Assembly (NCBI RefSeq): GCF_027925305.1
Contig: NZ_BSDR01000001.1
Location: 1,329,001 to 1,393,000, forward strand
Length of the DNA stretch: 64,000 nt
Direction of reading: 5' to 3'
From: Desulforhabdus amnigena
Lineage (GTDB): Bacteria > Desulfobacterota > Syntrophobacteria > Syntrophobacterales > Syntrophobacteraceae
Shown: positions 1-64,000 of the stretch, in pieces
Layout of the letters: every line of letters starts with the position of its first letter
How positions within the stretch are numbered: the first letter of the stretch is position 1
Made by a program: the position numbers and the translations under genes
Notes under the pieces: model-generated
The model's database searches: none
Seen by the model: only the letters and a program-made list of their open reading frames with translations
Told to the model about the DNA's origin: nothing

Positions 1-396
1 CCGTATACTTCAAATATGGATTTCGCTGCCACAGTGGACCTCATGCGCATCCCCATCAAACTCATAAAGGGAAGATATCCGACCTACCCCGGCTGGGACT
101 TCGATTATGAACTCATCCACGCCTATCAAACGGACGAACATTTCCATCAGATGGATCGAGCCATCTGGCAAAGAAATCAGTTCACCGGGCGGGTGCTCGA
201 ACGAATGATAGAAAGCGCTGATAAAGGCATTCTCGCTTTCATCGGAAACAGGAAGCGTTTCAGCTTGGATCTTTACAAGGATACGGAAGGCATCACCGAC
301 GAGGAACTGGCTGGATACAAACCTCTGGGAGACTATATCCCGATAAAAGATAAAGTCTATTACGATGCCATAACAAGAATAAGAAATGAAATTTAG
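1..396 (+). CDS. Hypothetical protein, probably cut by the window edge
   Basis: The frame is open from base 1 to a stop at 394-396. The first ATG is at base 16, but nothing resembling a ribosome binding site precedes it, so the gene probably begins upstream of the window. The visible 126 residues are soluble, mixed-charge and rich in aromatic residues, with no signal peptide or membrane segment. I recognise no motif or family. The opposite strand is also open across most of this span; the plus frame is preferred only because its protein looks more natural. Confidence 0.4.
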   Translation, partial: PYTSNMDFAATVDLMRIPIKLIKGRYPTYPGWDFDYELIHAYQTDEHFHQMDRAIWQRNQFTGRVLERMIESADKGILAFIGNRKRFSLDLYKDTEGITDEELAGYKPLGDYIPIKDKVYYDAITRIRNEI

Positions 397-583
397 AGAC
401 CAAACGATATGGAATGGGATCATCCGTAGATAAGTAATGAGCCCCGCCCATAGAGATATGCTTATCGATAGAAACCAATTCTTCTTCACTCAATTGTCGG
501 GAACCGGTTTTCTCGGATCAGGGAGTATCGTTATGATTTCCGCCCGGTTTTTCTATCTCACATACAGGAAACGACCGTCTGTC

Positions 584-793
584 TTAGATCCAATCAGTAG
601 TTGCCTTTTCTTCATAACCCGCGAGCAACAATTTCAAATCCTCCAAACTCAGGTTACGGACCTCATCCGGACGCCAGCTGTATTTATCAATCAAATAGCG
701 GTAAACAGCATCTAATCCCTTGAGCTCTACATAACCTTGAGATTGACCGATATGGTCTCCAATTTTTTCCAGCATGCTTTTTAAATCTGCCAT
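584..793 (-). CDS. Small hypothetical protein, 69 aa
   Basis: A short soluble protein with alternating charged and hydrophobic residues, predicted to be largely helical, with no cysteines and no signal peptide. The frame is open further upstream, but the ATG at 793 is preceded by AAAGGAGACG at proper spacing, which decides the start and makes the gene credible. I recognise no family. It stands alone; the nearest plus-strand gene starts 380 bases away. Confidence 0.55.
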   Translation of the reverse strand: MADLKSMLEKIGDHIGQSQGYVELKGLDAVYRYLIDKYSWRPDEVRNLSLEDLKLLLAGYEEKATTDWI

Positions 794-1173
794 AATCGTC
801 TCCTTTCTTCTGTCCAAGTTCTTCACAGTAACGCAACAAAATCCCGGCTTCCAACCCGACACCTGGATAGATGCCCGTTTATTGAGCATCTATCCATTTT
901 ATTATACCTATAAAAACTAATTCTATTTCTGTCTCCGTCAATGTACACCAGATAAAAATAGAGAAGATATTTTGCCCGGGCAGTTGAATCGATCTGCATA
1001 ATTTGGAGCGATCACAAAGTCCCCACACAGACTGAAATATTGTTTGGGGTAGGATAAATTGAAAGAAGGATTATAGGAGACGACCATTTTCTGTCACTCT
1101 ATCCTTTATCGTCTTCCAGAATTATTTTATCCTGAAAAGGTACTGTTTTCGTCGATCCTCTCGAGGAAACGTT
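794..1173. other. Intergenic stretch without a recognisable gene
   Basis: About 380 bases, AT-rich near 890-1080, lying between divergently read genes. It must hold the promoters of both, but I see no convincing -35/-10 pair, hairpin or repeat. Short frames here have no ribosome binding site. Confidence 0.5.
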
Positions 1174-2049
1174 ATGCTTGCATGGCGCAAGGAATATATC
1201 CACGCAAACGGTATTCGACTTTGGACCGAGCAACAGGGCGAATATGTTCCCCTCGTTTTGTGTCACGGGGGACCGGGTGCCTGTGACAACCTGGCTCCAG
1301 TGGCTGAAATGATCGAAGATATTGCCCGTGTGTACCGTTACGACCAACGCGGCTGTGGAAAATCCGACGCAACGCCGCCTTATGATTTGAACACTTACCT
1401 GGCTGACCTAGATGCCCTTCGCATCGCATGGAACCATGAGCGTTGGATTGTTGCCGGCCATTCGTGGGGTGCATCCCTTGCACTGGCATACGCTCTGCGT
1501 CATACCGGCAGGGTCGCAGGATTGATCCTCATCTCCACCAACGGCCTTGAAATTCAAAATGTCGAATATGAGCGCAACTGCGAAGCGAAATTGTCATTTA
1601 CCGACTTTGAAAAACTGCAGAAACTGCGATGCCTGTACAGGAACAGCTCAAGCTCCACCCGTGAGTCGATTCAAGAAGAGATCCTCCAGCTCAAGCTGAA
1701 GGCAGACCTTGCAGATCCGGCTACAGCCATCGGATTTCCTCACTTTCCCTGCCGTATGAACTATTCGGTCAACAGGCTGCTCACAGAAGATTGGGAAAAA
1801 TTTCTTCAGCAGGAAAACATCGAGAAAAGGATTAAAAATCTAACCATGCCGACCCTGATCGTCCATGGCACAGGCGACCCCAGACCCCCAAGAGGTGCGC
1901 TCCGCCTCGCAAATTTGCTGCCCCTTGGTGAATTTGTCTCCCTGCCCAATGTCGGCCATTATCCGTGGCTGGAACGCCCTACCCTTCTAAAAAATGCCCT
2001 GCGAACTTTTATCAAAAGATTCGAGGAGTGGTGGAAGGAGAAAGAATGA
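1174..2049 (+). CDS. Alpha/beta hydrolase, proline iminopeptidase-like (S33 type)
   Basis: A 291-residue alpha/beta hydrolase. It has HGGPG at 31-35 (oxyanion-hole motif of S33 peptidases), DQRGCGKS at 57-64, the nucleophile elbow GHSWGAS at 95-101 (Ser97), a probable acid Asp235 in GTGDPRP and the probable catalytic His262 in NVGHYPW. All three catalytic residues are therefore present. Family members include prolyl aminopeptidases, but also esterases and other hydrolases, so the substrate is open. There is no signal peptide, so it is cytoplasmic. GAGGAAACGTT before the ATG supports the start. An amidohydrolase gene follows 47 bases later in the same direction, so the two may be co-transcribed. 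Confidence 0.85.
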   Translation: MLAWRKEYIHANGIRLWTEQQGEYVPLVLCHGGPGACDNLAPVAEMIEDIARVYRYDQRGCGKSDATPPYDLNTYLADLDALRIAWNHERWIVAGHSWGASLALAYALRHTGRVAGLILISTNGLEIQNVEYERNCEAKLSFTDFEKLQKLRCLYRNSSSSTRESIQEEILQLKLKADLADPATAIGFPHFPCRMNYSVNRLLTEDWEKFLQQENIEKRIKNLTMPTLIVHGTGDPRPPRGALRLANLLPLGEFVSLPNVGHYPWLERPTLLKNALRTFIKRFEEWWKEKE

Positions 2050-2096
2050 AACGTTTTCCACAACGCTTTCCCTTTTGAAGAAAGGACAACGGCCAA

Positions 2097-2861
2097 ATGG
2101 ATTATTCCATCATCGATTCGCATGTCCATTGTGGTATCCAGGACCGGTTTCCGCCTCAAACCCTTGAAGATTACCGCTCCCAGGCACGGGGTAGCGGCAT
2201 TGGAGGGGCTGTAGTCTTTTCCCCGGTCATCGAGATCTATGACCGTTATGATCCCTATTTCGAAGATACTCCCGAATGGCAAAAGAAAAGGCGAGAATCG
2301 AACGATTACCTGCTGAGCCTTGCCCCTCCGGACTTTGAGGTGATCCCGTACTTTTTTATCTGGAATGACTTCGCCGTCGAAAACATATCCCCGCAGCACC
2401 GTGGAATCAAATGGCACCGTCATGAAGAGGAACCGCACTATCATTACGACGATCCTCGATGCGCGAAGGCCATCGAAGAAATCAGAAAGCGGAAGATGCC
2501 GGTTGTTCTGGAAGAAGAATTGAAATTCACCATCCGTTTCATCGAAGAATGGGCTGCCGGAGTGCGGATCATCATACCCCACCTGGGTTTTTTAAACGGC
2601 GGATACGAGACGCTCCGCTCCCGTGGGATCTGGGAACGGGCGAATGTTTTTGCCGATACGGCCCTCGCTTCCCCGACCGAAATCATGGATTATCTGAATC
2701 GATACGGATACGAAAAGCTCATGTTCGGATCTGACTTTCCATTTGGAGATCCCAAAAGTGAGCTTCGAAAAATCATGCGCCTTCCCATCCCGGACGAGGT
2801 GAAAAGGGCCATTGCGAGCGAGAATCTGAGAAATCTTCTTTCAGACAGCAATCAGCCATAA
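2097..2861 (+). CDS. Metal-dependent amidohydrolase (Amidohydro_2 type)
   Basis: A 254-residue TIM-barrel hydrolase of the amidohydrolase superfamily. The N-terminal DSHVHCG (about 7-13) is the metal-binding HxH motif, and FGSDFPFGDP near 219-228 carries the conserved Asp of the last strand. Members of this family include decarboxylases and lactone or amide hydrolases acting on small organic acids; the substrate cannot be read from the sequence. A His-rich stretch near residues 101-115 is unusual and may contribute extra metal ligands. AAAGGA lies 9 bases before the ATG. It follows the alpha/beta hydrolase and is probably transcribed with it. The stop is followed after only 5 bases by a dispersed repeat. 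Confidence 0.8.
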   Translation: MDYSIIDSHVHCGIQDRFPPQTLEDYRSQARGSGIGGAVVFSPVIEIYDRYDPYFEDTPEWQKKRRESNDYLLSLAPPDFEVIPYFFIWNDFAVENISPQHRGIKWHRHEEEPHYHYDDPRCAKAIEEIRKRKMPVVLEEELKFTIRFIEEWAAGVRIIIPHLGFLNGGYETLRSRGIWERANVFADTALASPTEIMDYLNRYGYEKLMFGSDFPFGDPKSELRKIMRLPIPDEVKRAIASENLRNLLSDSNQP

Positions 2862-2866
2862 GGGAG

Positions 2867-2984
2867 TTGGCGGATTCTAATATCCCGTTATTCACCACGG
2901 AGGGCACGGAGAAGATTATGGAATTCTTATGGGATTCCTCCATGATCTCCGTGGTAAATGAGGATTTCAAGAGCGACTCACTCC
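2867..2984. repeat. Dispersed intergenic repeat, copy 1
   Basis: A 118-bp element starting TTGGCGGATTCTAATATCCC and ending GATTTCAAGAGCGACTCACT plus CC. The same ends and a similar middle recur at 39411-39549. The middle has inverted CACGGAG/CTCCGTG blocks that could fold into a hairpin in RNA. It lies just downstream of a stop codon, as does the second copy, so it may act as an mRNA 3' end or be a small mobile repeat. Confidence 0.75.
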
Positions 2985-3034
2985 CTAAAGAATCACGCGG
3001 AACAAAACGTTGAGACCCAAAGAGTCATTGGAAA

Positions 3035-3853
3035 ATGGATGATCCTTCCTTCACGAAGATCCTGCATTTTTTCCAGCTTTCAATGCGTGGCTATCGCAGG
3101 GTGCGGAAGGGCGTAAAAAAGAGGCTGAGCCGACACATGCAGGAACTCAACTGTAGAGAGGTCGAGGACTATTTGCAGGTTCTCGAGCATCGACCGGCTG
3201 AATTGCAGCGAGCCAAAGAGTTCCTCACGGTTTCCATCAGCCGATTTTTTCGGGACCGCCACCTGTGGGAAGTCCTCACAGGCTTTATGATTCCGGAGCT
3301 CTCAAGTGCTTCTCCTCCATGCGTACGGGTCTGGTGCGCCGGCTGCGCTTGTGGAGAAGAAGTGTACACTCTGAAAATCGTCTGGAATCAAGAACAGAAA
3401 AAAAGGCTGGAGCTCCCAGTCCTTGAAATCTGGGCAACGGACATCAATCCCGTTGTGCTGGAAAAAGCGCGTCAGGGCATCTACCCGACCAGCAGCTTGA
3501 AAGAAGTGCCCCCAGCACTCCTGGATCTCTATTTCTTGCCCGATCCTGAAGGCTTCCAGATAAGAGAAGAATTGAAAAACGGAATCTATTGGGAGATTCA
3601 AGACTTTTTATCGGCCCCTCCCCCGACGGATTCGTTCGACCTGATTTTTGTCCGCAACAATCTGTTGACTTATTACGAACCGTCCATCTCCTTACCGGTT
3701 CTTGTGAAAATGACCGATGCCCTTCGCTGGGGCGGTTATCTGGTTATTGGGAACAATGAAGAGATCCCTTCGGAGGATCTTCCTTTGAAACGTTCGCCCC
3801 TGTACCGCTCCATTTTCCTGAAAACGACTTTTCCCATTGGAGGGAAAATCTGA
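3035..3853 (+). CDS. CheR-type protein-glutamate methyltransferase, stand-alone
   Basis: A 272-residue SAM-dependent methyltransferase of the CheR family, which methylates glutamates of chemoreceptors. Family motifs in order: SISRFFRD at 67-74, the SAM loop WCAGCACGEE at 100-109, ATDIN at 134-138 and FDLIFVRNNLLTYY near 205-218. The helical N-terminal domain of the family is present (1-75). There is no pentapeptide-binding or TPR extension. No cheB, cheA, cheW or receptor gene is in the window, so this is an orphan that may serve a distant chemosensory array or another signalling path. The ATG at 3035 has only a weak GGAAA before it. Confidence 0.85.
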   Translation: MDDPSFTKILHFFQLSMRGYRRVRKGVKKRLSRHMQELNCREVEDYLQVLEHRPAELQRAKEFLTVSISRFFRDRHLWEVLTGFMIPELSSASPPCVRVWCAGCACGEEVYTLKIVWNQEQKKRLELPVLEIWATDINPVVLEKARQGIYPTSSLKEVPPALLDLYFLPDPEGFQIREELKNGIYWEIQDFLSAPPPTDSFDLIFVRNNLLTYYEPSISLPVLVKMTDALRWGGYLVIGNNEEIPSEDLPLKRSPLYRSIFLKTTFPIGGKI

Positions 3854-3934
3854 AAAGAGCAGTCAATCCGGGCTTCTTCCCCACCCTCAGATGAGCCGGA
3901 CAAGGTGCATTGGAAATATCAGCAAGAGGAAGTC

Positions 3935-6697
3935 ATGAAAATCCTTTTTACCCTTCTCGGAATTTTGATTGGCGCCAATGCGCGAAATGTCCTCCTGGGC
4001 ATCTCGCTTGGAGGAGCTATTGGCTATATTTTTGCCGGTTTTCTAGAAATCACCCGCCGCCTGAAAGACCTCGAGGCTGAAGTTCAGAACTTGAGATCGA
4101 GACTGGACCAGGGTTGGACTCCTTTAGGTACAACAGCACCTTTTCCACTGAAGGAAGCACCGCTTCAAGCCGCACAGCCCTCATCCGAGACGGACCTGAA
4201 GCCCCTCCCCGAAGACGAGCTTTCCGTAAAGCCGGAGGAATGGGAGACCGAGCCGGCACCCTCTCACAAAACGGGTCAGGAAGAACTTCCTCCCGGAATA
4301 GCCCCCTACCCTTCCCGCAAAACACCAAGAGGGACGAATCGGATTCCATGGCAGATTTTTCAGCGATTTCTCTCGGGAGAAAATCTCGTCGTCAAGGTGG
4401 GAGTCTTCATACTTTTTTTCGGTGTCGCTTTTCTGCTCAAGTATGCCGCAGAAAACGACTGGCTTTCCATTGAACTGCGCCTCATGGCGACGGCGCTCGG
4501 AGCCGTCGGGCTCCTGATCGTCGGGTGGAGACTGCGTTCCCGCCGGCGGACCTACGCCATGGTCCTCCAGGGAGGCGGGGTCGGCGTCATGTATATCACG
4601 GTCTTTGCCGCCCTGCGTCTTTATTCCCTCCTCCCCGCCCCCCTGGCTTTCGGCATTCTGGCCGCCGTTGGCGGCCTGGCCGGAGCACTGGCCGTGCTTC
4701 AGGATTCTCGGGCACTGGCCGTTCTCGGCATAGTAGGCGGTTTCCTGGCGCCGGTGCTCGCTTCTACCGGCCACGGGAGTCATGTCATCCTGTTCAGCTA
4801 TTACGCGCTCCTGAACGCCTGCATTTTCGGCATGGCCTGGTTCAAGGCATGGCGTATGGTCAACGTCGTGGGTTTTGTCTTCACTTTCAGCCTGGGCACA
4901 GCCTGGGGCTATCGCGCCTATCAGCCCCAATACTTCGAATCCGTAGAACCCTTCCTCCTTTTGTTTTTTCTCTTCTACGTCGCAGTCGCCGTGCTGTTCG
5001 CTCTGCGCCAACCGCCCGAACTCAAGGGCTATGTCGACGGCACCCTCGTCTTCGGGACTCCAGCCGTCACCTTCGCCCTGCAGACACTGCTGGTCGGGCA
5101 GTATGCATACGGCGCTGCCTGGAGCGCTTTTGCCCTCGGTTTTTTCTATCTCGCAACAGCATCCTTCCTCTTCTGGAAAAATCCAAGATACATGCGGATG
5201 CTGACGGAATCCTTCCTCGCCATCGGGGTGGCCTTTGCCACTCTGACCATCCCTCTTGCTCTCGACAACCGTTGGACGTCTGCGGCCTGGGCCCTGGAAG
5301 GGGCCGCCATGGTTTGGGTCGGAGTTCGGCAAAAGAGGATTCTCCCTCGCATCTCGGGAATGCTGCTGCAGTTCTTTGCGGGACTCCTCTTCTACAAGGC
5401 CTTCGCCGGAGCCACCGGCCAACTGCCGATACTCAACGGTTTTTATATGGGTTGTCTCACCGTAAGCTTCTCCGGACTCTTCACGGGTTTCTGTCTCAAC
5501 CGGTACAGAGCAAATCTCCGCACCTGGGAATCTGGTCTCGACATTGCCATGGCCATATGGGGACTTTTCTGGTGGTTTGGTGGGGGGCTCAATGAAATCG
5601 ACCGGCATATTCCCCATGGACACAGGTTTGGAGCAGCTATCGTCTTTCTCGCCCTTTCCTGCATGATTTGCGATGATTTCAGACGAAGGCTGGCTTGGCC
5701 CTTTTTGCGCATTCCTGCCCTCTCTCTTCCCATTGTTCTCTTTACGACAGCCATCGCAATGAGTTTAGAACTATCCCACCCGTTTATAAAGAGTGGTTGG
5801 ATGGCCTGGCCATTGGCATTGGCCGGATGCTACCTGATTCTTAAAAGAAACGAGGGATGGCACCCGGAAGTGACCCTGCCCCTTCATGGGGTCACTCTTT
5901 GGCTCCTTGGCCTGCTTGCGACATGGGAAATGATCTGGCAAATGAATCACTGGATAGACGGTGCAGAAACATGGAAAACGATTGCATGGGTCATGGCGCC
6001 ATCACTCCTTGTGCTCTTCACTTCCAGATGGGGTGAAAAACTCTCCTGGCCCGTAGGGAAACATCTGGAAATTTATCTCACTCTGGGTATCGGACCCATT
6101 GCACTTTATGTCTGGGCGTGGACCGTTCTTGCAAATCTTTTCAACCGTGGCGATCCCTGGCCCTTGAGCTACATCCCCTTCCTGAATCCTCTGGATGTCA
6201 CGGTGGCCTTTGTGTTTCTGACTCTTTTCATATGGCTCCTGAAGATACGCTCCCTGGCATGGCCCCCCTTATTCAAGATACGCACACGGCTTCCGAAATA
6301 CCTCATCCACAGCCTCTGGGGAGCATCCATATTTTTGTGGCTCAACGCCGTTCTCGTGCGTACGATCCACTATTGGGGGGGCGTCGGCTTCAGTTTCCAA
6401 GCCATGCAGCGCTCAATGCTTTTCCAGACATCTCTTTCCATCTTCTGGACTCTCACGGCATTGATCATCATGGTCTTTTCAACACGGCGCGCTCTCAGAA
6501 ATTTCTGGCTCACCGGAGGAGGATTGCTGGCAGTGGTCGTGGTGAAACTCTTTCTTATCGACCTGTCAAAAACCGGTACCGTCGAGCGTATCATTTCTTT
6601 TATTGTGGTGGGCATCCTGCTTTTGATTACCGGCTACTTCTCCCCCGTTCCTCCCAACAAACCAAAGGAGGAGGATAGACAAAACCGGGAAAATTAG
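3935..6697 (+). CDS. DUF2339-like giant polytopic membrane protein
   Basis: About 920 residues. A first membrane segment (about 1-40) is followed by a charged coiled-coil-like stretch, then a Pro/Glu-rich soluble linker to about residue 140, then an almost continuous series of hydrophobic segments (roughly twenty or more) to the C-terminus, which ends in a short charged tail. This layout matches the DUF2339 family of predicted inner-membrane proteins of unknown function. An upstream in-frame ATG exists at 3905, but AGAGGA at 3925-3930 favours the ATG at 3935. It stands alone between the CheR and PlsC genes. Function unknown. Confidence 0.8.
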   Translation: MKILFTLLGILIGANARNVLLGISLGGAIGYIFAGFLEITRRLKDLEAEVQNLRSRLDQGWTPLGTTAPFPLKEAPLQAAQPSSETDLKPLPEDELSVKPEEWETEPAPSHKTGQEELPPGIAPYPSRKTPRGTNRIPWQIFQRFLSGENLVVKVGVFILFFGVAFLLKYAAENDWLSIELRLMATALGAVGLLIVGWRLRSRRRTYAMVLQGGGVGVMYITVFAALRLYSLLPAPLAFGILAAVGGLAGALAVLQDSRALAVLGIVGGFLAPVLASTGHGSHVILFSYYALLNACIFGMAWFKAWRMVNVVGFVFTFSLGTAWGYRAYQPQYFESVEPFLLLFFLFYVAVAVLFALRQPPELKGYVDGTLVFGTPAVTFALQTLLVGQYAYGAAWSAFALGFFYLATASFLFWKNPRYMRMLTESFLAIGVAFATLTIPLALDNRWTSAAWALEGAAMVWVGVRQKRILPRISGMLLQFFAGLLFYKAFAGATGQLPILNGFYMGCLTVSFSGLFTGFCLNRYRANLRTWESGLDIAMAIWGLFWWFGGGLNEIDRHIPHGHRFGAAIVFLALSCMICDDFRRRLAWPFLRIPALSLPIVLFTTAIAMSLELSHPFIKSGWMAWPLALAGCYLILKRNEGWHPEVTLPLHGVTLWLLGLLATWEMIWQMNHWIDGAETWKTIAWVMAPSLLVLFTSRWGEKLSWPVGKHLEIYLTLGIGPIALYVWAWTVLANLFNRGDPWPLSYIPFLNPLDVTVAFVFLTLFIWLLKIRSLAWPPLFKIRTRLPKYLIHSLWGASIFLWLNAVLVRTIHYWGGVGFSFQAMQRSMLFQTSLSIFWTLTALIIMVFSTRRALRNFWLTGGGLLAVVVVKLFLIDLSKTGTVERIISFIVVGILLLITGYFSPVPPNKPKEEDRQNREN

Positions 6698-6969
6698 TTG
6701 ACCTGCAGACCATGGTCCCTGCAACCGTTTGACAAATGGACTGGGAGATAATAAGGAAAGTCGTTTCGCAGAGGAATGAATCATCCTGCAAGCTTGCAGC
6801 ATGCATCATTTTCCGGCATACTTGCGCCCATCACTGCTATCCAGTTCCTTGAGGGCATTTCATTTTCCTGCAGCCCAAACATGAAGATCCTGGTAAGCAG
6901 GATTTGTGCCGGGGAGTCTTCCCCTTTGTCCACGTTCCATTCGCATCCATGCACTTCGGAGGAAACCCA

Positions 6970-7701
6970 ATGAAAGCGAGCAGATTTCAGGCTCTTGTTA
7001 TTATTTTGAAAAACATTTTCATCACTTTTTGGATCTCCGTCATCGTCATCTACAGAGCATACCGAAACGCTTACAGCCGCAGGCACTGCGACCAGCTCCT
7101 GCACTGGTGGTCTTCAAAGCTTCTTGAATTCGTGAACCTTTCCTACGAAGTCTTCAACCCCAACGGGGTCCGGTTCGAGCCGAACCGTCGCTATGTCATC
7201 ATGAGCAATCACAGCAGCCTTTATGATATTCCCCTCACCTTCATGGCCCTGCCCGGGAGCATTCGCATGCTGACCAAAAAAGAGCTTTTTGAAGTTCCCA
7301 TTTGGGGACGGGGAATGGCTGCGGGCGAGTTCATCTCCATTGACCGGAACAACCGGCGCCAGGCCTTTCGAGATCTCCAGGAAGCCCGGAAGAAGATGGA
7401 AAGCGGGATCATTCTGTGGGTCGCTCCGGAGGGGACGCGTTCCAGGACGGGCAAATTGGGTCCTTTCAAGAAAGGGGGATTCATGCTCGCACTCCAAACA
7501 GGAGCAACCATCGTTCCCGTTGGAATTCGGGGGGCCAATGAGGTACTTCCTGCCAAGACCACAGACCTGCATGTGGGTTGTCACGCGGAATTCCACGTAG
7601 GCCGCCCCATCGATACATCCAGGTATTCGAAAAAGCAAATCAATGAATTGATGGAAGAAGTGGAAAATCAGATCCGGGAGCTCGCCGCCCTGCCCCGGTA
7701 A
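6970..7701 (+). CDS. plsC: 1-acyl-sn-glycerol-3-phosphate acyltransferase (PlsC family)
   Basis: About 243 residues of the lysophosphatidate acyltransferase family, which adds the second acyl chain in phosphatidic acid synthesis at the inner membrane. A hydrophobic segment near residues 10-28 can anchor it. The catalytic NHSSLYD (HX4D motif) and the substrate-binding APEGTRSRTGKLGPFKKGG block are both intact. The frame is open upstream, but GGAGG at 6958-6962, 7 bases before the ATG at 6970, sets the start. It converges with era (17 bases between stops). Acceptor and acyl donor cannot be told from sequence. Confidence 0.88.
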   Translation: MKASRFQALVIILKNIFITFWISVIVIYRAYRNAYSRRHCDQLLHWWSSKLLEFVNLSYEVFNPNGVRFEPNRRYVIMSNHSSLYDIPLTFMALPGSIRMLTKKELFEVPIWGRGMAAGEFISIDRNNRRQAFRDLQEARKKMESGIILWVAPEGTRSRTGKLGPFKKGGFMLALQTGATIVPVGIRGANEVLPAKTTDLHVGCHAEFHVGRPIDTSRYSKKQINELMEEVENQIRELAALPR

Positions 7702-7718
7702 AACTGGAATTATCCATT

Positions 7719-8639
7719 TTAGCTTTCTGAACGGTAGCCGAATTCCGTCACTAGACGCAAATCCTTCCGCCAGTTCTTTTGAACCCGGACAAAAAGCCCC
7801 AGGTAAACATGGCATGCCAGGAGGGCTTCGATATCGGCCCTCGCTTTTTGGCCGATTTCTTTCAGCATCTTCCCTTGCTTTCCAATAATGATCGCCTTCT
7901 GGGACTCCTTTTCGACGTGAATGGTGGCTTCAATATCGATACGATTTCGCTCGGGAACTTCCTTGAACGTCTCCACCACGACGGCAACGGCATAGGGAAT
8001 TTCCTGGTGCACCAGATGAAAGATCTTCTCACGGATCAGTTCCGCCACGAGAAAGCGCTCGGGTTGATCGGTCAGATAATCTTCCGGGTAATACCGCGGG
8101 CCTTCGGGAAGAAGCGCGAGTATTTCCTCTTGAAGAGCCGGAATGCCCTCCCCCGAGAGAGCTGCAACGGGCACGATCGCATGGAATGGGTAGCGTTTCT
8201 GATAGTCGGCCATGATGGGAAGCAGAGCCTGCTTGTTTGGCAGCAGATCTATCTTGTTGATGACCAGAATGACCGGGGTATCCACTTTGGCCAGATTTTC
8301 CAGAATGAAGGCATTGATTTCCCGATTCGCATCGGGAGCCTCGATGAGGAAAAAAATGATGTCGACTTCACTCAACGTGGAAAGGGCCGTGTCTACGAGC
8401 ATTTTGTTGAACTGGTCCCTGGCCCTGTGTATTCCGGGAGTATCCACAAAAACGACCTGCGATTCCGGTGTGGTCAGGATTCCCCGGATGCGGTTCCGCG
8501 TAGTCTGTGGTTTGGGCGCCGTAATGGAGATCTTTTCCTTCAACATTTGGTTCAAAAGGGTCGATTTTCCCACATTCGGGGCCCCCACAAGTGCAACATA
8601 TCCTGACCTGAAGGGTTTGGCCGATCCATCTTGAGTCAT
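7719..8639 (-). CDS. era: GTPase Era
   Basis: An essential-type GTPase that binds 16S rRNA and helps mature the 30S subunit. G-motifs are clear: GAPNVGKST (G1), a conserved PQTTRNRIRG switch region (G2), DTPG (G3) and NKIDL (G4). The C-terminal KH domain follows, with GKQGKMLKEIG as its signature loop. The frame is open to 8768, but the extra N-terminal residues would be encoded by an intergenic repeat; the ATG at 8639 gives the usual length of about 306 aa and has GGAGG upstream. It lies downstream of rnc and a radical SAM gene on the same strand, the common rnc-era neighbourhood. Confidence 0.93.
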   Translation of the reverse strand: MTQDGSAKPFRSGYVALVGAPNVGKSTLLNQMLKEKISITAPKPQTTRNRIRGILTTPESQVVFVDTPGIHRARDQFNKMLVDTALSTLSEVDIIFFLIEAPDANREINAFILENLAKVDTPVILVINKIDLLPNKQALLPIMADYQKRYPFHAIVPVAALSGEGIPALQEEILALLPEGPRYYPEDYLTDQPERFLVAELIREKIFHLVHQEIPYAVAVVVETFKEVPERNRIDIEATIHVEKESQKAIIIGKQGKMLKEIGQKARADIEALLACHVYLGLFVRVQKNWRKDLRLVTEFGYRSES

Positions 8640-8675
8640 GACTCTTTCCGCCTCCAAATCTATGGGAACTCTTAA

Positions 8676-8786
8676 TGTGACATTGTCACATTCACCACTG
8701 AGACACAGAGGGCACGGAGAAAGACCTTTAAATGAAATCTCTGGTTCTCCGTGTCTCTGTGGTTCCAATGAAATCTGACAATGTCA
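8676..8786. repeat. Inverted-repeat element between the radical SAM gene and era
   Basis: Outer arms TGACATTGTCA (8678-8688) and TGACAATGTCA (8776-8786) enclose inner arms CCACTGAGACACAGAG (8695-8710) and CTCCGTGTCTCTGTGG (8747-8762, 2 mismatches). The left end also contains the palindrome TGTGACATTGTCACA (8676-8690). The CACGGAG core recalls the repeats at 2867 and 39411, but the ends differ. It sits in the leader region of era. Confidence 0.65.
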
Positions 8787-8824
8787 AGTTAAGGACTCGA
8801 TCCTCGAGTCTTTTTCCCTTTTAT

Positions 8825-9991
8825 TTATTCCAACCGGAAGCTATCACTGTCCGCGCAGCGATTCACGGCAATTCCGGCATCCGGATATTCTCCGGGGTTC
8901 CATTCCCTTTTCCTTCGCCGTCTTCCGCCAACGGATGCTTTCCTGCCCCACTCAGAGTGGAATGATCCCGCCGGAATCGCATCATTTCCCTGCACTTCCA
9001 CATGTTCCAGGTTCCATCTTCGCTGCCAGTGCAGCAGATTCGACCGCCGTGGGCCAATCATTTCGCTCGAGCAGGGGCTAGAAACGTGCAGAATGAGCGA
9101 AACTCCCCCGTGTGCCTGCACCTCTTTTTCGAGATAGCGGTCCACCCGTTTCCTCCACCACCGAACCTTCACGAGATAACCGAAAGCGGGGTGGTAGGGC
9201 CCACCCAGGATATTTCCAGGTTTTTCCAGTTCAGGGTCGGCATGCAGACCCATGCGGGCTATGGGAATTTGCGCCTCCCCAAAAATATCATAGGCATCTG
9301 CTGCCCATTCAACGGCATCATCCAGGTCCAGAGGTTGGTAAGACCCTGCACGGTACCATTTGGCCAGGAGCGTTTTGTCGAGCACCAGGGTCGGGTAAAG
9401 GCGCACCATATCGGGACGGAGCAGAGCCGACCTCGATACGGAATCGAGAAAACGCTCCCGGGTGTCTCCCGGCAGACCGAGCATGAGCTGAAAACCGAGT
9501 TCCCATCCGTTTGCCCGCACCAGCGCGGCAGCGTTTTCCACGGTTTTTGCGCTGTATCCTCTTCGGCTTTCCTGTAGAACCTGATCGGAAAGACTCTGGA
9601 CCCCCAGTTCGACCGTTCGCACGGGATATTCCCGCAGGAGGGCGCACACTTCCCGGGAAATTCCATCGGGACGGGTCGAAAACCGTATGCCGGTAAAAAC
9701 GCCTTTCTCAACCCAAAGAGAAACCCGCTGCAGCAATCCCTTCAGGGCCTCTTCGGGCAAAGCGGTGAACGTTCCCCCATAGAAAGCGAGCTCCCCGGGA
9801 ATGCCGCTTCTTTCGGCATGCTCCACCAGCCGACCGAAGCATGCATCAAAACGCGAGAGCAGGCCCTTGTCGCTGGATTTTTTCAGGCTTGAATCCGTCA
9901 CTGCATGCTGATTGCAATAGACGCACTGAAAAGGACATCCTTCGTGGGGAAGGAAAACAGGGTAGATCCTGTTCCTGGAGGTCGAGGTCAT
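8825..9991 (-). CDS. Radical SAM protein (Elp3/B12-type core)
   Basis: A 388-residue radical SAM enzyme. The [4Fe-4S] cluster motif CPFQCVYC (CX3CX2C, Cys19/23/26) sits near the N-terminus, followed by FYGGTFTALP and VELGVQSLSDQVL, typical of the Elp3-like radical SAM group that in anaerobes includes unassigned proteins beside rnc. The last 80 residues are Arg-rich and diverged. Its start overlaps the rnc stop by four bases (ATGA), so the two are translationally coupled. Substrate unknown; an RNA-related role is only suggested by the neighbours rnc and era. Confidence 0.82.
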   Translation of the reverse strand: MTSTSRNRIYPVFLPHEGCPFQCVYCNQHAVTDSSLKKSSDKGLLSRFDACFGRLVEHAERSGIPGELAFYGGTFTALPEEALKGLLQRVSLWVEKGVFTGIRFSTRPDGISREVCALLREYPVRTVELGVQSLSDQVLQESRRGYSAKTVENAAALVRANGWELGFQLMLGLPGDTRERFLDSVSRSALLRPDMVRLYPTLVLDKTLLAKWYRAGSYQPLDLDDAVEWAADAYDIFGEAQIPIARMGLHADPELEKPGNILGGPYHPAFGYLVKVRWWRKRVDRYLEKEVQAHGGVSLILHVSSPCSSEMIGPRRSNLLHWQRRWNLEHVEVQGNDAIPAGSFHSEWGRKASVGGRRRRKREWNPGEYPDAGIAVNRCADSDSFRLE

Positions 9992-10725
9992 AGATCGTCA
10001 AAAGTCCCAGAAATTTTTTCAATGATTTCAATAGCTTTTTGAGCAGCCACCTGCTGCGCTTCTTTTTTGCTTCGACCGGAGCCCCTGGCAAGGATTTTAT
10101 CATCCAGCGCCACACTCATATAAAAGGTTTTGAGATGGTCCGGGCCTTCTTCATACTCCAGGTAATAAACGGGGGTGAGCTTGAAACGCGACTGGGTGAT
10201 CTCCTGAAGCTGCGTCTTGTAATCTTTGTCCAAAGCCTTGAGGGGATGTTCTTCCGGTTCGAGATCCAGGTAAGCATGGAAAAGCCTTTTGACCACTGCC
10301 ATGACCGCATCCAGGCCGCTGTCCAGGTAAATAGCTGCCAGGAGCGCTTCCAGGCTGTCCGCAAGCAGGGACGGTTTCTGGCGCCCGCCCGTCAATTCCT
10401 CGCCCTTTCCCAGAAGGAGGTGTTCCCCCAAATCCAATTGAGCTGCAATTCCAGCGAGCTCCCTTTCATTGACGATGGAAGAGCGCATCCTCGAAAGATC
10501 CCCCTCATTGTAATCGGGAAACCTCTGCAGCAATAGATGGCTGACAGTGAGGCTCAAAACCGCATCCCCCAGGAACTCGAGCGTTTCGTTATCCGACTGA
10601 TTTAATTGAATATTTTCATGGACATAAGAACGATGCACCAGAGCCTGCCGCAAGAGTTGAACATTCTTAAAGCGGTATTTCAGCACATCTTGCAAGTCTT
10701 CAAGATCATTTGCTTGATTCAGCAC
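9988..10725 (-). CDS. rnc: Ribonuclease III
   Basis: A 245-residue double-strand-specific endoribonuclease that matures rRNA and cuts regulatory duplexes. The catalytic domain has the signature NETLEFLGDAVL (about 46-57), with acidic Mg2+ ligands, and a second acidic helix LADSLEALLAAIYLD. The C-terminal dsRNA-binding domain (about 165-235) includes ARGSGRSKKEAQQVAAQKA. The start codon is GTG at 10725 with AAGGT about ten bases before it. First gene of the rnc-radical SAM-era run. Confidence 0.93.
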   Translation of the reverse strand: MLNQANDLEDLQDVLKYRFKNVQLLRQALVHRSYVHENIQLNQSDNETLEFLGDAVLSLTVSHLLLQRFPDYNEGDLSRMRSSIVNERELAGIAAQLDLGEHLLLGKGEELTGGRQKPSLLADSLEALLAAIYLDSGLDAVMAVVKRLFHAYLDLEPEEHPLKALDKDYKTQLQEITQSRFKLTPVYYLEYEEGPDHLKTFYMSVALDDKILARGSGRSKKEAQQVAAQKAIEIIEKISGTFDDL

Positions 10726-11072
10726 TTTTTGTTACCTTAAAAGCGACCGTTCACCACAAAGAAACGGTTCGGGCCAGTGTCCCCGAAAGGATGCATATGC
10801 CGGGTGAGACCCCTGTTTTAGTTTTTAAGAATACATATATTATTTGCAAGATAGAAAAAGCCAGCGTTCTGGAGGCTCCCGCTGCGTCCCATTTTCTAAA
10901 GATCTGGCCCTTGCGAAAAATTTATACGAGCCGCATTAAACAAATAATTTTTTCCCGAACTTCCTTGAATGTCAAGACCGAATAAACAGCCGAAGAGATG
11001 AGGCCGAACGGCCTTCCCCGGAAACGCTTGTCAGGTTGTGACATCAATGTTTTGATAATAAAAAGGAACATC
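10726..11072. other. Divergent intergenic region between rnc and the GmhB-like gene
   Basis: About 350 bases, with an AT-rich stretch around 10815-10855 and 10915-10960. It must hold promoters for both directions. I see no clear operator, terminator or small gene; one frame on the plus strand over 10710-10985 lacks a ribosome binding site. Confidence 0.5.
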
Positions 11073-11678
11073 ATGTTGAGCTGGATCAATCTTCCCAAGG
11101 CACCCCATTCAAGATTTCTTTTTCTGGACCGCGACGGCGTCATCAACGAGGACCGACCCGACTACATAAGACATTGGAAGGAATACCGTTTCTATCCCGA
11201 TGCTCTGGATGCCCTGCGATGGCTGCGGGAACATTGCGTCAATGTGATCCTCATCAGCAATCAGTCCGCTTTGAATCGAGGAATCACAGGATGGAAGGAT
11301 TTCTGGGAAATTCATACCAGGATGATTCGACGCATCGAAGAGGCGGGCGGTGAGATTCTGGCTGCATTTTACTGCCCCCACCATCCTGACGAGAAATGTG
11401 ACTGCAGAAAACCCTCTCCCGGTATGATCCTGGCGGCGGGCAAAGTCTATGGAATTCCTTTGGGCGATTCCCATCTGATCGGTGATAGACATACGGACCT
11501 TCTTGCAGCCTCGCAGGCCGGATGCGAGGGGATTCTGCTGAATCGATTAACGGAAAACGGTGCGCAGTCTCGCACCGGTCCCGAATCTTTCCAGTGCTCA
11601 GACAAGAAATTCGGCAACCATGGCCCCTATACCAATCTGGTGCAGGCTGTCACGGACATTTATGGGGAAAAAAATTAG
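11073..11678 (+). CDS. HAD hydrolase, histidinol/heptose-bisphosphate phosphatase (GmhB-like)
   Basis: About 201 residues. FLFLDRDGVIN near the N-terminus holds the catalytic DxD of HAD phosphatases, and ISNQSALNRG carries motif II. The zinc loop typical of GmhB (CPHHPDEKCDCRKP) is present, as is the motif IV block GDRHTDLLAA. GmhB removes the 7-phosphate from heptose 1,7-bisphosphate during LPS core synthesis, but the same subfamily includes histidinol-phosphatases, so the substrate is a family-level inference. The frame is open to 10998; AAAGGAACATC before the ATG at 11073 decides the start. Confidence 0.82.
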   Translation: MLSWINLPKAPHSRFLFLDRDGVINEDRPDYIRHWKEYRFYPDALDALRWLREHCVNVILISNQSALNRGITGWKDFWEIHTRMIRRIEEAGGEILAAFYCPHHPDEKCDCRKPSPGMILAAGKVYGIPLGDSHLIGDRHTDLLAASQAGCEGILLNRLTENGAQSRTGPESFQCSDKKFGNHGPYTNLVQAVTDIYGEKN

Positions 11679-11943
11679 TATGTATTCAGAAAATAAGCAA
11701 AAAAACAGCATTGACGGTATCGGCGTGAAAGCTCGATACGGAAAACAGCGGCTTCGTGATCGAAAATTCCAAACACGAGCGCTACATTTCTTCACATGAG
11801 GCAGAAAAGGAAAGCCCACAGGTTAGCCGTCCATTCCCGGACACGGCAAGATACTTGCGTATTCTTCACCGCACTCGATGCTCATTGCTCTGCGCTGCCG
11901 TCATTTCTCGATCTTCATTCAGCAAAGAAAGGAGAACCATAAG

Positions 11944-13545
11944 ATGTCGGCATTGACCCCCGCTCATCCCAGGCGAAAATGCTCCGTGGAAGAACAGGGC
12001 ATTTCGAACTATACGAGAGTCTTTTACAACCCCACCACGGCCCAACTCTATGAACAGGCTGTACGGAGAAAGGAAGGTCTACTGGCTCACCAGGGCCCCC
12101 TGGTGGTCCGCACGGGCCGTTTCACGGGGAGGGCACCCAATGATAAGTTCATTGTCAAGGACGCATCAACCGCCGACAGGGTCTGGTGGGGTGAAGTGAA
12201 CCGCCCGTTTGATCCTGAACATTTCGACCGTCTCCACCAGCGTCTTCTGGCCTATCTCCAGGGCAGAGACATTTTCGTTCAGGACTGCTATTCCGGCGCC
12301 GACGAAAAGTACCACCTGCCCATTCGCATCATCACTGAAAACGCATGGCAGAGTCTTTTCGCGCGCAACATGTTCCTGCGTATCCTCGACCCTGAAGCGC
12401 TGGCTGCCTTCGAACCGGAATTCACCCTCATTTCGGCCCCTCACTTTTCCGCCAATCCCGTTACGGATCATACTCATTCAGGGGCTTTCATTCTGATGGA
12501 TTTTACGAAAAACCTCATCCTTATCGGCGGTACCGGCTATGGAGGAGAGGTCAAGAAGTCCATCTTCACGGTCATGAATTACCTGCTGCCTCAAAAAGGG
12601 GTTCTCCCCATGCACTGCTCGGCCAATATCGGAAAAGACGGCTCATCCGCCATCTTTTTCGGACTCTCGGGCACCGGGAAGACAGCGCTCTCCACCGACC
12701 CCGAACGTCAACTCGTGGGAGACGACGAGCACGGGTGGAGCGAAAATGGAATTTTCAACTTCGAGGGAGGATGCTACGCCAAGGTGATTTTTCTATCCCC
12801 GGAAGCGGAACCCCAGATTTATCAATCCCTCGGGCGATTCGGTACCGTCCTGGAGAATGTGGCGATCGATTCCAAATTCCGGCGTCTCGATCTTTACGAT
12901 ACATCCATCACAGAAAATACCCGGGCCGCTTATCCCATCGGTTTCATAGAGAATGCATCCCCAACGGGACTGGCGCCCCATCCCCGGCACATTGTCATGC
13001 TCACTTGCGACGCCTTTGGTGTGCTGCCGCCCATTTCGAAGTTGACCACCCGCCAGGCCATGTATCATTTCCTCTCCGGATACACTGCCAAAGTGGCTGG
13101 AACGGAAGCGGATATCGTGGAACCCCAGACCACCTTCAGCACCTGTTTCGGATCCCCCTTCATGCCCCTTCCCCCCATCGTCTACGCCGACATGCTGGGC
13201 CGGAGAATTCAGGAACATGGCAGCACGTGCTGGCTGATCAACACCGGCTGGACTGGAGGAGGGTTCGGCATCGGAAGCCGCATCTCCATAAAGTACACGC
13301 GGAGGATGGTCCATGCCGCTCTTGGTGACCGGTTTCAACAGGTGGAATTTGAAACGGAACCCTATTTCGGTCTTTCCATCCCCAGGCAATGTCCAGGAGT
13401 TCCGTCGGAAGTTCTGAACCCCATTCATACGTGGAAAGACAAGGAAGCCTATGAGCGGCAGGCGGAAGATCTCCGGAATCGGTTCCGCACCAACTTCAAG
13501 CAATTCGAGTCGCAGGTGGACCCGGAACTCCTTGCTCTCATTTAA
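11944..13545 (+). CDS. pckA: ATP-dependent phosphoenolpyruvate carboxykinase
   Basis: Interconverts oxaloacetate plus ATP with phosphoenolpyruvate, CO2 and ADP; the first gluconeogenic step in bacteria growing on organic acids. At 533 residues it has the usual length. GLSGTGKTALSTDP is the kinase-1a P-loop of the ATP-type enzyme and DDEHGWS the metal-binding kinase-2 region; FTGRAPNDKF near the N-terminus is the substrate-binding signature. The ATG at 11944 has AAAGGAGAACC upstream. DUF1614 follows 17 bases downstream, so the two are probably co-transcribed. Together with the glycogen genes later in the window it suggests active gluconeogenesis. Confidence 0.95.
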   Translation: MSALTPAHPRRKCSVEEQGISNYTRVFYNPTTAQLYEQAVRRKEGLLAHQGPLVVRTGRFTGRAPNDKFIVKDASTADRVWWGEVNRPFDPEHFDRLHQRLLAYLQGRDIFVQDCYSGADEKYHLPIRIITENAWQSLFARNMFLRILDPEALAAFEPEFTLISAPHFSANPVTDHTHSGAFILMDFTKNLILIGGTGYGGEVKKSIFTVMNYLLPQKGVLPMHCSANIGKDGSSAIFFGLSGTGKTALSTDPERQLVGDDEHGWSENGIFNFEGGCYAKVIFLSPEAEPQIYQSLGRFGTVLENVAIDSKFRRLDLYDTSITENTRAAYPIGFIENASPTGLAPHPRHIVMLTCDAFGVLPPISKLTTRQAMYHFLSGYTAKVAGTEADIVEPQTTFSTCFGSPFMPLPPIVYADMLGRRIQEHGSTCWLINTGWTGGGFGIGSRISIKYTRRMVHAALGDRFQQVEFETEPYFGLSIPRQCPGVPSEVLNPIHTWKDKEAYERQAEDLRNRFRTNFKQFESQVDPELLALI

Positions 13546-13562
13546 AACAGAAAGGATCTCCC

Positions 13563-14240
13563 ATGTTCTATCCCCCATTTCTTTTATTTTTTCTTTTCAT
13601 CTTCCTTTTTCTTCTGTTCATGGCATTTGCCATCGTGCAGTTCGGCCTTTTCGCGTTGGCCTTCACCCGCTTGGGAATTCCTCCGGAATATCTGTTTTCC
13701 CTGCTTTTCCTCTCCATTATGGGGAGTATGGTCAATATCCCCATCCGGAAAATCCGGATTGAAGAGGAACCGGAAGAGTGGCCGGTGATCTCGTTTTATG
13801 GAATGCGCTTTCGTCCTCCACGCTGGCGCAACCGACACGAGATGATTCTTGCTGTGAATGTGGGTGGGGCCGTCATTCCTTCATGTCTTTCGATCTATCT
13901 TTTGACCCACGCGGAAAACCCCTTTCGAATGATCCTGGCCCTGGGTGTTGTTACTTTCATAGTGTACCGGCTGGCTCGGCCCATTCCGGGGGTCGGAATT
14001 GCCACTCCCATGTTCATCCCGCCGATCGCCGCAGCCCTCACCGCCATGATCATCAACGGAGAATGGGCCGCCCCCACGGCCTATGTGGCGGGGACGCTGG
14101 GCACCCTCATTGGTGCGGATTTGCTCCATCTGGATGACTTGAAGCATCTCAAAGCGCCCGTCGCCTCTATAGGAGGAGCTGGCACCTTTGACGGTATTTT
14201 CCTCACCGGGATACTCGCCGTCCTATTGTCCATGTCATGA
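13563..14240 (+). CDS. DUF1614 family membrane protein
   Basis: A 225-residue integral membrane protein with an N-terminal hydrophobic pair (about 1-60), a short basic loop around RFRPPRWRNRHE, and four or so further segments. PIPGVGIATPMFIPPIAAA and the GADLLHLDDLKHL block are characteristic of the DUF1614 family, which has no assigned function. It begins 17 bases after pckA and ends in a hydrophobic helix. The ATG at 13563 has AAAGGATCTCCC upstream. Confidence 0.8.
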   Translation: MFYPPFLLFFLFIFLFLLFMAFAIVQFGLFALAFTRLGIPPEYLFSLLFLSIMGSMVNIPIRKIRIEEEPEEWPVISFYGMRFRPPRWRNRHEMILAVNVGGAVIPSCLSIYLLTHAENPFRMILALGVVTFIVYRLARPIPGVGIATPMFIPPIAAALTAMIINGEWAAPTAYVAGTLGTLIGADLLHLDDLKHLKAPVASIGGAGTFDGIFLTGILAVLLSMS

Positions 14241-14506
14241 GGACGGTCCCGCACCCGGATGGACATGGATCCATATTGTGCTCAACAAAATCTTGCGGTA
14301 TTTACTGGCAGCATTCATTGGATGCTTTTATATGAAAAAGGCTCATGGTTCATAGCTCATGGCTCATGATAACATCGCTTTTCAAGAGCGTTTCCCGCTT
14401 TCCATATTGGCTTGCATCTCTTTGCCTTTTTCATTTTTCGTTGTGACCGTTTCAGTCATGGGAGTTAATTTCATATACTAACCTCACACTCAGGGAATGA
14501 TAAGAT

Positions 14507-15652
14507 ATGAACAGCCAGGTATTCTTCACGGATCTCAGAGCGACGGATGCTCAGAGTCTCTTGCAAAAAATTGTCCATCTCATCGAAAAGGCAGGACTGA
14601 AAAAGGTCGTCAAGAAGCGGGGGCTCACAGCCATAAAAATCCATTTCGGGGAACGGGGCAATACCGCCTTCATTCGGCCCTTGCTGGTGCGGCCTGTTGT
14701 GGACGCCGTCAAGCAGGCCGGGGGAAAACCTTTCCTCACAGACGCCAATACGCTCTACGTGGGAACTCGCGGCAATGCCGTGGACCACCTCACCACGGCC
14801 ATTCTGAACGGTTTTTCCCCTTCTGTCGTGGACGCTCCCCTCATCATTGCCGATGGAATCGACGGCAGGGATGATGTGGTGGTGCCTCTCGGCCTGAAAC
14901 TCTGCCATGAGGCCTACGTGGGATCCGCCATCGCGAAGGCGGACACACTCATCTCGCTGGCGCACTTCAAGCTCCATGAAGCTGCCGGATTCGGAGGCGC
15001 CATCAAGAATGTGGGTATGGGAGCAGCGTCTCGGCGCGGAAAAATGGCTCAGCATTCCGAAGTCGCCCCGGAAATCTACGTCAAGAAATGCATCGGTTGC
15101 GGAACGTGTATGGAACAATGTGCCCACGGGGCCATGAGCCTGGTGGACCGCCCCGAGGATGCCCCCCGTCCTTTCCCCGAAGCAAAGAAGGTGATTCATA
15201 TCGACGAAAAGCTCTGCGTGGGATGCGCCGGCTGCATCCACTCTTGCCCTCAGGAAGCACTTGGAATCAACTGGAAAACAGACCTGCCCCGTTTCATGGA
15301 GCGGATGGTGGAATACACCGTGGGGGCACTCAAGGGAAAGGAAAAGCGCTCTCTTTTCGTGAACTTCCTGACGCAGATCTCACCCGCCTGCGACTGCCAC
15401 TCCTATGCGGACGCTCCCATTGTGGCGGACATTGGCATTCTCGCATCTAGAGACCCCGTGGCCATCGACCAGGCATCCATGGACCTGGTGAACGCTCAGC
15501 CCCCCCTTCACTCATCCTGCATCAAGGATTCACCATACAAGGACTCGGACAAGGTAAAAGCGGTCTACCCACACATCGATTGGCAGCATCAACTGGATTA
15601 TGCGGAAGAAGTGGGATTGGGAAGCAAATCATACGAACTGATCCGCTTATAA
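14507..15652 (+). CDS. DUF362 protein with two [4Fe-4S] clusters
   Basis: A 381-residue protein made of a DUF362 domain (about 40-330) into which a two-cluster ferredoxin segment is inserted: Cys195/198/201/205 in CIGCGTCMEQC and Cys237/240/243/247 in CVGCAGCIHSC. The KIHFGERGNTAF and SLAHFKLHEAAGFGGAIKNVGMG stretches are the family's conserved parts; the latter marks the core. Such proteins are widespread in strict anaerobes and probably carry out an electron transfer reaction; no substrate is established. It is the last gene before selC and is followed at once by a strong hairpin. Confidence 0.85.
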   Translation: MNSQVFFTDLRATDAQSLLQKIVHLIEKAGLKKVVKKRGLTAIKIHFGERGNTAFIRPLLVRPVVDAVKQAGGKPFLTDANTLYVGTRGNAVDHLTTAILNGFSPSVVDAPLIIADGIDGRDDVVVPLGLKLCHEAYVGSAIAKADTLISLAHFKLHEAAGFGGAIKNVGMGAASRRGKMAQHSEVAPEIYVKKCIGCGTCMEQCAHGAMSLVDRPEDAPRPFPEAKKVIHIDEKLCVGCAGCIHSCPQEALGINWKTDLPRFMERMVEYTVGALKGKEKRSLFVNFLTQISPACDCHSYADAPIVADIGILASRDPVAIDQASMDLVNAQPPLHSSCIKDSPYKDSDKVKAVYPHIDWQHQLDYAEEVGLGSKSYELIRL

Positions 15653-15666
15653 ACAGCACTCTATAC

Positions 15667-15690
15667 GGAGGGCTCGCGAGCGAGCCCTCC
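15667..15690 (+). terminator. Hairpin terminator after the DUF362 gene
   Basis: A perfect 10-bp stem (15667-15676 with 15681-15690) and the 4-base loop CGAG, 14 bases after the stop codon. The run of T after it is weak (CTGTAACTTTT), so it may work as a Rho-independent terminator with a poor tract or as an mRNA 3' stabiliser. Confidence 0.7.
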
Positions 15691-15834
15691 CTGTAACTTT
15701 TCCAATCCTTTCCCGCCAATATCCCGCACAGATCTTCAAGATCACACTGAAACAGCCGTGCACATTTGCCAGGAATAAACCACTTCAGAAAAAGGGCTTG
15801 TCAAAAGGAAGTCCATTGAGTACATTCACCGGGT

Positions 15835-15933
15835 GGAAGCGCCAAGCTCACTGGTGGGGCTCCCGGACTTCAAATCCGGTGTAGGGGCGTGAAGGCGTTC
15901 CTAGGTGGGTTCGATTCCCATGCGCTTCCGCCA
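15835..15933 (+). tRNA. selC: tRNA-Sec, anticodon TCA (selenocysteine)
   Basis: About 99 bases including an encoded CCA end (15931-15933). The acceptor arms GGAAGCGC (15835) and GCGCTTCC close an 8-bp stem; the anticodon arm is CCGGACTTCAAATCCGG with TCA in the loop; a long variable arm follows (GGGGCGTGAAGGCGTTCC region) and the T arm carries GGTTCGATTCC. The over-long acceptor stem, long variable arm and UCA anticodon together identify the selenocysteine tRNA, which decodes UGA in selenoprotein mRNAs. selA, selB and selD are not in the window. Everything downstream for 2 kb is decayed or mobile DNA. Confidence 0.95.
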
Positions 15934-16479
15934 CCCAGTAAAATCAAAAGGTTAGCTTATCCCTTCCAGATAACTGGATTGAATTGTTTTTCGTTCAGGA
16001 CTTCCCATCAGGCTCTCTATCCCCAACTTTTGTCCGCCATGCCCTTTCTGCCCTTTAATAACGCAGTTTTCCGACAAGCTGTCAACTCGTCAGCCGAAAG
16101 GTTAATTGAGTGAGAGGCTATCTCCCTTCGGCATATTCCTCTTTCTCCAGAATTCTCATTTTAAAGCCAAGTCATTTCATTCCGCATTTTCGAATCACGG
16201 TTCGTTCGAAAAGTGATTTCTTACCATCGCTATTCAATCGTACAACTTTCTGCAGGGTGCGATTCACGACCATTGGTAGGGGTAAACACACGTCCCACAC
16301 CACTTTGAGTGTCAGTGCGGTTTTGGCCGGCTTTTGCTCATTTCGCTATAAAGGGTCGTGAATCTCACCCGTTATGACCCACCGGAACTGGTGGGTCGTA
16401 AACTATGGCACGGAACGAAAACCCGATTGTCCTGTCGGGTTATGAATCACTTTGGCAGTCTAACAAACCGCCACTATAA
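15934..16479. other. Gene-poor stretch downstream of selC
   Basis: About 545 bases. Several short frames exist, but none has a ribosome binding site or a natural-looking protein. Two hairpins are visible at 16376-16397 (8-bp stem around GGAACT) and near 16421-16440 (ACCCGA with TCGGGT). The region ends in the IS3 remnant and is best read as debris of an inserted element. Confidence 0.5.
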
Positions 16480-16824
16480 TGCTGGTCTTCCCTTCACCAT
16501 TCCGATCGGGGCGGCCAGTATGCGAGCAAAGAATATCAGCAGATGCTTAAGAAAGCCGGCATCACGTGCAGCATGAGCCGCAAAGGAAATTGCTGGGATA
16601 GTGCCGTGGTGGAGGGCTTTTTCTCGACACTGAAGCGGGAATGGGTGCAGGATCGGCGGTATCGGACAGGAGCAGAGGCCAGAGCCGATATCTTTCACTA
16701 CATCGAGGTCTGGTACAATCGGAAGCGTCGCCATTCCACTTTCGGCTATCTCAGCCCTGCCGAGTTCGAGTCGAAGGCGGTCAATCGACCGCTTGACCCC
16801 TCTCCAGAAAAATGGGGGAAGATC
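16480..16824 (+). pseudogene. IS3-family transposase (OrfB) C-terminal remnant
   Basis: The translated frame gives [10 protein letters not shown] near 16498-16527 (second Asp of the DDE integrase core), then [20 protein letters not shown] with the catalytic Glu, then [19 protein letters not shown], the classic end of IS3 OrfB. The first catalytic Asp and the N-terminal half are missing: an in-frame TAA stands at 16477-16479. The natural stop is also lost, so the frame runs straight on into the transporter gene downstream. No terminal inverted repeats were found. It is a dead fragment. Confidence 0.85.
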
Positions 16825-16869
16825 ATGAACGTGGTTAAGGTACATGTATTTAACAGAAACTCAAAGAAG

Positions 16870-17766
16870 ATGCACGCTAACTCAACAACGGAGCCGACCT
16901 TCGGTCAAAGACCCGGTCTCATCCTGATACACTCTGCGGTATTTCTGTTCGGATTCGCGGGACTGATTGGAAAGCTCATCAATGCGGGTCCGGCAGTCAT
17001 AACCTTCGGCAGGACCTTCTTTGCCGCGCTCGCATTGCTGTTCGGATTCATTGCAACAGGCCGAAGCCTTGCCATTCGGAAGCGATCGGATCTCATCACA
17101 CTCTGCCTTTCCGGGCTTCTTCTGGCAATCCATTGGTTTACCTTCTTTCAGTCCATCAAAGTGTCCTCCGTGGCGATCGGACTTCTTACTTTTTCAACTT
17201 TCCCGATTTTTGTCACATTCATGGAACCGTTCCTGTTCGGGGAAAAACTGGAAAAATCCGATGTGGCAGTCTCAATTATAGTTGCGGCTGGACTCGCGAT
17301 GCTCGTTCCTTCTTTCGATTTTTCAAACAATGTAACTCAGGGCATATTCTGGGGAGTGCTATCCGGCTTTACTTTTGCCGTGCTCTCAGTGCTGAACCGC
17401 ATGCATGTCAACAAACACCCTTTTCTGACCATAACCCTTTACCAGCTCGGATTTGCGACCCTGTTTAATCTGCCATTCGTAATCCTTGATGGAGTCTTAC
17501 CTTCGGCAAGAGATATCCTGCTTTTACTCGTCCTCGGAACAATCTGCACGGCCCTTGCCCACGCTCTTTTTATAGGCAGCCTGAAGCATATCAAAGCTCG
17601 CTCTGCCAGTATAACCACGGGACTGGAGCCCGTTTACGGGATAATTTTTTCCTTTCTGCTCATGGGGGAAGTACCCTCTCTGAGAACCCTACTTGGTGGA
17701 CTGGTTATTTTGGGGGTTGTCTTCCTGCCGATGATCAGGTCCGGGCAATCCCGACCGGTGCAATGA
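16870..17766 (+). CDS. EamA/DMT-superfamily transporter
   Basis: About 298 residues with ten hydrophobic segments arranged as two EamA repeats, typical of drug/metabolite exporters that move amino acids or other metabolites across the inner membrane. [21 protein letters not shown] near the middle of the first repeat and [19 protein letters not shown] in the second are family hallmarks. The reading frame is continuous with the IS3 remnant upstream, so the 407-residue open frame begins inside the transposase. The native start is probably the ATG at 16870 (weak AAAGAAG) or 16825 (preceded by GGGGGAAG). Substrate unknown. Confidence 0.82.
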
Positions 17767-17949
17767 TAAATTCGGATTTTGAACGACCGCTTCACCACGA
17801 CGCATCCTGATGGACGAGCCGGTCTTCAAACATCCGATCCTCAAGATCGACGAGTACATCTATGCAGAAATAACCGTAAGAAACATCAGCCCGTAAGCAC
17901 CTTGCTTTGAAAGGTCCATTTTCAACAGTTACTTATGATTCACTGTACT

Positions 17950-18087
17950 AGGTTCTGTTGACATTTGACGGATTGACTGTGTTTTCAATTGGATAGCAGA
18001 GTGTTTATCTTTGATGGACTATCCGCCAAAATCTTTCACAAACAAGCTTTCAAGACGATGCTCGGACGTGAAATGTCAACAGAACCT
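17950..18087. mobile_element. 138-bp MITE with 17-bp terminal inverted repeats
   Basis: Perfect inverted ends AGGTTCTGTTGACATTT (17950-17966) and AAATGTCAACAGAACCT (18071-18087) enclose about 100 bases with no gene. If the ends are taken as GGTTCTG...CAGAACC, the element is flanked by TA on both sides, suggesting a 2-bp target duplication as made by IS630- or IS5-type transposases. It would need a transposase from elsewhere in the genome. Confidence 0.8.
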
Positions 18088-18698
18088 AACAGAAAACCAT
18101 GATTTCCGCTGGTTCATTGCATCAGCAACGTTAGGCGTGATCGGCAGGATGGATGGAAAACTTGAGGGTAAGTTAGATTGGTTTTTTCTAAGAGGACGGA
18201 TATGCGGAATCTCTCAAAAGCCGTCTTCCTCGATGCACTTAAAACGCATCCCGTAGCTCCGACAATGATGATACCTGATCCGGATATCCCCTCCCAGGGA
18301 AGGGTACGAATCACAGCCACTTTCTCCGTTTTGCAGCTGGGGCACTCTGCACCGCCTTTTTCCCTGTCGGAAGAGTTTGTCCTTGTAATAATTGGAGTTT
18401 AAGCGATACAGCCTGAGCCCTCCTGGGATGGAAATGAGCAAATAGCCTGCCTCTAGTTGTGCAGGGCCACATAAACGACTATGCCGTTCCCGGCAACACC
18501 GACAGCGTAGATTCCTTTCGATCTCAGGTGGCACGTCACCGGCTCCGTACCCTCAGGCGACGGAGTCAGTGACGTTGCATGCCTTGGAGTCGATTTTACC
18601 GCCTCACCGACCAATATCGACATGCCCTTCTTTCTGAGAGACAAAACCTCCAGCCTGTCCATTCCTTCAACCATGCGATAGCATTGCCGGCATAGCTC
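18088..18698. other. Stretch without a confident gene
   Basis: About 610 bases after the MITE. On the minus strand two overlapping frames (18453-18674 and 18214-18534) look protein-like in parts, one with a CPSC pair as in a zinc ribbon, but reading needs frame changes and there is no ribosome binding site. It may be a decayed small gene. Upstream, 17812-17898 on the plus strand encodes only a 28-residue fragment. Confidence 0.4.
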
Positions 18699-19571
18699 TC
18701 AGTATCCGGCAGGAGGATTGACGACGACATAGGTGACTCCACCTCCAGAGTACGCCGGCTGGTACCAGGTGGTGCCGCACTGATAGTAGGTGACTCCACC
18801 CGCCACTATTGTGGTGCTCGTACAGGGAAGCGCGGCAAAGGCCGAAGCGGTTATTGTTGTACCAATGGCATAAGCCGTGACGGCAACCGCTGCTCCGACC
18901 GCTGCAGCTCCCCAGTAGTCGTCCCAGTCGTCGTCCCAGTCGTCATGATCATGATACCGGTTGTCATAGGCCTCATTTACTGCTGTCTGTCGCTGTCCCT
19001 GTCTGTCTGTGCGTTGTTCCTGGCGGGTTCCCTGGCGTTCAGTGCGTTGCTCCTGGCGGGTTCCCTGCCTTTCAGTCCTCCCCTCCTGGCGATCCGAGCG
19101 CACGCCACTTCGCTCTCCCGACCTCTCGGTACGTGTATCCTGGCGTGCCTGCCTGGTATCTGCGCGTCCCTGAGCCCGTTCAGTACGCTGTGCCTGGCCC
19201 TGTATGCGCATCTCAGAGCGCTGTCCGGACCTCCCCGTCATGCCTGCCCGGCGCTCCTGCGCACCCATTGTTTGTCCACCTTGGCGTGCTCCGGCTCGCT
19301 GTGACATCGACACGCCGCCGGCACCTCCGAACCCCTGACTGCGGGTTCTCGCAGAGGATCTGGAGGAGAAGCCACCGCCACTGGCCGGTCCGAAGCGGGA
19401 GAAGCCCCCACCTCCCCCACGGCTTCCACCGCCAGAGAATCCCCCACCCCCTGCACGGCCGCCACCGCCGCGCCCGCCTCCCCGGGCTTCGACCTCGATG
19501 GCCATCATGAACAGTATAAAGAAGAGGATTGAAACCACAGAAATCATTTTTTGAAGTGAGCCGTATCTCAT
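18699..19571 (-). CDS. Exported Gly/Arg-rich repeat protein
   Basis: A 290-residue protein. Residues 1-29 form a signal peptide ending in VEARG. Then come a Gly-rich part (30-75), an Arg/Gln/Thr-rich part with imperfect RTERQGTRQEQ repeats (about 110-205), an acidic DDWDDDWDDYW cluster, a hydrophobic segment (about 224-255) and a C-terminal domain with a Cys pair (CTST...YYQCGTTWY) ending in VVVNPPAGY. The C-terminal part recalls small envelope proteins annotated DUF6515 (from memory, not checked). Its start overlaps the stop of the DUF2092 gene by four bases (ATGA), so the two are coupled. Probably an envelope or surface protein. Confidence 0.72.
   Translation of the reverse strand: MRYGSLQKMISVVSILFFILFMMAIEVEARGGGRGGGGRAGGGGFSGGGSRGGGGGFSRFGPASGGGFSSRSSARTRSQGFGGAGGVSMSQRAGARQGGQTMGAQERRAGMTGRSGQRSEMRIQGQAQRTERAQGRADTRQARQDTRTERSGERSGVRSDRQEGRTERQGTRQEQRTERQGTRQEQRTDRQGQRQTAVNEAYDNRYHDHDDWDDDWDDYWGAAAVGAAVAVTAYAIGTTITASAFAALPCTSTTIVAGGVTYYQCGTTWYQPAYSGGGVTYVVVNPPAGY
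19011..19076. repeat. 33-bp tandem repeat within the Arg/Gln-rich gene
   Basis: Two adjacent 33-bp units (19011-19043 and 19044-19076) differing at about four bases encode the 11-residue RTERQGTRQEQ-like repeats. More diverged units flank them. Copy-number change would keep the frame. Confidence 0.75.
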
Positions 19572-20383
19572 TGCTTGCCTCCCTTCTTCACTTTTTTGAC
19601 ATCAGGCTTGGCCACTTCCAGCTCGGCGAGGAATGGAATCCGCTGAACTCCTTCTGGAGGCGTGAAGACAAAGAAATCTTCGGGTGGGTTGGGGGAAAGA
19701 TTCCAGTCGCTGAGATTTGCTCTGAACTGAGGCTGTCCCATCGCCTTCTTGTAAGTGATCACAACGCGTCGCGGCAGTGGATCCCCCTGTGATGGAATCC
19801 AAACCTGAAAGTCCACCTCATCGGTGCGTGCCGCCAGGTGAGTGCAGGGGACGTCCATGATCGTGTCCTGTTCCACCACTTCGACTGAGCGCACTCTGCG
19901 TTCCATTTCCGAGGGCAGCCTGGTGACAAACATCATGGCAAGAGGCAGCCGAAGCTGAAGATCGTTGAGAAGATAGAAGATCGCGTGATCCACGTCACCG
20001 GGCTTGGCCGCTCTGGCAAATGCTTTGTCTTTGGGACTGAAAACAGTGATTTCTTGTCCATCGAACAACACGAGGCCCGTTTCCCCATCGCTCCGTTCGA
20101 CATCCACTCGAATACGGTCAGGCCGAACCAGGGTAAGTTTGCGAAGTTCTCCGAACTCTATCTTCTCACCCGTTTCCTGGAGCACATCATAGCCGGCGTG
20201 AATACTGACGCTGAATTGCTTCGCCTGGGCGAGAAAGTCACACATCTTCGTCAGCACAGCCTTGGCATCAGTCTGGGAGCCAGGAGCGCCCGAAACCGGT
20301 TCCTCCGCCGCGAATCCAGGGACCGCGCACAGAGACGCACTCAGCATGAACACCGCTAATTGAAAAAGTTTTCGTAAGTTCAT
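19568..20383 (-). CDS. DUF2092 family periplasmic protein
   Basis: A 271-residue protein with a signal peptide (about 1-26, cleavage after PGFA) and a mature part resembling DUF2092 proteins, which have a LolA/LolB-like fold: repeated beta-strands such as RVDVERSDGETGLVLFDG and MDVPCTHLAART with a late RRVVITYKK strand. The fold suggests binding of a lipid or lipoprotein, but no function is established. The frame is open upstream; GGAGG 7 bases before the ATG at 20383 sets the start. It is coupled to the next gene by an ATGA overlap. Confidence 0.78.
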   Translation of the reverse strand: MNLRKLFQLAVFMLSASLCAVPGFAAEEPVSGAPGSQTDAKAVLTKMCDFLAQAKQFSVSIHAGYDVLQETGEKIEFGELRKLTLVRPDRIRVDVERSDGETGLVLFDGQEITVFSPKDKAFARAAKPGDVDHAIFYLLNDLQLRLPLAMMFVTRLPSEMERRVRSVEVVEQDTIMDVPCTHLAARTDEVDFQVWIPSQGDPLPRRVVITYKKAMGQPQFRANLSDWNLSPNPPEDFFVFTPPEGVQRIPFLAELEVAKPDVKKVKKGGKQ

Positions 20384-20627
20384 CCAAACCTCCTGCAGTT
20401 TAGGGGTTCTCCTATCCAACGCACATCAACAATCAACCAGATCCGGGACGCAGCACAAATCAGGTATCTTTTGGTGATCGATGCCGGATGCCGGATTTCC
20501 GATAGAGTCGATCTATATGAAATGAGTGCTGCATCCAGTGTGCAACATCCCCTGAAACGAGGCGCTTGATTAACCCGCAATGTACTGTCGTGTACTGTCG
20601 TCCGGGGTCTGCCGAGTGCTCTTGTCG

Positions 20628-21383
20628 CTACCAGGGCTTCAAGGTGAAGGGACTCGAATCCTTGACGATCTCACCCGGGCGCCTGTTGGCGATCTGCACA
20701 AACTGAGCGGCCCACTCATCAATGATACCTTCCGCCTCCTTGTACCAGGTAAGTGCCCTCAGGTTGATGGGTGCGGCCTTCCCCTGCTCCCGGTCCGCAG
20801 CCATGGCCAGAACCTCACCCGTATCCGCATCCTCGATTTTCGCCTCAAAAGCGACCGTCCCCTTAGCACCCGATTCCTTCGCCGCAGCCTGCACCGCAAT
20901 CCCGGAACCATAGGGAGCGACGATAGACAGAGCCTCCAGGACCGGCTTGCTCGGCACCAATTCGGTAAGGGCCATTTCCAGGAGGAGAGAACCTGCTGCA
21001 GGAGATTCCACTACTTCAAAACGGTTCTGGGGATCGTTTCGAAAAGCCGTCTCAAACTGCTGTTTCATGTACGTTGCAATCTCCTGCACGTCTGCTTCCA
21101 TTTTATCCTGACGCATACTTTGCTGCCACCATTCTGCCTCAAGCAGGTACTGAGTATTGACATCCTTGATGTACAGCGTCTTGTACTTCTTCCAGTCCAC
21201 CCCTGCCTTCACCCATGTTTTGTGGAAAGGGAGGTCCTCACGCTTTGTCATCTCCTGCACGGGAACGAACCCCGCCCCTTCGGAAGGCTTCGCCTTCATC
21301 GATGTGCAACCAGTAAGACCGAAACATACTACTACGACCGAAGCAAACAGCATCCACAACCAATCTCTTCTCACCGTTCTCAT
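20628..21383 (-). CDS. DUF3313-like lipoprotein
   Basis: A 251-residue protein with a basic N-terminus, a hydrophobic helix and the lipobox LTGC, so it should be a lipid-anchored envelope protein. The mature part (YKTLYIKDVNTQYL, then a block on a putative enzyme-free alpha/beta fold with SLLLEMALTELVPSKPV and DADTGEVLAMAADREQGKAAP) matches the DUF3313 family of unknown role. The ATG at 21383 follows GAAGGGAAAGACGG and is preferred to 21419. It lies between the DUF2092 and patatin genes on the same strand. Confidence 0.75.
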   Translation of the reverse strand: MRTVRRDWLWMLFASVVVVCFGLTGCTSMKAKPSEGAGFVPVQEMTKREDLPFHKTWVKAGVDWKKYKTLYIKDVNTQYLLEAEWWQQSMRQDKMEADVQEIATYMKQQFETAFRNDPQNRFEVVESPAAGSLLLEMALTELVPSKPVLEALSIVAPYGSGIAVQAAAKESGAKGTVAFEAKIEDADTGEVLAMAADREQGKAAPINLRALTWYKEAEGIIDEWAAQFVQIANRRPGEIVKDSSPFTLKPW

Positions 21384-21507
21384 CCGTCTTTCCCTTCCGT
21401 GACTCGTCAACCACTTCACATGAGTATCTCGCCCTTACCGTAACGATCCGCCTATGTTCCTTCGGGACGCTAAGTACCGAAGATTGTAAATACGTGGCCA
21501 CTTCTTT

Positions 21508-21578
21508 GTAGGAATGACTTCCAGCCGTGACAGAAACCGGCAACCGCACACCTTGTCGCGGCAGGATGCCGCTCCTAC
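21508..21578. repeat. REP-like inverted repeat
   Basis: Two 25-base arms, 21508-21532 (GTAGGAATGACTTCC start) and 21554-21578 (ending GCCGCTCCTAC), inverted with about six mismatches. The right arm has the GTAGGAGCGGC...GCCGCGACA form known as a common dispersed repeat in proteobacterial genomes. It lies in the 350-base gap between the DUF3313 and patatin genes, in which I see no other feature. Confidence 0.65.
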
Positions 21579-21734
21579 GAAAACGTATGGGTAAACGGCT
21601 GCGTAACTACGAAGACCAATACTAAGGGTTACCCTCCAGATGCGCCCCATTCCCGGAACGCATTTTCCCCAGGGATGACCTTTTTCTCCATCCGGACGCC
21701 CGCCGTCTGCGGGGAACTGCGCAGACCTTCAATT

Positions 21735-23177
21735 TTACTGCAAATCTTTCATCAGCTGTTGGAATTCCCTGGAATTGGCGAGGATGCGACGGGCAGCATC
21801 CTTAAGTTTGTCCACTTCTTCAGGCTTCAACACGAAAGAGGTGGGAAGCTTCTTGAAGTAGTTGCGTTCGGCCTCATCGTCCAAAGCTTCGAAATTCACC
21901 TCCACAAGGTAAAATTCGATATCACCGCAGGAGCCCGGTTCCACGGAGACCTTCCCAGACCCGCAGCGCCCCTTTCGAATCTCGTCGCTCCAGCGGGCGA
22001 AGCTTTCCCTCAGAAGCGCCACCGTCTCCACATTATAGCGGGCAATGGCTATAGAAGAGTACGATTCGAGCATGGCACTGAAGGGAGGAATCTTTTCACG
22101 TCGATCCCACTTATCATCGATTTCGGTCTCGGCATTCACGACCACGAAAACGATCTTGTGCACGTTTTCCACGTTGGCATATTTCAATGTGGTCCAGGGG
22201 TCACCCATCAGCGTGACCCGCTCCAGAACGGCCCGAAGACCCAGGTTGTCGGCAACTCCTCCATCCACCAGATGGATAAAGGGTTTCTTTTTTGAATCCA
22301 GGAAAGGCAACATGCTGTTTGCAAGGTCGAAACGACGTGAGGAAATGTCCCTGGGGGGCTGCATGGCCTGTTCGAGGGCTTCGGGCATGTCGTAGCCACA
22401 CTTGCCGGCATAGTTGCGCAAGGTAATCGGCGTCAGGACAATGGGCACCGCTGAAGACGCCGCACATGCACGGGCAACCGGAAAAGTGGTCAAGTCCGAG
22501 CAGATCACATCGAATGAATCCTGGTTGAAGGTAAACCGGGTTCCATGAACCATGTCCGTGGCGTTGATGGCGATCATGGGTTTCTTGTGAGCGAGCATGT
22601 CGCCGAAGGTTCCGCCGTCGAAGATGTGCTTGTCGTAATATTCCGCGGCGAGATCACTCCTGTCATAATACGGGGATGCGAGCTTTCCCCAATTGAAGGG
22701 ATTGAAGAGTGTGGCCTTCGCGAGATCGCCCTGGATGTTCTTTTTCAGGAACTTACTCTCGAAATCCTCAAAAATACGCTCCCGGAACAGACCGTAATAC
22801 GCTGCCGTGAAGCTCCCCCCGGATACACCGGAAATCATGTCCACCTGATCCAGCAGACGCTGCTTCCGACCGTGGATGGATACCTCCATATCTCTCAGCG
22901 TTTCAAGCACACCATAGGAAAAAGCGGCAGCCCGGGTCCCCCCGCCGGAGAAGGTGAGTAAGATCAACACTTCCTTATCATCTTCAGCATCATTGAGGTT
23001 TCTGGCCTGATAACCCGCCTGGGGATCGTACTGCATCAATCCCCTGTTTATGGGGTAATGGGCGCAGCCGGCCGCGGCAAAAAGCAAAACCACCAAGAAG
23101 ATACAGGCTGGAAGACGTCTGAGTTCTTTCGGAAAAGTATCTCCGACCGGCAAGGTATCCCAAAACGACCAGTGCAT
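21735..23177 (-). CDS. Patatin-like phospholipase, lipoprotein
   Basis: A 480-residue protein with a hydrophobic N-terminal helix and the lipobox AAGC (Cys about 38), so it is probably membrane-anchored in the envelope. The patatin core has the oxyanion loop GGGTRAAAF (about 78-86), the nucleophile GVSGGS (Ser about 119) and the second catalytic residue in DGGVADNLG (about 308-316), so the Ser-Asp dyad is intact. Such enzymes hydrolyse acyl esters of phospholipids. The ATG has AGGAGGTTTGG upstream. A receiver-domain gene lies upstream on the same strand, 71 bases away. Confidence 0.87.
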   Translation of the reverse strand: MHWSFWDTLPVGDTFPKELRRLPACIFLVVLLFAAAGCAHYPINRGLMQYDPQAGYQARNLNDAEDDKEVLILLTFSGGGTRAAAFSYGVLETLRDMEVSIHGRKQRLLDQVDMISGVSGGSFTAAYYGLFRERIFEDFESKFLKKNIQGDLAKATLFNPFNWGKLASPYYDRSDLAAEYYDKHIFDGGTFGDMLAHKKPMIAINATDMVHGTRFTFNQDSFDVICSDLTTFPVARACAASSAVPIVLTPITLRNYAGKCGYDMPEALEQAMQPPRDISSRRFDLANSMLPFLDSKKKPFIHLVDGGVADNLGLRAVLERVTLMGDPWTTLKYANVENVHKIVFVVVNAETEIDDKWDRREKIPPFSAMLESYSSIAIARYNVETVALLRESFARWSDEIRKGRCGSGKVSVEPGSCGDIEFYLVEVNFEALDDEAERNYFKKLPTSFVLKPEEVDKLKDAARRILANSREFQQLMKDLQ

Positions 23178-23248
23178 TCCAAACCTCCTTTTGAGAGAGC
23201 AATGTATCGCAGCGTTGGTCTGAAGCCTGCCCGGGAAAGAACGGCTCC

Positions 23249-23647
23249 TCAGCCAGGGGGAGCATCCGTCCCCTTCTTTCTGCTGCAGGCAAGGGTAATG
23301 GCGCTGAGCAGGGACTGCTCACCAAAAGGTTTTCGCAGGAAGGCGACGGCCCCCGCTTCCTCAGCCCTTTCCATCCACTGTAAGTCATCGTGGGCAGTCA
23401 TGAAAATCACCGGACAATTGACTCCGGTGGAAGCAAGGTGGGCATACAGCTCAAGACCCGATAGGGTCGGAAGGCGGATATCCAGGAGGAGGCAGACCTT
23501 GTCCCACGATAAACTGGATTGCAGCAGGCTTTCGGCGGATTCGAAGGTAAGAACTTGATACCCGTTAGACATGAGCAACCTCTTCATAGCCCTTCGCACC
23601 GACTCATCATCATCCACAACAAGCACAGTCAAGGGTTTCTCATCCAC
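23249..23647 (-). CDS. Single-domain response regulator (CheY-like receiver)
   Basis: A 132-residue receiver domain with nothing attached. Acidic pocket residues sit in VVDDDES (12-14), the phosphoacceptor is Asp56 in LLLDIRLP, Thr84 and Lys106 (LRKPF) complete the active site. It resembles the receiver of FixJ-type regulators, so it may be a truncated relative of the downstream-acting regulator encoded 320 bases upstream, or a phosphate sink for the same kinase. The start is GTG at 23647 with GGTGAGAG before it. Confidence 0.88.
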   Translation of the reverse strand: MDEKPLTVLVVDDDESVRRAMKRLLMSNGYQVLTFESAESLLQSSLSWDKVCLLLDIRLPTLSGLELYAHLASTGVNCPVIFMTAHDDLQWMERAEEAGAVAFLRKPFGEQSLLSAITLACSRKKGTDAPPG

Positions 23648-23726
23648 GAGGCTCTCACCTTTACCGAGAAGTTATCCGAGCGATTGGTCAAATAAGGGAC
23701 TTTCACAAAATAAATCATCCCCTCCC

Positions 23727-23796
23727 GTCATTCCGGCGAAAGCCGGAATCTAGCCGTACAACGAATTTCCTGGATTCCGGCTTTCGCCGGAATGAC
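23727..23796. repeat. REP-like element with perfect 24-base inverted arms
   Basis: Arms at 23727-23750 and 23773-23796 are exact reverse complements. Each arm is itself a small hairpin, TTCCGGCGAAAGCCGGAA, with a GAAA tetraloop. The motif is one of the common CATTCCGGCGAAAGCCGGAAT repeats of proteobacteria. A decayed version lies at 35878-35946. Confidence 0.85.
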
Positions 23797-23940
23797 GATG
23801 AAAGGCCCCAATAGGCTCATTATTTTTTCGAAAGTCCCTAAGTGTTTCTCTCCGCGGGAAGAACCCCGCGAAAAAAATGACAGGGCGGAGCAACACATGC
23901 TCCACGTGTTCGGACTTTAACGCAATTGAAGGGGGGGAAA

Positions 23941-23960
23941 TATTGGACTTTGGTCCAATA
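23941..23960. promoter_or_regulatory. 20-bp palindrome TATTGGAC-TTTG-GTCCAATA, site 1
   Basis: Perfect 8-base arms around TTTG, 7 bases beyond the stop of the FixJ-type regulator and 294 bases upstream of the receiver gene at 23647. The same palindrome recurs at 36085 and 57544. It has no T-tract, so an operator is more likely than a terminator. Confidence 0.7.
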
Positions 23961-23967
23961 CGGCAGG

Positions 23968-24594
23968 TCAAATCTCTGGGGAACGAATACACAATTTTTC
24001 GGCAAAACGGACAAGATCCGCCAGGGATCCGGCGCCCAGTTTTTCCATGATGCGGGCACGATGCACCTTGATGGTTTTTTCGCTGGTTCCAAGATCGTAA
24101 GCGATCTGCTTGTTCAGCATGCCGGTAACGACAAGCCCGAAGACTTCATGTTCACGTGGGGTCAAAGTTTTCAGCCGCTCACGGAGCTTCCTCAGTTCTC
24201 TTTGCTCCTGTTTCGCTTGCCGGTCCGCCGCGACAGCCCTGGAAACGACATCCAGCAAGTCCTTGTCCAAAAAAGGCTTCTCAAGAAAATCAACCGCGCC
24301 GGCTTTCATGGCCCGGACGCTCATGGGAACGGTCCCATGTCCGGTAATGAAAATGATAGGAAACGCAATTTCCTTCTCGGCCAGACGCTCCTGCAATTCG
24401 AGACCACCCAGTTCGGGCATTTTAACGTCGAGAACGAGGCAACCCGGCACATCCGGGTGTTGGAAATCCAGGAAATCGAGGGCTGAAGTGAAGGTCTTGA
24501 CGTCATAACCTTCTGATCGAAGCAGCCGCTCCAGGGATTTCAACACGGATGGATCGTCATCAACTACGTATACGACGGACCTTTGATCCCTCAC
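23968..24594 (-). CDS. FixJ/TodT-type response regulator
   Basis: A 208-residue two-domain regulator: receiver (about 5-125; acidic VVDDDPS at 11-17, phosphoacceptor Asp56 in LVLDVKMP, Lys in FLEKPF) and a C-terminal LuxR-type helix-turn-helix (about 140-200; LTPREHEVFGLV, NKQIAYDLGTSEKTIKVHR). It should bind DNA when phosphorylated by the kinase encoded directly upstream: its GTG start overlaps the kinase stop (GTGA). Target sites are unknown; the palindrome 7 bases beyond its stop is a candidate. Confidence 0.92.
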   Translation of the reverse strand: MRDQRSVVYVVDDDPSVLKSLERLLRSEGYDVKTFTSALDFLDFQHPDVPGCLVLDVKMPELGGLELQERLAEKEIAFPIIFITGHGTVPMSVRAMKAGAVDFLEKPFLDKDLLDVVSRAVAADRQAKQEQRELRKLRERLKTLTPREHEVFGLVVTGMLNKQIAYDLGTSEKTIKVHRARIMEKLGAGSLADLVRFAEKLCIRSPEI

Positions 24595-27230
24595 GGCTGC
24601 TCTCCCCGGTCCACCGGCAGGGTAAAATAAAAGGTGGCTCCGCCTTCCGGGTTGTTCTCAGCCCCTATCGTCCCGCCGTGGGCACTGACAATAGTCCGGC
24701 TGATCGACAACCCCATTCCCAGGCCGTCCGCTTTCGTTGTGTAAAAAGGCTCGAACAGGCGGTCCATGTCCTTCTTGTGGATGCCGGTGCCCGTGTCCCT
24801 GATGGAAACCATGACAGCCCGACTGCCCTGCCCGGCTGTCCTGATGACCAGTTTCCTCAGAGCCGGAGGGGTCTCTCTCATGGCGGCGGTCGCATTCAGC
24901 ATCAAGTTCAAAATGACCTGTTGCAACTGCACGCGATCACCTTCCACGGTAGACAGTTCGGAATCCAGCTCAGTCGTGAGGGAAAACCCTTCAAGAGAAG
25001 ATGCGCTGCGAACGAGCGCTATGGATTCGCGAACAGTATCGTTCAGGTCCACCGTTTCGCGGCGAGGAGTCTCTTTCTTGACAAGAGCCCGCATCCTCCG
25101 GATCACCTCGCCGGCCCTCCTGTCATCCTGGATGATGTCATCAAGGATCTTTTGGATCTCGTCCAGGTCCGGAGTACCCCTGGAGAGGAACCGTTGCGCG
25201 GCTTCGGCGTTGCAAAGGATAGCCGTCAGAGGCTGGTTGATTTCATGGGCCAGCGACGTGGCCAGCTCCCCCACCGTGACGATCCGTGTGATGTGGGCAA
25301 GCTCTTCCCTGCGCAACTGGGCCTCCAACTCGGCAGCTTTTCGTCCGCTGATATCCGTGATGGAGATCACGACACCTCCACCCGGATTCCTGAAGGGCAC
25401 CGCCTTCATCAAAAGCCATCGGGATTCCAAGGGTGAATCACAGGGATATTCGAGCGAGAAAGTATCGCCCTTGCCGTCCAGGACAGACTGGATGCCATCG
25501 AGGATCTGGGCGGCAAAATCCCCAGGCGATTGGATAGATCGCCGGCACTCCTCCAGGTAGTTGACTCCGGGACCCAATCCAGCAAGCGAAGTGACGCCGC
25601 TTTGTTGGTGGGCAAACTTCTCCCATGCCTCATTCACGGCGAGGATCGTCCCGTTCTTGTCCAGGATTGCAACATAATTCTTCAGGGACGCCAGAACAGC
25701 CCGGTTGAATTCTTCGGAAGCCTTTATGGCTTCTTGAGCACGTTTGTACTCGGTGACGTTCTTGACGGTGTAAACGACGCCCGTGATTTCCTTTTTGTCA
25801 TCGAGGACCGGGTCAGCGGAGACAAAGAGCCACGCATCCCTTTTCTCATCATAAAGAACCGCATCTTCATGTCTTTTGGTCTCCAACATCCTTGACAAAG
25901 GACAATCATCAAGGTGCGCGCCGGCTGCATACATCGCCTCGTAGTAGCGTTTGCCCAGGATTCTGTCCATAGGGAACCCAAGGAACGGCACAGTGGCCGC
26001 ATTGACCTGGACTATTCGCAATTCGTTGTCGAGGACCATGATCAGATCCGGAATGGAGTCAAAAGTAGTCCGCCACTCGTCAGCGGCTTTCCGAAGGGCA
26101 CGTTCGGCCCGGCGTCGCTTCCGAAGACTGATGATAAAGTTGGATACGAGAAGTGTCTGGATGATTAGAATCGAAGCGATTCCAACGGCCTGCCAACGGT
26201 ATGTGTCCCATATGGAAAAATCCCTGTAACGCACATCGCTGCCCTGAGGCAGATTCCCCTCTCGGATCCCCCAACGTTTGAGTTGACGCGCATCGAATAT
26301 ATACTGACTCCCACTTTCCCCGAGAGAATTCATGTTGTCCGGCTTTTCCCCGGCGAGTATGCGAAGCGCCACCCGGCCCGTCCTGGCTCCCTGGGCGGAG
26401 TGACTGAGCAGGGAACCGCCCACAATCCCTGAACCGATGTACGTTTCAGAAACACTGTAAATCGGTGCGTTCGCCTGCCCGGAAATGAGGGCCAGGGCAT
26501 CGGGGGACTTGAAAGATCTTCCGGTACCATCTCGAAAAATAGAGATATAAAACACCAGGGAGTGTTCGGGGAGAGTTGAAACACGGTGGAGGAGTTCCTC
26601 TATTGGGAGCCCGGAAAGATATTGGAGATCCACCTGGTTTTCGAAACCACGAAAGACTTTCCTGGCCATGCCTTCCAACGATTGATCATACCGGGATGCT
26701 CCGGTCACGACAAAAACCCTGCGGACATCCGGATGAAGGCGCATGGCCAAAGTCAAAGTACCCGCCATATCCAGTTCACCCGCCAGCACGGCCGCAACGG
26801 GCAAAGGCATTGGATCAACGAGTAGCTTAGGGTCCTGCTCGTAGTAAATTATAGGAATATTATGAAAGGATTCGGGACCGTATTCCGCCAAGAATTCGAG
26901 GGATGCGCGCAGGTCGGCAACAATGAGATCAATCTTAAGGCCTGAGTATTTTTCACGGTATAGATCCATCAACTTATCATGGTAAAGTTCGTCCGGAAAT
27001 CTGGTCAGGTCCATGCATTCGACGTAGAATTCGAACTCGTAATCCTTCGAGTCCGTCAATGTTGATCGAAAAGCGGCATCAAAACTGACGAACCCGGGCA
27101 TATTGCTCTCATATGGGAAGAGGATCAGGATCCTCTTAGAGGGTACCGACGCCGATGAGTCGTGAGGAATGGCGAAAAGCAACAGCCCAAAAAACAAGGC
27201 TGATTTTATCGTGCGACTCATGGGTCTCAT
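24591..27230 (-). CDS. Membrane sensor histidine kinase with ABC-type periplasmic sensor and two PAS domains
   Basis: An 879-residue kinase. A signal segment (about 8-27) leads into a periplasmic domain (28-343) that resembles ABC-transporter substrate-binding proteins (RILILFPYESN start, GSGIVGGSLLSHSAQGA, RILAGEKP). One membrane helix (347-369) leads to PAS domains at about 384-500 and 505-632, a HisKA domain with His662 in HEINQPL, and an HATPase domain with NLMLNATAAM, DTGTGI and GLGMGLSIS. It is FixL/DctB-like and should phosphorylate the FixJ-type regulator encoded next. The sensor suggests it reads a small periplasmic ligand. The ATG at 27230 has GGAAA upstream. Confidence 0.9.
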   Translation of the reverse strand: MRPMSRTIKSALFFGLLLFAIPHDSSASVPSKRILILFPYESNMPGFVSFDAAFRSTLTDSKDYEFEFYVECMDLTRFPDELYHDKLMDLYREKYSGLKIDLIVADLRASLEFLAEYGPESFHNIPIIYYEQDPKLLVDPMPLPVAAVLAGELDMAGTLTLAMRLHPDVRRVFVVTGASRYDQSLEGMARKVFRGFENQVDLQYLSGLPIEELLHRVSTLPEHSLVFYISIFRDGTGRSFKSPDALALISGQANAPIYSVSETYIGSGIVGGSLLSHSAQGARTGRVALRILAGEKPDNMNSLGESGSQYIFDARQLKRWGIREGNLPQGSDVRYRDFSIWDTYRWQAVGIASILIIQTLLVSNFIISLRKRRRAERALRKAADEWRTTFDSIPDLIMVLDNELRIVQVNAATVPFLGFPMDRILGKRYYEAMYAAGAHLDDCPLSRMLETKRHEDAVLYDEKRDAWLFVSADPVLDDKKEITGVVYTVKNVTEYKRAQEAIKASEEFNRAVLASLKNYVAILDKNGTILAVNEAWEKFAHQQSGVTSLAGLGPGVNYLEECRRSIQSPGDFAAQILDGIQSVLDGKGDTFSLEYPCDSPLESRWLLMKAVPFRNPGGGVVISITDISGRKAAELEAQLRREELAHITRIVTVGELATSLAHEINQPLTAILCNAEAAQRFLSRGTPDLDEIQKILDDIIQDDRRAGEVIRRMRALVKKETPRRETVDLNDTVRESIALVRSASSLEGFSLTTELDSELSTVEGDRVQLQQVILNLMLNATAAMRETPPALRKLVIRTAGQGSRAVMVSIRDTGTGIHKKDMDRLFEPFYTTKADGLGMGLSISRTIVSAHGGTIGAENNPEGGATFYFTLPVDRGEQP

Positions 27231-27440
27231 AAGATGCTTTCCGGGTAGGACCAGAGTAGGATATTCCAGCTCACCATACCTATATATAAGTAATCTGGTA
27301 AATTGGAATTGTGTTTTTTTTCCCTATTTTTTTATTATAAAATAAATTCAGATAGATCATCAAGAGCAATCCTCTTTTTTAGAATGGGTATATAGGGCGT
27401 GTGCGGTAAACAGGTGAAGAGTTTCCACGGAGGTTAACTC

Positions 27441-29117
27441 ATGGAAGAAACAACAAGATCACATGCGGCAAGATTGGCGATTCGTAATTTCAGAATTGCA
27501 GCCGATGCTCTCCTGCTGATCGGTCGCTTCAAAATGGAGGGACGTTCCGGCCAGGTTCTGCAGGATTCTCTGAAGACCCTCAGCCCTGAAATCTATGGAA
27601 CCATGAACGATCCCAAGAGCATAGAATTGAAGGGACTAGAATACGTCATGGACAGACTGCCGCGGGGAATCGAAGAATGCTGCCGTTTCGTGATGACCTC
27701 GGAAGAAGATTTGGGAGACACTCCATTTGTAATGCTGCAACCACTGAAGCGCAGGAGAACTTCTTATCGCATCAATGAGAAGGAAATGTGCTTCGTGATA
27801 ACACGCGGTTTTAGTGAGATATACGACATCTTAACGCACCTGACATTCTTGTACATCGAGGCAAAGAATATTCACAGCAAAATGAGAGACCAGGAAGGGA
27901 ATTTGACTACGGAATGGAAGGAATTCGATAAGTTCATGGAAACCGAGGATGAGCTTGATAGTGAACATCTAAATCGCGCAATCTGGAACTTGAGTATCAT
28001 TCTTGGCAGGACTTTTCACGAAACGAAAGACACATACGAATATTTTGACAGATCCAAGAAAGAAATGAATGCCAGCAATGGTCTGTTTAAAATTATCCAC
28101 AGCCTCGGAACCGGGATGGGATACATAGTTGATAATCAGGCTGACGTTGAGATCCAGTTCACACCGGATTTGAGCCACGTTATCCTGCATCAAATGTATG
28201 GAAAGAGATGGGCCGCCGGGATCACGGACAAACTGTTGAAACTGAATTTAGAGAATCGTCCGTTGCATATAATAAGCTCAAATCTCCACAGCGTCGTTAA
28301 TCTTTTATACGGATACGCAGCGGTTGGAACCGGCACAGATAAAAAATTTACTCAGGATCTCTACACATTTGTCCAGGAATTACGGAATAGAAGTGATGAA
28401 ATCAGAGAATATGCCAGGAATCATGGTTTTTACGAGGTCCCTGATAAAAGCGGTGCGCATATCGATTGTCAGATCATCGATACTGCCAATCTGAATTTCG
28501 AGGGTTTGCATCCCGATCTGCGAATCAACGTGGAAGTTGTGCAGGATGAAAAGCCGGTTGTTCTCGTAATGGATTATGCTTTTGGAACGCAGGCCTTTGA
28601 ACTGATTGATTCATTATTGCAGCCTATGATGATCGAGGGAGAGGAAAAGAACCTGAACCTTCGCTCCATATCCGTTATGGGGAAGGCGGGAACGCTGCGG
28701 GGAAAGAAGGGAGATATAATGATACCCACAGCCCACGTGCTCGAAGGTTCCGCGCACAATTACATTCTAGATAATGATCTGACGGAAGAAGATTTCGATG
28801 GTTACAAGGATGTCTTTGTGGGTCCGATGATAACGGTGCTCGGAACCTCTTTGCAGAACCGGGATGTGCTCGAAACATTTAAAACCACGAGCTGGAAAGC
28901 CGTAGGTCTGGAAATGGAAGGCGGGCACTACCACCGCGCCATCAATGCGGCCATGATCCGTGAGCACATCTCAAAAGACGTGAAAGTCCGATATGCCTAT
29001 TATGCCTCTGATAACCCGCTCAAGAGCGGTCAAACCCTCGCTTCGGGCAGTCTGGGAATTGAAGGGATCAAGCCGACCTACATGATTACGAAGCGTATTT
29101 TGGAGAAGATCTTGTAG
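27441..29117 (+). CDS. Uncharacterised 558-aa protein with nucleosidase-like C-terminus
   Basis: A cytoplasmic protein with no signal peptide. The N-terminal half is helical and charged and matches nothing I know. The C-terminal third resembles the nucleoside phosphorylase/nucleosidase superfamily: ISVMGKAGTLRGKKGDIMIP near 411-430, VGPMITVLGTSLQNRDVL near 459-476 and the purine/ribose-binding type GLEMEGGHY near 488-496. The length and layout fit a conserved domain of unknown function (I think DUF6909, from memory). A role in nucleotide or NAD salvage, like AMP nucleosidase, is an inference. CACGGAGGTT precedes the ATG. It is divergent from the sensor kinase gene, sharing an AT-rich 210-base intergenic region. 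Confidence 0.65.
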   Translation: MEETTRSHAARLAIRNFRIAADALLLIGRFKMEGRSGQVLQDSLKTLSPEIYGTMNDPKSIELKGLEYVMDRLPRGIEECCRFVMTSEEDLGDTPFVMLQPLKRRRTSYRINEKEMCFVITRGFSEIYDILTHLTFLYIEAKNIHSKMRDQEGNLTTEWKEFDKFMETEDELDSEHLNRAIWNLSIILGRTFHETKDTYEYFDRSKKEMNASNGLFKIIHSLGTGMGYIVDNQADVEIQFTPDLSHVILHQMYGKRWAAGITDKLLKLNLENRPLHIISSNLHSVVNLLYGYAAVGTGTDKKFTQDLYTFVQELRNRSDEIREYARNHGFYEVPDKSGAHIDCQIIDTANLNFEGLHPDLRINVEVVQDEKPVVLVMDYAFGTQAFELIDSLLQPMMIEGEEKNLNLRSISVMGKAGTLRGKKGDIMIPTAHVLEGSAHNYILDNDLTEEDFDGYKDVFVGPMITVLGTSLQNRDVLETFKTTSWKAVGLEMEGGHYHRAINAAMIREHISKDVKVRYAYYASDNPLKSGQTLASGSLGIEGIKPTYMITKRILEKIL

Positions 29118-29208
29118 GCTCGGACGAGGACGTTGGAACCTTCCAAGGGGCGTGGGAGACCACGGGTCTTTGACCTTCTGCCCGCAGTCTCTCTTTCTGA
29201 GTGACTCA

Positions 29209-29661
29209 TTACTTGAGATTAATATTCACCCCCCCACTGCCCAGGGTTATACCCAATCCCTTTGTGGTCGCCACCACTTCAATCACCACGCCATTTTGAT
29301 TTTTCATCGTCACGGCCCCAGCTCCACCACCCAGCGAAGCACCTGCGCCAACGCCCACATAGTTACCGTTGATGTCTTCCAGCTTCTTGAGATTGTAGAC
29401 TGTGCCGGTAGCGGTTGCCTTGGTGATACCCACTTTGCCAACACTCATTCCGTCCACTTTCAATGGGTAAGACTTTCCCTTGTAACTGAGGGTTCCACCG
29501 CCCCAACTGAATCCAATACCCGCTGCGACACTGCCGGTCTCAAAGTTGATTATGGCATCCGGCGTTTGTTCCTCTGCAGTAAAACCCGGCACAGGAACGA
29601 ACGCCAAGAAGGCTGCAACAACGACAAAAACTATTGAACAACGTAAGCTGACTCTTTGCAT
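29209..29661 (-). CDS. Exported protein of unknown function
   Basis: A 150-residue protein with a signal peptide (about 1-28, ending PGFTAE) and a compact beta-rich mature part. INFETGSVAAGIGFSWGGG, KSYPLKVDGMSVGKVG and GNYVGVGAGASLGGGAGAV look like a conserved small domain seen in hypothetical secreted proteins of other proteobacteria; I do not know a function. AAGGAGAGATGCT before the ATG at 29661 sets the start (the frame is open to 29745). It lies between the nucleosidase-like gene (converging) and the RND operon. Confidence 0.65.
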   Translation of the reverse strand: MQRVSLRCSIVFVVVAAFLAFVPVPGFTAEEQTPDAIINFETGSVAAGIGFSWGGGTLSYKGKSYPLKVDGMSVGKVGITKATATGTVYNLKKLEDINGNYVGVGAGASLGGGAGAVTMKNQNGVVIEVVATTKGLGITLGSGGVNINLK

Positions 29662-29864
29662 AGCATCTCTCCTTTCCGGCCCAACCACCATATCGAAGTT
29701 GGAACCTTCTATGGGAATGAAAAGGGGCAACACCCACCCCAACAAATCATCCGGTAGCGATGGATGATTAAAACCTTAAGGATTTCATCTACCATTGAAG
29801 CGCTTGTTGTATTCGGGCAAAAGCACCCTGCCTGGCTTCCGCGGGCAATTATTCCGCCCGGAGC

Positions 29865-31307
29865 TCAATCGTCAGCATGCTTCTGAGAGGTCGTGAAGGT
29901 TCCGGTCTCCTGCCAGCCACCGCCAAGGGCTTTGTATAGCTGGACGACGGCAAGGAGCTGGTTGAGCTCGGTCCGGGCGAGGGTCGTCTCTGCCGGATAA
30001 AGGTTTTGCTGGTTCTGCAGGATCTCGTAATAGCTCGCTTTCCCGGCCACGTAGCGCTTGATGGAAACCTTGACTGCCTCCTCATAGGCTTTCACCGAGC
30101 GGGCCTGGTCGGCACGGCTCGCTGCGAGCTTCTGCCGGGAGATGAGAGCGTTGGATACTTCCTGGAAAGCATTCAGGGCCGTTTGTTCGTAGACCAGTTT
30201 GGCTTCTTCCCAAGCCGCTTTCGCCTGCCGATACTCGGCGATCAGCGTGCCGCCCTGGAAGAGGGGACCCGTCATCGCACCGGCGACAGCCCACAGGTTG
30301 GAGGTGCCGGATGTGAACGCGGAGAGTTCCGGGCTGACCTGGCCGAGCAGTGAGGTAAGGCCAATCTGGGGGAAAAAATTGGTCATGGCGACACCGATCT
30401 GCGCATTGGCGGCCCGCAGATTCTGTTCCGCCTGGCGGATATCCGGGCGCCGTTCCAGCAATGCCGATGGCAGGCCGGCGGGAATTTCCGGTGGACTGAC
30501 CTGTTCCAGCAAGGTGGCGTTGCGCTCGACGGGACCGGGATTGCGCCCCAGGAGGACATTGATCTGGTTTTCCTTAAGTACAATGAGGCGTTCTACTTCG
30601 GGAACATTGGCCGCAGCCGTACCCAGTAAACCCTCGGCGCTGGATGTTTCCAGCTTGGACGCGACCCCGCCCTCGAGCCGCTGGGTGAAAATCTTTAAGG
30701 TATCCTCAAAGGATTGTGTGGTCTTTTTGTTGATCTCCAGTTCGAGATCGAGTTCGAGCAGCTCGAAGTAGGCTTGAGCCACGGCGCTCACAAGAGAAAC
30801 CACAACACCCCGGCGGCCTTCTTCGGTGGCCAGGTATTGTGCCCGGGCGGCTTCATTCAGGCGGCGGATTCGACCCCAGAAATCCATTTCCCAGAACACA
30901 TTCAGGCCAAGGAGAGCGGAATCCTCCGTGCTGCCCCCATTGGGGCTGGGGGTGGTGAGGAAACTGTTCTTACCCTTGGCAACGATTCCATCGTAAGCGA
31001 TCTGGGGGAAAAACTGCCCCCGTGCCTGGGCGGCAATCTGGCGCGCCTGCTCGACACGAGTCGCGGCCACGCGCAGGTCGTAATTGTTTTCGAGCGCTTC
31101 AGTGATGAGTCGCTGGAGGGTCTCATCCTGGAAAATTTGCCACCATGGGAGGTCCGCAAGAGAATGTTGCTCTGCCGGTGTCATGGCACTCCGAAAGTTC
31201 TCGGGAGCATTGACGGCCGGGCGTTTGTAGTTGGGTCCGAGAGCACAGCCGGACACGCAAAAAAACAAGAGAATCCAGAGGGACAGTTGCTTTGTAAGCC
31301 TTTCCAT
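29865..31307 (-). CDS. Outer-membrane efflux channel lipoprotein (NodT/OprM family)
   Basis: A 480-residue TolC-like channel. The lipobox in FCVSGCALGPNYKRP gives an acylated N-terminus, as in OprM and NodT. The family's two coiled-coil repeats are visible as long helices (YDLRVAATRVEQARQIAAQ and the late YEQTALNAFQEVSNAL). It would form the outer-membrane exit of the tripartite pump encoded by the two genes upstream. The start lies 2 bases after the stop of the RND gene; GAGGGCAC precedes the ATG. Last gene of the operon. Confidence 0.92.
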   Translation of the reverse strand: MERLTKQLSLWILLFFCVSGCALGPNYKRPAVNAPENFRSAMTPAEQHSLADLPWWQIFQDETLQRLITEALENNYDLRVAATRVEQARQIAAQARGQFFPQIAYDGIVAKGKNSFLTTPSPNGGSTEDSALLGLNVFWEMDFWGRIRRLNEAARAQYLATEEGRRGVVVSLVSAVAQAYFELLELDLELEINKKTTQSFEDTLKIFTQRLEGGVASKLETSSAEGLLGTAAANVPEVERLIVLKENQINVLLGRNPGPVERNATLLEQVSPPEIPAGLPSALLERRPDIRQAEQNLRAANAQIGVAMTNFFPQIGLTSLLGQVSPELSAFTSGTSNLWAVAGAMTGPLFQGGTLIAEYRQAKAAWEEAKLVYEQTALNAFQEVSNALISRQKLAASRADQARSVKAYEEAVKVSIKRYVAGKASYYEILQNQQNLYPAETTLARTELNQLLAVVQLYKALGGGWQETGTFTTSQKHADD

Positions 31308-31309
31308 CG

Positions 31310-34300
31310 CTAGTGCCCTCCACCGGAACCGTGAGTTGTCGGTTCATCCATTGGGGGTGATTCATGCTTTACGCCACGATGAGACAACTTTTCGACCACA
31401 TAGAAGGTCACCGGGATGAGAAAGATGGCAATGAAGCTCGCCATCATCATCCCGCCAATGACGACAAACCCCATGACCTGGCGGGAAAGTGCCCCGGCGC
31501 CGCTGGCCCTGGCCAACGGGACGCATCCCAGGATGAATGCAAAGGACGTCATCAGGATGGGCCGAAGGCGCAGGCGTGCGCCTTCCAGGGCCGCTTCCAC
31601 AAGCGGTTTGCCCTGGTCGTAGCCCATCTTGGCGAACTCCACGATGAGAATGGCATTCTTCGCGGCAAGCCCTATGAGCATGACCAGACCGATTTGTGCA
31701 TACACGTTGTTTTCGAAACTGCCGATCCACAAACCCATAAACGCTCCGGCCACGGCAATGGGCGTGCCGAGCAGCACGCTGAACGGCAGGCTCCAGCTCT
31801 CATACTGGGCGGCGAGAATCAGGAAGACGCAAAGCAGCGAGAAACCGAAGATGACGGCCGGTGAGACGCCTTCCTGGGCCTTTTTTTCCTGGTAGCTCAT
31901 CCCCAGGTAGTCAAAGCCCATCTCGCGCGGCATGGTCTGAGCGAAGACCTCCTCCATCGCCTTCATGGCCTGGGCGGAGCTGAAGCCGGGTTTGGCGGAG
32001 GCGTTGATCTGGGCGGAGCGGTACAGGTTGTAGCGCATGGTGAATTCAGGACCCGCGGTTGGGTTTGTGGCCGTGACGGCCGAGAGCGGCACCATGTTGT
32101 CCGCGCTGTTGCGCACGAAAAACTGCCCCATGTCGCTGGCACGGGTGCGGTAGTCGCCCTCCGCCTGCACGTAAATCTGCCACTGGCGGCCAAATCGGTT
32201 GAAGTAGTTCACAAAGATACCACCCATGAAACACTGGAGCGTCTGGTAAACATCCTTGAGCGGCACGCCCTGCTTCAACACCTTGTCGCGGTCCACGTCC
32301 ACGGACACCTGCGGCACCACGGGACGAAACGTGGTGGAGACGCTTGCCAGCTCAGGGCGTTCGCGGGCGGCGGCAACGAATTTTTGCACATTTTCGGCCA
32401 GGAAGCCGATGTCCCTGCCCACGCGATCCTCGAGGATGAAGGTCACTCCACCGGAGGCACCGATACCCGGAATGGCCGGCGGCGAGAAGGCAAAGCCAAC
32501 GGCCCCGGTAATGTCACGAAATTTCTGATTCAGATGGGTCATGATGGCCTCGTACTTTTCCTCGGGCTTCTTGCGCTTTCCCCAATCCTCCAGGGTGATG
32601 AAGAAAAAACCGCTGTAGGTGTTCTGCACCTGGCTCAGCATGCTGTAGCCGACAATGGATGAATAATATTTCACTCCAGGCGTCTTGCTCAAAATCTCTT
32701 CAGCCTGCTTCATGATTTCGTCGGTGCGCTGCAGTGATGCCGCATCGGGCAGTTGCACCCCCGCATACATGTACCCCTGGTCCTCTTCCGGCAGGAAGCT
32801 TGTCGGGATTCCCTTGCCGAGAAAACCCGCAAACATGGTGATGCCTGCGAGGAGCAGCAGCGATACGACACTTTTGCGGATGAGCAGACTACAGGTGCTG
32901 ACATAGCCTCCCGTGGCGCGGTCGAATACCTTGTTGAACCAGCGAAAAAATATGGCCAGGGGGCCTCGTGACTCTTTTTTCGGTCGCAGCAGCAATGACG
33001 CCAGGGCGGGACTCAGGGTGAGAGCGTTGAATGCGGAGATGACCACCGATACGGCAATGGTAACCGCGAATTGCTGATAGAGGCGGCCCGTGATGCCGGG
33101 GATGAACGCTGTCGGCACAAAAACGGCCGAAAGGATAATGGCGATGGCGATGACAGGCCCGGATACCTCTTCCATGGCTTTGAGAGTAGCATCCTTGGGC
33201 GACATTCCGTGCTCGATGTGATGTTCGACGGCTTCGACCACCACGATGGCGTCATCCACCACCAGGCCGATGGCGAGCACCAGGCCGAAAAGCGACAGGG
33301 TATTGATGGAGAAACCAAACAGGGGAAACAGGGCGAAAGTACCCACCAGGGACACGGGCACCGCCAAAAGAGGGATCAAGGTGGCACGCCAGCCCTGCAG
33401 GAACAGGAAGACCACGATAATGACCAGCACCAGGGCTTCTACAAGGGTGTGCTCGATCTCTTTCATACCCTCGGTGACGGCCAGGGTTGTGTCGAGGGCG
33501 ACCGCGTAATCGAGATCCGGAGGAAAGCTCTCTTTAAGCCGCTCCATGAGCTTTTTCGCCCCCTCCGCAGCTTCAATGGCGTTGGACCCAGGCAGCTGGT
33601 AGAGCGCCACAAGGGCCGCCGGCTTGCCGTTGAGGCGGCCGATAAGGTTGTAGGTCTGGGCTCCCAATTCGATGCGGGCGACGTCTTTGAGGCGCACGAA
33701 GGACCCATCCGGCTGCGCCCGTACTATGATTTCACCAAACTCCCGCTCGTTTTCCAAACGGCCCTGGGCACGGACCGCATAGGTGAATTCCTGTCCCGGG
33801 GGCACCGGCTCCGCGCCGATCTGGCCGGCGGGGTTCACGGTGTTCTGCGTTTGGATGGCCTTGACGATTTCGGGAATGGTGATGTTGAGCTTGGCGAGCT
33901 GGTCGGGTTTTACCCAGAAACGCATGGAATACTGGCCCGCACCAAAGACCGTAACGCTGGCGATCCCCGGCACGCGAGTCATCTGGTCGTTGATGTTGAT
34001 GTAAGAGTAATTGGCAAGAAAGATGCCGTCGTAGGTGCCGTTGGGTGAATAGAGAGCGAACATGATGAGCGGAGCGGAAGTGGACTTTTGCACCGTAACA
34101 CCATAGTCACGAACGTCCGACGGCAATTGGGATTCGGCCTGCCCTTCGCGCATCTGTGCCAGAATCTGATCCGTGCTCGGGTCGGTCTTCACGTCAAAGT
34201 TGACGTAAAGGGTCATCTGCCCATTGTTGGCGTTGAGGGAATACATGTAGTTCATGTTGTCCACACCGGACATCTGTTGCTCGATGGGGGTCGCTACGGA

Positions 34301-34477
34301 CTGTTCGACAGTGATCGCGTCGGCACCGGTGTAGGTGGTTTTGACCTGGATTTCCGGGGGAACGATGTTGGGAAACTGCGCGATGGGCAGGACCGACATC
34401 GCCACCAGGCCGATGATGACCATCAGGATGGAAATCACCATGGCCACGATGGGGCGATTGATGAAGAATCTGGCCAT
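31310..34477 (-). CDS. RND efflux transporter, HAE-1 (AcrB) family
   Basis: A 1055-residue inner-membrane proton antiporter that pumps hydrophobic compounds out through a tripartite channel. N-terminal MARFFINRPIVAMVISILMV is typical. TM4 holds the proton-relay Asp pair in GLVVDDAIVVVEAVEH, and TM10 the Lys in GLAAKNAILIVEFAK. Twelve membrane segments and two large periplasmic loops are present, with the usual length. It lies between the periplasmic adaptor (5 bases) and the outer-membrane factor (2 bases). The substrate cannot be predicted. Confidence 0.95.
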   Translation of the reverse strand: MARFFINRPIVAMVISILMVIIGLVAMSVLPIAQFPNIVPPEIQVKTTYTGADAITVEQSVATPIEQQMSGVDNMNYMYSLNANNGQMTLYVNFDVKTDPSTDQILAQMREGQAESQLPSDVRDYGVTVQKSTSAPLIMFALYSPNGTYDGIFLANYSYININDQMTRVPGIASVTVFGAGQYSMRFWVKPDQLAKLNITIPEIVKAIQTQNTVNPAGQIGAEPVPPGQEFTYAVRAQGRLENEREFGEIIVRAQPDGSFVRLKDVARIELGAQTYNLIGRLNGKPAALVALYQLPGSNAIEAAEGAKKLMERLKESFPPDLDYAVALDTTLAVTEGMKEIEHTLVEALVLVIIVVFLFLQGWRATLIPLLAVPVSLVGTFALFPLFGFSINTLSLFGLVLAIGLVVDDAIVVVEAVEHHIEHGMSPKDATLKAMEEVSGPVIAIAIILSAVFVPTAFIPGITGRLYQQFAVTIAVSVVISAFNALTLSPALASLLLRPKKESRGPLAIFFRWFNKVFDRATGGYVSTCSLLIRKSVVSLLLLAGITMFAGFLGKGIPTSFLPEEDQGYMYAGVQLPDAASLQRTDEIMKQAEEILSKTPGVKYYSSIVGYSMLSQVQNTYSGFFFITLEDWGKRKKPEEKYEAIMTHLNQKFRDITGAVGFAFSPPAIPGIGASGGVTFILEDRVGRDIGFLAENVQKFVAAARERPELASVSTTFRPVVPQVSVDVDRDKVLKQGVPLKDVYQTLQCFMGGIFVNYFNRFGRQWQIYVQAEGDYRTRASDMGQFFVRNSADNMVPLSAVTATNPTAGPEFTMRYNLYRSAQINASAKPGFSSAQAMKAMEEVFAQTMPREMGFDYLGMSYQEKKAQEGVSPAVIFGFSLLCVFLILAAQYESWSLPFSVLLGTPIAVAGAFMGLWIGSFENNVYAQIGLVMLIGLAAKNAILIVEFAKMGYDQGKPLVEAALEGARLRLRPILMTSFAFILGCVPLARASGAGALSRQVMGFVVIGGMMMASFIAIFLIPVTFYVVEKLSHRGVKHESPPMDEPTTHGSGGGH

Positions 34478-34482
34478 GGGTC

Positions 34483-35751
34483 CTAATCCTTCTTGGGTGC
34501 TGGGGTTGGTACAGGCTTTGCCTCGGGCTTGGGAGACGAAACCGACTGGGGCGTAGATTCAGCTTCCACGGATTTGGGATTGACCAGCATACCCTCTTTG
34601 ACCTTCTGAAGCCCCTCCACGATCACACGTTCACCCGGCTGCAGCCCGCTGGTGATGACCCACAGGCTGTCCACACGCTCGCCGGCTTTAACGGACCGAA
34701 TGCTGACCTTGTTTTCCGGCCCCACCACCGCGACCTGATAGCTCCCTTGAAGCTCCATGACAGCCCTCTGAGGAACCATGATGGCGCCTTTCTTAGTGTC
34801 GGTAACGGCGCGTACCCGACCGAACTGGCCCGGCCGCAGGATATCCCCGGGATTGGGGAAAAGAGCCGCAATACGAATCGTGCCGGTCTTTACGTCCACT
34901 TGCCTCTCGGCAAAGGAAAACTCTCCTTTATAAGGATATACGCTGCCATCTGCCAGGATAAGATCCAGCTTCGGGCGTTCGATGTCGGCCTTAGCCCCGG
35001 TTTTGGCGAGATCCCGGGCCAACGCCATATATTCCTGCTCGCTGATGGGGAAATAGACCTTGATAGGATCCACAGTGGAAACGGTGGTGAGATCCCCGGT
35101 CTGGGTCGGACCGACCAGATCGCCCACCTGGGCGTTGGCGCTGCCGGCAATGCCGTCGACGGGCGAAGTGATCTTGGTGAAACTGAGATTCAGTTTGGCC
35201 TGTTCGACGGTTGCCTCCGCAGCCTGAACTCCTGCCTTGGCGGCAAGATTGGCCTGGACCGCGTCATCGAGCTCCTCTTGACTGATGGCGCTCTCCTTGG
35301 CGAGGGGCCGGTAGCGTTTGACATCCAATTCGGTTTTTCCCAATCTCGCCCTGGCTATCGCAAGTTGGGCTTCGGCCTGGTCCAATGCCGCTTTGAACGT
35401 CCGTGGATCGATCTCGAAAAGAAGATCGCCCTTTTTCACCGATGCGCCTTCTTTGTAGGCCTGCCTGGAGAGATATCCCGTCACCTGTGCCCGAATTTTC
35501 GCATTCACCAGCCCCTCGGTGGTTCCAACCCATTCGGAATAAACGGGTACATCCTTTTGCGTAACGGTCACGACCTCGACTTCAGGAACGGGTGGTGTCT
35601 GTGCCGTCACATTCCCCACCAACCCGCCAACAAGAACGAACAAGACACCGGCCAGAAATATCCCGAGCAAGCCATTCCCTGCGGGAAACAGCCGGAACAG
35701 ACCGCGCTCACTCCGCCAAGGTTGTACTTCAAACCGCTTTTCCTCTCGCAT
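34483..35751 (-). CDS. RND periplasmic adaptor (AcrA/MFP family)
   Basis: A 422-residue membrane-fusion protein joining the pump to the outer-membrane channel. A hydrophobic N-terminal segment (about 23-50) serves as signal or anchor; no lipobox Cys is seen. The lipoyl halves are VRAQVTGYL-like (KIRAQVTGYLSRQAYKEGA) and SFTKITSPVDGIAG, with a coiled-coil hairpin between them (ALDQAEAQLAIARARLGKTE). The C-terminus is an Ala/Pro/Lys-rich tail. CAGGAGCG precedes the ATG at 35751. First gene of the pump operon; the palindrome at 36085 lies 334 bases upstream. No TetR-type regulator is adjacent. Confidence 0.93.
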   Translation of the reverse strand: MREEKRFEVQPWRSERGLFRLFPAGNGLLGIFLAGVLFVLVGGLVGNVTAQTPPVPEVEVVTVTQKDVPVYSEWVGTTEGLVNAKIRAQVTGYLSRQAYKEGASVKKGDLLFEIDPRTFKAALDQAEAQLAIARARLGKTELDVKRYRPLAKESAISQEELDDAVQANLAAKAGVQAAEATVEQAKLNLSFTKITSPVDGIAGSANAQVGDLVGPTQTGDLTTVSTVDPIKVYFPISEQEYMALARDLAKTGAKADIERPKLDLILADGSVYPYKGEFSFAERQVDVKTGTIRIAALFPNPGDILRPGQFGRVRAVTDTKKGAIMVPQRAVMELQGSYQVAVVGPENKVSIRSVKAGERVDSLWVITSGLQPGERVIVEGLQKVKEGMLVNPKSVEAESTPQSVSSPKPEAKPVPTPAPKKD

Positions 35752-35877
35752 ATGATCGCTCCTGAACAGTTCCGATTTAAAGAGTTAACATGCCAAAAAG
35801 ACAGGATTGATTTTCCCAAACGAAGGTAAGGACAGGAATGCAAATATTAAGAAATTATTTCAAAATTCGCTCATACC

Positions 35878-35946
35878 GTCACCTTGGCGGAAGCCAGGGT
35901 CCAGCTCTATCGGGAATGCCTGGATTCCGGTTTTCACTGGAATGAC
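35878..35946. repeat. Decayed copy of the REP-like element
   Basis: Starts GTCACCTTGGCGGAAGCC and ends TTCCGGTTTTCACTGGAATG plus AC, with the order and spacing of the perfect element at 23727-23796 but many substitutions. It lies in the leader of the RND operon, between the adaptor start and the palindrome at 36085. Confidence 0.6.
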
Positions 35947-36084
35947 GATCAAGGGTATTCGGACCGTTTTGAGATAGCTTCTAAATTCCAGAGTAAACAT
36001 TGCACTGCAACCCTGGAGAACTTTGAGAGAGTCGCAACGACACAGCTGACGGTAAGACTATTACCTGGAAAGCAGAGGAAACAA

Positions 36085-36104
36085 TATTGGACCTTAGTCC
36101 AATA
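36085..36104. promoter_or_regulatory. 20-bp palindrome TATTGGAC-CTTA-GTCCAATA, site 2
   Basis: Perfect arms (9 bases if the flanking A/T is counted) around CTTA. It lies 334 bases upstream of the RND adaptor start and 84 bases beyond the K+ channel stop. Differs from sites 1 and 3 only in the 4-base centre. Confidence 0.7.
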
Positions 36105-36187
36105 TGCCTGACAGAACGTGAAAGCAGAGATGACGGGAACGCTGCTTTGTTCTTTATGGTTGCAGGTTCGTATATGCGCGGGTGGTT

Positions 36188-36886
36188 TCATCCCTGTTCA
36201 TTACCTTCATTCCTACAACTTCCCCCTTTGTACAGACTCACCAACCGTGCCACCACCACAACCAGGTACATCTGACCGCTTATGGCTTCGGCCACGGCCA
36301 GCGCACGAGCGGGGCCACCGACGGGTATGATGTCTCCATAGCCCAGCGTTCCCAGTGTCACGAAGCTGAAATAGATCGTATGTGCCAGCGGGTTCTGTCT
36401 GCTTTCAGCAAGAGGCAAACTCTGAAAGGAAAACGATCCGGGCCACTCTTCCTCGAGGATGCAGAAGAGCAGCCCGCACATGACACCGAGAATAAGGTAC
36501 AAATCGAGGGCGGCAAAAATGCGCTCGGAGGTGACAGATCCCTCGCTCAGTATGAAACGAAGCATGACACAGACGGATACCAGGCAAATGACTGCGCCGA
36601 TTCCCTGGCTGGTCGCAAGGAGCGGTTCGTAATCCAGCAGGGCATGCCCCCCCCTCGCAACAAGAACCAGCGCCAGAAGCCCCAGCCCTACATAGGTCCC
36701 GAAACTGAACAGTGTGATAAGAACCGCCGCCAGGATGTTGAGAGCCAGGAAGACCTCCATAAATCTGGTACTGAGCCCCTTCGCCGCAAACACCGGCGCG
36801 GCCACCATGGTAATGAGCAACGAAAAGAAGAGACACGCAAAACGTCGCCGGCTGTAACGATTCGTCAGACTGCGAATGATGGACAT
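36188..36886 (-). CDS. Potassium channel-like membrane protein
   Basis: A 232-residue protein with five to six hydrophobic segments. TLGTLGYGDIIP near residues 185-196 is a K+ selectivity filter (TLGYGD) with its pore helix IYFSFV before it, followed by a last helix (AVAEAISGQMYLVVVVARLV). The segment before the pore and the charged linkers resemble ion_trans_2 channels, with no cytoplasmic gating domain such as RCK. It would conduct K+ (passively) across the inner membrane. It ends 84 bases from the palindrome and the CPA1 antiporter gene lies upstream; both fit a role in ion balance. Confidence 0.85.
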   Translation of the reverse strand: MSIIRSLTNRYSRRRFACLFFSLLITMVAAPVFAAKGLSTRFMEVFLALNILAAVLITLFSFGTYVGLGLLALVLVARGGHALLDYEPLLATSQGIGAVICLVSVCVMLRFILSEGSVTSERIFAALDLYLILGVMCGLLFCILEEEWPGSFSFQSLPLAESRQNPLAHTIYFSFVTLGTLGYGDIIPVGGPARALAVAEAISGQMYLVVVVARLVSLYKGGSCRNEGNEQG

Positions 36887-37024
36887 TGGTCATCGTTCTC
36901 CTCGTGGTCATCGCCCCATTTCGCCTTCGGCCGGAAGAACGATTGTGGATGAAGCATCATTCCCCTGGATCCGATTCGACAACATACTCATGTTCAGGAA
37001 ACGGAACCTCTCCCTGCCGCCGAT

Positions 37025-38269
37025 CTAGGAAAAAGGTTCGGGAGCGACCACCTCCAGATGTTCAGGTGCGGTGGCATCCAGCGTCGCGATCTTTCGGGCG
37101 TAGAGTCCGATCCCCGGCAAACTACTCAACCCGTGGGCGAAGATACTCAGTAAAACCGCCGCCATCACTGCCAACCTGATCGTGGATTCTCCCGGCAGAT
37201 GCGACTCCTGCTCCAAATACACCAGACCGAGCACGATGGAAGCCAGCCCCCGCGGGCCGAACCAACCCATGAAGACCGTTGTGGCCATGCTCAGGCGCAT
37301 CCCGATGAGGGCAATCGCCACGGGAAGCATCCTCACCACTGTCAGGCTCATGACAGCATAAACCACGAGTGGCATGCTGAATTGCTCCAATACACGGGCT
37401 GTAAGCATGCCAAAAAGAAAGAACACAAAAAAATCAAGCAGCCGCCCCCAACCTTCGGTGAACTCGACGCTCTGTTTCGCGGCCTCCCTGAAACCGATCT
37501 GAACGGCCATTCCGGCGACATAGCCGGCGATGAACATGCTCGCACCGATGGGCTCGCTCCCTATCACACAAAGGATCGGCAGCGCCACGAGCCCCAGTGG
37601 CTGTAAGGACTCAGACATCCACTCCTTGCGTTTCGCCAGTCCCAAAAGCCACCCACCCGCCAGGCCGATCAGTGCGCCGACCAGAGCGCCGAAGCCGAGC
37701 TGCTCTATAACGAAGCGCATCAAAACAGCACCCGCGCCCTCTGTGCCCACCTCGGCCAGGGCGATAAAGCACATCAGGAAGGGAACCGACAAGCCATCGT
37801 TGAGACCGGCTTCCACGCTGAGGGCCTGTCGAATGCGCACCGGTACCCGCGGACTGCTCACCACCACCTCCCCCAGGCCGGCGTCGGTCGGAGCGAGGAT
37901 GGCTGCGAGGATACTCGCTTCCCAGAGCGACAGTTGAGGGAAAATAATGACCGCCCCGATCGCGCCAAGCAGGATAGTCGGCAGCATACCGATGCTCAGC
38001 AATCTGACGGGCAAACTCTCGTTGCTCTTGAGAACCTGGAGATTGATCCGGGTGGCATCGGAAAAGAGAGTCAGCACCAGCCCAATTTCGGCGATCAAAA
38101 GAAAAGTTTTCCGGTCTGCTTCAAGTTCGCCCAGTACAGGCAAGGCGCGAACGAGCAGAATCCCTACAGCGGTAAAGACGATGGGCGCAGTGAAGACGGT
38201 CTGCTCCAGACGTCTGGAGACCAGGCTGTAGATAAAAACCAGCAAAACGAATATGGCCATGATGAGCAT
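37025..38269 (-). CDS. Cation:proton antiporter, CPA1 (NhaP) family
   Basis: A 414-residue polytopic protein with about twelve membrane segments. The family core is clear: LAPTDAGLGEVVVSSPRVP (TM5-6 region with the Asp of the transport site) and RQALSVEAGLNDGLSVPFL with the second acidic cluster. Members exchange Na+ or K+ for H+. No regulatory domain follows the membrane part. The gene lies 25 bases after the lipoprotein gene stop (upstream neighbour) and 138 bases before the K+ channel gene, on the same strand. Confidence 0.9.
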   Translation of the reverse strand: MLIMAIFVLLVFIYSLVSRRLEQTVFTAPIVFTAVGILLVRALPVLGELEADRKTFLLIAEIGLVLTLFSDATRINLQVLKSNESLPVRLLSIGMLPTILLGAIGAVIIFPQLSLWEASILAAILAPTDAGLGEVVVSSPRVPVRIRQALSVEAGLNDGLSVPFLMCFIALAEVGTEGAGAVLMRFVIEQLGFGALVGALIGLAGGWLLGLAKRKEWMSESLQPLGLVALPILCVIGSEPIGASMFIAGYVAGMAVQIGFREAAKQSVEFTEGWGRLLDFFVFFLFGMLTARVLEQFSMPLVVYAVMSLTVVRMLPVAIALIGMRLSMATTVFMGWFGPRGLASIVLGLVYLEQESHLPGESTIRLAVMAAVLLSIFAHGLSSLPGIGLYARKIATLDATAPEHLEVVAPEPFS

Positions 38270-38294
38270 GGTTCACTCCTGCAAAGCCGGCACT

Positions 38295-39380
38295 TTATCC
38301 CGCTGGGATCGTCACGATCGGCGCCCCCTCCTTGCCACCCGTTTCCACAAGAGTGAATATGAACATGAGGAAGGAAAACATGCGCTTGGATGGCAGGTCC
38401 CGGTCATCGATCCAGAACCAGTAATCACGGTAGGGCACCGCGACGAACGCATCGGTGATTTTTTCGCGGGAGCTGTGAATTCGGATCAGGGGGATCAAAG
38501 GACTACCAGGGTCAGCCTCTTCTATGTTCGTTGGGTTGACCCGCTTTTCCTCTACGTGGATATCAGGGACCTCGATATAGGAGGCGAGATCGACGATGAT
38601 TTCGAGAATGGAGCGGCTCAGAATCGCCAATTCCCGGTCGTTTTTCGCTATAGATGCATACACGACGGCAAACTCCTGTGCCTTGGCGTCAAGACCCAGC
38701 ATCTTTCTTACGGCAAGGCTGTCCTCTTCGGTAGCCTGATCCAGCTTACTGCGGAAGGTCATGAGCGTAGCTTCCTTCTCGTTCGTTTTCTGAACCCGCA
38801 GGCCGATGGCCCCTGAAACCTGAAGCCTTCGAAGTCTCTCGATCAGCGGGTAGAACTCGGGATCTGCGGGACGTGCCCGTGCCGCACCTCCGTAGCGGTT
38901 CCTGATCCCATTTATGGAATGAACGCAGAGTCTCAGCACCAGATCGACAGGGTAATTGGCCTGGATCAGGCTCAGGATCGCTGCAGGAGGGATCGGGGTC
39001 ATGAGACTCCGGGCGAACTTCTCTCCTGTAATCGGACTGTAAGTGATGGTAGGACGATCAATGTAGCGGGCAGCGCCCCCTGCGGTCTGACTATTTGTTA
39101 GACCGGCGGTGATAGGATCTGCCCAGGTCAGTCGGAGGTCTACCTGGCTCTCGACGGAATACTGGTTGATGACCGAGGCAACATCGAGGAAGGTGGGAGT
39201 ATCCCCGTAGCGGAGCTTGACCATGTTGACCAGCATCTGAGCCTTCCAGGAATCGGAAATGGCGGAGGTATAGTCGAACCGGTCGCGAGCAACGGTGTAC
39301 GGCCCGACGCCCGCACACCCCATGAGAGAGAAAAGGAGGCTGATGAGAACAGCCGTTTTGAACTTTTTCTTAACAGTCAT
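38295..39380 (-). CDS. Uncharacterised lipoprotein
   Basis: A 361-residue protein with a signal helix and the lipobox LMGC, so it should be lipid-anchored in the envelope. The mature part has no motif I recognise; it is soluble and mixed alpha/beta, with YRDYWFWIDDRDLPSKRMF near the C-terminus as the most distinctive stretch. Similar lipoproteins occur in various proteobacteria without known function. ATG at 39380 is preferred to 39404 on account of the GGAG upstream. It is the upstream neighbour of the CPA1 antiporter. Confidence 0.7.
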   Translation of the reverse strand: MTVKKKFKTAVLISLLFSLMGCAGVGPYTVARDRFDYTSAISDSWKAQMLVNMVKLRYGDTPTFLDVASVINQYSVESQVDLRLTWADPITAGLTNSQTAGGAARYIDRPTITYSPITGEKFARSLMTPIPPAAILSLIQANYPVDLVLRLCVHSINGIRNRYGGAARARPADPEFYPLIERLRRLQVSGAIGLRVQKTNEKEATLMTFRSKLDQATEEDSLAVRKMLGLDAKAQEFAVVYASIAKNDRELAILSRSILEIIVDLASYIEVPDIHVEEKRVNPTNIEEADPGSPLIPLIRIHSSREKITDAFVAVPYRDYWFWIDDRDLPSKRMFSFLMFIFTLVETGGKEGAPIVTIPAG

Positions 39381-39410
39381 CCCCCGGCGCTCCTTTCGCA
39401 GCAAAGATCT

Positions 39411-39549
39411 TTGGCGGATTCTAATATCCCGTTATTCACCACGGAGACACGGATTACATGGATAAGATTTTGGAATTCTTATGGAATTTCTCTGTAATCT
39501 CTGTGCTTCCGCTCCGTGGTGAATGGGGATTTCAAGAGCGACTCACTCC
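39411..39549. repeat. Dispersed intergenic repeat, copy 2
   Basis: A 139-bp element sharing start (TTGGCGGATTCTAATATCCC), the CACCACGGAG block, GGAATTCTTATGG and the end (GATTTCAAGAGCGACTCACT) with the copy at 2867-2984. It lies one base beyond the GH13 stop codon (the gene reads leftward). The inverted CACCACGGAG (39437) and CTCCGTGGTG (39514) blocks could form a hairpin. Confidence 0.75.
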
Positions 39550-39550
39550 G

Positions 39551-41023
39551 TTACAGCCATTCCAGAAAATGGAATCCCCAGGCCGGAAGATCCACGTAAA
39601 GCCCCTGACCGTACATCTCTTCTCCATCACGCTCGTAGACTTCGGTCGTGAAAATGTCTTTCAACCGCCACATTTTGCCTTTGAGATCCTCCCACGGGAC
39701 CCTCACATTCCCCTGCGAAGGCACATCAGAGAGGTTCACTACAATGAGACAACGCGAATCCCCCTTGTGCCAGCACCAGGAAACCAGGTTCAGGTAGCCT
39801 GGATTGTCCGGCCAGCCCGTGCGTTCACAGAGGCTCCAAGCCCCCTGGAGGAAATCTCCCCTGCGCAACGCATCGAGCAACTGACGGTAGAACGCAAGCA
39901 ATGCGGCATCGGGCGTCTCCTCCGGACGCCGGGCTAAAAAGACGGGCAGACGCACTTTCCTCCCCTCCAGTTGCCCTTCATGGATCAACCTGGCTCCCGG
40001 CAGCGTCAGAACCGTCACTGCCACAGCCCGGTGCTTTTCGGGCGTGAATGTGCCGGCAGCCCGGGGCTCATCATGGTTCTCGATAAAGCGGACCAGTTTT
40101 TCCTGGTAGGCGAGGTCCGCACACAAGTGCAGCCGCACGCTCTCGGCAGGGTCGTGCTCCAGGCGGTCGTAGAGCCGTTTGTCGTAGCAGTAGTCGAATC
40201 CCTGCTGCTGCAGTTCCCATTCCAGGTCCCAGTAAGCTTCGGCGATGAATTGGAACCCGGATTGTCTCTTCTTGACGGCGGGGATGATTTCGGACCAGTA
40301 GTCGGCCTCGGGCCTGGATCCGGCACGATTGCCCCAGGTCCTCTCGAAAATGGAGTTCATCAGGAGCATGGCCATATCGCAGCGCACTCCGTCACATTGC
40401 TCGGCGATGCCGGAGAGGGTTTCGATGACGGCCGAGCGCAATCCCTTGTCAAACGCGTTCAACTGAAGCACATCAGGCCAGGCGGGAAAATACGGATCGC
40501 GGCCGCAGGCGTAGATCCTTCCTGCAAGCGAAACAAAGGACCGTGGATCGGTCTTCAGATCCTCCTCGTTCCCCAGGATGAAGTATGCGGGTTGTTCTTC
40601 CACCCACGGGTGATCGGGCGCCACATGATTGGGCACGAAATCGAGGATGAGGCGCATTCCCCGCTGAGCAAGCTTCTTTCGGGCCAATTCCAAAGCCTTG
40701 GGGCCTCCAAGGTGTGGATCGACCTCGTAGCGGCGCACACAATAAGGGGAACCCACGTTGTCTCGGTCCGTAAAGTCGGGGAGAGCCCGCCTGAAGTCGG
40801 CCAGAAGTCCATCGTTTGCCATGGAAATCCGGATGCCCTCGGGACTGCGCTCCCAGACCCCCATGAGCCAGACGGCGTCAAAACCGAGAGCGGCGATTTG
40901 ATCCCACTCGGCATCGGGAACCGAAGCGAGGGTCAGTGCACGCCGCTCCCTCCGGCTGAGCTCGTCAAGCCAGACCCAGGTGTTGATCTCGTAAATGAGC
41001 GGATGTTTTGGCCAGGATCCCAT
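39551..41023 (-). CDS. Alpha-amylase family glycosidase (GH13)
   Basis: A 490-residue cytoplasmic GH13 enzyme, acting on alpha-glucans or alpha-glucosides. Conserved regions: DFVPNHV at 128-134, GVRCDMA with nucleophile Asp216, IAEAYWD with acid/base Glu262, and ENHDEP with the third carboxylate Asp318. All three catalytic residues are present. The C-terminal all-beta domain ends in PAWGFHFLEWL. No signal peptide. The exact specificity (amylase, trehalose-related or glucosyltransfer) cannot be read. It sits in a run of carbohydrate and ion genes on this strand. Confidence 0.87.
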   Translation of the reverse strand: MGSWPKHPLIYEINTWVWLDELSRRERRALTLASVPDAEWDQIAALGFDAVWLMGVWERSPEGIRISMANDGLLADFRRALPDFTDRDNVGSPYCVRRYEVDPHLGGPKALELARKKLAQRGMRLILDFVPNHVAPDHPWVEEQPAYFILGNEEDLKTDPRSFVSLAGRIYACGRDPYFPAWPDVLQLNAFDKGLRSAVIETLSGIAEQCDGVRCDMAMLLMNSIFERTWGNRAGSRPEADYWSEIIPAVKKRQSGFQFIAEAYWDLEWELQQQGFDYCYDKRLYDRLEHDPAESVRLHLCADLAYQEKLVRFIENHDEPRAAGTFTPEKHRAVAVTVLTLPGARLIHEGQLEGRKVRLPVFLARRPEETPDAALLAFYRQLLDALRRGDFLQGAWSLCERTGWPDNPGYLNLVSWCWHKGDSRCLIVVNLSDVPSQGNVRVPWEDLKGKMWRLKDIFTTEVYERDGEEMYGQGLYVDLPAWGFHFLEWL

Positions 41024-41100
41024 GATGCACCCTCCTTTCCATCCCTCGATAAAGTTTGTTCATAAACTGCGCTTTTCTCTCTTCTACGCAAGGACTTTGA

Positions 41101-41257
41101 CTCTGAGAGGCTGTCTGAAAATTCTTCTGCTTGGGAGCCGAACCTGCTTCGATTCCCCCCTTGAGGAGGGGCCAAGGGGGGTGTTTTTCTGGTTCACGAA
41201 ATCTTGACACCCCCCTACCTCCATCAAGGGGGGAATTTTCGGACATCCTCTGAGAGG
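41101..41257. repeat. Nested inverted-repeat element (about 157 bp)
   Basis: Outer arms 41101-41124 (CTCTGAGAGGCTGTCTGAAA start) and 41233-41257 (GAATTTTCGGACATCCTCTG start) are inverted with a few mismatches. Inner arms 41152-41184 (ATTCCCCCCTTGAGGAGGGG start) and 41207-41236 (ACACCCCCCTACCTCCATCA start) are inverted too. The inner CCCCCTTGA-type block is a well-known dispersed repeat. It fills the gap between the GH13 and AI-2E genes. Confidence 0.75.
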
Positions 41258-41275
41258 TTTTCGTCTGAGAGCCTG

Positions 41276-42358
41276 TCATGATTCTTGCTCGGGAGACGAA
41301 TCACCTTCGACGATTTCCTCATCAATCCATGCCGATAGCAAGGTGTGGCCTACGGCGAGCACCACCGGGCCCACGAAGATGCCTATCAGACCAAACGCGA
41401 TCAGGCCGCCGACCACACCGGAGAAAATCAACAGCAGAGGAAGATCGGCACCCTTTTTGATCAGAACGGGGCGCAAAAAATTGTCCATGGTTCCGACCAC
41501 CAGAGCCCAGACGAGAAGAAGTGTGCCCCAGCCTGTGCTGCCGGTCCAGTAGAGCCAGATCACAGCAGGGATCATCACGAGCAGCGGACCGACCTGGGCG
41601 ATAGCCGTCATGAATATCAACGCCGTGAGGATGGCGGCAAAAGGAACTCCGGCGATGGCGAGTCCTATACCGCCCAGGACCGACTGAGCCAGGGCGGTCA
41701 CAACGACTCCAAGAGCGACGCCTCGCACGGCTTGACCAGCCAAAAGGATCATATTCTCCCCCCGTGCTCCCGCTAAGCGGCGTCCAAAACGCCTCATCCT
41801 CGATGCCGCATGCTCACCCCGGGCATAAAGAAGTGCTGAAAACACCACGGTCAGGAGGAATTGCAGGACCAGGCTCCCGAAGCCACCCACTTCCGTGATG
41901 AACCACCGGATGGCGCTGCCCCCGTATGGGGCCAGCTTCCTCATGAACTCCTGTATTCCCATCACGGCAGCCTTTTCCCATGCCACCATAAGGTTAGAAC
42001 CAAGGAAAGGCACCTTACCCACCCAGGCAGGCGGAGGCGGCACCTCAAATTCGGACAGAAACCTGACCCACCCGGCTATCCGATCGGCGTTGGACACAAT
42101 GGTGCTGATGGCCAACCAGAGAGGTACCACCAGGACGCAGAGAAGGACCACAGTCATCACCGCCACTGCCAATGAGCGCCGTCCCCAGAGCCGGCCCTGG
42201 ATTAAGATCATCAACGGCCAGGTCGCCGTCACGATCGTCACCGCCCAAATCGCAGCCCCCAGGAACGGTTTGAAAATCCAGAGCGACGTGCCGATCAGGG
42301 CTCCGAGGAAGAGCACCGCGAGAAAGATACGGGTGATGTCATCCCGGGGCTTGGTCAT
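41276..42358 (-). CDS. AI-2E family permease (PerM/YdiK type)
   Basis: A 360-residue inner-membrane protein with about eight hydrophobic segments in the arrangement of the AI-2E transporter family: an N-terminal pair, a long soluble loop, and the late block GPLLVMIPAVIWLYW, GTMDNFLRPVLIKKGADLPLLL and GLIGIFVGPVVLAVG. Family members include exporters of AI-2 and also sodium/proton-linked carriers. The ATG at 42358 has AAGGAATTTCCC upstream; the frame is open to 42388. Functional assignment beyond the family is not possible. Confidence 0.85.
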   Translation of the reverse strand: MTKPRDDITRIFLAVLFLGALIGTSLWIFKPFLGAAIWAVTIVTATWPLMILIQGRLWGRRSLAVAVMTVVLLCVLVVPLWLAISTIVSNADRIAGWVRFLSEFEVPPPPAWVGKVPFLGSNLMVAWEKAAVMGIQEFMRKLAPYGGSAIRWFITEVGGFGSLVLQFLLTVVFSALLYARGEHAASRMRRFGRRLAGARGENMILLAGQAVRGVALGVVVTALAQSVLGGIGLAIAGVPFAAILTALIFMTAIAQVGPLLVMIPAVIWLYWTGSTGWGTLLLVWALVVGTMDNFLRPVLIKKGADLPLLLIFSGVVGGLIAFGLIGIFVGPVVLAVGHTLLSAWIDEEIVEGDSSPEQES

Positions 42359-42485
42359 GGGAAATTCCTTTCGAAAAGTGCTCGCCATCCGGCCGTTGCG
42401 TCAAAGCAAAGCAAAACCAGGCAAAAAGAAGGAACCGCAGAATGTACCTGGCGGTGAATGAAGGAGATGCAAACTTCTCCCAGCT

Positions 42486-45209
42486 TCAGGGGCGTTGGAT
42501 GCCTACAAAAGCCCCGCGTTTGCCGGCCTCCAGGACCTTCTGGGGATCGAGCCGGCCAAAAAGCTCGATCATCCTGGCAACCAATCCCGTCCAGCCGGTC
42601 TGGTGGCTCGCACCGAGCCCCGCTCCATTGTCACCATGGAAGTATTCATAGAAAAGGATATGGTCTCGCCAGAGGGGATCGCTCTGGAACTTCTCCGTCC
42701 CCCCATACACCGGTCGTCTTCCTTTTTCATCCCGAAGGAAGATGCGGGTAAGCCGGCTGGCGATCTCTTTGCTCACCTCGAAGAGGTTCATCATCTTTCC
42801 TGAACCCGTGGGGCACTCGATCTTGAAATTGTCCCCATAATAGAGATAGTAGGAGAGAAGCGCCCTGATGATGAGAGCGTTGACGGGCATCCAGATGGGT
42901 CCCCGCCAGTTGGAATTTCCGCCGAACATTCCGCTGTCCGATTCCGCCGGCAGGTACTGGACCCGGTATTCCTCCCCGTGCACGGAAAAGACGTAAGGAT
43001 GATCCATGTGGTAGCGGGAGAGAGCCCGTATGCCGAAGGGACTTAAGAATTCGTTTTCATCGAGCATCCGGGTGAGGATCCGCCGCAGTCTTTCCTGGTT
43101 TACGAGAGCGAGAATGCCGCGATTCGCGACACCCCAATGGCCCGGCCCCGTGGCGTGCAAGCTCTCGAGAAGCTCCGGCATGCGTTTGACACGCTTGAGC
43201 CAGCTCTCGGTAACACGAGGCACCTGCTTTCTCTGCCACTCTTCGATAACCGTCGTCGCACAGAGGGGGAGGAGCCCCACCATGGAGCGCACCTTGAGCC
43301 GCTGAGCACTCCCATCGGGAAGTCTCAGGATGTCGTAATAGAATCCATCCTCTTCGTCCCACATACCATCCTGCCCCATGCGGTTTATTCCCGAAGCAAT
43401 CCAGGCAAAGTGTTCAACAAACTTGGAACAGAGATCCTGATAGCTCAGATCGTGGGCAGCCAGTTCGACGCTCAACTCGATCATGTTCTGACAAAAGAGG
43501 GCCATCCAGGCCGTGCCGTCGGCCTGTTCAAGATACCCTCCCGTGGGCAGGGGCGCACTCCGGTCGAAAACCCCGATGTTATCGAGCCCCAGGAATCCGC
43601 CTTCAAACACATTTTTACCGAACCGGTCCTTGCGGTTCACCCACCAGGTGAAGTTCAGCATGAGCTTGGCAAAGGCACGCTTCAGGAAATCGATGTCCGC
43701 CTTGCCGTGCAGGGCCTGCTCAGTCGAGTGAAGGAAGAGCGTCGCCCATGCATGAACCGGCGGGTTCACGTCGCTGAAATTCCACTCATAGGCGGGGATC
43801 TGGCCGCTTGGGTGGAGGTAGACTTCCTGGAGCATGAGATTCAGTTGGTCCTTGGCGAAATCCGGATCGACCACCGAAAGAGCGATCGTGTGAAACGCCA
43901 GGTCCCAGGCGGCATACCAGGGATATTCCCACTTGTCCGGCATGGAGATAACGTGGTCGTTGACCATGTGAAACCACTCCCGGTTCCGGAGCTGGCGGGC
44001 ATGACCGTGAAGGGGATGAGCATGGTGATCTTCGAGCCATTTGTCGGCATCGAAGTAGTAATACTGCTTGGTCCAGAGCATACCGGCCAGGGCCTGGCGC
44101 ATGACGTTGGCCTCGTCTTCGCCGACAGATGGAGGGGTAACGGACCGGTAGAATTCGTCGGCCTCACGAAGCCTGGCCGCAAAAACTTCATCGAAGGACT
44201 TTCCGAAGGGACTGCCCTTCAGATTCATTGACGCATCCGAAAACCTCAACCTGATGACGGCTGTCTCCCCGGCGCCGATGCTGAGAGCGTAATGGGCGGA
44301 CGCCTTGGTCCCCGTCTGCTCCGGGTTCACCCCCTGCAGATTCCCGTGAAGCACATAGTCATTGATCCCGTCTTTCACGTAGGGACCGGCATTGGGTGTC
44401 CCGAAAAGGCGTTCGTTGTTTGTCTCGTTTTCCGTGAACAGAAGAGTCGGTTCCCCTTCACAGCTAAGGGTGTAGTCCTGGAGCGATTCCTGGAAGAGGG
44501 GGTCGGTGTGGTGAGCGTGGATGACACTGTGCTTTGCGCCTTCAATGCGACGGAGAACGGGCTTTGAGCCTCCGTCCGACCAAGACCAGGTGTTGCGGAA
44601 CCAGAGGGTAGGCAGAACGTGAATGGGAGCCGCATCGGGCCCGCGATTGCAGACGGTGATCTTGATCAACACGTCCTCGGGAGCCGCCTTGGCATACTCC
44701 ACGAAAACATCGAAGTACCGGTCGCCGTCAAAGACCCCCGTGTCGAGAAGCTCATACTCCATCTCGTGCCGTGAGCGCCCGCGGTTGGTCTCCACCAGGT
44801 TCGAGTACGGAAAAGCCTGCTGGGGATACTTGTAGAGGAATTTCATGTAAGAGTGTGTGGGCGTGCTGTCGAGGTAAAAATAGTATTCCTTGACGTCTTC
44901 CCCGTGATTCCCCTCGCTGTTGGTGAGCCCGAACATCCGTTCCTTGAGAATGGGGTCCCTTCCGTTCCAGAGGGCCAGAGCAAAACAGAGCACCTGGTGG
45001 TCGTCGCAGATTCCCCCCAGGCCGTCCTCACCCCAGCGGTAGGCACGGGAGCGGGCCTGGTCGTGGCTGAAATAGTTCCAGGCATCCCCATTGTCACTGT
45101 AATCTTCGCGAACCGTTCCCCACTGGCGTTCGCTCAGGTAGGGTCCCCACTTCTTCCAGGAAATCTTTTCATCCCGAGCCTCTTCAAGTCTTTTGTGTTC
45201 TGCAGTCAT
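42486..45209 (-). CDS. Glycoside hydrolase, GH63/MGH1-type
   Basis: A 907-residue cytoplasmic protein of the (alpha/alpha)6-barrel GH63 type. Its N-terminal WGPYLSERQWGTVREDYS and KEYYFYLDSTPTHSYMKFLYKYP are hallmarks of the bacterial group related to mannosylglycerate and glucosylglycerate hydrolases and glucosidases. The barrel includes WYAAWDLAFHT and GGNSNWRGPIWMPVNALI, where the catalytic acids are expected (Asp in AAWDLA; Glu near EWNFSDVNPP or FHGDNGAGLG not settled). A role in degrading a compatible solute or alpha-glucan is inferred from relatives and neighbours. AAAGGAGAGTACGCC precedes the ATG at 45209. Confidence 0.82.
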   Translation of the reverse strand: MTAEHKRLEEARDEKISWKKWGPYLSERQWGTVREDYSDNGDAWNYFSHDQARSRAYRWGEDGLGGICDDHQVLCFALALWNGRDPILKERMFGLTNSEGNHGEDVKEYYFYLDSTPTHSYMKFLYKYPQQAFPYSNLVETNRGRSRHEMEYELLDTGVFDGDRYFDVFVEYAKAAPEDVLIKITVCNRGPDAAPIHVLPTLWFRNTWSWSDGGSKPVLRRIEGAKHSVIHAHHTDPLFQESLQDYTLSCEGEPTLLFTENETNNERLFGTPNAGPYVKDGINDYVLHGNLQGVNPEQTGTKASAHYALSIGAGETAVIRLRFSDASMNLKGSPFGKSFDEVFAARLREADEFYRSVTPPSVGEDEANVMRQALAGMLWTKQYYYFDADKWLEDHHAHPLHGHARQLRNREWFHMVNDHVISMPDKWEYPWYAAWDLAFHTIALSVVDPDFAKDQLNLMLQEVYLHPSGQIPAYEWNFSDVNPPVHAWATLFLHSTEQALHGKADIDFLKRAFAKLMLNFTWWVNRKDRFGKNVFEGGFLGLDNIGVFDRSAPLPTGGYLEQADGTAWMALFCQNMIELSVELAAHDLSYQDLCSKFVEHFAWIASGINRMGQDGMWDEEDGFYYDILRLPDGSAQRLKVRSMVGLLPLCATTVIEEWQRKQVPRVTESWLKRVKRMPELLESLHATGPGHWGVANRGILALVNQERLRRILTRMLDENEFLSPFGIRALSRYHMDHPYVFSVHGEEYRVQYLPAESDSGMFGGNSNWRGPIWMPVNALIIRALLSYYLYYGDNFKIECPTGSGKMMNLFEVSKEIASRLTRIFLRDEKGRRPVYGGTEKFQSDPLWRDHILFYEYFHGDNGAGLGASHQTGWTGLVARMIELFGRLDPQKVLEAGKRGAFVGIQRP

Positions 45210-45511
45210 GGCGTACTCTCCTTTCAACAAAAGCAGGTGGCCAATCACACGCTCTCGTTTTCCCGGAATTCGATTCAAGGACTGTTTCACAGGTCGGTTA
45301 AAGGATCGACGATATTCTCTGCAGTCAGCAGGCTTCAACCGCCAAGGTATTGAAATAAAAAACTTATACTACACTGATTCGAGCAAAATCCATCTTTTTA
45401 TCATCCCGGTAAAAATTCATGAACATTGACCTCAGAACAGTGATTCCCCGGATAACGGACCGCACGGCAGACAGTTCACCAGAATCTATAGAAGGCTCGC
45501 AACGAATGGGA
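45210..45511. other. Intergenic leader of the GH63 gene
   Basis: About 300 bases between the GH63 start and the mscS stop. AT-rich around 45345-45420. It must hold the GH63 promoter, but no convincing pair of boxes, hairpin or repeat was found. Confidence 0.45.
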
Positions 45512-47905
45512 CTACTCAGGCTTTTTCTTTTCAGTCGATTGAGCCAGCGCCTCGGCCTCAGCCTGAGCGATGGCAGCAGCGGCGGCAGCCCCGGCAGCCG
45601 CCAGGGACGTGCCCTGTCCTCCAGAAGATTCAGGGCCGGAGGCAGGCTGCGGCGGCAGGTAGACGGTCACGTTTCGCTGGGCGAACTCGATTCCTTTTTC
45701 CTTGAAGGCTTTCTGGATCCGGTGGAAGACCTCGCGGCGGAGAATGAATTGCTCGCCGGGAATACATTTGAATTTCACACGCATGATCATGGCGGAGTCG
45801 TCCATGGCCCGCACCCCAACCGACTTGATGTCGCTCAGCAAAACGCTTCCGAACTCTTCTTCCTTCATTTGCTTGTTGATCTTCTTGATGATTTTGCGGA
45901 TTGCGTCGGGATCGGTATCGAAACGGACCCGGATGTCGATTTTTTCGATGATATAATCGCGGGTGAAGTTTTGCACCATTTTGAGATCCCCGAAGGGGAC
46001 GACGAAAATTTGCCCACGCGGATGCCGGAGCCTGATGGAACGGAGGGATATATGCTCCACTGTGCCCTTGGCGGTACCGGCCTCGACGTAGTCTCCTACC
46101 CGGAAGGCGTCGTCGATCAGAAAAAAGACGCCGGCGATGATGTCCTTCACCAGTGTCTGGGATCCAAAGCCGATGGCAAGACCTACTACCCCGGCACCGG
46201 CAAGGAGAGGCGCGATGTTCACGCCAAGGGAGGCGAGGATACTGAAACCGATGACGATAAAAAGGAAAGCCATAATGAATTTACGAAGCAGCAAAAGGAG
46301 TGTGCCGCTGCGGGAACCTCCTGAACCTCCTGCGCCTCCCTCTTCGCCTTCATCGCTCTCAAACGGAATTTCCTCTTTTATCCTCTGGTCGATGCGGGCC
46401 TTCACGACTTCCCAGGCAATCAACCCCAGAACCAGCGCGATAACGACGCCAAGAACGTTTCTGGCGAAGATCCATCCGAAGTCGAACTCGATGCCCCAGA
46501 GTTCAAGGGCCGCAAAGAAAAGGAAGATCAGGAGCACCGCCCGAAAGGCCTTGCGAATCACAGGGAAGTAGATGCTCATGTCTCTTCCCGATTTCTTGTC
46601 ACGACGATCCGAGGACATTCCCAACGACTTTCCCGACCCTGCACCTGCACTTTCATCCGGCGTCGAGAGATCGATCACCTCTCGAGGCTTTCCACTCAAC
46701 CATGTAAGTATCTGCTGCAACCACTGATCCATGCCGATGCAGAGGGGAACGAGGAAGAGGCTCAAGATGAGCTTGCGAATCGTTGCGTCGGCGTAGGTGA
46801 GAACCCTCACCCACCAGTATCCGCCGACCGCCAGTGCAAAGAAGACCGCCGGATAGTGCCAATAGTTGGCGCAGCTTCGACGAAGCAGTTGCGCAGAAAT
46901 GGAGTCCGGGGTTCCGAGCGGACAAATCGCCATTGCCACGCGATGCCGGACCTGCCAGATCATCACGGCGAGAAGGATGCTCACGATGGGGCCGGCGGTG
47001 GAATAGACGAACAGGAACAAATCCCGGTTTGCTCCGGATTTTTGCAGGGCCAGAGCCAGGGCGGACCCCGGAATGACGGATGCGCTTATCCAGATGATCC
47101 AATTGTAGAGGAACCGCGCATCGGAATCGGATATGAATAACAGCCGCAGTTCGGGGGCCTTGGGAGATGCAATCACCCGAGCCGTTATTTCAACGATCCG
47201 GAAGTAATAGGTGAGAACGACAGCGCTTGAGACAATATATGCGGTTTGTTTCTGCCCGTAGATGATGAAATACGTCAGGAAAGTGACCAGCACGTACACA
47301 GCAAGCCCAAGAATGTCCAGTGCCAGCCTTGAAAGGAAGACGCCCGCCTTCTCCCACCCGAAGCGTGGGATCCCTGCGAGCAACTGGCTCCGGAGTTTTT
47401 CGGTCTTACGCAGCAGAACACGTTCCGCGGCCCAGCCCATGAGAATGATGAAGACGAGCAAAGCCATGGCCGTAAGGAATGCATCAAGTCCTTTGCCTCC
47501 TACGAGTTTCTCCCATACATCCGTCTCCGCTGCCATATGAGCACCGGCAACAATCCTGCCAAGTTGATCGGAAAGAGCGGCCAGATCACTCTGTGCCGCA
47601 AAGAAGCCGAGGACAAGTGCCGGCTCTTTCCCTACCACCTGTTCCGTGGATTCCTTGCTGCTTTTCTCGGTTGCCTTTTCTTTGAGCTCAGCGGCAAGCA
47701 ACCGCCTGGCCTGTTCGTCGCTGATTCCGGCAAGGTAGCCGTCGACCTGTTCCGGGGTGAGGTTTGCAGGGATTTTTTCTTCCTTGGGCGGAGCCTTTGA
47801 CTTTACCTTCCCAAAACCTTGCGCCCACCCGATGGTAGCGCTCGTGAAAAAAAGGCTTCCGAGAAACACAATGCATCCGATCTTCCTCCATGGCATGAAG
47901 GCCAT
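45512..47905 (-). CDS. MscS-family mechanosensitive channel, long form
   Basis: A 797-residue channel with a signal peptide (about 1-29, ending GWAQG), a periplasmic coiled region, about ten membrane segments and the MscS pore domain. The pore block GVVGLAIGFGSQTLVKDII is near 560-580, followed by the beta domain GDYVEAGTAKGTVEHISLRS. The C-terminus is an Ala/Glu-rich tail. The extended N-terminus resembles YbiO/YnaI or MscK-like proteins. It opens under tension and releases solutes during osmotic downshift. The frame is open 30 bases further upstream, but GGGGAG before the ATG at 47905 decides. Follows the AOR gene by 32 bases. Confidence 0.88.
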   Translation of the reverse strand: MAFMPWRKIGCIVFLGSLFFTSATIGWAQGFGKVKSKAPPKEEKIPANLTPEQVDGYLAGISDEQARRLLAAELKEKATEKSSKESTEQVVGKEPALVLGFFAAQSDLAALSDQLGRIVAGAHMAAETDVWEKLVGGKGLDAFLTAMALLVFIILMGWAAERVLLRKTEKLRSQLLAGIPRFGWEKAGVFLSRLALDILGLAVYVLVTFLTYFIIYGQKQTAYIVSSAVVLTYYFRIVEITARVIASPKAPELRLLFISDSDARFLYNWIIWISASVIPGSALALALQKSGANRDLFLFVYSTAGPIVSILLAVMIWQVRHRVAMAICPLGTPDSISAQLLRRSCANYWHYPAVFFALAVGGYWWVRVLTYADATIRKLILSLFLVPLCIGMDQWLQQILTWLSGKPREVIDLSTPDESAGAGSGKSLGMSSDRRDKKSGRDMSIYFPVIRKAFRAVLLIFLFFAALELWGIEFDFGWIFARNVLGVVIALVLGLIAWEVVKARIDQRIKEEIPFESDEGEEGGAGGSGGSRSGTLLLLLRKFIMAFLFIVIGFSILASLGVNIAPLLAGAGVVGLAIGFGSQTLVKDIIAGVFFLIDDAFRVGDYVEAGTAKGTVEHISLRSIRLRHPRGQIFVVPFGDLKMVQNFTRDYIIEKIDIRVRFDTDPDAIRKIIKKINKQMKEEEFGSVLLSDIKSVGVRAMDDSAMIMRVKFKCIPGEQFILRREVFHRIQKAFKEKGIEFAQRNVTVYLPPQPASGPESSGGQGTSLAAAGAAAAAAIAQAEAEALAQSTEKKKPE

Positions 47906-47937
47906 ACTCTGACTCCCCTTGGCAGTTATCTTCATTA

Positions 47938-49692
47938 TTAGTAAGTCTCACACTCATCGCGAGCAAGAGCCAGGATCGCTTCTGCGTAGGCGTCCTTGAT
48001 CTCATTCAGGTAAATCCCGTCTATCCGCCCCCTCCAGGTCTCGACTTCGAGGAAACGTTTGGGTATCGAAACGGTATGCGGATCGAAGCCCGTGCGGAGA
48101 CGCATTCGCCATCGGAGTTTCTGGACCTCGCCGGAAACAGTGCCGATCCGGTCGGAAAGCGTCGTATAGCCGACGGAGCGCAGGCAATCGGAGATGACCT
48201 GCTCTTTGTAAACGCCTCTGGCGAATAAGCAGCTCACCAGGGAAGTAAGAAGCACTCTCGCCCGCTCGTCTTCAACCAGAAACCGGACCGCACCGGCTAC
48301 ATCCGGTTCTTTATCTTTCTGATCGTAAGAGTAACCGCCTGTATCCAGATGAGAATGCCGAAGGCCAAGGGCCTGAGAGACGAAAAAGACCTCACCGGTG
48401 GCATAGCCTGCCATCTCCTGACCGAGCACACAGGCGAAATCGGCTCCCCCGTAGTGCTCGGCGGCCTTCATGGTCCCCTGTCCGAGAATCCGGTAAAAAT
48501 CGTTGGAAGACGCACCAAGGTGTTGGAACGCTTCCCGGTAGGCAGTCTCATCACCGAACCTAAGGGGGACGATGGTCTCCTTAGTCGAAATGATGCCTTT
48601 CTCAAGGGCCTCTGTGGCCCACGCCAGGGCGACCCCGGCGGACATGATATCGAGCCCCTCTCTCTCAACCGTATCGAGGAGAGCAAGCACGGAGAAGGCA
48701 TTGGTCACATGGAGCATCGCGCCAGCGGCAAAGATCGGTTCATGGTCGTAGGAAACCTGCCGATAGAGGTAACGGTTCTCTTCTCTGAACCGCTCCCGGA
48801 CAAATCCGACGTGAATGCATCCGACGGGGCAGCCGGCACAGGCTGCGTTGCGCAGCAGAGTGTCCCGGGCAAAGGTCTCACCTGTGATCCCTTCGATATC
48901 CGGGTCGCTAGTCTTCTGGAGGTTCCGGATGGGGAGAGCGTGGATGCCGTTCAAGACCGCCATGTTGATGGGGGTGCCGAAGTTGTGGTACTTTTCCATC
49001 ATATCGGTGTCCGTCATTTTCCGATGCACCTCGGCAAAGAGCTTCGGATATTCTTTCCCCTCGGGAAGCGGGAACGCACCGTCCCCCATGATCACGATGC
49101 CCTTGAGGTTCTTTGCACCCATCACCGCGCCGCACCCGAGCCTTCCGAAATGGCGATAAGTGTCCACGTTGATACAGGCCATGGCTGAGCGGTTCTCGCC
49201 CGCCGGCCCGATTCTCAGGATACTCCGGTGCCCCGACCCCTTATACATGCGCCGGAGCATCTTGCCGGTTTTGATTAGATCCATGCCCCAAAGGAAGTGA
49301 ACGTCCCTGAGATCCAGGTGGCGTGAGCCCACTGACAGGCAGGAGGGCGTGGGTGCCTTGCCCCGGATCACCAGTGCGTCGAGGTCCGCAAACCGAAGTG
49401 AGAGAGCGGAGCGCCCCCCGCCGTGGCTTTCGGCGTACTGATCATGGTAAGGAGACTTGAAGGCGCAAACGGTCTTGCTCATGAGCGGAAAGTACCCGGT
49501 GAGCGGGCCTATGGCGAAGATAAGCGGCTGTTCGGGATCGTCCCACGGCCGGTCCGAAAGCCCGTACTTCTCAAAGAGCATGGCCGCTAGCCCGCTCCCG
49601 CCCCCCACGGTATCCCGGCCCTCGAGGTTTTCAATGCTGCCGCGCCCCGTGGCAAGGTCGACTGAGAATATCCTGAAATGGTCCCTGATCAT
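47938..49692 (-). CDS. Aldehyde:ferredoxin oxidoreductase family (tungsten/molybdopterin)
   Basis: A 584-residue member of the AOR family, which oxidises aldehydes to carboxylates and reduces ferredoxin using tungsten-bispyranopterin and one [4Fe-4S] cluster. Pterin-binding block: GRLGCGAVMGAKNLKGIVI (about 183-201). Cluster ligands: Cys285/288/292 in CAGCPVGC, with a late Cys in SLVSCLFARG. GLDIMSAGVALAWA is also typical. Its ATG overlaps the stop of the polyferredoxin gene upstream. Placement after glycogen and fructose-bisphosphate genes raises glyceraldehyde-3-phosphate as a possible substrate, but a general aldehyde oxidase is equally possible. Confidence 0.9.
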   Translation of the reverse strand: MIRDHFRIFSVDLATGRGSIENLEGRDTVGGGSGLAAMLFEKYGLSDRPWDDPEQPLIFAIGPLTGYFPLMSKTVCAFKSPYHDQYAESHGGGRSALSLRFADLDALVIRGKAPTPSCLSVGSRHLDLRDVHFLWGMDLIKTGKMLRRMYKGSGHRSILRIGPAGENRSAMACINVDTYRHFGRLGCGAVMGAKNLKGIVIMGDGAFPLPEGKEYPKLFAEVHRKMTDTDMMEKYHNFGTPINMAVLNGIHALPIRNLQKTSDPDIEGITGETFARDTLLRNAACAGCPVGCIHVGFVRERFREENRYLYRQVSYDHEPIFAAGAMLHVTNAFSVLALLDTVEREGLDIMSAGVALAWATEALEKGIISTKETIVPLRFGDETAYREAFQHLGASSNDFYRILGQGTMKAAEHYGGADFACVLGQEMAGYATGEVFFVSQALGLRHSHLDTGGYSYDQKDKEPDVAGAVRFLVEDERARVLLTSLVSCLFARGVYKEQVISDCLRSVGYTTLSDRIGTVSGEVQKLRWRMRLRTGFDPHTVSIPKRFLEVETWRGRIDGIYLNEIKDAYAEAILALARDECETY

Positions 49693-50132
49693 GATGCACC
49701 CTCCTGAGCGTCGTTGTATTCCGTTCCTCCAGCTCCCACGTCCATCAGTTCGAGACAGTCATGCGGGCAGAATGGGACACAACGCCCGCAGTGAATACAC
49801 ACGAACGGCTCTCCCGTAAAATCGAGAAAAACAGCATCTACCGGGCAGGCCCGGGCACACTCTCCGCACCGGATGCAGAGGCTCTTTTTCACGATTACTC
49901 CTCCTCCTTTCCGCTGTGAATAGGCACCGGTGGGGCAAGCCGCCGCACATGGAGCAGGCAGGCAGGCAAGACAGGTTCTGGCTTCAAATCCCGTGGAGAG
50001 GCCCCCGGATGACGATATCCGGATTCCTGCCGTATCCCATGAGAGGTTCTTGTGCACGAGGCGGGCACAAGCCAGGGAGCACGAATGACAACCGATACAC
50101 CGCTCCATTCTTGGTGCCGTGAGTATTTTCAT
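49689..50132 (-). CDS. Polyferredoxin subunit with four [4Fe-4S] clusters
   Basis: A 147-residue iron-sulfur protein. Four cysteine groups: CIGCHSC...C near 12-22, CLACLPAPC...CP near 54-66, CIRCGECARACP near 86-97 and CIHCGRCVPFCP near 111-122. The pattern is that of HycB/AorA-like electron-transfer subunits that accompany AOR enzymes. It probably carries electrons from the oxidoreductase to other acceptors. The ATG overlaps the glgX stop by four bases, and its own stop overlaps the AOR start by four bases, so all three are translationally coupled. Confidence 0.9.
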   Translation of the reverse strand: MKILTAPRMERCIGCHSCSLACARLVHKNLSWDTAGIRISSSGGLSTGFEARTCLACLPAPCAAACPTGAYSQRKGGGVIVKKSLCIRCGECARACPVDAVFLDFTGEPFVCIHCGRCVPFCPHDCLELMDVGAGGTEYNDAQEGAS

Positions 50133-52252
50133 ACATGCCTCCTTACATCTGGTCCTTTTGTTTGGGGATGCGCCGCTCGCCGTCGCGAACGGACTGAATT
50201 TAACCGCTCCAGCACCACGATCGACCGGGCTTTCACCAAATGCCGGAGACTGGAGAGAGGATGTCCCTTTCCTGTCTCAGCAATGTCATCGGGACTTGAA
50301 AGGCTGGTATCCACAACGCGGCGCCACTGGTCCGCCCGGCCTTCCCGTATGGTGAAAACCAGGTCCTCCCAATGGGCGTTGATCATCACATAAAGGTCGC
50401 TGTTTTCGAGCCTCTCCCCACGCAGGAAGTAGGCGAGAGACCGTGAGTCGGAGGAAAAGTCCACTCTCCCGGTTGTTCCATACCACTGGACATCTTCACG
50501 CCAGTAGCGACCGCGCCCGATAGACGGGTGGGCCTTTCGGAATGCGATCATACATCTGAAAAAGCGGAACATATCCCGGTTGTGCTCGAGGAGATCCCAA
50601 TCCAGCCAGGTGATTTCGTTGTCCTGGTTGTAAGGGTTGTTATTCCCTTGCTGAGTGTTCATGAATTCATCACCGGCGCAGAACATGGGTGTGCCGTTGG
50701 CGAGCATGAGCAGGCAAAAGAAGTTTTTGATCTGTTGCTTCCGCAATGCCATAACTTCCCGGGAAGCCCCCGAATCGCCTTCCCAGCCGCAGTTCCAGCT
50801 CAGGTTGTCGTCTGTTCCATCCGTGTTGTTGTGGCCGTTGGCTTCGTTATGCTTTTGGTTGTACGCCACCAGGTCGTAGAGGCAAAAACCGTCGTGGGCG
50901 GTAATGAAATTCACGCTCTGGTAGGGGCGGTAAACCTCCACGGGACCGTCCGGAAAAAGGTCGTCACTGCCGTACAGGCGTTGCATCAGAGCCCCGATCA
51001 TGCCCGCGTCCCCCTTCACAAAGGCGCGGATATCGTCACGGAATTTCCCGTTCCACTGCCGCCACGTGAGACCGGGGAAGCTTCGACCGAGCAGGTAACT
51101 GCCGATATCCCATGCCTCGGCGACGAGCCTGACGTCACGCAAATACCCGAGCAGACCGATTTCACCGATCAGCGGCGGATCCAGGGTGTTCATGGAGCCA
51201 TCGAGTGCGCGCGCAAATATCGAGGCCAGATCGAAGCGGAACCCGTCCACGTGCATCTTCCCCGCCCAGTGTTGCAGACTGGACAGGACAAGCGCCCGAA
51301 CGATGGGATGCGCGCAGTTCAGTGTGTTGCCACAGCCGGTGTCGTTGATATACTCGCCGGTATCCTGCCTGGTAAAGTAGTAGCTTTTATTGTCGATACC
51401 GCGATAGCTGTAGGTCGGACCACCATCGCCGGCCTCGCTGGTGTGGTTGTAGACCACGTCAAGCCACACCTCGATTCCAGCAGTGTGAAAAGCCTTCACC
51501 ATGGTGCAGAATTCCCGGTACGGGTCGCCCGAGGCGTAGTCATGGTGGGGTGAAAAAAAATTGAGCGTCATGTAACCCCAGTAATTGCCCTCCTGTGGAT
51601 CGAACTGGTGGACGGGAAGGAGCTCCACCACGGTAATTCCGAGCTCCTGGAGATAAGGGATCTTCTCCATCAGCCCGGCAAAGGTCCCTCGTTTTTCCGG
51701 GCTCACACCCGAGTTGGGCCTTGCGGTGAACCCTTTCACGTGGAGCTCATAAACGATGAGATCGTGGGTATGGCGAGGACGGCAGTGCCCGCTCCAGTCG
51801 AAGGACATTGGATCCCTGGAAAGCCTTCCGAGAGGCGCCATCCCATCGGTGGAACCCGGCCTTGAAGCTGAGGATCGGCTGTATTGCGGCGGGAAATAGA
51901 CGGAAATCGCGAAGGGATCGAGGAGCACCTTCCGAGCATCGAAACGGTGGCCGTTGGACGGGTCGTAAGGCCCGTCGATCCGGTACGCATAGAGAGTGGC
52001 GCCGCGAAGCTCTTCCTCTGGTATTCGGCAATGCCATATCAGGCCGGTCTTGTTGAGGATGGGATCAAGAACACGGTGGTGGACCGGGCAGACGGGATCC
52101 CGCTCGGTGTAGAGCAGCAAAGTGACACTCGTGGCGTTGCGCGAGTACAGGGCAAAATTATACGCCTTCTCCAATTCCACCCAGCTCGCCCCAAGCGGCC
52201 ATGGAGCCCCCTCGACTCGTTGCCATTCATCCGTTGCGCGCAAAGGTCCCAT
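50129..52252 (-). CDS. glgX: Glycogen debranching enzyme GlgX
   Basis: A 707-residue GH13 debranching enzyme that cuts alpha-1,6 branches left by phosphorylase. The N-terminal CBM48 domain (about 15-130) precedes the barrel: DVVYNHTSEAG, GFRFDLASIF (nucleophile Asp), LVAEAWD (acid/base Glu) and FITAHDGF. NYWGYMTLNFFSPHHDY is typical of the GlgX/TreX group. The basic C-terminal tail (RSRRRAAHPQTK) is odd. It starts 13 bases after the glgP stop and overlaps the ferredoxin gene, the key link between glycogen breakdown and the oxidoreductase. Confidence 0.93.
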   Translation of the reverse strand: MGPLRATDEWQRVEGAPWPLGASWVELEKAYNFALYSRNATSVTLLLYTERDPVCPVHHRVLDPILNKTGLIWHCRIPEEELRGATLYAYRIDGPYDPSNGHRFDARKVLLDPFAISVYFPPQYSRSSASRPGSTDGMAPLGRLSRDPMSFDWSGHCRPRHTHDLIVYELHVKGFTARPNSGVSPEKRGTFAGLMEKIPYLQELGITVVELLPVHQFDPQEGNYWGYMTLNFFSPHHDYASGDPYREFCTMVKAFHTAGIEVWLDVVYNHTSEAGDGGPTYSYRGIDNKSYYFTRQDTGEYINDTGCGNTLNCAHPIVRALVLSSLQHWAGKMHVDGFRFDLASIFARALDGSMNTLDPPLIGEIGLLGYLRDVRLVAEAWDIGSYLLGRSFPGLTWRQWNGKFRDDIRAFVKGDAGMIGALMQRLYGSDDLFPDGPVEVYRPYQSVNFITAHDGFCLYDLVAYNQKHNEANGHNNTDGTDDNLSWNCGWEGDSGASREVMALRKQQIKNFFCLLMLANGTPMFCAGDEFMNTQQGNNNPYNQDNEITWLDWDLLEHNRDMFRFFRCMIAFRKAHPSIGRGRYWREDVQWYGTTGRVDFSSDSRSLAYFLRGERLENSDLYVMINAHWEDLVFTIREGRADQWRRVVDTSLSSPDDIAETGKGHPLSSLRHLVKARSIVVLERLNSVRSRRRAAHPQTKGPDVRRHV

Positions 52253-52265
52253 TTCTTCTTCTCGA

Positions 52266-54764
52266 TTACTCCAAAGTTACAGGAACGGGTTCGACCTTCC
52301 AGATGTCCTTGCAATATTCACGGATTGCCCGGTCGGAGGAAAACTTGCCCATGCGAGCAACGTTAAGGATGGACATGCGGGTCCAGCGTTCTTGGTCGCG
52401 ATAGGCTTCTTCGACCTGCCTTTGGGCATCCATATAGGCTCCGAAATCGGCCAACAACATGAACGTATCGTGGAAAAGGAGCGAATCGACCAGGGGGCTG
52501 AACAGTTCCTGGTCGCCGTTGGAAAAATAGCCCGAACTGATGCGTTCGATGACCGCCTGGAGCTCCGGGTTGCTCCGGTAATACTCCATGGGCTGGTATC
52601 CGTTCTTCTGAAGCGAGGTCACATCCTCAGCCGTCAGTCCGAACAGGAAGAAGTTCTCGGCACCCACTTCCTCCCTGATTTCGACGTTGGCCCCATCCAG
52701 GGTTCCGATGGTCAGAGCCCCATTCATGGAAAACTTCATGTTTCCCGTTCCAGAGGCCTCTTTCCCGGCGGTGGAAATCTGTTCAGACAAGTCCGCGGCT
52801 GGATAGATGAATTTTGCGTTCTTGACATTGAAGTCGGGAAAGAAGACGACCTTGAGCCGCCCGTTCACATCGGAATCATGGTTGACCACATCGGCCACGG
52901 AATTGATCAGTTTGATGATCCGCTTGGCCATGAAATACCCGGGAGCGGCTTTCCCCCCGAAGATGAAAGTCCTGGGACATACATCATATGCGGGATCCTG
53001 TTTGATCCGGTTGTACAAGGCTATGATGTGGAGAACGTTCAGATGCTGACGTTTGTACTCGTGGAGACGTTTCACCTGGATGTCAAACATCGAAGAAGGA
53101 TCCACTTCGATCCCGGTGCGTTCGCGGATCAGCCGGGCGAGATTTTTCTTATTCTCGAGCTTCACCCGGCGCCACTCCTCGCGAAAAGCGGGATCGTCGA
53201 CAAACTTCTCGAGTCGCCTGAGCTCCTCCGGCCTGCTGACCCAGGTCTCACCGATTTTTCCGGTAATGAGCCGGCTGAGTCCAGGATTGCTCAAAACCAC
53301 AAAGCGGCGCGGTGTGACCCCATTGGTCTTGTTGTTGAACTTTTCAGGCATCATCTCGTAGAAATCGCGCAGAACCTCTTCTTTGAGCAAGCGGGTATGG
53401 AGCTCCGCCACCCCGTTGACGGCATGGCTGCCGACGCAGGCCAGATGCGCCATGCGCACGTAGCGTTCACCGCTCTCGTCGATGAGGGACATCCTGGCCA
53501 CCCGATCTTCGTCCCCGGGGAACCGATTCCTGACCTCATCGAGGAAACGCCGGTTGATCTCGTAAATGATTTCCATGTGCCTGGGGAAAAGTCCGGCGAA
53601 CAGGTCAACCGGCCACTTTTCGAGGGCTTCCGGAAGAAGGGTATGATTGGTATAGCCGAACGTATTGCACGTGACCTCCCATGCCGGTTCCCAGTCCATA
53701 CCGTTTTCGTCCACGAGAAGACGCATCAGTTCGGCAACGCCTATGGCGGGATGGGTATCGTTGAGCTGGATGGCGAAGTGACTGGAAAACCGGCTCAGGT
53801 CACCTCCGAGCAGTTTGTAAATCCGCACCATGTCCTGGAGGGAACAGGAAACGAAAAAATACTGTTGTTCAAGCCGCAACTGTTTGCCCTGGATGGGTTC
53901 GTCATTGGGGTAGAGCACCTTGGTGATGTTTTCCGAATAAATCTTCTGATCCACGGCCCCATAGTAGTCCCCCACATTGAAGGCCTCGAACTCAAAGGAT
54001 TCAACCGCCTCGGCTTTCCAGAGCCTTAACAGGTTGCAGGTATTCACACGGTATCCCAGGATGGGAGTGTCGTATGCGACCCCCTTCACGGTCCTGTAGG
54101 GAATCCATCGAACCCGGTAGCGGCCCTGCTCGTCTTCATAGGGCTCGGTGCGCCCCCCAAAATTCACGTGATAGGTGATCTCCGGTCGAGCGATCTCCCA
54201 GGGGTTGCCCAGTCGGAGCCACTGGTCCGTGTGCTCCACCTGCCAGCCGTCCCGGATTTCCTGGTCGAAAATACCGAACTCGTAGCGGATGCCATATCCC
54301 ATGGCAGGGATCTCGAGTGTTGCAAGGGAATCGAGATAGCACGCCGCCAGCCTGCCCAGCCCCCCATTGCCAAGCCCGGGCTCCTCCTCCTGGTCGAATA
54401 GGACCTGAATATCAAGCCCCTCTTCCTCAGCAGTCCTTCGAACATCCTCGTAAAGGCCGAGGTTGATCAGATTGTTTTCCAAGTGGGGACCCAGAAGGAA
54501 TTCAGCCGAGAGATAACTGACGATCTTGATGTCCTCCCTCCCCAGTTGCTCAACGGTCCTGATCCAGCGATGCAGAAGCTGATCCCTGACCGTGTAGGCA
54601 AGAGCCATATAGAGATCGTTCCTGCTGGCACCCATTGGAAAGCGGCCCTGGGTGTAAAAGACGTGTTCGCGAAAAGTGCGCCTCAAGCCTTCAAGACTCA
54701 TGTCTGAACGACCACCGACACAAACATCCGCTGCTGATTGCCTGGCTTCGAATCTCTTGACCAT
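52266..54764 (-). CDS. glgP: Glycogen phosphorylase
   Basis: An 832-residue PLP enzyme that releases glucose 1-phosphate from alpha-1,4 glucan. The PLP-binding block EASGTGNMKFSMNGAL (Lys in the middle) and LGNGGLGRLAACYLDSLATL are intact. Typical full length. The ATG at 54764 follows ATGGAGCTGCAAA. It starts 30 bases after the aldolase stop and ends 13 bases before glgX, within the pfk-fba-glgP-glgX run. Confidence 0.95.
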   Translation of the reverse strand: MVKRFEARQSAADVCVGGRSDMSLEGLRRTFREHVFYTQGRFPMGASRNDLYMALAYTVRDQLLHRWIRTVEQLGREDIKIVSYLSAEFLLGPHLENNLINLGLYEDVRRTAEEEGLDIQVLFDQEEEPGLGNGGLGRLAACYLDSLATLEIPAMGYGIRYEFGIFDQEIRDGWQVEHTDQWLRLGNPWEIARPEITYHVNFGGRTEPYEDEQGRYRVRWIPYRTVKGVAYDTPILGYRVNTCNLLRLWKAEAVESFEFEAFNVGDYYGAVDQKIYSENITKVLYPNDEPIQGKQLRLEQQYFFVSCSLQDMVRIYKLLGGDLSRFSSHFAIQLNDTHPAIGVAELMRLLVDENGMDWEPAWEVTCNTFGYTNHTLLPEALEKWPVDLFAGLFPRHMEIIYEINRRFLDEVRNRFPGDEDRVARMSLIDESGERYVRMAHLACVGSHAVNGVAELHTRLLKEEVLRDFYEMMPEKFNNKTNGVTPRRFVVLSNPGLSRLITGKIGETWVSRPEELRRLEKFVDDPAFREEWRRVKLENKKNLARLIRERTGIEVDPSSMFDIQVKRLHEYKRQHLNVLHIIALYNRIKQDPAYDVCPRTFIFGGKAAPGYFMAKRIIKLINSVADVVNHDSDVNGRLKVVFFPDFNVKNAKFIYPAADLSEQISTAGKEASGTGNMKFSMNGALTIGTLDGANVEIREEVGAENFFLFGLTAEDVTSLQKNGYQPMEYYRSNPELQAVIERISSGYFSNGDQELFSPLVDSLLFHDTFMLLADFGAYMDAQRQVEEAYRDQERWTRMSILNVARMGKFSSDRAIREYCKDIWKVEPVPVTLE

Positions 54765-54794
54765 TTTGCAGCTCCATGATGCTCTGGATGAAAA

Positions 54795-55832
54795 TCACTT
54801 CACGGCACAGAGGGTGGTGCCTACCCCGCGGAGGGCGGTCACAGCCATTTTGACCCTCTCGGCCATGGACGCCTCAGCCATGGCAAGGTAAGACCGGGGA
54901 TCATATTTCTTCTTGTTGCCCACTTCACCGTCTACCTTGAGCACTTCGTCGTAGTTCTTGAACATGTGGTCGACTATGGCCCGTGTGAAGGCATACTGGG
55001 TGTCCGTGTCGATGTTCATCTTCACGACGCCGTAATCGATGGCTTCATGAATCTCTTCCGGAAGCGAACCGGAACCGCCATGGAATACGAGATAGAACCT
55101 CGCATCCTTGCCATATTCTTTTTCAACGGCATCCTGGCCATCTTTGAGGATAGACGGTTTAAGCTTCACATGTCCGGGTTTATAAACTCCGTGAACATTG
55201 CCGAAAGTGGCGGCAAGAAGAAACCGTGATCCCTTGACGGCTCCCAGACGTCGGGCGACCTGCAGCATGTCTTCAGGCGTGGTGTAGAGCTTCTCGGCGG
55301 GTGCGCCTTCCGCTTTGATTCCATCCTCCTCGCCGCCGACCACTCCGGCCTCGACCTCTAAAATCAAGTCGTTTCGGTGGCAGCGATCGAGAAGCGGAAC
55401 GGCAATGTCCAGGTTTTCCTTCAAGGGCAGAGCGCTTCCGTCAAACATGTGACTGTTGAAAAGGTTGGGAAGCCCGGCCTTCCGACGTCTCTCCGTTTCC
55501 TCCACAAGAGGGATGAGAAAACTATCCAGCAGCTGGGCCTGGCAATGGTCCGTGTGCAGAGCGACGTATATGTCATAGCGGTCGGCGACCCTGTGGACAT
55601 GCTCCGCTATGGAAATGGCCCCCAGCACCATGTCCTTCACTGATGACCCGGAGGCGAAAGCCGCTCCCCCTGTCGAAACCTGAACGATTCCATCGCTTCG
55701 GCTCTCGGCCAGTCCTTTTAAAACGGCATTGGCGGTAGTGAGGGAGCTGACGTTGATCGCCGGATAGGCAAAGTGGTTTTCCCTGGCTCTATCGAGCATC
55801 TTGCAATAGGTTTCATAATCAGCGATTGGCAT
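54795..55832 (-). CDS. fba: Class II fructose-bisphosphate aldolase
   Basis: A 345-residue zinc-dependent aldolase joining dihydroxyacetone phosphate and glyceraldehyde 3-phosphate. HTDHC (about 93-97) gives the zinc and catalytic residues; FGNVHGVYKPG and FHGGSGS form the phosphate/zinc site; VKMNIDTDTQYA matches the class IIA/FbaA end. Cytoplasmic. It stands between pfk (125 bases upstream, with a small GC hairpin) and glgP. Confidence 0.94.
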   Translation of the reverse strand: MPIADYETYCKMLDRARENHFAYPAINVSSLTTANAVLKGLAESRSDGIVQVSTGGAAFASGSSVKDMVLGAISIAEHVHRVADRYDIYVALHTDHCQAQLLDSFLIPLVEETERRRKAGLPNLFNSHMFDGSALPLKENLDIAVPLLDRCHRNDLILEVEAGVVGGEEDGIKAEGAPAEKLYTTPEDMLQVARRLGAVKGSRFLLAATFGNVHGVYKPGHVKLKPSILKDGQDAVEKEYGKDARFYLVFHGGSGSLPEEIHEAIDYGVVKMNIDTDTQYAFTRAIVDHMFKNYDEVLKVDGEVGNKKKYDPRSYLAMAEASMAERVKMAVTALRGVGTTLCAVK

Positions 55833-55868
55833 AGGGCCTCCTGTTCACTGGGAAACACGGTTAACAAT

Positions 55869-55885
55869 CCGGCCGATGCGGCCGG
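55869..55885 (-). terminator. Small GC hairpin in the pfk-fba gap
   Basis: CCGGCC-GATGC-GGCCGG, a 6-bp all-GC stem with a 5-base loop, in the 125-base gap. There is no T tract on either strand, so it may be an attenuator, an mRNA processing or stability hairpin, or chance. Confidence 0.35.
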
Positions 55886-55957
55886 CGCCCGAGGCGTGAA
55901 AGGCTGCGGGCACAGCGAGAGCAATGTTGGCTCCCGACCTCCACGCTCATGCGATGA

Positions 55958-57244
55958 TCACATCCTTGCCGGCTGGCCTGTTGACGCCAGGACGATGTTC
56001 CACAACCTTCCATCCGGATCGATCTTCTTTCGCTTGGAGACAGCCATAGGGATGGGGACATGGGTGAATGCGCCACCCCAGTCGCCTACCACCATGTTGG
56101 TCCGCCCGGCCATGCCCGCATGCACTGCGTTTTGACCGAGAAGCAGGCAGAACGCCGAGTCGTGAGCATTGGCCGGCACGCTCCGTATGATGTAACTGGG
56201 ATCGATGTATTTGAGGTTGATCTCTTTTCCGAGTCCTTTGAAGTGGGCATTGATCTGATCGCGCAGGAAGCTCCCGATATCTCCAAAGCGGATATTTCCT
56301 GAAGCGTCCAGCTGTTGCGTCTTTTGCATGAGATCCTGGCCCGCCCCTTCTCCCACCACGATGACGGCATGCCCTTTTTCGTCCAACCGCTTTTCAAGGG
56401 CCTCAAGAAAGCCCTTCAGCGTAAATGGAAGCTCCGGAATCAAGCAGTAGTTCACATCATTGTAAGCTAGGGCAGCGAATGCTGCAATAAAGCCCGATTC
56501 GCGTCCCATCAGCTTTACCAGACCAATACCGTTCCTCGCTCCTTTTGCCTCTGTATGGGCTGAAACTATTGCGGCTCCGGCCTCCGTAACAGCCGTTTCA
56601 AAACCGAAGGACCTCTGCACATAGGATATGTCGTTGTCGATGGTCTTGGGGACTCCGATCACGGCGATCTTCAGCCCGCGCTTCCCGGCTTCCTCCGCGA
56701 TCGCCTGTCCTCCCCGCAAGGTGCCGTCCCCTCCTATGGTAAAGAGGATCCCTATCTTCATCCGTTCCAGCGTATCCACCATTTCGGAGACATCTTGAGG
56801 TCCGCGGGAAGAACCCAGGATCGTTCCTCCCTGCTCATGGATCCTTGCCACCGAATTTAGAGTCAGCTCCACGGGCACGTGCTTGTGCCGACAACTGAGC
56901 CCCTCATATCCGTAAGGGAAGCCAAATATGTTCTGCACTCCGTAATGGTGGAAAAGGCTCATCACGATCGCCCGAATAACATCATTCAAACCAGGGCAGA
57001 GGCCGCCGCACGTCACGATCCCACATTTCAGTTTGGCGGGATCGAAATAGATCTTGGCTCTGGGACCGGCCTTTTCAAAGAACGGCGGCGTCTTGCTTGC
57101 CTTCAAATACTCTTGGATTTTCCGCAGGTTGTTGTCATAGAGCACATGGTCTTCGTCGTCGACGAAATGCGTACCGGGCATGGGGGACGGGATTCGACAC
57201 TCGCCCAATCGGGATATAGTAAGATCCAACTTACCTTCCTGCAT
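55958..57244 (-). CDS. pfkA: 6-phosphofructokinase (ATP-type by GGDG signature)
   Basis: A 428-residue phosphofructokinase. GGDGT at 171-175 fits ATP use (PPi enzymes have GGDD), while PKTIDND at 199-205 carries the Lys seen in PPi-type and in the long ATP enzymes of trypanosomes and spirochaetes; MGRESG at 246-251 binds fructose 6-phosphate. The combination fits the long ATP-PFK subgroup. ATG at 57244 with AAGGAGACGTGCT decides the start; the frame is open to 57280. It is the first gene of the glycogen-AOR run, and the third palindrome is 300 bases upstream. Confidence 0.9.
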   Translation of the reverse strand: MQEGKLDLTISRLGECRIPSPMPGTHFVDDEDHVLYDNNLRKIQEYLKASKTPPFFEKAGPRAKIYFDPAKLKCGIVTCGGLCPGLNDVIRAIVMSLFHHYGVQNIFGFPYGYEGLSCRHKHVPVELTLNSVARIHEQGGTILGSSRGPQDVSEMVDTLERMKIGILFTIGGDGTLRGGQAIAEEAGKRGLKIAVIGVPKTIDNDISYVQRSFGFETAVTEAGAAIVSAHTEAKGARNGIGLVKLMGRESGFIAAFAALAYNDVNYCLIPELPFTLKGFLEALEKRLDEKGHAVIVVGEGAGQDLMQKTQQLDASGNIRFGDIGSFLRDQINAHFKGLGKEINLKYIDPSYIIRSVPANAHDSAFCLLLGQNAVHAGMAGRTNMVVGDWGGAFTHVPIPMAVSKRKKIDPDGRLWNIVLASTGQPARM

Positions 57245-57487
57245 AGCACGTCTCCTTGGTCGTCTTCGTAGACTGTCCAAATTTTAAGACCGAAAGACTG
57301 AACAAGTAAGGTGGTCCTCCTGGAGCGCAAGGGCCGGCATCTTATCTTTCTACGGCGTTAGAAAATTGCACTGCAACGTCTGCACAGCACATCCCGGCCC
57401 CCTGCGTGGAACGCCTACAAAAGTCGATCAAGCGAAAAAACGTTTGTAGCAAGCTCCGGTGTCAGCCGGGGTTTGAAGATCCGGCAG

Positions 57488-57517
57488 GTGACGTCTTCCG
57501 GGAGAACTCGTTATAAT
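57488..57517 (+). promoter_or_regulatory. Possible sigma-70 promoter
   Basis: GTGACG (57488-57493) and a consensus TATAAT (57512-57517) with an 18-base spacer, reading rightward. The -35 box is only a 4/6 match. It would place the palindrome at 57544-57563 about 20-40 bases into the transcript leader. Confidence 0.35.
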
Positions 57518-57543
57518 TTATACAAAAACAATGTGGGGATCGA

Positions 57544-57563
57544 TATTGGACTTTGGTCCAATA
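57544..57563. promoter_or_regulatory. 20-bp palindrome TATTGGAC-TTTG-GTCCAATA, site 3
   Basis: Identical in all 20 bases to site 1 (23941-23960). It lies 300 bases upstream of pfkA (minus) and 301 bases upstream of the His-rich gene (plus), just after a possible rightward promoter. Confidence 0.7.
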
Positions 57564-57594
57564 GTTAAAGATTCAGAGCGGTCAACAAAACCTG

Positions 57595-57774
57595 ATGAGC
57601 CAAATGGGATGGATCATATTCATAAATTCTGGAGGGCAAGGCCTGCTGACCACCGAAAGCGGTGGCAAGAGCTGGAAAACCCGCTGGCGGGATGCTTCTG
57701 ATTTGAATCAATCCGTCGTAAAAACTATCGTCATCGGTGCCATTGAACCAACAAAGATCAACTGTAATGATTGA
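57595..57774 (+). pseudogene. Possible BNR/Asp-box repeat protein fragment
   Basis: A 59-residue frame with SGGQGLLTTESGGKSWKTRW, one Asp-box-like (BNR) repeat of the type found in Ycf48-like and sialidase-type propellers. No ribosome binding site precedes the ATG. It is far too short to be a functional propeller, so a C-terminal remnant is likely. Confidence 0.35.
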
Positions 57775-57863
57775 CAATTCCTGGGTTGCAGCTTAGCATA
57801 TAGGCTTAAATGGGCTCATGAAGAGCACCGAAAACCTAAAGAACTAGGAGAAGGAGGATTATC

Positions 57864-58124
57864 ATGGAAGGAAAACACGAACACAAGCATCTGCATGCTC
57901 ATACACACGAGCACACGCATTCCCATGAGCATTCCCATGACGGGAAGGTTCACACTCATGAACACACACATTCCCACGCTCATGAGCACCTGCATGAACA
58001 CCTCCATGAGCACACCCATGGCGGCGCTTCCCAGGTACATGATCATGAGCACACGGGGGAACACGGGCCTCACGATCATGACCATCCCGGCCATGAGGCA
58101 GAACCCCATGTTCACGGTCATTAA
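57864..58124 (+). CDS. Histidine-rich protein, likely metal-binding
   Basis: An 86-residue protein with 34 histidines (about 40%), mostly as H-x-H repeats (HEHTHSHEHSHDG, HLHEHLHEHTH), with Glu and Asp among them and no cysteine. There is no signal peptide, so it should be cytoplasmic, resembling the His-rich Ni/Zn-storing proteins such as Hpn in style though not in alignment. GAAGGAGG 7 bases before the ATG gives a strong start. It converges with cooT, whose product binds nickel, which suggests nickel handling. A plain zinc or copper sponge is the alternative. Confidence 0.8.
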   Translation: MEGKHEHKHLHAHTHEHTHSHEHSHDGKVHTHEHTHSHAHEHLHEHLHEHTHGGASQVHDHEHTGEHGPHDHDHPGHEAEPHVHGH

Positions 58125-58159
58125 CATTTAGGTTCTGTACGTCCCGGGGATGACCCGAA

Positions 58160-58187
58160 GAGGCGGATGCATCGATGCATCCGCCTC
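58160..58187. terminator. 28-bp perfect palindrome between the His-rich gene and cooT
   Basis: 13-base arms starting GAGGCGGATGCAT around a central CG, 36 bases after the His-rich stop and 58 bases from the cooT stop. Sitting between convergent genes it is best read as a bidirectional hairpin terminator, although there is no T tract on either side. Confidence 0.6.
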
Positions 58188-58244
58188 GCCATTGCCGGGG
58201 CGAATTCTTCCATGAGAGATCTGTCCCGCTTCTCGTTTGTCACA

Positions 58245-58433
58245 TCAGTCCTGAGTCAGCAAAATTCGATGCTGGACAAGATTCATTTCTTTTATTCTGC
58301 CTTCAACCCATCGCTGTCCACCGAAAATATCCTGAATGTAGACCTTTCCCTCTTCCGGCCTGAGGATATCGACACTTTCCATGATGAGTTCTTGCTGATC
58401 ACCCTTGAGCAGATATGCATTGGCTTCACACAT
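58245..58433 (-). CDS. cooT: CooT-family nickel-binding protein
   Basis: A 62-residue protein starting MCEANAYLL, with the conserved Cys2 used by CooT to bind Ni(II), followed by the family's beta-barrel strands (ELIMESVDILRP, KVYIQDIFGGQRWVEGRIKEMNL, HRILL). CooT delivers nickel for CO dehydrogenase maturation in Rhodospirillum; in other anaerobes it occurs without cooC/cooJ nearby. GAGGGAGGAGACGAA precedes the ATG at 58433, which is preferred to the longer frame. No CO dehydrogenase or hydrogenase gene is in the window. Confidence 0.82.
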   Translation of the reverse strand: MCEANAYLLKGDQQELIMESVDILRPEEGKVYIQDIFGGQRWVEGRIKEMNLVQHRILLTQD

Positions 58434-59287
58434 TTCGTCTCCTCCCTCAAAGAAAGCAGTCCCAAAAACTTCGTCCTTTGGCGGCTTAACCGTGCTCGGC
58501 CTTTTCCGGACACACATGCCGCTTTTCCAGAGTGAACTTCACCAATCTGCATTCCCCTGCAAAATTCATTTATAACAATGACAAAACCGATTGTCGAAAT
58601 CCATTCTTACCATCCCTTGAATATAGTTCAGCCCGTCGTAGAATACCGCTCTCAATGCTTCGGCTGGAGATCCATACGGCTCCCCTTGACAGAAAGAAGA
58701 AAGGATCACTTGGTCAAATAAAAAGGGACATCGGGAGTTGGTTCCGAACAAACAAAAAAGCCGGGAACGACCGACGGATAACTCCCCCGTCAAAGCCTTC
58801 CTGGCTTTATTTGCTTAAACTGATCCCGAATCAAAAAACCACTGCAGCTTCTTACTGCAAAGTAAATTCCCGAGATCGTCTATAAGTATTCAATACCCCG
58901 CAACGATCGGGCTGTCAAGAACGAGACGGATATTCCGGCAATTCTCATTTTGGATGATCCTCGTAAGGTCGGGGGACTTGGGATCCAGGCAATCCTCGGT
59001 AACTTTTACTCAAATGCCAATAGAGACAGTCTGTACACGAGTTACATTCGGAGCGGCAAAAATGATCGGTCTGGCTTACGTCGGCGGTTTTTCCTGTTTA
59101 ACCTCCATGACCGGAGCGGTCACAACGAAACATGAAAAATATTGCACAGAGAAGGAACCATGGTTATTCTCCGATGATTTTGCACCCCTCTACAAACCCA
59201 AAAATGAAGAACGGCCATAGTTTAAAAGAATGATATATTTTAAAAGGAAAATCTCTCAATTTTTGGAAAAATATGAGGAGCGATGAA
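58434..59287. other. Long stretch without a confident gene
   Basis: About 850 bases between cooT and the enoyl-CoA hydratase gene. Frames on the plus strand (58532-58885, 58954-59220) have no ribosome binding site and unnatural composition, though the second runs close to the hydratase gene and might be a decayed gene. No hairpin or repeat stands out. Confidence 0.45.
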
Positions 59288-60091
59288 ATGGCGTATCAAG
59301 AAATTCTTTTCGAACGGAAAGGATCTATTGCAGTTCTCACATTGAACCGGCCTGACATTCGAAATGCACTGACAGACGAGGGAATCATAGGAGAAATCGA
59401 GGATGCCTGCCAGGTTGTTCAGCGTGACTTTAGCTTCTCCGTCCTTGTTCTTACCGGCGCAGGGCCCGCCTTTTCCGCCGGCGGCAACATCAAGGATATG
59501 GAAAGGAAGGGAGGAATGTTTTCAGGAAATCCGTCGGAAATACGGGAAAACTATCGCAGGGGAATCCAGAGAATTCCCTTGGCGCTTCACCGTCTGGATG
59601 TCCCGACGATTGCCGCCGTGAACGGACCGGCCATAGGCGCCGGTTGCGATCTTTCCTGCATGTGCGACATACGCATTGCAAGCGATAAGGCTCGTTTCGG
59701 AGAAACCTTCGCTTCACTGGGTTTGATCCCTGGAGACGGGGGAGCTTTTTTCCTGCCTCGAATCGTCGGTTTTTCAAAGGCCTGCGAGCTTGCTTTCACC
59801 TGCCGCATTATCGATGCCCATGAGGCCCTGCGCATCGGGCTTGTGACCGAAGTGACCCCGCACGAAAAACTCCTGGAACGCTGCATGGAAATTGCCTCGG
59901 AAATTGCCAGGCAACCCTCCGCCACTTTGCGCATGACCAAGCGGCTTTTCCATTTCGCACAGGGCAAAACCCTGGAGGAAACTCTTGAACTGTCCGCTTC
60001 ATTTCAAGCCCTCTGCCATCATACTCCCGAACATCGGACGGCGCTGGAAGCTTTCATTTCCAGACAGAATCAAAATCGCAGAAAGGAGTAG
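59288..60091 (+). CDS. Enoyl-CoA hydratase/isomerase family protein
   Basis: A 267-residue crotonase-fold enzyme. AFSAGGNIKDM at 61-71 and NGPAIGAGCDLSCMCDIRIAS at 112-132 form the oxyanion hole and CoA site; ETFASLGLIPGDGG at 139-152 has the loop where hydratases carry their catalytic acids, here Glu139 and Asp150. The family hydrates or isomerises enoyl-CoA in fatty or aromatic acid breakdown. It is isolated, with no acyl-CoA dehydrogenase or ligase nearby. GAGGAGCG 8 bases before the ATG at 59288 is preferred to the upstream ATG at 59273. Confidence 0.88.
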   Translation: MAYQEILFERKGSIAVLTLNRPDIRNALTDEGIIGEIEDACQVVQRDFSFSVLVLTGAGPAFSAGGNIKDMERKGGMFSGNPSEIRENYRRGIQRIPLALHRLDVPTIAAVNGPAIGAGCDLSCMCDIRIASDKARFGETFASLGLIPGDGGAFFLPRIVGFSKACELAFTCRIIDAHEALRIGLVTEVTPHEKLLERCMEIASEIARQPSATLRMTKRLFHFAQGKTLEETLELSASFQALCHHTPEHRTALEAFISRQNQNRRKE

Positions 60092-60100
60092 AAACCAAAA

Positions 60101-60147
60101 AACAAGGAGAACCAAAGGATTAATGCTCCTTCCCGGTTCTCCTCGTT
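60101..60147. terminator. Hairpin between convergent genes
   Basis: AACAAGGAGAACC (60101-60113) pairs with GGTTCTCCTCGTT (60135-60147) with one mismatch, around a 21-base loop. It lies between the hydratase stop and the stop of the converging small gene, so it may end both transcripts. Confidence 0.55.
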
Positions 60148-60162
60148 ACAAACACTCAGTTA

Positions 60163-60372
60163 TCAGTTCAGACTGACTGATTCTGCAAACCTGATCTTGC
60201 CATCACCGGGCACCCGGTTCCTGGATCCCAGGCGGGAATCATCGTCTATACAAAACCCTTTTTCATCCTCATACACTGTGTTGACATCGCTCAAGGAGCC
60301 GGCTTCACACAAGTACCTATGACCGGTCTTGTCTTTCGCCCACACCATCGGCGAAGTATCTTTGCTTTTCAT
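60163..60372 (-). CDS. Small hypothetical protein, 69 aa
   Basis: A soluble, charged small protein with two cysteines and no signal peptide. WAKDKTGHRYLCEA in the first third and DEKGFCIDDD in the middle are the Cys-containing parts. I recognise no family. GAGGAGGTAATGG before the ATG is a very strong ribosome binding site and makes this a real gene. It converges with the enoyl-CoA hydratase. Confidence 0.6.
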   Translation of the reverse strand: MKSKDTSPMVWAKDKTGHRYLCEAGSLSDVNTVYEDEKGFCIDDDSRLGSRNRVPGDGKIRFAESVSLN

Positions 60373-60523
60373 TCCATTACCTCCTCAATAAAGTGACAAA
60401 AGGTAAAACAGGTCAAGATTCCCGTTTTTACCCCTTTTTCTTTCTTATTTTTGGCGGTGAGCTACACTTCGCTCGCTCAGATGTACCGTTCACATTCCTC
60501 AAACCCTCTATCCATCTCCGGGG

Positions 60524-60715
60524 TTAATTGCCGGGATAGAAATAGGGAGGATAATGCCCGACCCTATCACCGTTAGGAGCTATATGCACTTGAGGTGAAC
60601 TGTTCGTCGGTCCCCTCACCGGATCCTGCGGATTGATCGGACTGACCCGAACTGTGGTTGCAGCAATCATCAACCATGCCATTACAATCGTTGTAAATAT
60701 TCTCGTCATTTTCAT
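60524..60715 (-). CDS. Small secreted Pro-rich peptide, 63 aa
   Basis: A 63-residue product: basic start, hydrophobic helix (IFTTIVMAWLMIAATTV) as signal peptide or anchor, then about 38 Pro- and Asn-rich residues ending YPPYFYPGN. No cysteine and no known domain. AAAGGAGTAAGCCC precedes the ATG. A regulator, structural peptide or lipoprotein-like coat part are all possible; nothing decides. Confidence 0.55.
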   Translation of the reverse strand: MKMTRIFTTIVMAWLMIAATTVRVSPINPQDPVRGPTNSSPQVHIAPNGDRVGHYPPYFYPGN

Positions 60716-60961
60716 GGGCTTACTCCTTTACCGAAAGCCCTTTCGTAAATAACAGTAAGTCGTTTCAATTATTTGTCAACCAAACACATATTTTTGTCAT
60801 TATTTATTTTACTATTGGATTTTATTTATAAAATGCTTTTGATACCGCACATGACAGAAAAAACGACTTCGAGAGGTTGTTTTGAAAACGGGATGGAATA
60901 TATTTCATAGAGTTTTGCGTGAAGAAAATAGAGCGACGAACCTTCAAAAGGAAATGATATC

Positions 60962-61618
60962 ATGGCTGGTTCCGGAACACCGCAAGTAGAAAACACTTCA
61001 AATATTTTGCAACATCAAACCCTCAATCTTATTTTCCAGGAAGAATACATTCCCCGTTTCTTCCAACTCCTCCAACGGGGTTTCATGGTAAAGGCTCGGA
61101 GGGGATGCAGTCTCAAGAGTCTTCTTTGCCAACAACCCGGCATCAGCTCTGAATACCTGGAAGAAAGGATCCAAACCATTTTCATCGATGGTAAAGCCGT
61201 GGACAACATTGAACGGGCCATCCCTGCGGATGGGGCCACCATAGCGATTTCAGCAGCCATGCCGGGGTTGGTCGGCGCGACATTGCGGCGCGGAGGTTTC
61301 TACGCCGCGTTGCGTTCACAAATCACCTACACAGCCGGTGAAGAGTGTGCATCGGAAGGGGAAGCAATGTTCAAACTGAAGCTCTTCAATTTGCTCATTG
61401 ACGAACTGGGCCGTGGCTTTCTTGAAAAAGGCATCTGGATCGACGGCAAGGTGCTTCAGGATTTTTTCAAAGGACAAGCGGAGAGTTTCTGGGAAGGGTG
61501 TGAAGAAATCGAACTCGACGGCAGCAAAGTCAAACCGCAAAAGCTTCTCGAGACACACTGGTGTGGCGAGGAAAAACAGGTTCTCTTCAAAGTCGCATCT
61601 ACCCGCAGCGGCATTTGA
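60962..61618 (+). CDS. Hypothetical protein, 218 aa
   Basis: A cytoplasmic protein without membrane segments. The stretch MPGLVGATLRRGGFYAALR near the middle and FNLLIDELGRGFLEKGIW with a late CGEEKQVLFKV are its clearest parts. It has six cysteines with no obvious metal motif. I do not recognise the family. AAAGGAAATGATATC before the ATG supports the start. It stands alone upstream of converging tgt. Confidence 0.6.
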   Translation: MAGSGTPQVENTSNILQHQTLNLIFQEEYIPRFFQLLQRGFMVKARRGCSLKSLLCQQPGISSEYLEERIQTIFIDGKAVDNIERAIPADGATIAISAAMPGLVGATLRRGGFYAALRSQITYTAGEECASEGEAMFKLKLFNLLIDELGRGFLEKGIWIDGKVLQDFFKGQAESFWEGCEEIELDGSKVKPQKLLETHWCGEEKQVLFKVASTRSGI

Positions 61619-61649
61619 TCTCCGGATAGAAAATAGATGATGCGCCTTC

Positions 61650-61688
61650 GCGGGAATGACTTTGCGAGCTGCCTCTCGTCATTCCCGC
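61650..61688. terminator. Inverted repeat between convergent genes
   Basis: GCGGGAATGAC (61650-61660) and GTCATTCCCGC (61678-61688) are exact inverted arms around 17 bases, between the 218-aa gene and tgt. It is the GTCATTCCCGC type of dispersed repeat and may act as a terminator. Confidence 0.55.
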
Positions 61689-61760
61689 ACGCTTTTGGCC
61701 GGAACCTAGAACACCACGGCTTATTGATCGACACATCCCAAGCTTTCCATGCACTGTGGG

Positions 61761-64000
<2,240 letters not shown>

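Follow-up and report, generated by a model that had tools for sequence, protein, structure and literature searches.

A GGAC palindrome adjoining a FixJ/StyR-type regulator gene marks three putative class II promoters in Desulforhabdus amnigena

Results

Three palindromes share a stretch with a two-component system

The window that we analyzed, a 64,000-nucleotide stretch of the Desulforhabdus amnigena genome, encodes on its minus strand a sensor histidine kinase with PAS, HisKA and HATPase domains (24591..27230), whose gene overlaps that of a FixJ/StyR-type response regulator (23968..24594, minus strand). The N-terminal part of the kinase is ABC_sub_bind-like, with a score under the Pfam cut-off. 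The regulator consists of a receiver (PF00072, E=1.7e-28) and a GerE/LuxR-type helix-turn-helix (PF00196, E=2.6e-20), and among solved structures StyR is its closest relative (1yio, E=6.7e-56). Its LVLDVKMP segment aligns with StyR, and both a phospho-acceptor Asp and a partner kinase are present.

The 20-bp palindrome TATTGGACYTTRGTCCAATA was found at 23941-23960, 36085-36104 and 57544-57563. The arms are equal in all three copies, and sites 1 and 3 are identical in 20/20 bases, confirming the coordinates and identities reported in the first-pass annotation. Putative operator 1 (23941..23960, minus strand), which reads TTGGACCAAAGTCCAA toward its target, lies 7 bases past the stop of the FixJ-type gene, as had been described, and faces a stand-alone receiver gene. 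Operator 2 (36085..36104, minus strand; target-strand centre TAAG) is located upstream of an RND efflux operon and operator 3 (57544..57563, minus strand; target-strand centre CAAA) upstream of a phosphofructokinase gene. The distances of 294, 334 and 300 bases that had been given between sites and genes follow from the ORF coordinates if the pfkA start is taken as 57244.

Past operator 1, the stand-alone receiver (23249..23647, minus strand), a candidate feedback partner, is followed by a patatin-like lipoprotein (21735..23177, minus strand). Operator 2 precedes a tripartite efflux operon encoding HlyD-like, AcrB-type and outer-membrane efflux proteins (29865..35751, minus strand). The run of genes past operator 3 (36188..57280, minus strand), which may be a single transcript, codes for phosphofructokinase, class II aldolase, glycogen phosphorylase, an isoamylase-like protein, ferredoxin and aldehyde:ferredoxin oxidoreductase (AOR), and further for an MscS channel, a glycoside hydrolase and more genes, ending with those of a Na+/H+ exchanger and an ion channel.

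Allowing up to three mismatches, the window contains six strand-matches (the three sites), compared to a mean of 0.01 in dinucleotide shuffles. Across the genome, a single contig of 4,536,740 bases, TTGGACN4GTCCAA occurs in exactly three places, all inside a 34-kb stretch of the window. Searching the genome for the 20-mer with up to three mismatches added just two weak matches (103330 and 3878697), and the reversed control pattern gave one. The core-plus-spacer pattern GGACNAANGTCCN{24,26}TANNNT retrieved site 1 and one match with an AAAA centre (reversed control, 1 and 2); it missed sites 2 and 3 because their -10 elements are without the final T. Neither search revealed further convincing sites in the genome. 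Tens of sites had been named as what would support an operator; in this genome, the exact motif marks only three putative promoters, all in this cluster.

A -10 element follows the palindrome at a fixed distance

We aligned 56 sites, whose invariant arms are so by construction because the sites were gathered by exact arms. Leaving out the chance-like sites L148, L152 and L153, the contig-end site L127 and three sites with over 75% similarity to another member of the set gave a non-redundant set of 49; the L154 site, with a CTAA centre, was never among the 56. When sites were read with the YAAR centre, 33 of the 49 fitted TAnnnT at positions 39-41, compared to at most 4 of 49 at other offsets from position 23 on, where the scan starts, and 4 on the opposite strand. 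At the palindrome edge (positions 17-22), 21/49 sites also fit TAnnnT, and the TAnnnT of the chance-like L153 is a chance fit. A TATCNT-like sequence occupies the -35 position, at a 17-bp spacing from the -10.

Among the window's three sites, one has a strict TAnnnT fit. The predicted -10 of promoter 1 is TAAAGT (23914..23919, minus strand), placed by the fixed-offset test, with an inferred start near 23907. For promoter 2, the predicted -10, TAATAG (36058..36063, minus strand), is weak, with no TAnnnT fit at 39-41 and a predicted start near 36051. The candidate of promoter 3, TATAAA (57517..57522, minus strand), is not TAnnnT and has 5/6 matches to TATAAT; the start is predicted near 57510. 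According to a simple ORF caller, gene starts lie on the YAAR side only at 24 of the 56 sites (three chance-like sites included), on the other side only at 2, on both sides at 15 and on neither side at 15.

Given the fixed distance of the -10, the palindrome centre would be near -43, pointing to the minus-strand genes. The long site-to-gene distance, which had been considered odd and ascribed to long leaders or rightward promoters among other possibilities, would then be a 5' leader. The leader of site 1 is lengthened by an apparent mobile-element insertion, a MITE-like sequence at 23695..23839 (no strand assigned) in which 26-nt imperfect terminal inverted repeats surround a nested hairpin repeat. 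Rightward promoters, in contrast, are not borne out: the -10 conserved in the alignment of relatives faces the minus-strand genes, and the opposite strand is at background.

As far as can be read from the sequence, the palindrome overlaps the -35 position and is followed by a -10 at constant distance, the arrangement of a class II activator site. The same regulator might instead use it as a repressor site that blocks polymerase at the promoter, and repression from a site that reaches into the -35 region can indeed occur. We consider this improbable, as the promoters have a -10 and a TATCNT-like sequence at the -35 position, as expected of activator-dependent promoters, and as StyR, TodT and FixJ are activators.

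The palindrome co-occurs with the regulator gene and its recognition helix

In a phylum sample of 395 genomes, with regulator orthologues called at E<=1e-60, TTGGACYWWRGTCCAA was present in 10 of the 21 genomes having an orthologue of the 23968-24594 regulator versus 3 of the 374 without (Fisher p=4e-12, kinship among genomes ignored). This bears out the expected recurrence of the motif in relatives, while 11 of the 21 have the orthologue and no TTGGACYWWRGTCCAA. In 9 of the 10 genomes having both, the regulator gene has a site no more than 0.6 kb away, and the gene order kinase-FixJ-site-receiver was found in 13/16 independent site-bearing FixJ loci. Family genomes with a match carry 1 to 8 sites each. 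Two of the family genomes (G006 and G023) have a regulator homologue and no TTGGACYWWRGTCCAA, and G011 has a regulator without an adjoining site. In two others, G010 (88% complete) and G018, sites are present and the regulator was not found; that of G018 may be off-contig because its kinase gene runs to the contig end at L142. The chance-like sites of G145, G187, G227 and G348 fall within ORFs.

Within the family, the target genes are clustered in a conserved way, and linkage alone is therefore no proof of binding by the FixJ-type protein: another regulator, encoded elsewhere, might bind the site, its association with FixJ reflecting gene-cluster inheritance only. This is very unlikely in our view. 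Linkage between site and FixJ is kept in distant loci with different targets, namely, a fasciclin gene (L042), a DUF3300 gene (L047) and a Verrucomicrobium locus (L092), and beside two homologues with a changed site (L040 and L043), a related core is retained at the same position.

Seventeen FixJ homologues, with one contig entering twice, have a site at a distance of up to 1.5 kb, and the helix EKT(I/V)KVHR is present in every one of them. Among 95 loci, none of the 66 FixJ homologues without EKT has a site, and 12 with EKT have none. Sixteen of these loci are the window or stretches picked mostly for carrying the motif; in the 79 obtained from the protein search alone, a site accompanies 5/13 homologues with EKT and 0/66 without. 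This correlation could come from shared descent. Co-occurrence, adjacency and helix correlation in relatives support the proposal of the first-pass annotation that the palindrome is one operator for one regulator, probably bound by the adjacent FixJ-type protein.

Next to some beta- and gammaproteobacterial homologues, TACCTAGGTA-like boxes were seen; used as a literature search string, TACCTAGGTA returned no related paper, judged by titles.

That the palindrome terminates transcription or forms a structured end of the upstream gene's RNA, a role to which the 8-bp stem and 4-base loop directly past the FixJ-type stop at site 1 would be suited, is extremely improbable: no T-run comes after the palindrome, sites 2 and 3 are not so near a preceding stop, a fixed-distance -10 follows in relatives, and Rfam at the gathering threshold gave no match at the three sites (its sole match in the window was tRNA-Sec). 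Hardly any weight can be given to a MITE/REP-like mobile repeat, for although REP-like hairpins lie nearby (14 genome places at up to one mismatch), the palindrome has only three copies, in one cluster and between genes, instead of many dispersed ones, its conserved flank is the promoter signature only, and its distribution tracks the regulator gene. Neither of these two readings, both raised earlier, fits the palindrome itself, and we rejected them on the distribution, the missing T-run and the constant position of the -10.

Comparison with known systems

NarL-type regulators bind inverted repeats through a GerE/LuxR-type helix-turn-helix, as proposed here, with sites of different sequence and spacing. 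The StyR/TodT consensus box is ATAAACN4GTTTAT (PMC5874301). Compared with the StyR, TodT and TmoT box described there, the palindrome has the same 6-4-6 geometry and the C...G at the centre, but its arms are TTGGAC rather than ATAAAC. By StyR numbering, contacts K175 and V176 are kept in the regulator, whereas in the 17 site-bearing loci V172 is replaced by Lys, and H179 by Ala, Gly or Ser. Of the StyR/TodT residues K175, V176 and H179, the window regulator has K and V, but Ala at the third. Unlike in the StyR, TodT and TmoT systems, no aromatic catabolism gene is among the named window targets. The site is predicted to work like a StyR/TodT box, yet it stands outside that box family, sharing the geometry and not the arm sequence.

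The combination of kinase, FixJ-type regulator and single-domain receiver resembles FixLJ-FixT of rhizobia and Caulobacter, in which FixT inhibits FixL by feedback (PMC7078487), while the operator differs from FixJ sites in the literature such as TAAGTAATTTCCCTTA (PMC4999443). A single-domain receiver gene past the FixJ operator, the placement of FixT, was found in 13/16 independent loci, its expression from there being presumed. FixT has a 4-Cys Fe-S motif; the Cys count ranges from 1 to 6 across 17 receivers here.

Response-regulator sites of Desulfovibrio vulgaris, a sulfate reducer, are mostly palindromes too, with 4-6 bp arms and 3-8 bp spacers; the strings GGAC and GTCC are absent from the main text of that paper, its motifs being shown in a figure (PMC3333781). 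Exact and generic spellings of the 16-mer had no match in the PMC text searched, a search that figure logos would escape.

Discussion

Computation showed that the site recurs and is linked with the regulator gene, and it gave the fixed -10 in relatives, the polarity and the helix correlation. We think it highly probable that the palindromes are dimer sites of the FixJ/StyR-type regulator encoded at 23968-24594, acting by class II activation at three promoters. The kinase (24591-27230) would phosphorylate the regulator, and a regulator dimer would sit on the palindrome, its centre near -43, and touch the -35 position. The bound regulator would then bring polymerase to a promoter with a -10 and without a -35, while the slightly asymmetric centre, with YAAR toward the gene, would mark promoter direction. 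The stand-alone receiver past operator 1 probably competes for the kinase and thereby has a damping effect on the system. For this system, we infer the binding, the activation, the start sites, the feedback and the signal.

The regulon here would comprise three promoters, those of the receiver/patatin genes, the RND efflux pump and the phosphofructokinase-glycogen-AOR-channel genes. Most likely, the neighbouring two-component regulator docks at the palindromes and switches on these nearby operons, which serve the breakdown of stored sugar, efflux and membrane functions. The regulon is new, and its type of system is already known. More tentatively, and with somewhat more doubt than confidence, we suggest a lineage-spanning regulon, from Desulfobacterota to Verrucomicrobia, in which an EKT(I/V)KVHR regulator would read the GGAC palindrome, the YAAR asymmetry would set direction and a receiver under the same operator would provide built-in feedback; glycogen-glycolysis, AOR, efflux and ion-channel genes might then form one energy/envelope stress response.

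StyR positions 172 and 179 represent a candidate specificity switch between ATAAAC and TTGGAC, and the conserved receiver gene, placed under the operator of the system itself, a candidate feedback loop. Regulatory data are scarce for this group of anaerobes, and an uncharacterised two-component system in it thereby gains a predicted binding site together with a promoter layout and a list of targets.

A local set of palindromes beside a two-component gene pair

The three palindromes of the window (sites 1, 2 and 3, at 23941-23960, 36085-36104 and 57544-57563) were recovered by a sequence check exactly as the first-pass annotation gave them. In the whole genome (one contig of 4,536,740 bases, with the window at C1:1329001-1393000), the shared 16-mer TTGGACN4GTCCAA occurs in three places, all in the window, and the 20-mer at up to 3 mismatches added two weak matches distant from it. 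The palindrome is thus a local set rather than a genome-wide motif: its recurrence at three places in the window held, and the tens of sites that would have counted as support were not found in this genome. The set adjoins a two-component gene pair encoding a kinase (24591-27230) and a FixJ-type regulator (23968-24594, minus strand). A gene for a DUF6909 protein (27441-29117) lies divergent from the kinase gene. The window also carries a selenocysteine tRNA (15835-15929; Rfam RF01852), and so D. amnigena probably makes selenoproteins.

The 16-mer was not found as a written sequence in the literature searched, nor was a GGAC or GTCC string found in the main text of a Desulfovibrio response-regulator map (PMC3333781). 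FixJ sites as published in the consulted part of PMC4999443 differ from this palindrome.

The motif accompanies the regulator gene

We searched 26 genomes of the family, calling the regulator at E ≤ 1e-40. The 16-mer was present in 13, but since the sole match in three of them (G001, G006 and G020) has a centre other than YAAR (read toward the target gene) or YTTR, its real form occurs in 10. The regulator was likewise found in 10, and both occurred together in eight (G000, G002, G003, G004, G005, G009, G011 and G025). In a phylum sample of 395 genomes (regulator at E ≤ 1e-60), TTGGACYWWRGTCCAA was found in 13 genomes, the regulator in 21 and both in 10. The motif is in 10/21 genomes having the regulator versus 3/374 lacking it (Fisher p = 4e-12, in a test that ignores relatedness). 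The reversed pattern, run as a control, matched once each in 14 genomes, so these three are background. Match coordinates put a site no more than 0.6 kb from the regulator gene in nine of the 10 genomes having both; in the tenth (G348), the site lies inside an ORF on a contig other than the regulator's. Among the 80 top loci retained from a protein search of named genomes, five carry an exact site, in every case at a distance of 1.5 kb or less from the regulator: those of NaphS2 (L038), Deltaproteobacteria MAGs (L039 and L047), a Syntrophaceae MAG (L042) and Verrucomicrobium (L092). No exact site was found in the DNA fetched around Pseudomonas and Burkholderia-type homologues.

Gene order is shared as well. 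Counting L042 once (it lies wholly inside L146, one contig from two collections), the order kinase-FixJ-site-receiver was seen in 13 of 16 independent site-bearing FixJ loci: the window, L038 (with one extra gene inserted), L039, L042, L047, L118, L122, L125, L129, L132, L144, L145 (closely related to L042) and L150. The receiver precedes the site in L092 and L151, and none was found in L147. In G011, an exception, kinase and regulator are on opposite strands and the regulator has no adjoining site. By eye, the phospho-acceptor Asp is kept in 17/17 aligned receivers. Caulobacter FixT is described as a single-domain receiver and feedback inhibitor of the kinase FixL (PMC7078487, consulted in part); by analogy, the stand-alone receiver might damp its two-component system as FixT does with FixL.

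The recognition helix correlates with the site

The nearest solved structure to the regulator is StyR (1yio, E = 6.7e-56), followed by FixJ (5xso). The consulted part of PMC5874301 gives ATAAACN4GTTTAT as the box recognized by StyR-like proteins and names K175, V176 and H179 as putative contacts. The regulator shares K175 and V176 with StyR; H179 is replaced by Ala and V172 by Lys. We compared helices across 95 loci with a homologue at ≥45% identity, of which 15 had been fetched mostly for the motif and one more is the window. EKT(I/V)KVHR(A/G/S) was found in 17/17 loci with a site within 1.5 kb, and EKT in 12/78 without one. Among the 79 loci from the protein search, a site accompanied 5/13 with EKT and 0/66 without. 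In some relatives drifted palindromes lie at the equivalent position, for example in L040 (TACTAGACTAAGGTCTAATA) and in L043, where TATCAGACCAAAGTCTGATG and a GGAC copy overlap at 4496-4530, between the FixJ and receiver genes. Co-occurrence, adjacency within 0.6 kb and this helix correlation all favour the neighbouring FixJ-type regulator, the binder proposed by the first-pass annotation. Separately, ATACCTAGGTAT-type palindromes lie about 1.5 kb or less from three homologues in beta- and gammaproteobacteria (L056:11256, L062:8672, L071:3583) and may be the operator for a different helix branch.

A predicted downstream -10 box and a proposed direction

We aligned 56 distinct sites with the centre as YAAR and kept 49, leaving out three chance-like sites, one at a contig end and three with more than 75% likeness to a site already included; arms and central AA are fixed by how the sites were collected. 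Beyond these bases, information is high up to position 18, lower over the next 20 bases, which are C/T-rich, and up again at positions 40-45, with the consensus TAAA.T. In 33/49 sites a TAnnnT begins at one of positions 39-41; beyond position 22, no other set of three neighbouring offsets reaches more than 4/49. A would-be -35 at positions 17-22 (17-bp spacing) is TATCNT-like, not TTGACA; these positions are the palindrome's edge, and TAnnnT fits there in 21/49 sites. Setting the -10 at -12 to -7 puts the palindrome centre near -43.5. With start sites predicted in this way, the aligned sites have the arrangement typical of class II activators. The -10 boxes in the window are TAAAGT (site 1), TATAAA (site 3) and a weaker TAATAG (site 2), strict TAnnnT occurring in one of the three (site 1).

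By simple ORF calling on all 56 sites, three chance-like ones included, 24 have gene starts on the YAAR side only and 2 on the other side only; 15 have them on both sides and 15 on neither. Direction is thus predicted by the small asymmetry at the centre. Rightward promoters, offered earlier to explain the long distances to the genes, are not supported: TAnnnT occurs on the opposite strand in 4 of the 49 sites at 39-41 and in at most 5 anywhere, and sites 1-3 all face minus-strand genes.

Long leaders, another suggestion, were predicted at about 260, 300 and 230-270 nt for promoters 1, 2 and 3. Short ones exist too, since in L042 and L145 the receiver, or a fasciclin-domain gene at the second site, starts about 40 bases or less after the -10. 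Leader 1 contains a MITE-like element (23695-23839, ~145 bp), whose 26-nt imperfect terminal inverted repeats enclose a REP-like hairpin pair, ATTCCGGC....GCCGGAAT; the hairpin is dispersed over 14 genomic places at ≤1 mismatch. The leader in G005 matches leader 1 in two short stretches (41 and 24 bases), which leaves the window with ~140 extra bases there. The distance at site 1 is therefore best explained by an insertion. On inspection, leader 2 holds a decayed look-alike of this element; neither leader 2 nor leader 3 matched the nine relatives' leaders compared, and the insertion account stays with site 1. Both also carry ATTGCACTGCAAC (core inverted repeat TTGCA-C-TGCAA; 35999-36011 and 57365-57377) in equal orientation, its only two genomic copies and a possible second element. 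TTGCANTGCAA was not found in the 40 stretches L118-L157 and, elsewhere among fetched loci, only in L088.

Putative targets

Site 1 is predicted to serve the stand-alone receiver and a patatin-like lipoprotein, and site 2 HlyD-like, AcrB-type and outer-membrane efflux proteins. Site 3 faces a putative single transcript for phosphofructokinase, class II aldolase, glycogen phosphorylase, an isoamylase-like protein, ferredoxin, AOR, an MscS channel, a glycoside hydrolase and, last, a Na+/H+ exchanger with an ion channel. First genes behind relatives' sites include orthologues of HlyD, aldolase, phosphofructokinase, the exchanger, the glycoside hydrolase, DUF2092, AOR and the lipoprotein at 38295-39404. 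We scanned 20 further proteins, mostly from behind sites in relatives, against Pfam: seven had no family, and the others include Ysc84, DUF1269, fasciclin, DUF3300, MlaE, a sigma-70-family factor, acetyl- and glycosyltransferases, a sulfatase and a SpoIIE-phosphatase response regulator. In L151, two palindromes, TTGGACTAAAGTCCAA and TGGACCAAGGTCCAA, overlap at 9400-9433 (minus strand) upstream of a gene for a sigma-70-family factor, which may point to a cascade or cooperative binding. Overall, in our reading, the theme of the targets looks like energy reserve together with envelope or ion stress.

Follow-up and report, generated by a model that had tools for sequence, protein, structure and literature searches.

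Anaerobes with nickel hydrogenases, CO dehydrogenase (CODH) and corrinoids must hold scarce nickel and cobalt without poisoning themselves. CooT is a dimer that binds one Ni(II) with nanomolar affinity, and the guanidine-II riboswitch (mini-ykkC) consists of a tandem pair of hairpins whose small loops are identical, located next to the ribosome-binding site. The small, very histidine-rich proteins Hpn and Hpn-2 of Helicobacter are proposed nickel stores; Hpn sequesters nickel, and its binding extends to other divalent metals (PMC4671568). In the nickel-binding CooT dimer, Cys2 is the nickel ligand, and in Rhodospirillum rubrum CooT is encoded together with a histidine-rich nickel-binding partner, CooJ (PMC6006190). 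CODH is present in 85 of 111 proteomes that contain CooT (PMC6006190), hence CODH linkage is not required for CooT membership, and a minority of CODH operons contain CooT (PMC13056359). For such anaerobes, no nickel or cobalt store of the kind described below was found in the literature searched.

The window, i.e., the whole 64,000-nucleotide stretch analyzed here, is part of the closed 4.54-Mb genome of Desulforhabdus amnigena (G000), at 1.33–1.39 Mb. The initial annotation had described an 86-residue protein with 34 histidines (here HIS), a converging gene for CooT and, separating the two, a perfect 28-bp palindrome, all of which we confirm. With the promoter-like site and the Shine-Dalgarno sequence added, the parts are:

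57771–57799, plus strand: promoter-like site of HIS, TTGACA, 17-nt spacer, TAGCAT (consensus scan)
57852–57857, plus strand: Shine-Dalgarno sequence AGGAGG of HIS (from the sequence)
57864–58124, plus strand: HIS, 86-residue histidine-rich protein, 34 His (39.5%)
58160–58187, no strand assigned: perfect 28-bp palindrome, arms 58160–58173 and 58174–58187, 0-nt spacer
58245–58433, minus strand: CooT, clade-B paralogue, 62 residues, stop codon included (PF10133, E = 1.7e-26)

The remark that CODH and hydrogenase genes are not near also holds. The window has no match to PF03063 (CODH/Hcp), the nearest in the genome being more than 2 Mb away, and none of the five genome matches to NiFe hydrogenase (PF00374) falls in the window among those listed (2.64, 3.74 and 3.90 Mb). 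The two prismane-family genes of the genome are located at 3.68 and 3.94 Mb; by open-frame length only, one is Hcp-like (about 550 residues) and the other CODH-like (about 690). As separate observations, the window holds a selenocysteine tRNA gene (15835–15929, plus strand; Rfam tRNA-Sec), the NiFe hydrogenase matches of several relatives contain an in-frame TGA, and adjacent tgt-like and queA-like genes (tRNA queuosine), recognized from translations only, are found at window positions 61761–62879 and 62956–63969 on the minus strand.

HIS has no family match in Pfam, NCBIfam or the PDB, and no signal peptide by inspection. The H-x-H pattern spans residues 5 to 86. AlphaFold predicts a two-stranded β-hairpin (residues 3–25 and 28–50) followed by a disordered tail, with pLDDT about 92 for residues 11–40, a model to be read with caution given the repetitive sequence. 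Histidines alternate on both strands of the modeled hairpin, and their side chains may all point to one face. HIS is probably flexible, with an H-x-H β-hairpin in its N-terminal half.

Comparison across genomes shows that HIS represents a genuine, so far unnamed protein family. Carriers number 14 among 60 relatives (the window's genome is included in the alignment), and because homologues elsewhere share the start codon and 12 of the 14 have a length of exactly 86 residues, the other two having 88, the composition is not a product of chance. The alignment contains 39 invariant columns, with the signature MEG-x-H...HEH-x-H...G-x-H-G and an invariant H-x-H ladder across the homologues. Both CAC and CAT are used in 33 of the 34 histidine columns invariant across 12 HIS genes, and the median pN is 0.17 vs a pS of 0.91, with synonymous change at saturation and few replacements; the family is under strong purifying selection. 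Of the 395 Desulfobacterota genomes sampled, 23, scattered over many families, have a member; the carriers are sulfate-reducing and syntrophic bacteria. Named matches, at least five loci among the matches listed, come from metagenome-assembled genomes of Syntrophobacteraceae, Desulfobacterales, Desulfobacca and unclassified Deltaproteobacteria. HIS was not found in a relative from the genus of the window (G001), although CooT, NiFe hydrogenase and PF03063 matches are present there, which indicates that HIS is dispensable.

Compared with Hpn and Hpn-2, HIS has a regular H-x-H ladder and no Gln-rich tail, belongs to a different phylum, is preceded by a leader RNA (below) and is linked to nickel/cobalt importers rather than to urease. 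Pfam, NCBIfam and the PDB give no link between them, a comparison that covers family libraries only and is limited by low complexity. CooJ has a separate part followed by a C-terminal histidine-rich region, whereas HIS is histidine-rich from end to end and, unlike CooJ, is not in a CODH operon, with no CODH nearby.

No universal neighbor and no neighborhood common to all HIS genes exists. However, 5 of 34 loci (G006, G022, G024, G184 and G373) have CbiM at most 6 kb from HIS, vs an expected 0.13 (P about 2e-7); such linkage counts are lower bounds, as many contigs are short or fragmentary, and the P values are optimistic, as the loci are not all phylogenetically independent. Three families are represented among the loci, so linkage to an importer is seen independently at least three times. 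In G373, HIS ends a co-directional row NikM/CbiM, NikL-like, CbiQ and ATPase; in G022 it is flanked by two CbiM/CbiQ sets, one of them behind a cobalamin riboswitch; and in G184 CbiMQ and an FmdE gene are located directly 3' of HIS. The G025 locus places a TonB receptor-like gene, CbiZ, TonB, Peripla_BP_2, FecCD and an ATPase beside HIS, together with two cobalamin riboswitches, which also occur near HIS in G006 and G373. HIS is thus linked more often to CbiM/NikM-type importers than to CooT. With CbiM/NikM ECF importers and cobalamin-riboswitch loci as the strongest linkage, the metal class would be nickel/cobalt, and the earlier assignment to nickel alone has to be widened; judged from gene context, cobalt appears at least as likely as nickel.

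On this basis we consider it reasonably likely that HIS is a cytosolic buffer or store for nickel and/or cobalt under the control of its own leader. That HIS is instead a general buffer of zinc, or of mixed divalent metals, its closeness to nickel/cobalt import reflecting general metal clusters, appears improbable. H-x-H runs do bind zinc, nickel, cobalt and copper alike, and besides Ni, purified Hpn also binds Zn, Co, Cu and Bi (PMC4671568), but the recurrent metal-related neighbors are CbiM/CbiQ/NikL, corrinoid uptake, CbiZ, CooT and FmdE, and no zinc-specific family is present among about 50 neighbors scanned. It is also unlikely, if a little less so, that HIS acts as a detoxification sponge for excess metal and not as a reserve feeding enzymes: the neighbors are importers, and no exporter (RcnA, CzcD) occurs among those scanned, whereas the own promoter and the lack of a fixed enzyme partner would suit a sponge, as would the protection from nickel overload afforded by Hpn (PMC4671568).

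The window CooT (start codon at 58433, stop at 58245) is like other CooT proteins in its full-length match to PF10133 (92.7 bits, cut-off 27, positions 1–59 of 60) and in having Cys2; the N-terminus is MCEANAY, and MCEA is found in 33 of 33 relatives compared. It differs in belonging to a paralogous group found near importers and DUF3842 rather than CODH. In a tree of 34 CooTs (63 columns) it belongs to a clade of seven, clade B (support 100/99), separate from the other CooT that this genome encodes (at 1016580). Clade-B CooT adjoins DUF3842 in G007, G009, G011, G016 and G025; it faces ECF importer genes in G007, and in G009 it is part of a row TonB, CooT, DUF3842, TonB receptor, binding protein and FecCD-type permease (assigned by eye, not by Pfam). 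DUF3842 is the recurrent regular neighbor of CooT, with 14 CooT genes in the 60 relatives having it within 0.9 kb, mostly at 26–84 bp. The tight DUF3842-CooT gene pair recurs in relatives, e.g., at L147:2180–2599, and no mention of DUF3842 was found in the literature searched. Proximity of CooT to CbiM as a general rule was considered and rejected (1 of 46, not significant).

CooT lies within 1.5 kb of HIS, a distance chosen after the data had been seen, in 3 of 34 loci: the window (136 bp), G025 (1.3 kb) and G301 (1.2 kb), with P = 1e-5 (8e-4 when the window is left out). In G301 one strand carries HIS, a gene for 262 residues without a family, DUF3842 (by eye) and CooT, likely an operon; the 262-residue product (L106:2103–2888, plus strand) has no Pfam or NCBIfam match. 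The two genes are therefore neighbors elsewhere, in G025 and G301, so the refutation named in the initial annotation (genes never adjacent in other genomes) does not apply. At about 90% of HIS loci CooT is distant or absent. Around 26 of the 34 lack both a CbiM gene in the 6-kb range and a CooT gene in the 1.5-kb range, many contigs being short. Of the nickel storage and delivery pair proposed in the initial annotation, the metal class, as nickel/cobalt, and a possible shared pathway are supported, and a dedicated, conserved two-gene pair is not. That HIS and CooT are together in the window by chance, with unrelated pathways, is rather doubtful. It would fit the 31 of 34 HIS loci with no CooT within 1.5 kb and the clade-B CooT genes of G006 and G011, which are apart from HIS. 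Against it stand the proximity in G025 and G301, the latter from another family, where both genes lie within 1.4 kb and the association persists without the window, the likely HIS-CooT operon in G301, and G016, where a different His-rich protein is encoded directly upstream of CooT-DUF3842. This G016 protein (L156:4397–4831, plus strand) has a His-rich N-terminus and a charged C-terminal part.

Upstream of HIS, comparison between genomes revealed a leader RNA with two hairpins, H1 and H2, positioned as follows in the window:

57812–57848, plus strand: tandem-hairpin leader RNA of HIS (covariance model R2, covariation)
57812–57817 and 57823–57828, plus strand: arms of leader hairpin H1, loop AUGAA
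57835–57838 and 57845–57848, plus strand: arms of leader hairpin H2, loop AAGAAC (6 nt)

In eleven species, which represent at least four families, paired hairpins precede HIS, beginning 44–55 nt 5' of the start codon, with loops AUGAA, ACGAA or AAGAA whose starts are 20–22 nt apart. In 10 of the 11 leader-bearing homologues a TTGACA-like box, a 17-nt spacer and a TAnnnn box are found upstream, the latter ending 9–15 nt before H1. Covariation is seen in 11–13 species. For H1 (13 sequences), all six pairs show double changes and 85.9% of cells are paired, a covariation score reached by 0 of 500 shuffles and lost when the register is slid; for H1 and H2 together (11 sequences), 92.6% are paired and eight of nine pairs show double changes. 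The structure was derived from the same sequences, so these percentages are biased in its favor, whereas a held-out match in G411 is independent. That match (25.5 bits) lies 9 nt 5' of a gene for 58 residues that is not in the R2 model and is absent from the protein-search matches; its product starts MEGKHTHKHVHAH, ends EHGPHKHGH and is plainly related to HIS. It constitutes an independent success for the element, and it shows that the protein search misses short HIS members. Near this gene (G411, L182), a product resembling, by eye, a regulator with helix-turn-helix and molybdate/tungstate-binding-type parts is encoded.

The window leader, itself a model member, scores 39.5 bits (E 1.8e-5 per genome). 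HIS leaders score 38–45 bits, and everything else in the 60 relatives and 395 phylum genomes stays at or below about 27 bits; over more than 400 genomes, strong copies of the element occur only before HIS genes, and this speaks against a global regulator. A weak single-hairpin match (26 bits), which may be chance, was noted shortly 5' of a TonB-dependent-receptor-like gene in G031 (L116), a genome without HIS. No Rfam match, guanidine-II included, was obtained at the leader in the window and ten homologous loci, and the leader is a previously uncatalogued RNA element that is not in Rfam. It resembles the guanidine-II riboswitch in its tandem hairpins with the same small loop, but differs in having ANGAA rather than ACGR loops and a downstream gene unrelated to guanidine.

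The single-sequence fold of the leader is unexceptional (z 0.4 to −2.1), and that of the window prefers another structure; the case for the leader therefore rests on comparison, and the window copy is recognizable only in this way. A scan of the window for tandem ANGAA stems gave no match with 5-nt loops, which were the only ones it covered, because the H2 loop of the window has 6 nt. Many HIS genes have a degenerate leader or none. A leader peptide was also considered, as the window and some homologues have an open frame starting ATGAAG. It was rejected: the ATG is missing from G045 and G006, and it is the hairpin, not the reading frame, that is conserved.

In most homologues the 3' arm of H2 overlaps the Shine-Dalgarno sequence; the window is an exception, H2 stopping 3 nt short of it. 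The leader probably controls how much HIS is made, an effect that would be exerted on translation. That the 5' hairpins are unconnected with metal, being plain mRNA stabilizers or sites at which a global RNA-binding protein acts, is a somewhat doubtful alternative. H1 would begin a few nucleotides past the transcription start, as 5' stabilizing stem-loops do, and the ordinary fold energies would be expected of such elements, yet A-N-G-A-A is kept in both loops while the stems covary, and strong matches are confined to HIS genes, with no regulon. More tentatively, the tandem ANGAA leader might represent a cis-regulatory RNA of a new class, sensing nickel or cobalt either directly or by binding HIS (autoregulation).

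No NikR site (GTATGA-N16-TCATAC), for which the initial annotation had suggested a search, was found near the pair, between 57247 and 58827. Window-wide, 19 NikR-like matches with at most three mismatches compare with 15 expected, and NikR control of HIS was rejected, no site exceeding chance.

The palindrome begins 35 nt beyond the HIS stop codon, between the converging genes, and its arm TGCATCCGCCTC is common to the window and G025. Of the 16 homologous genes examined, 12, including most leader-bearing homologues, have a strong hairpin in the equivalent position, within about 100 nt past the stop (z −1.7 to −5.9); a U-run is present in some. A canonical intrinsic terminator was rejected for the window palindrome, as neither strand has a T-run and the terminator scan made no call. 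The palindrome is probably a 3' end or stabilizing hairpin of the HIS mRNA and possibly also serves the facing CooT mRNA.

For the preferred reading of HIS as a nickel and/or cobalt store, we propose the following sequence of events. HIS would be transcribed from its own promoter and its amount probably tuned post-transcriptionally by the two leader hairpins, whose loops are both ANGAA and of which H2 adjoins or overlaps the ribosome-binding site; the mRNA would end in the palindrome hairpin, perhaps shared with the facing CooT mRNA. HIS would then bind nickel or cobalt in the cytosol, taking up or releasing metal brought in by CbiM/NikM-type or TonB/ABC importers. Clade-B CooT, tied genetically to import (DUF3842, TonB and ECF genes) and not to a CODH operon, may be a second handler of the same metal or metals, and could exchange them with HIS directly.

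The analysis defines a protein family, together with the uptake genes linked to it and a probable RNA control element, supported by covariation, that serves a single gene. CooT gains a context outside CODH, with a second clade beside DUF3842 and metal import. Should the leader indeed sense nickel or cobalt, a metal store would set its own synthesis at the mRNA level.
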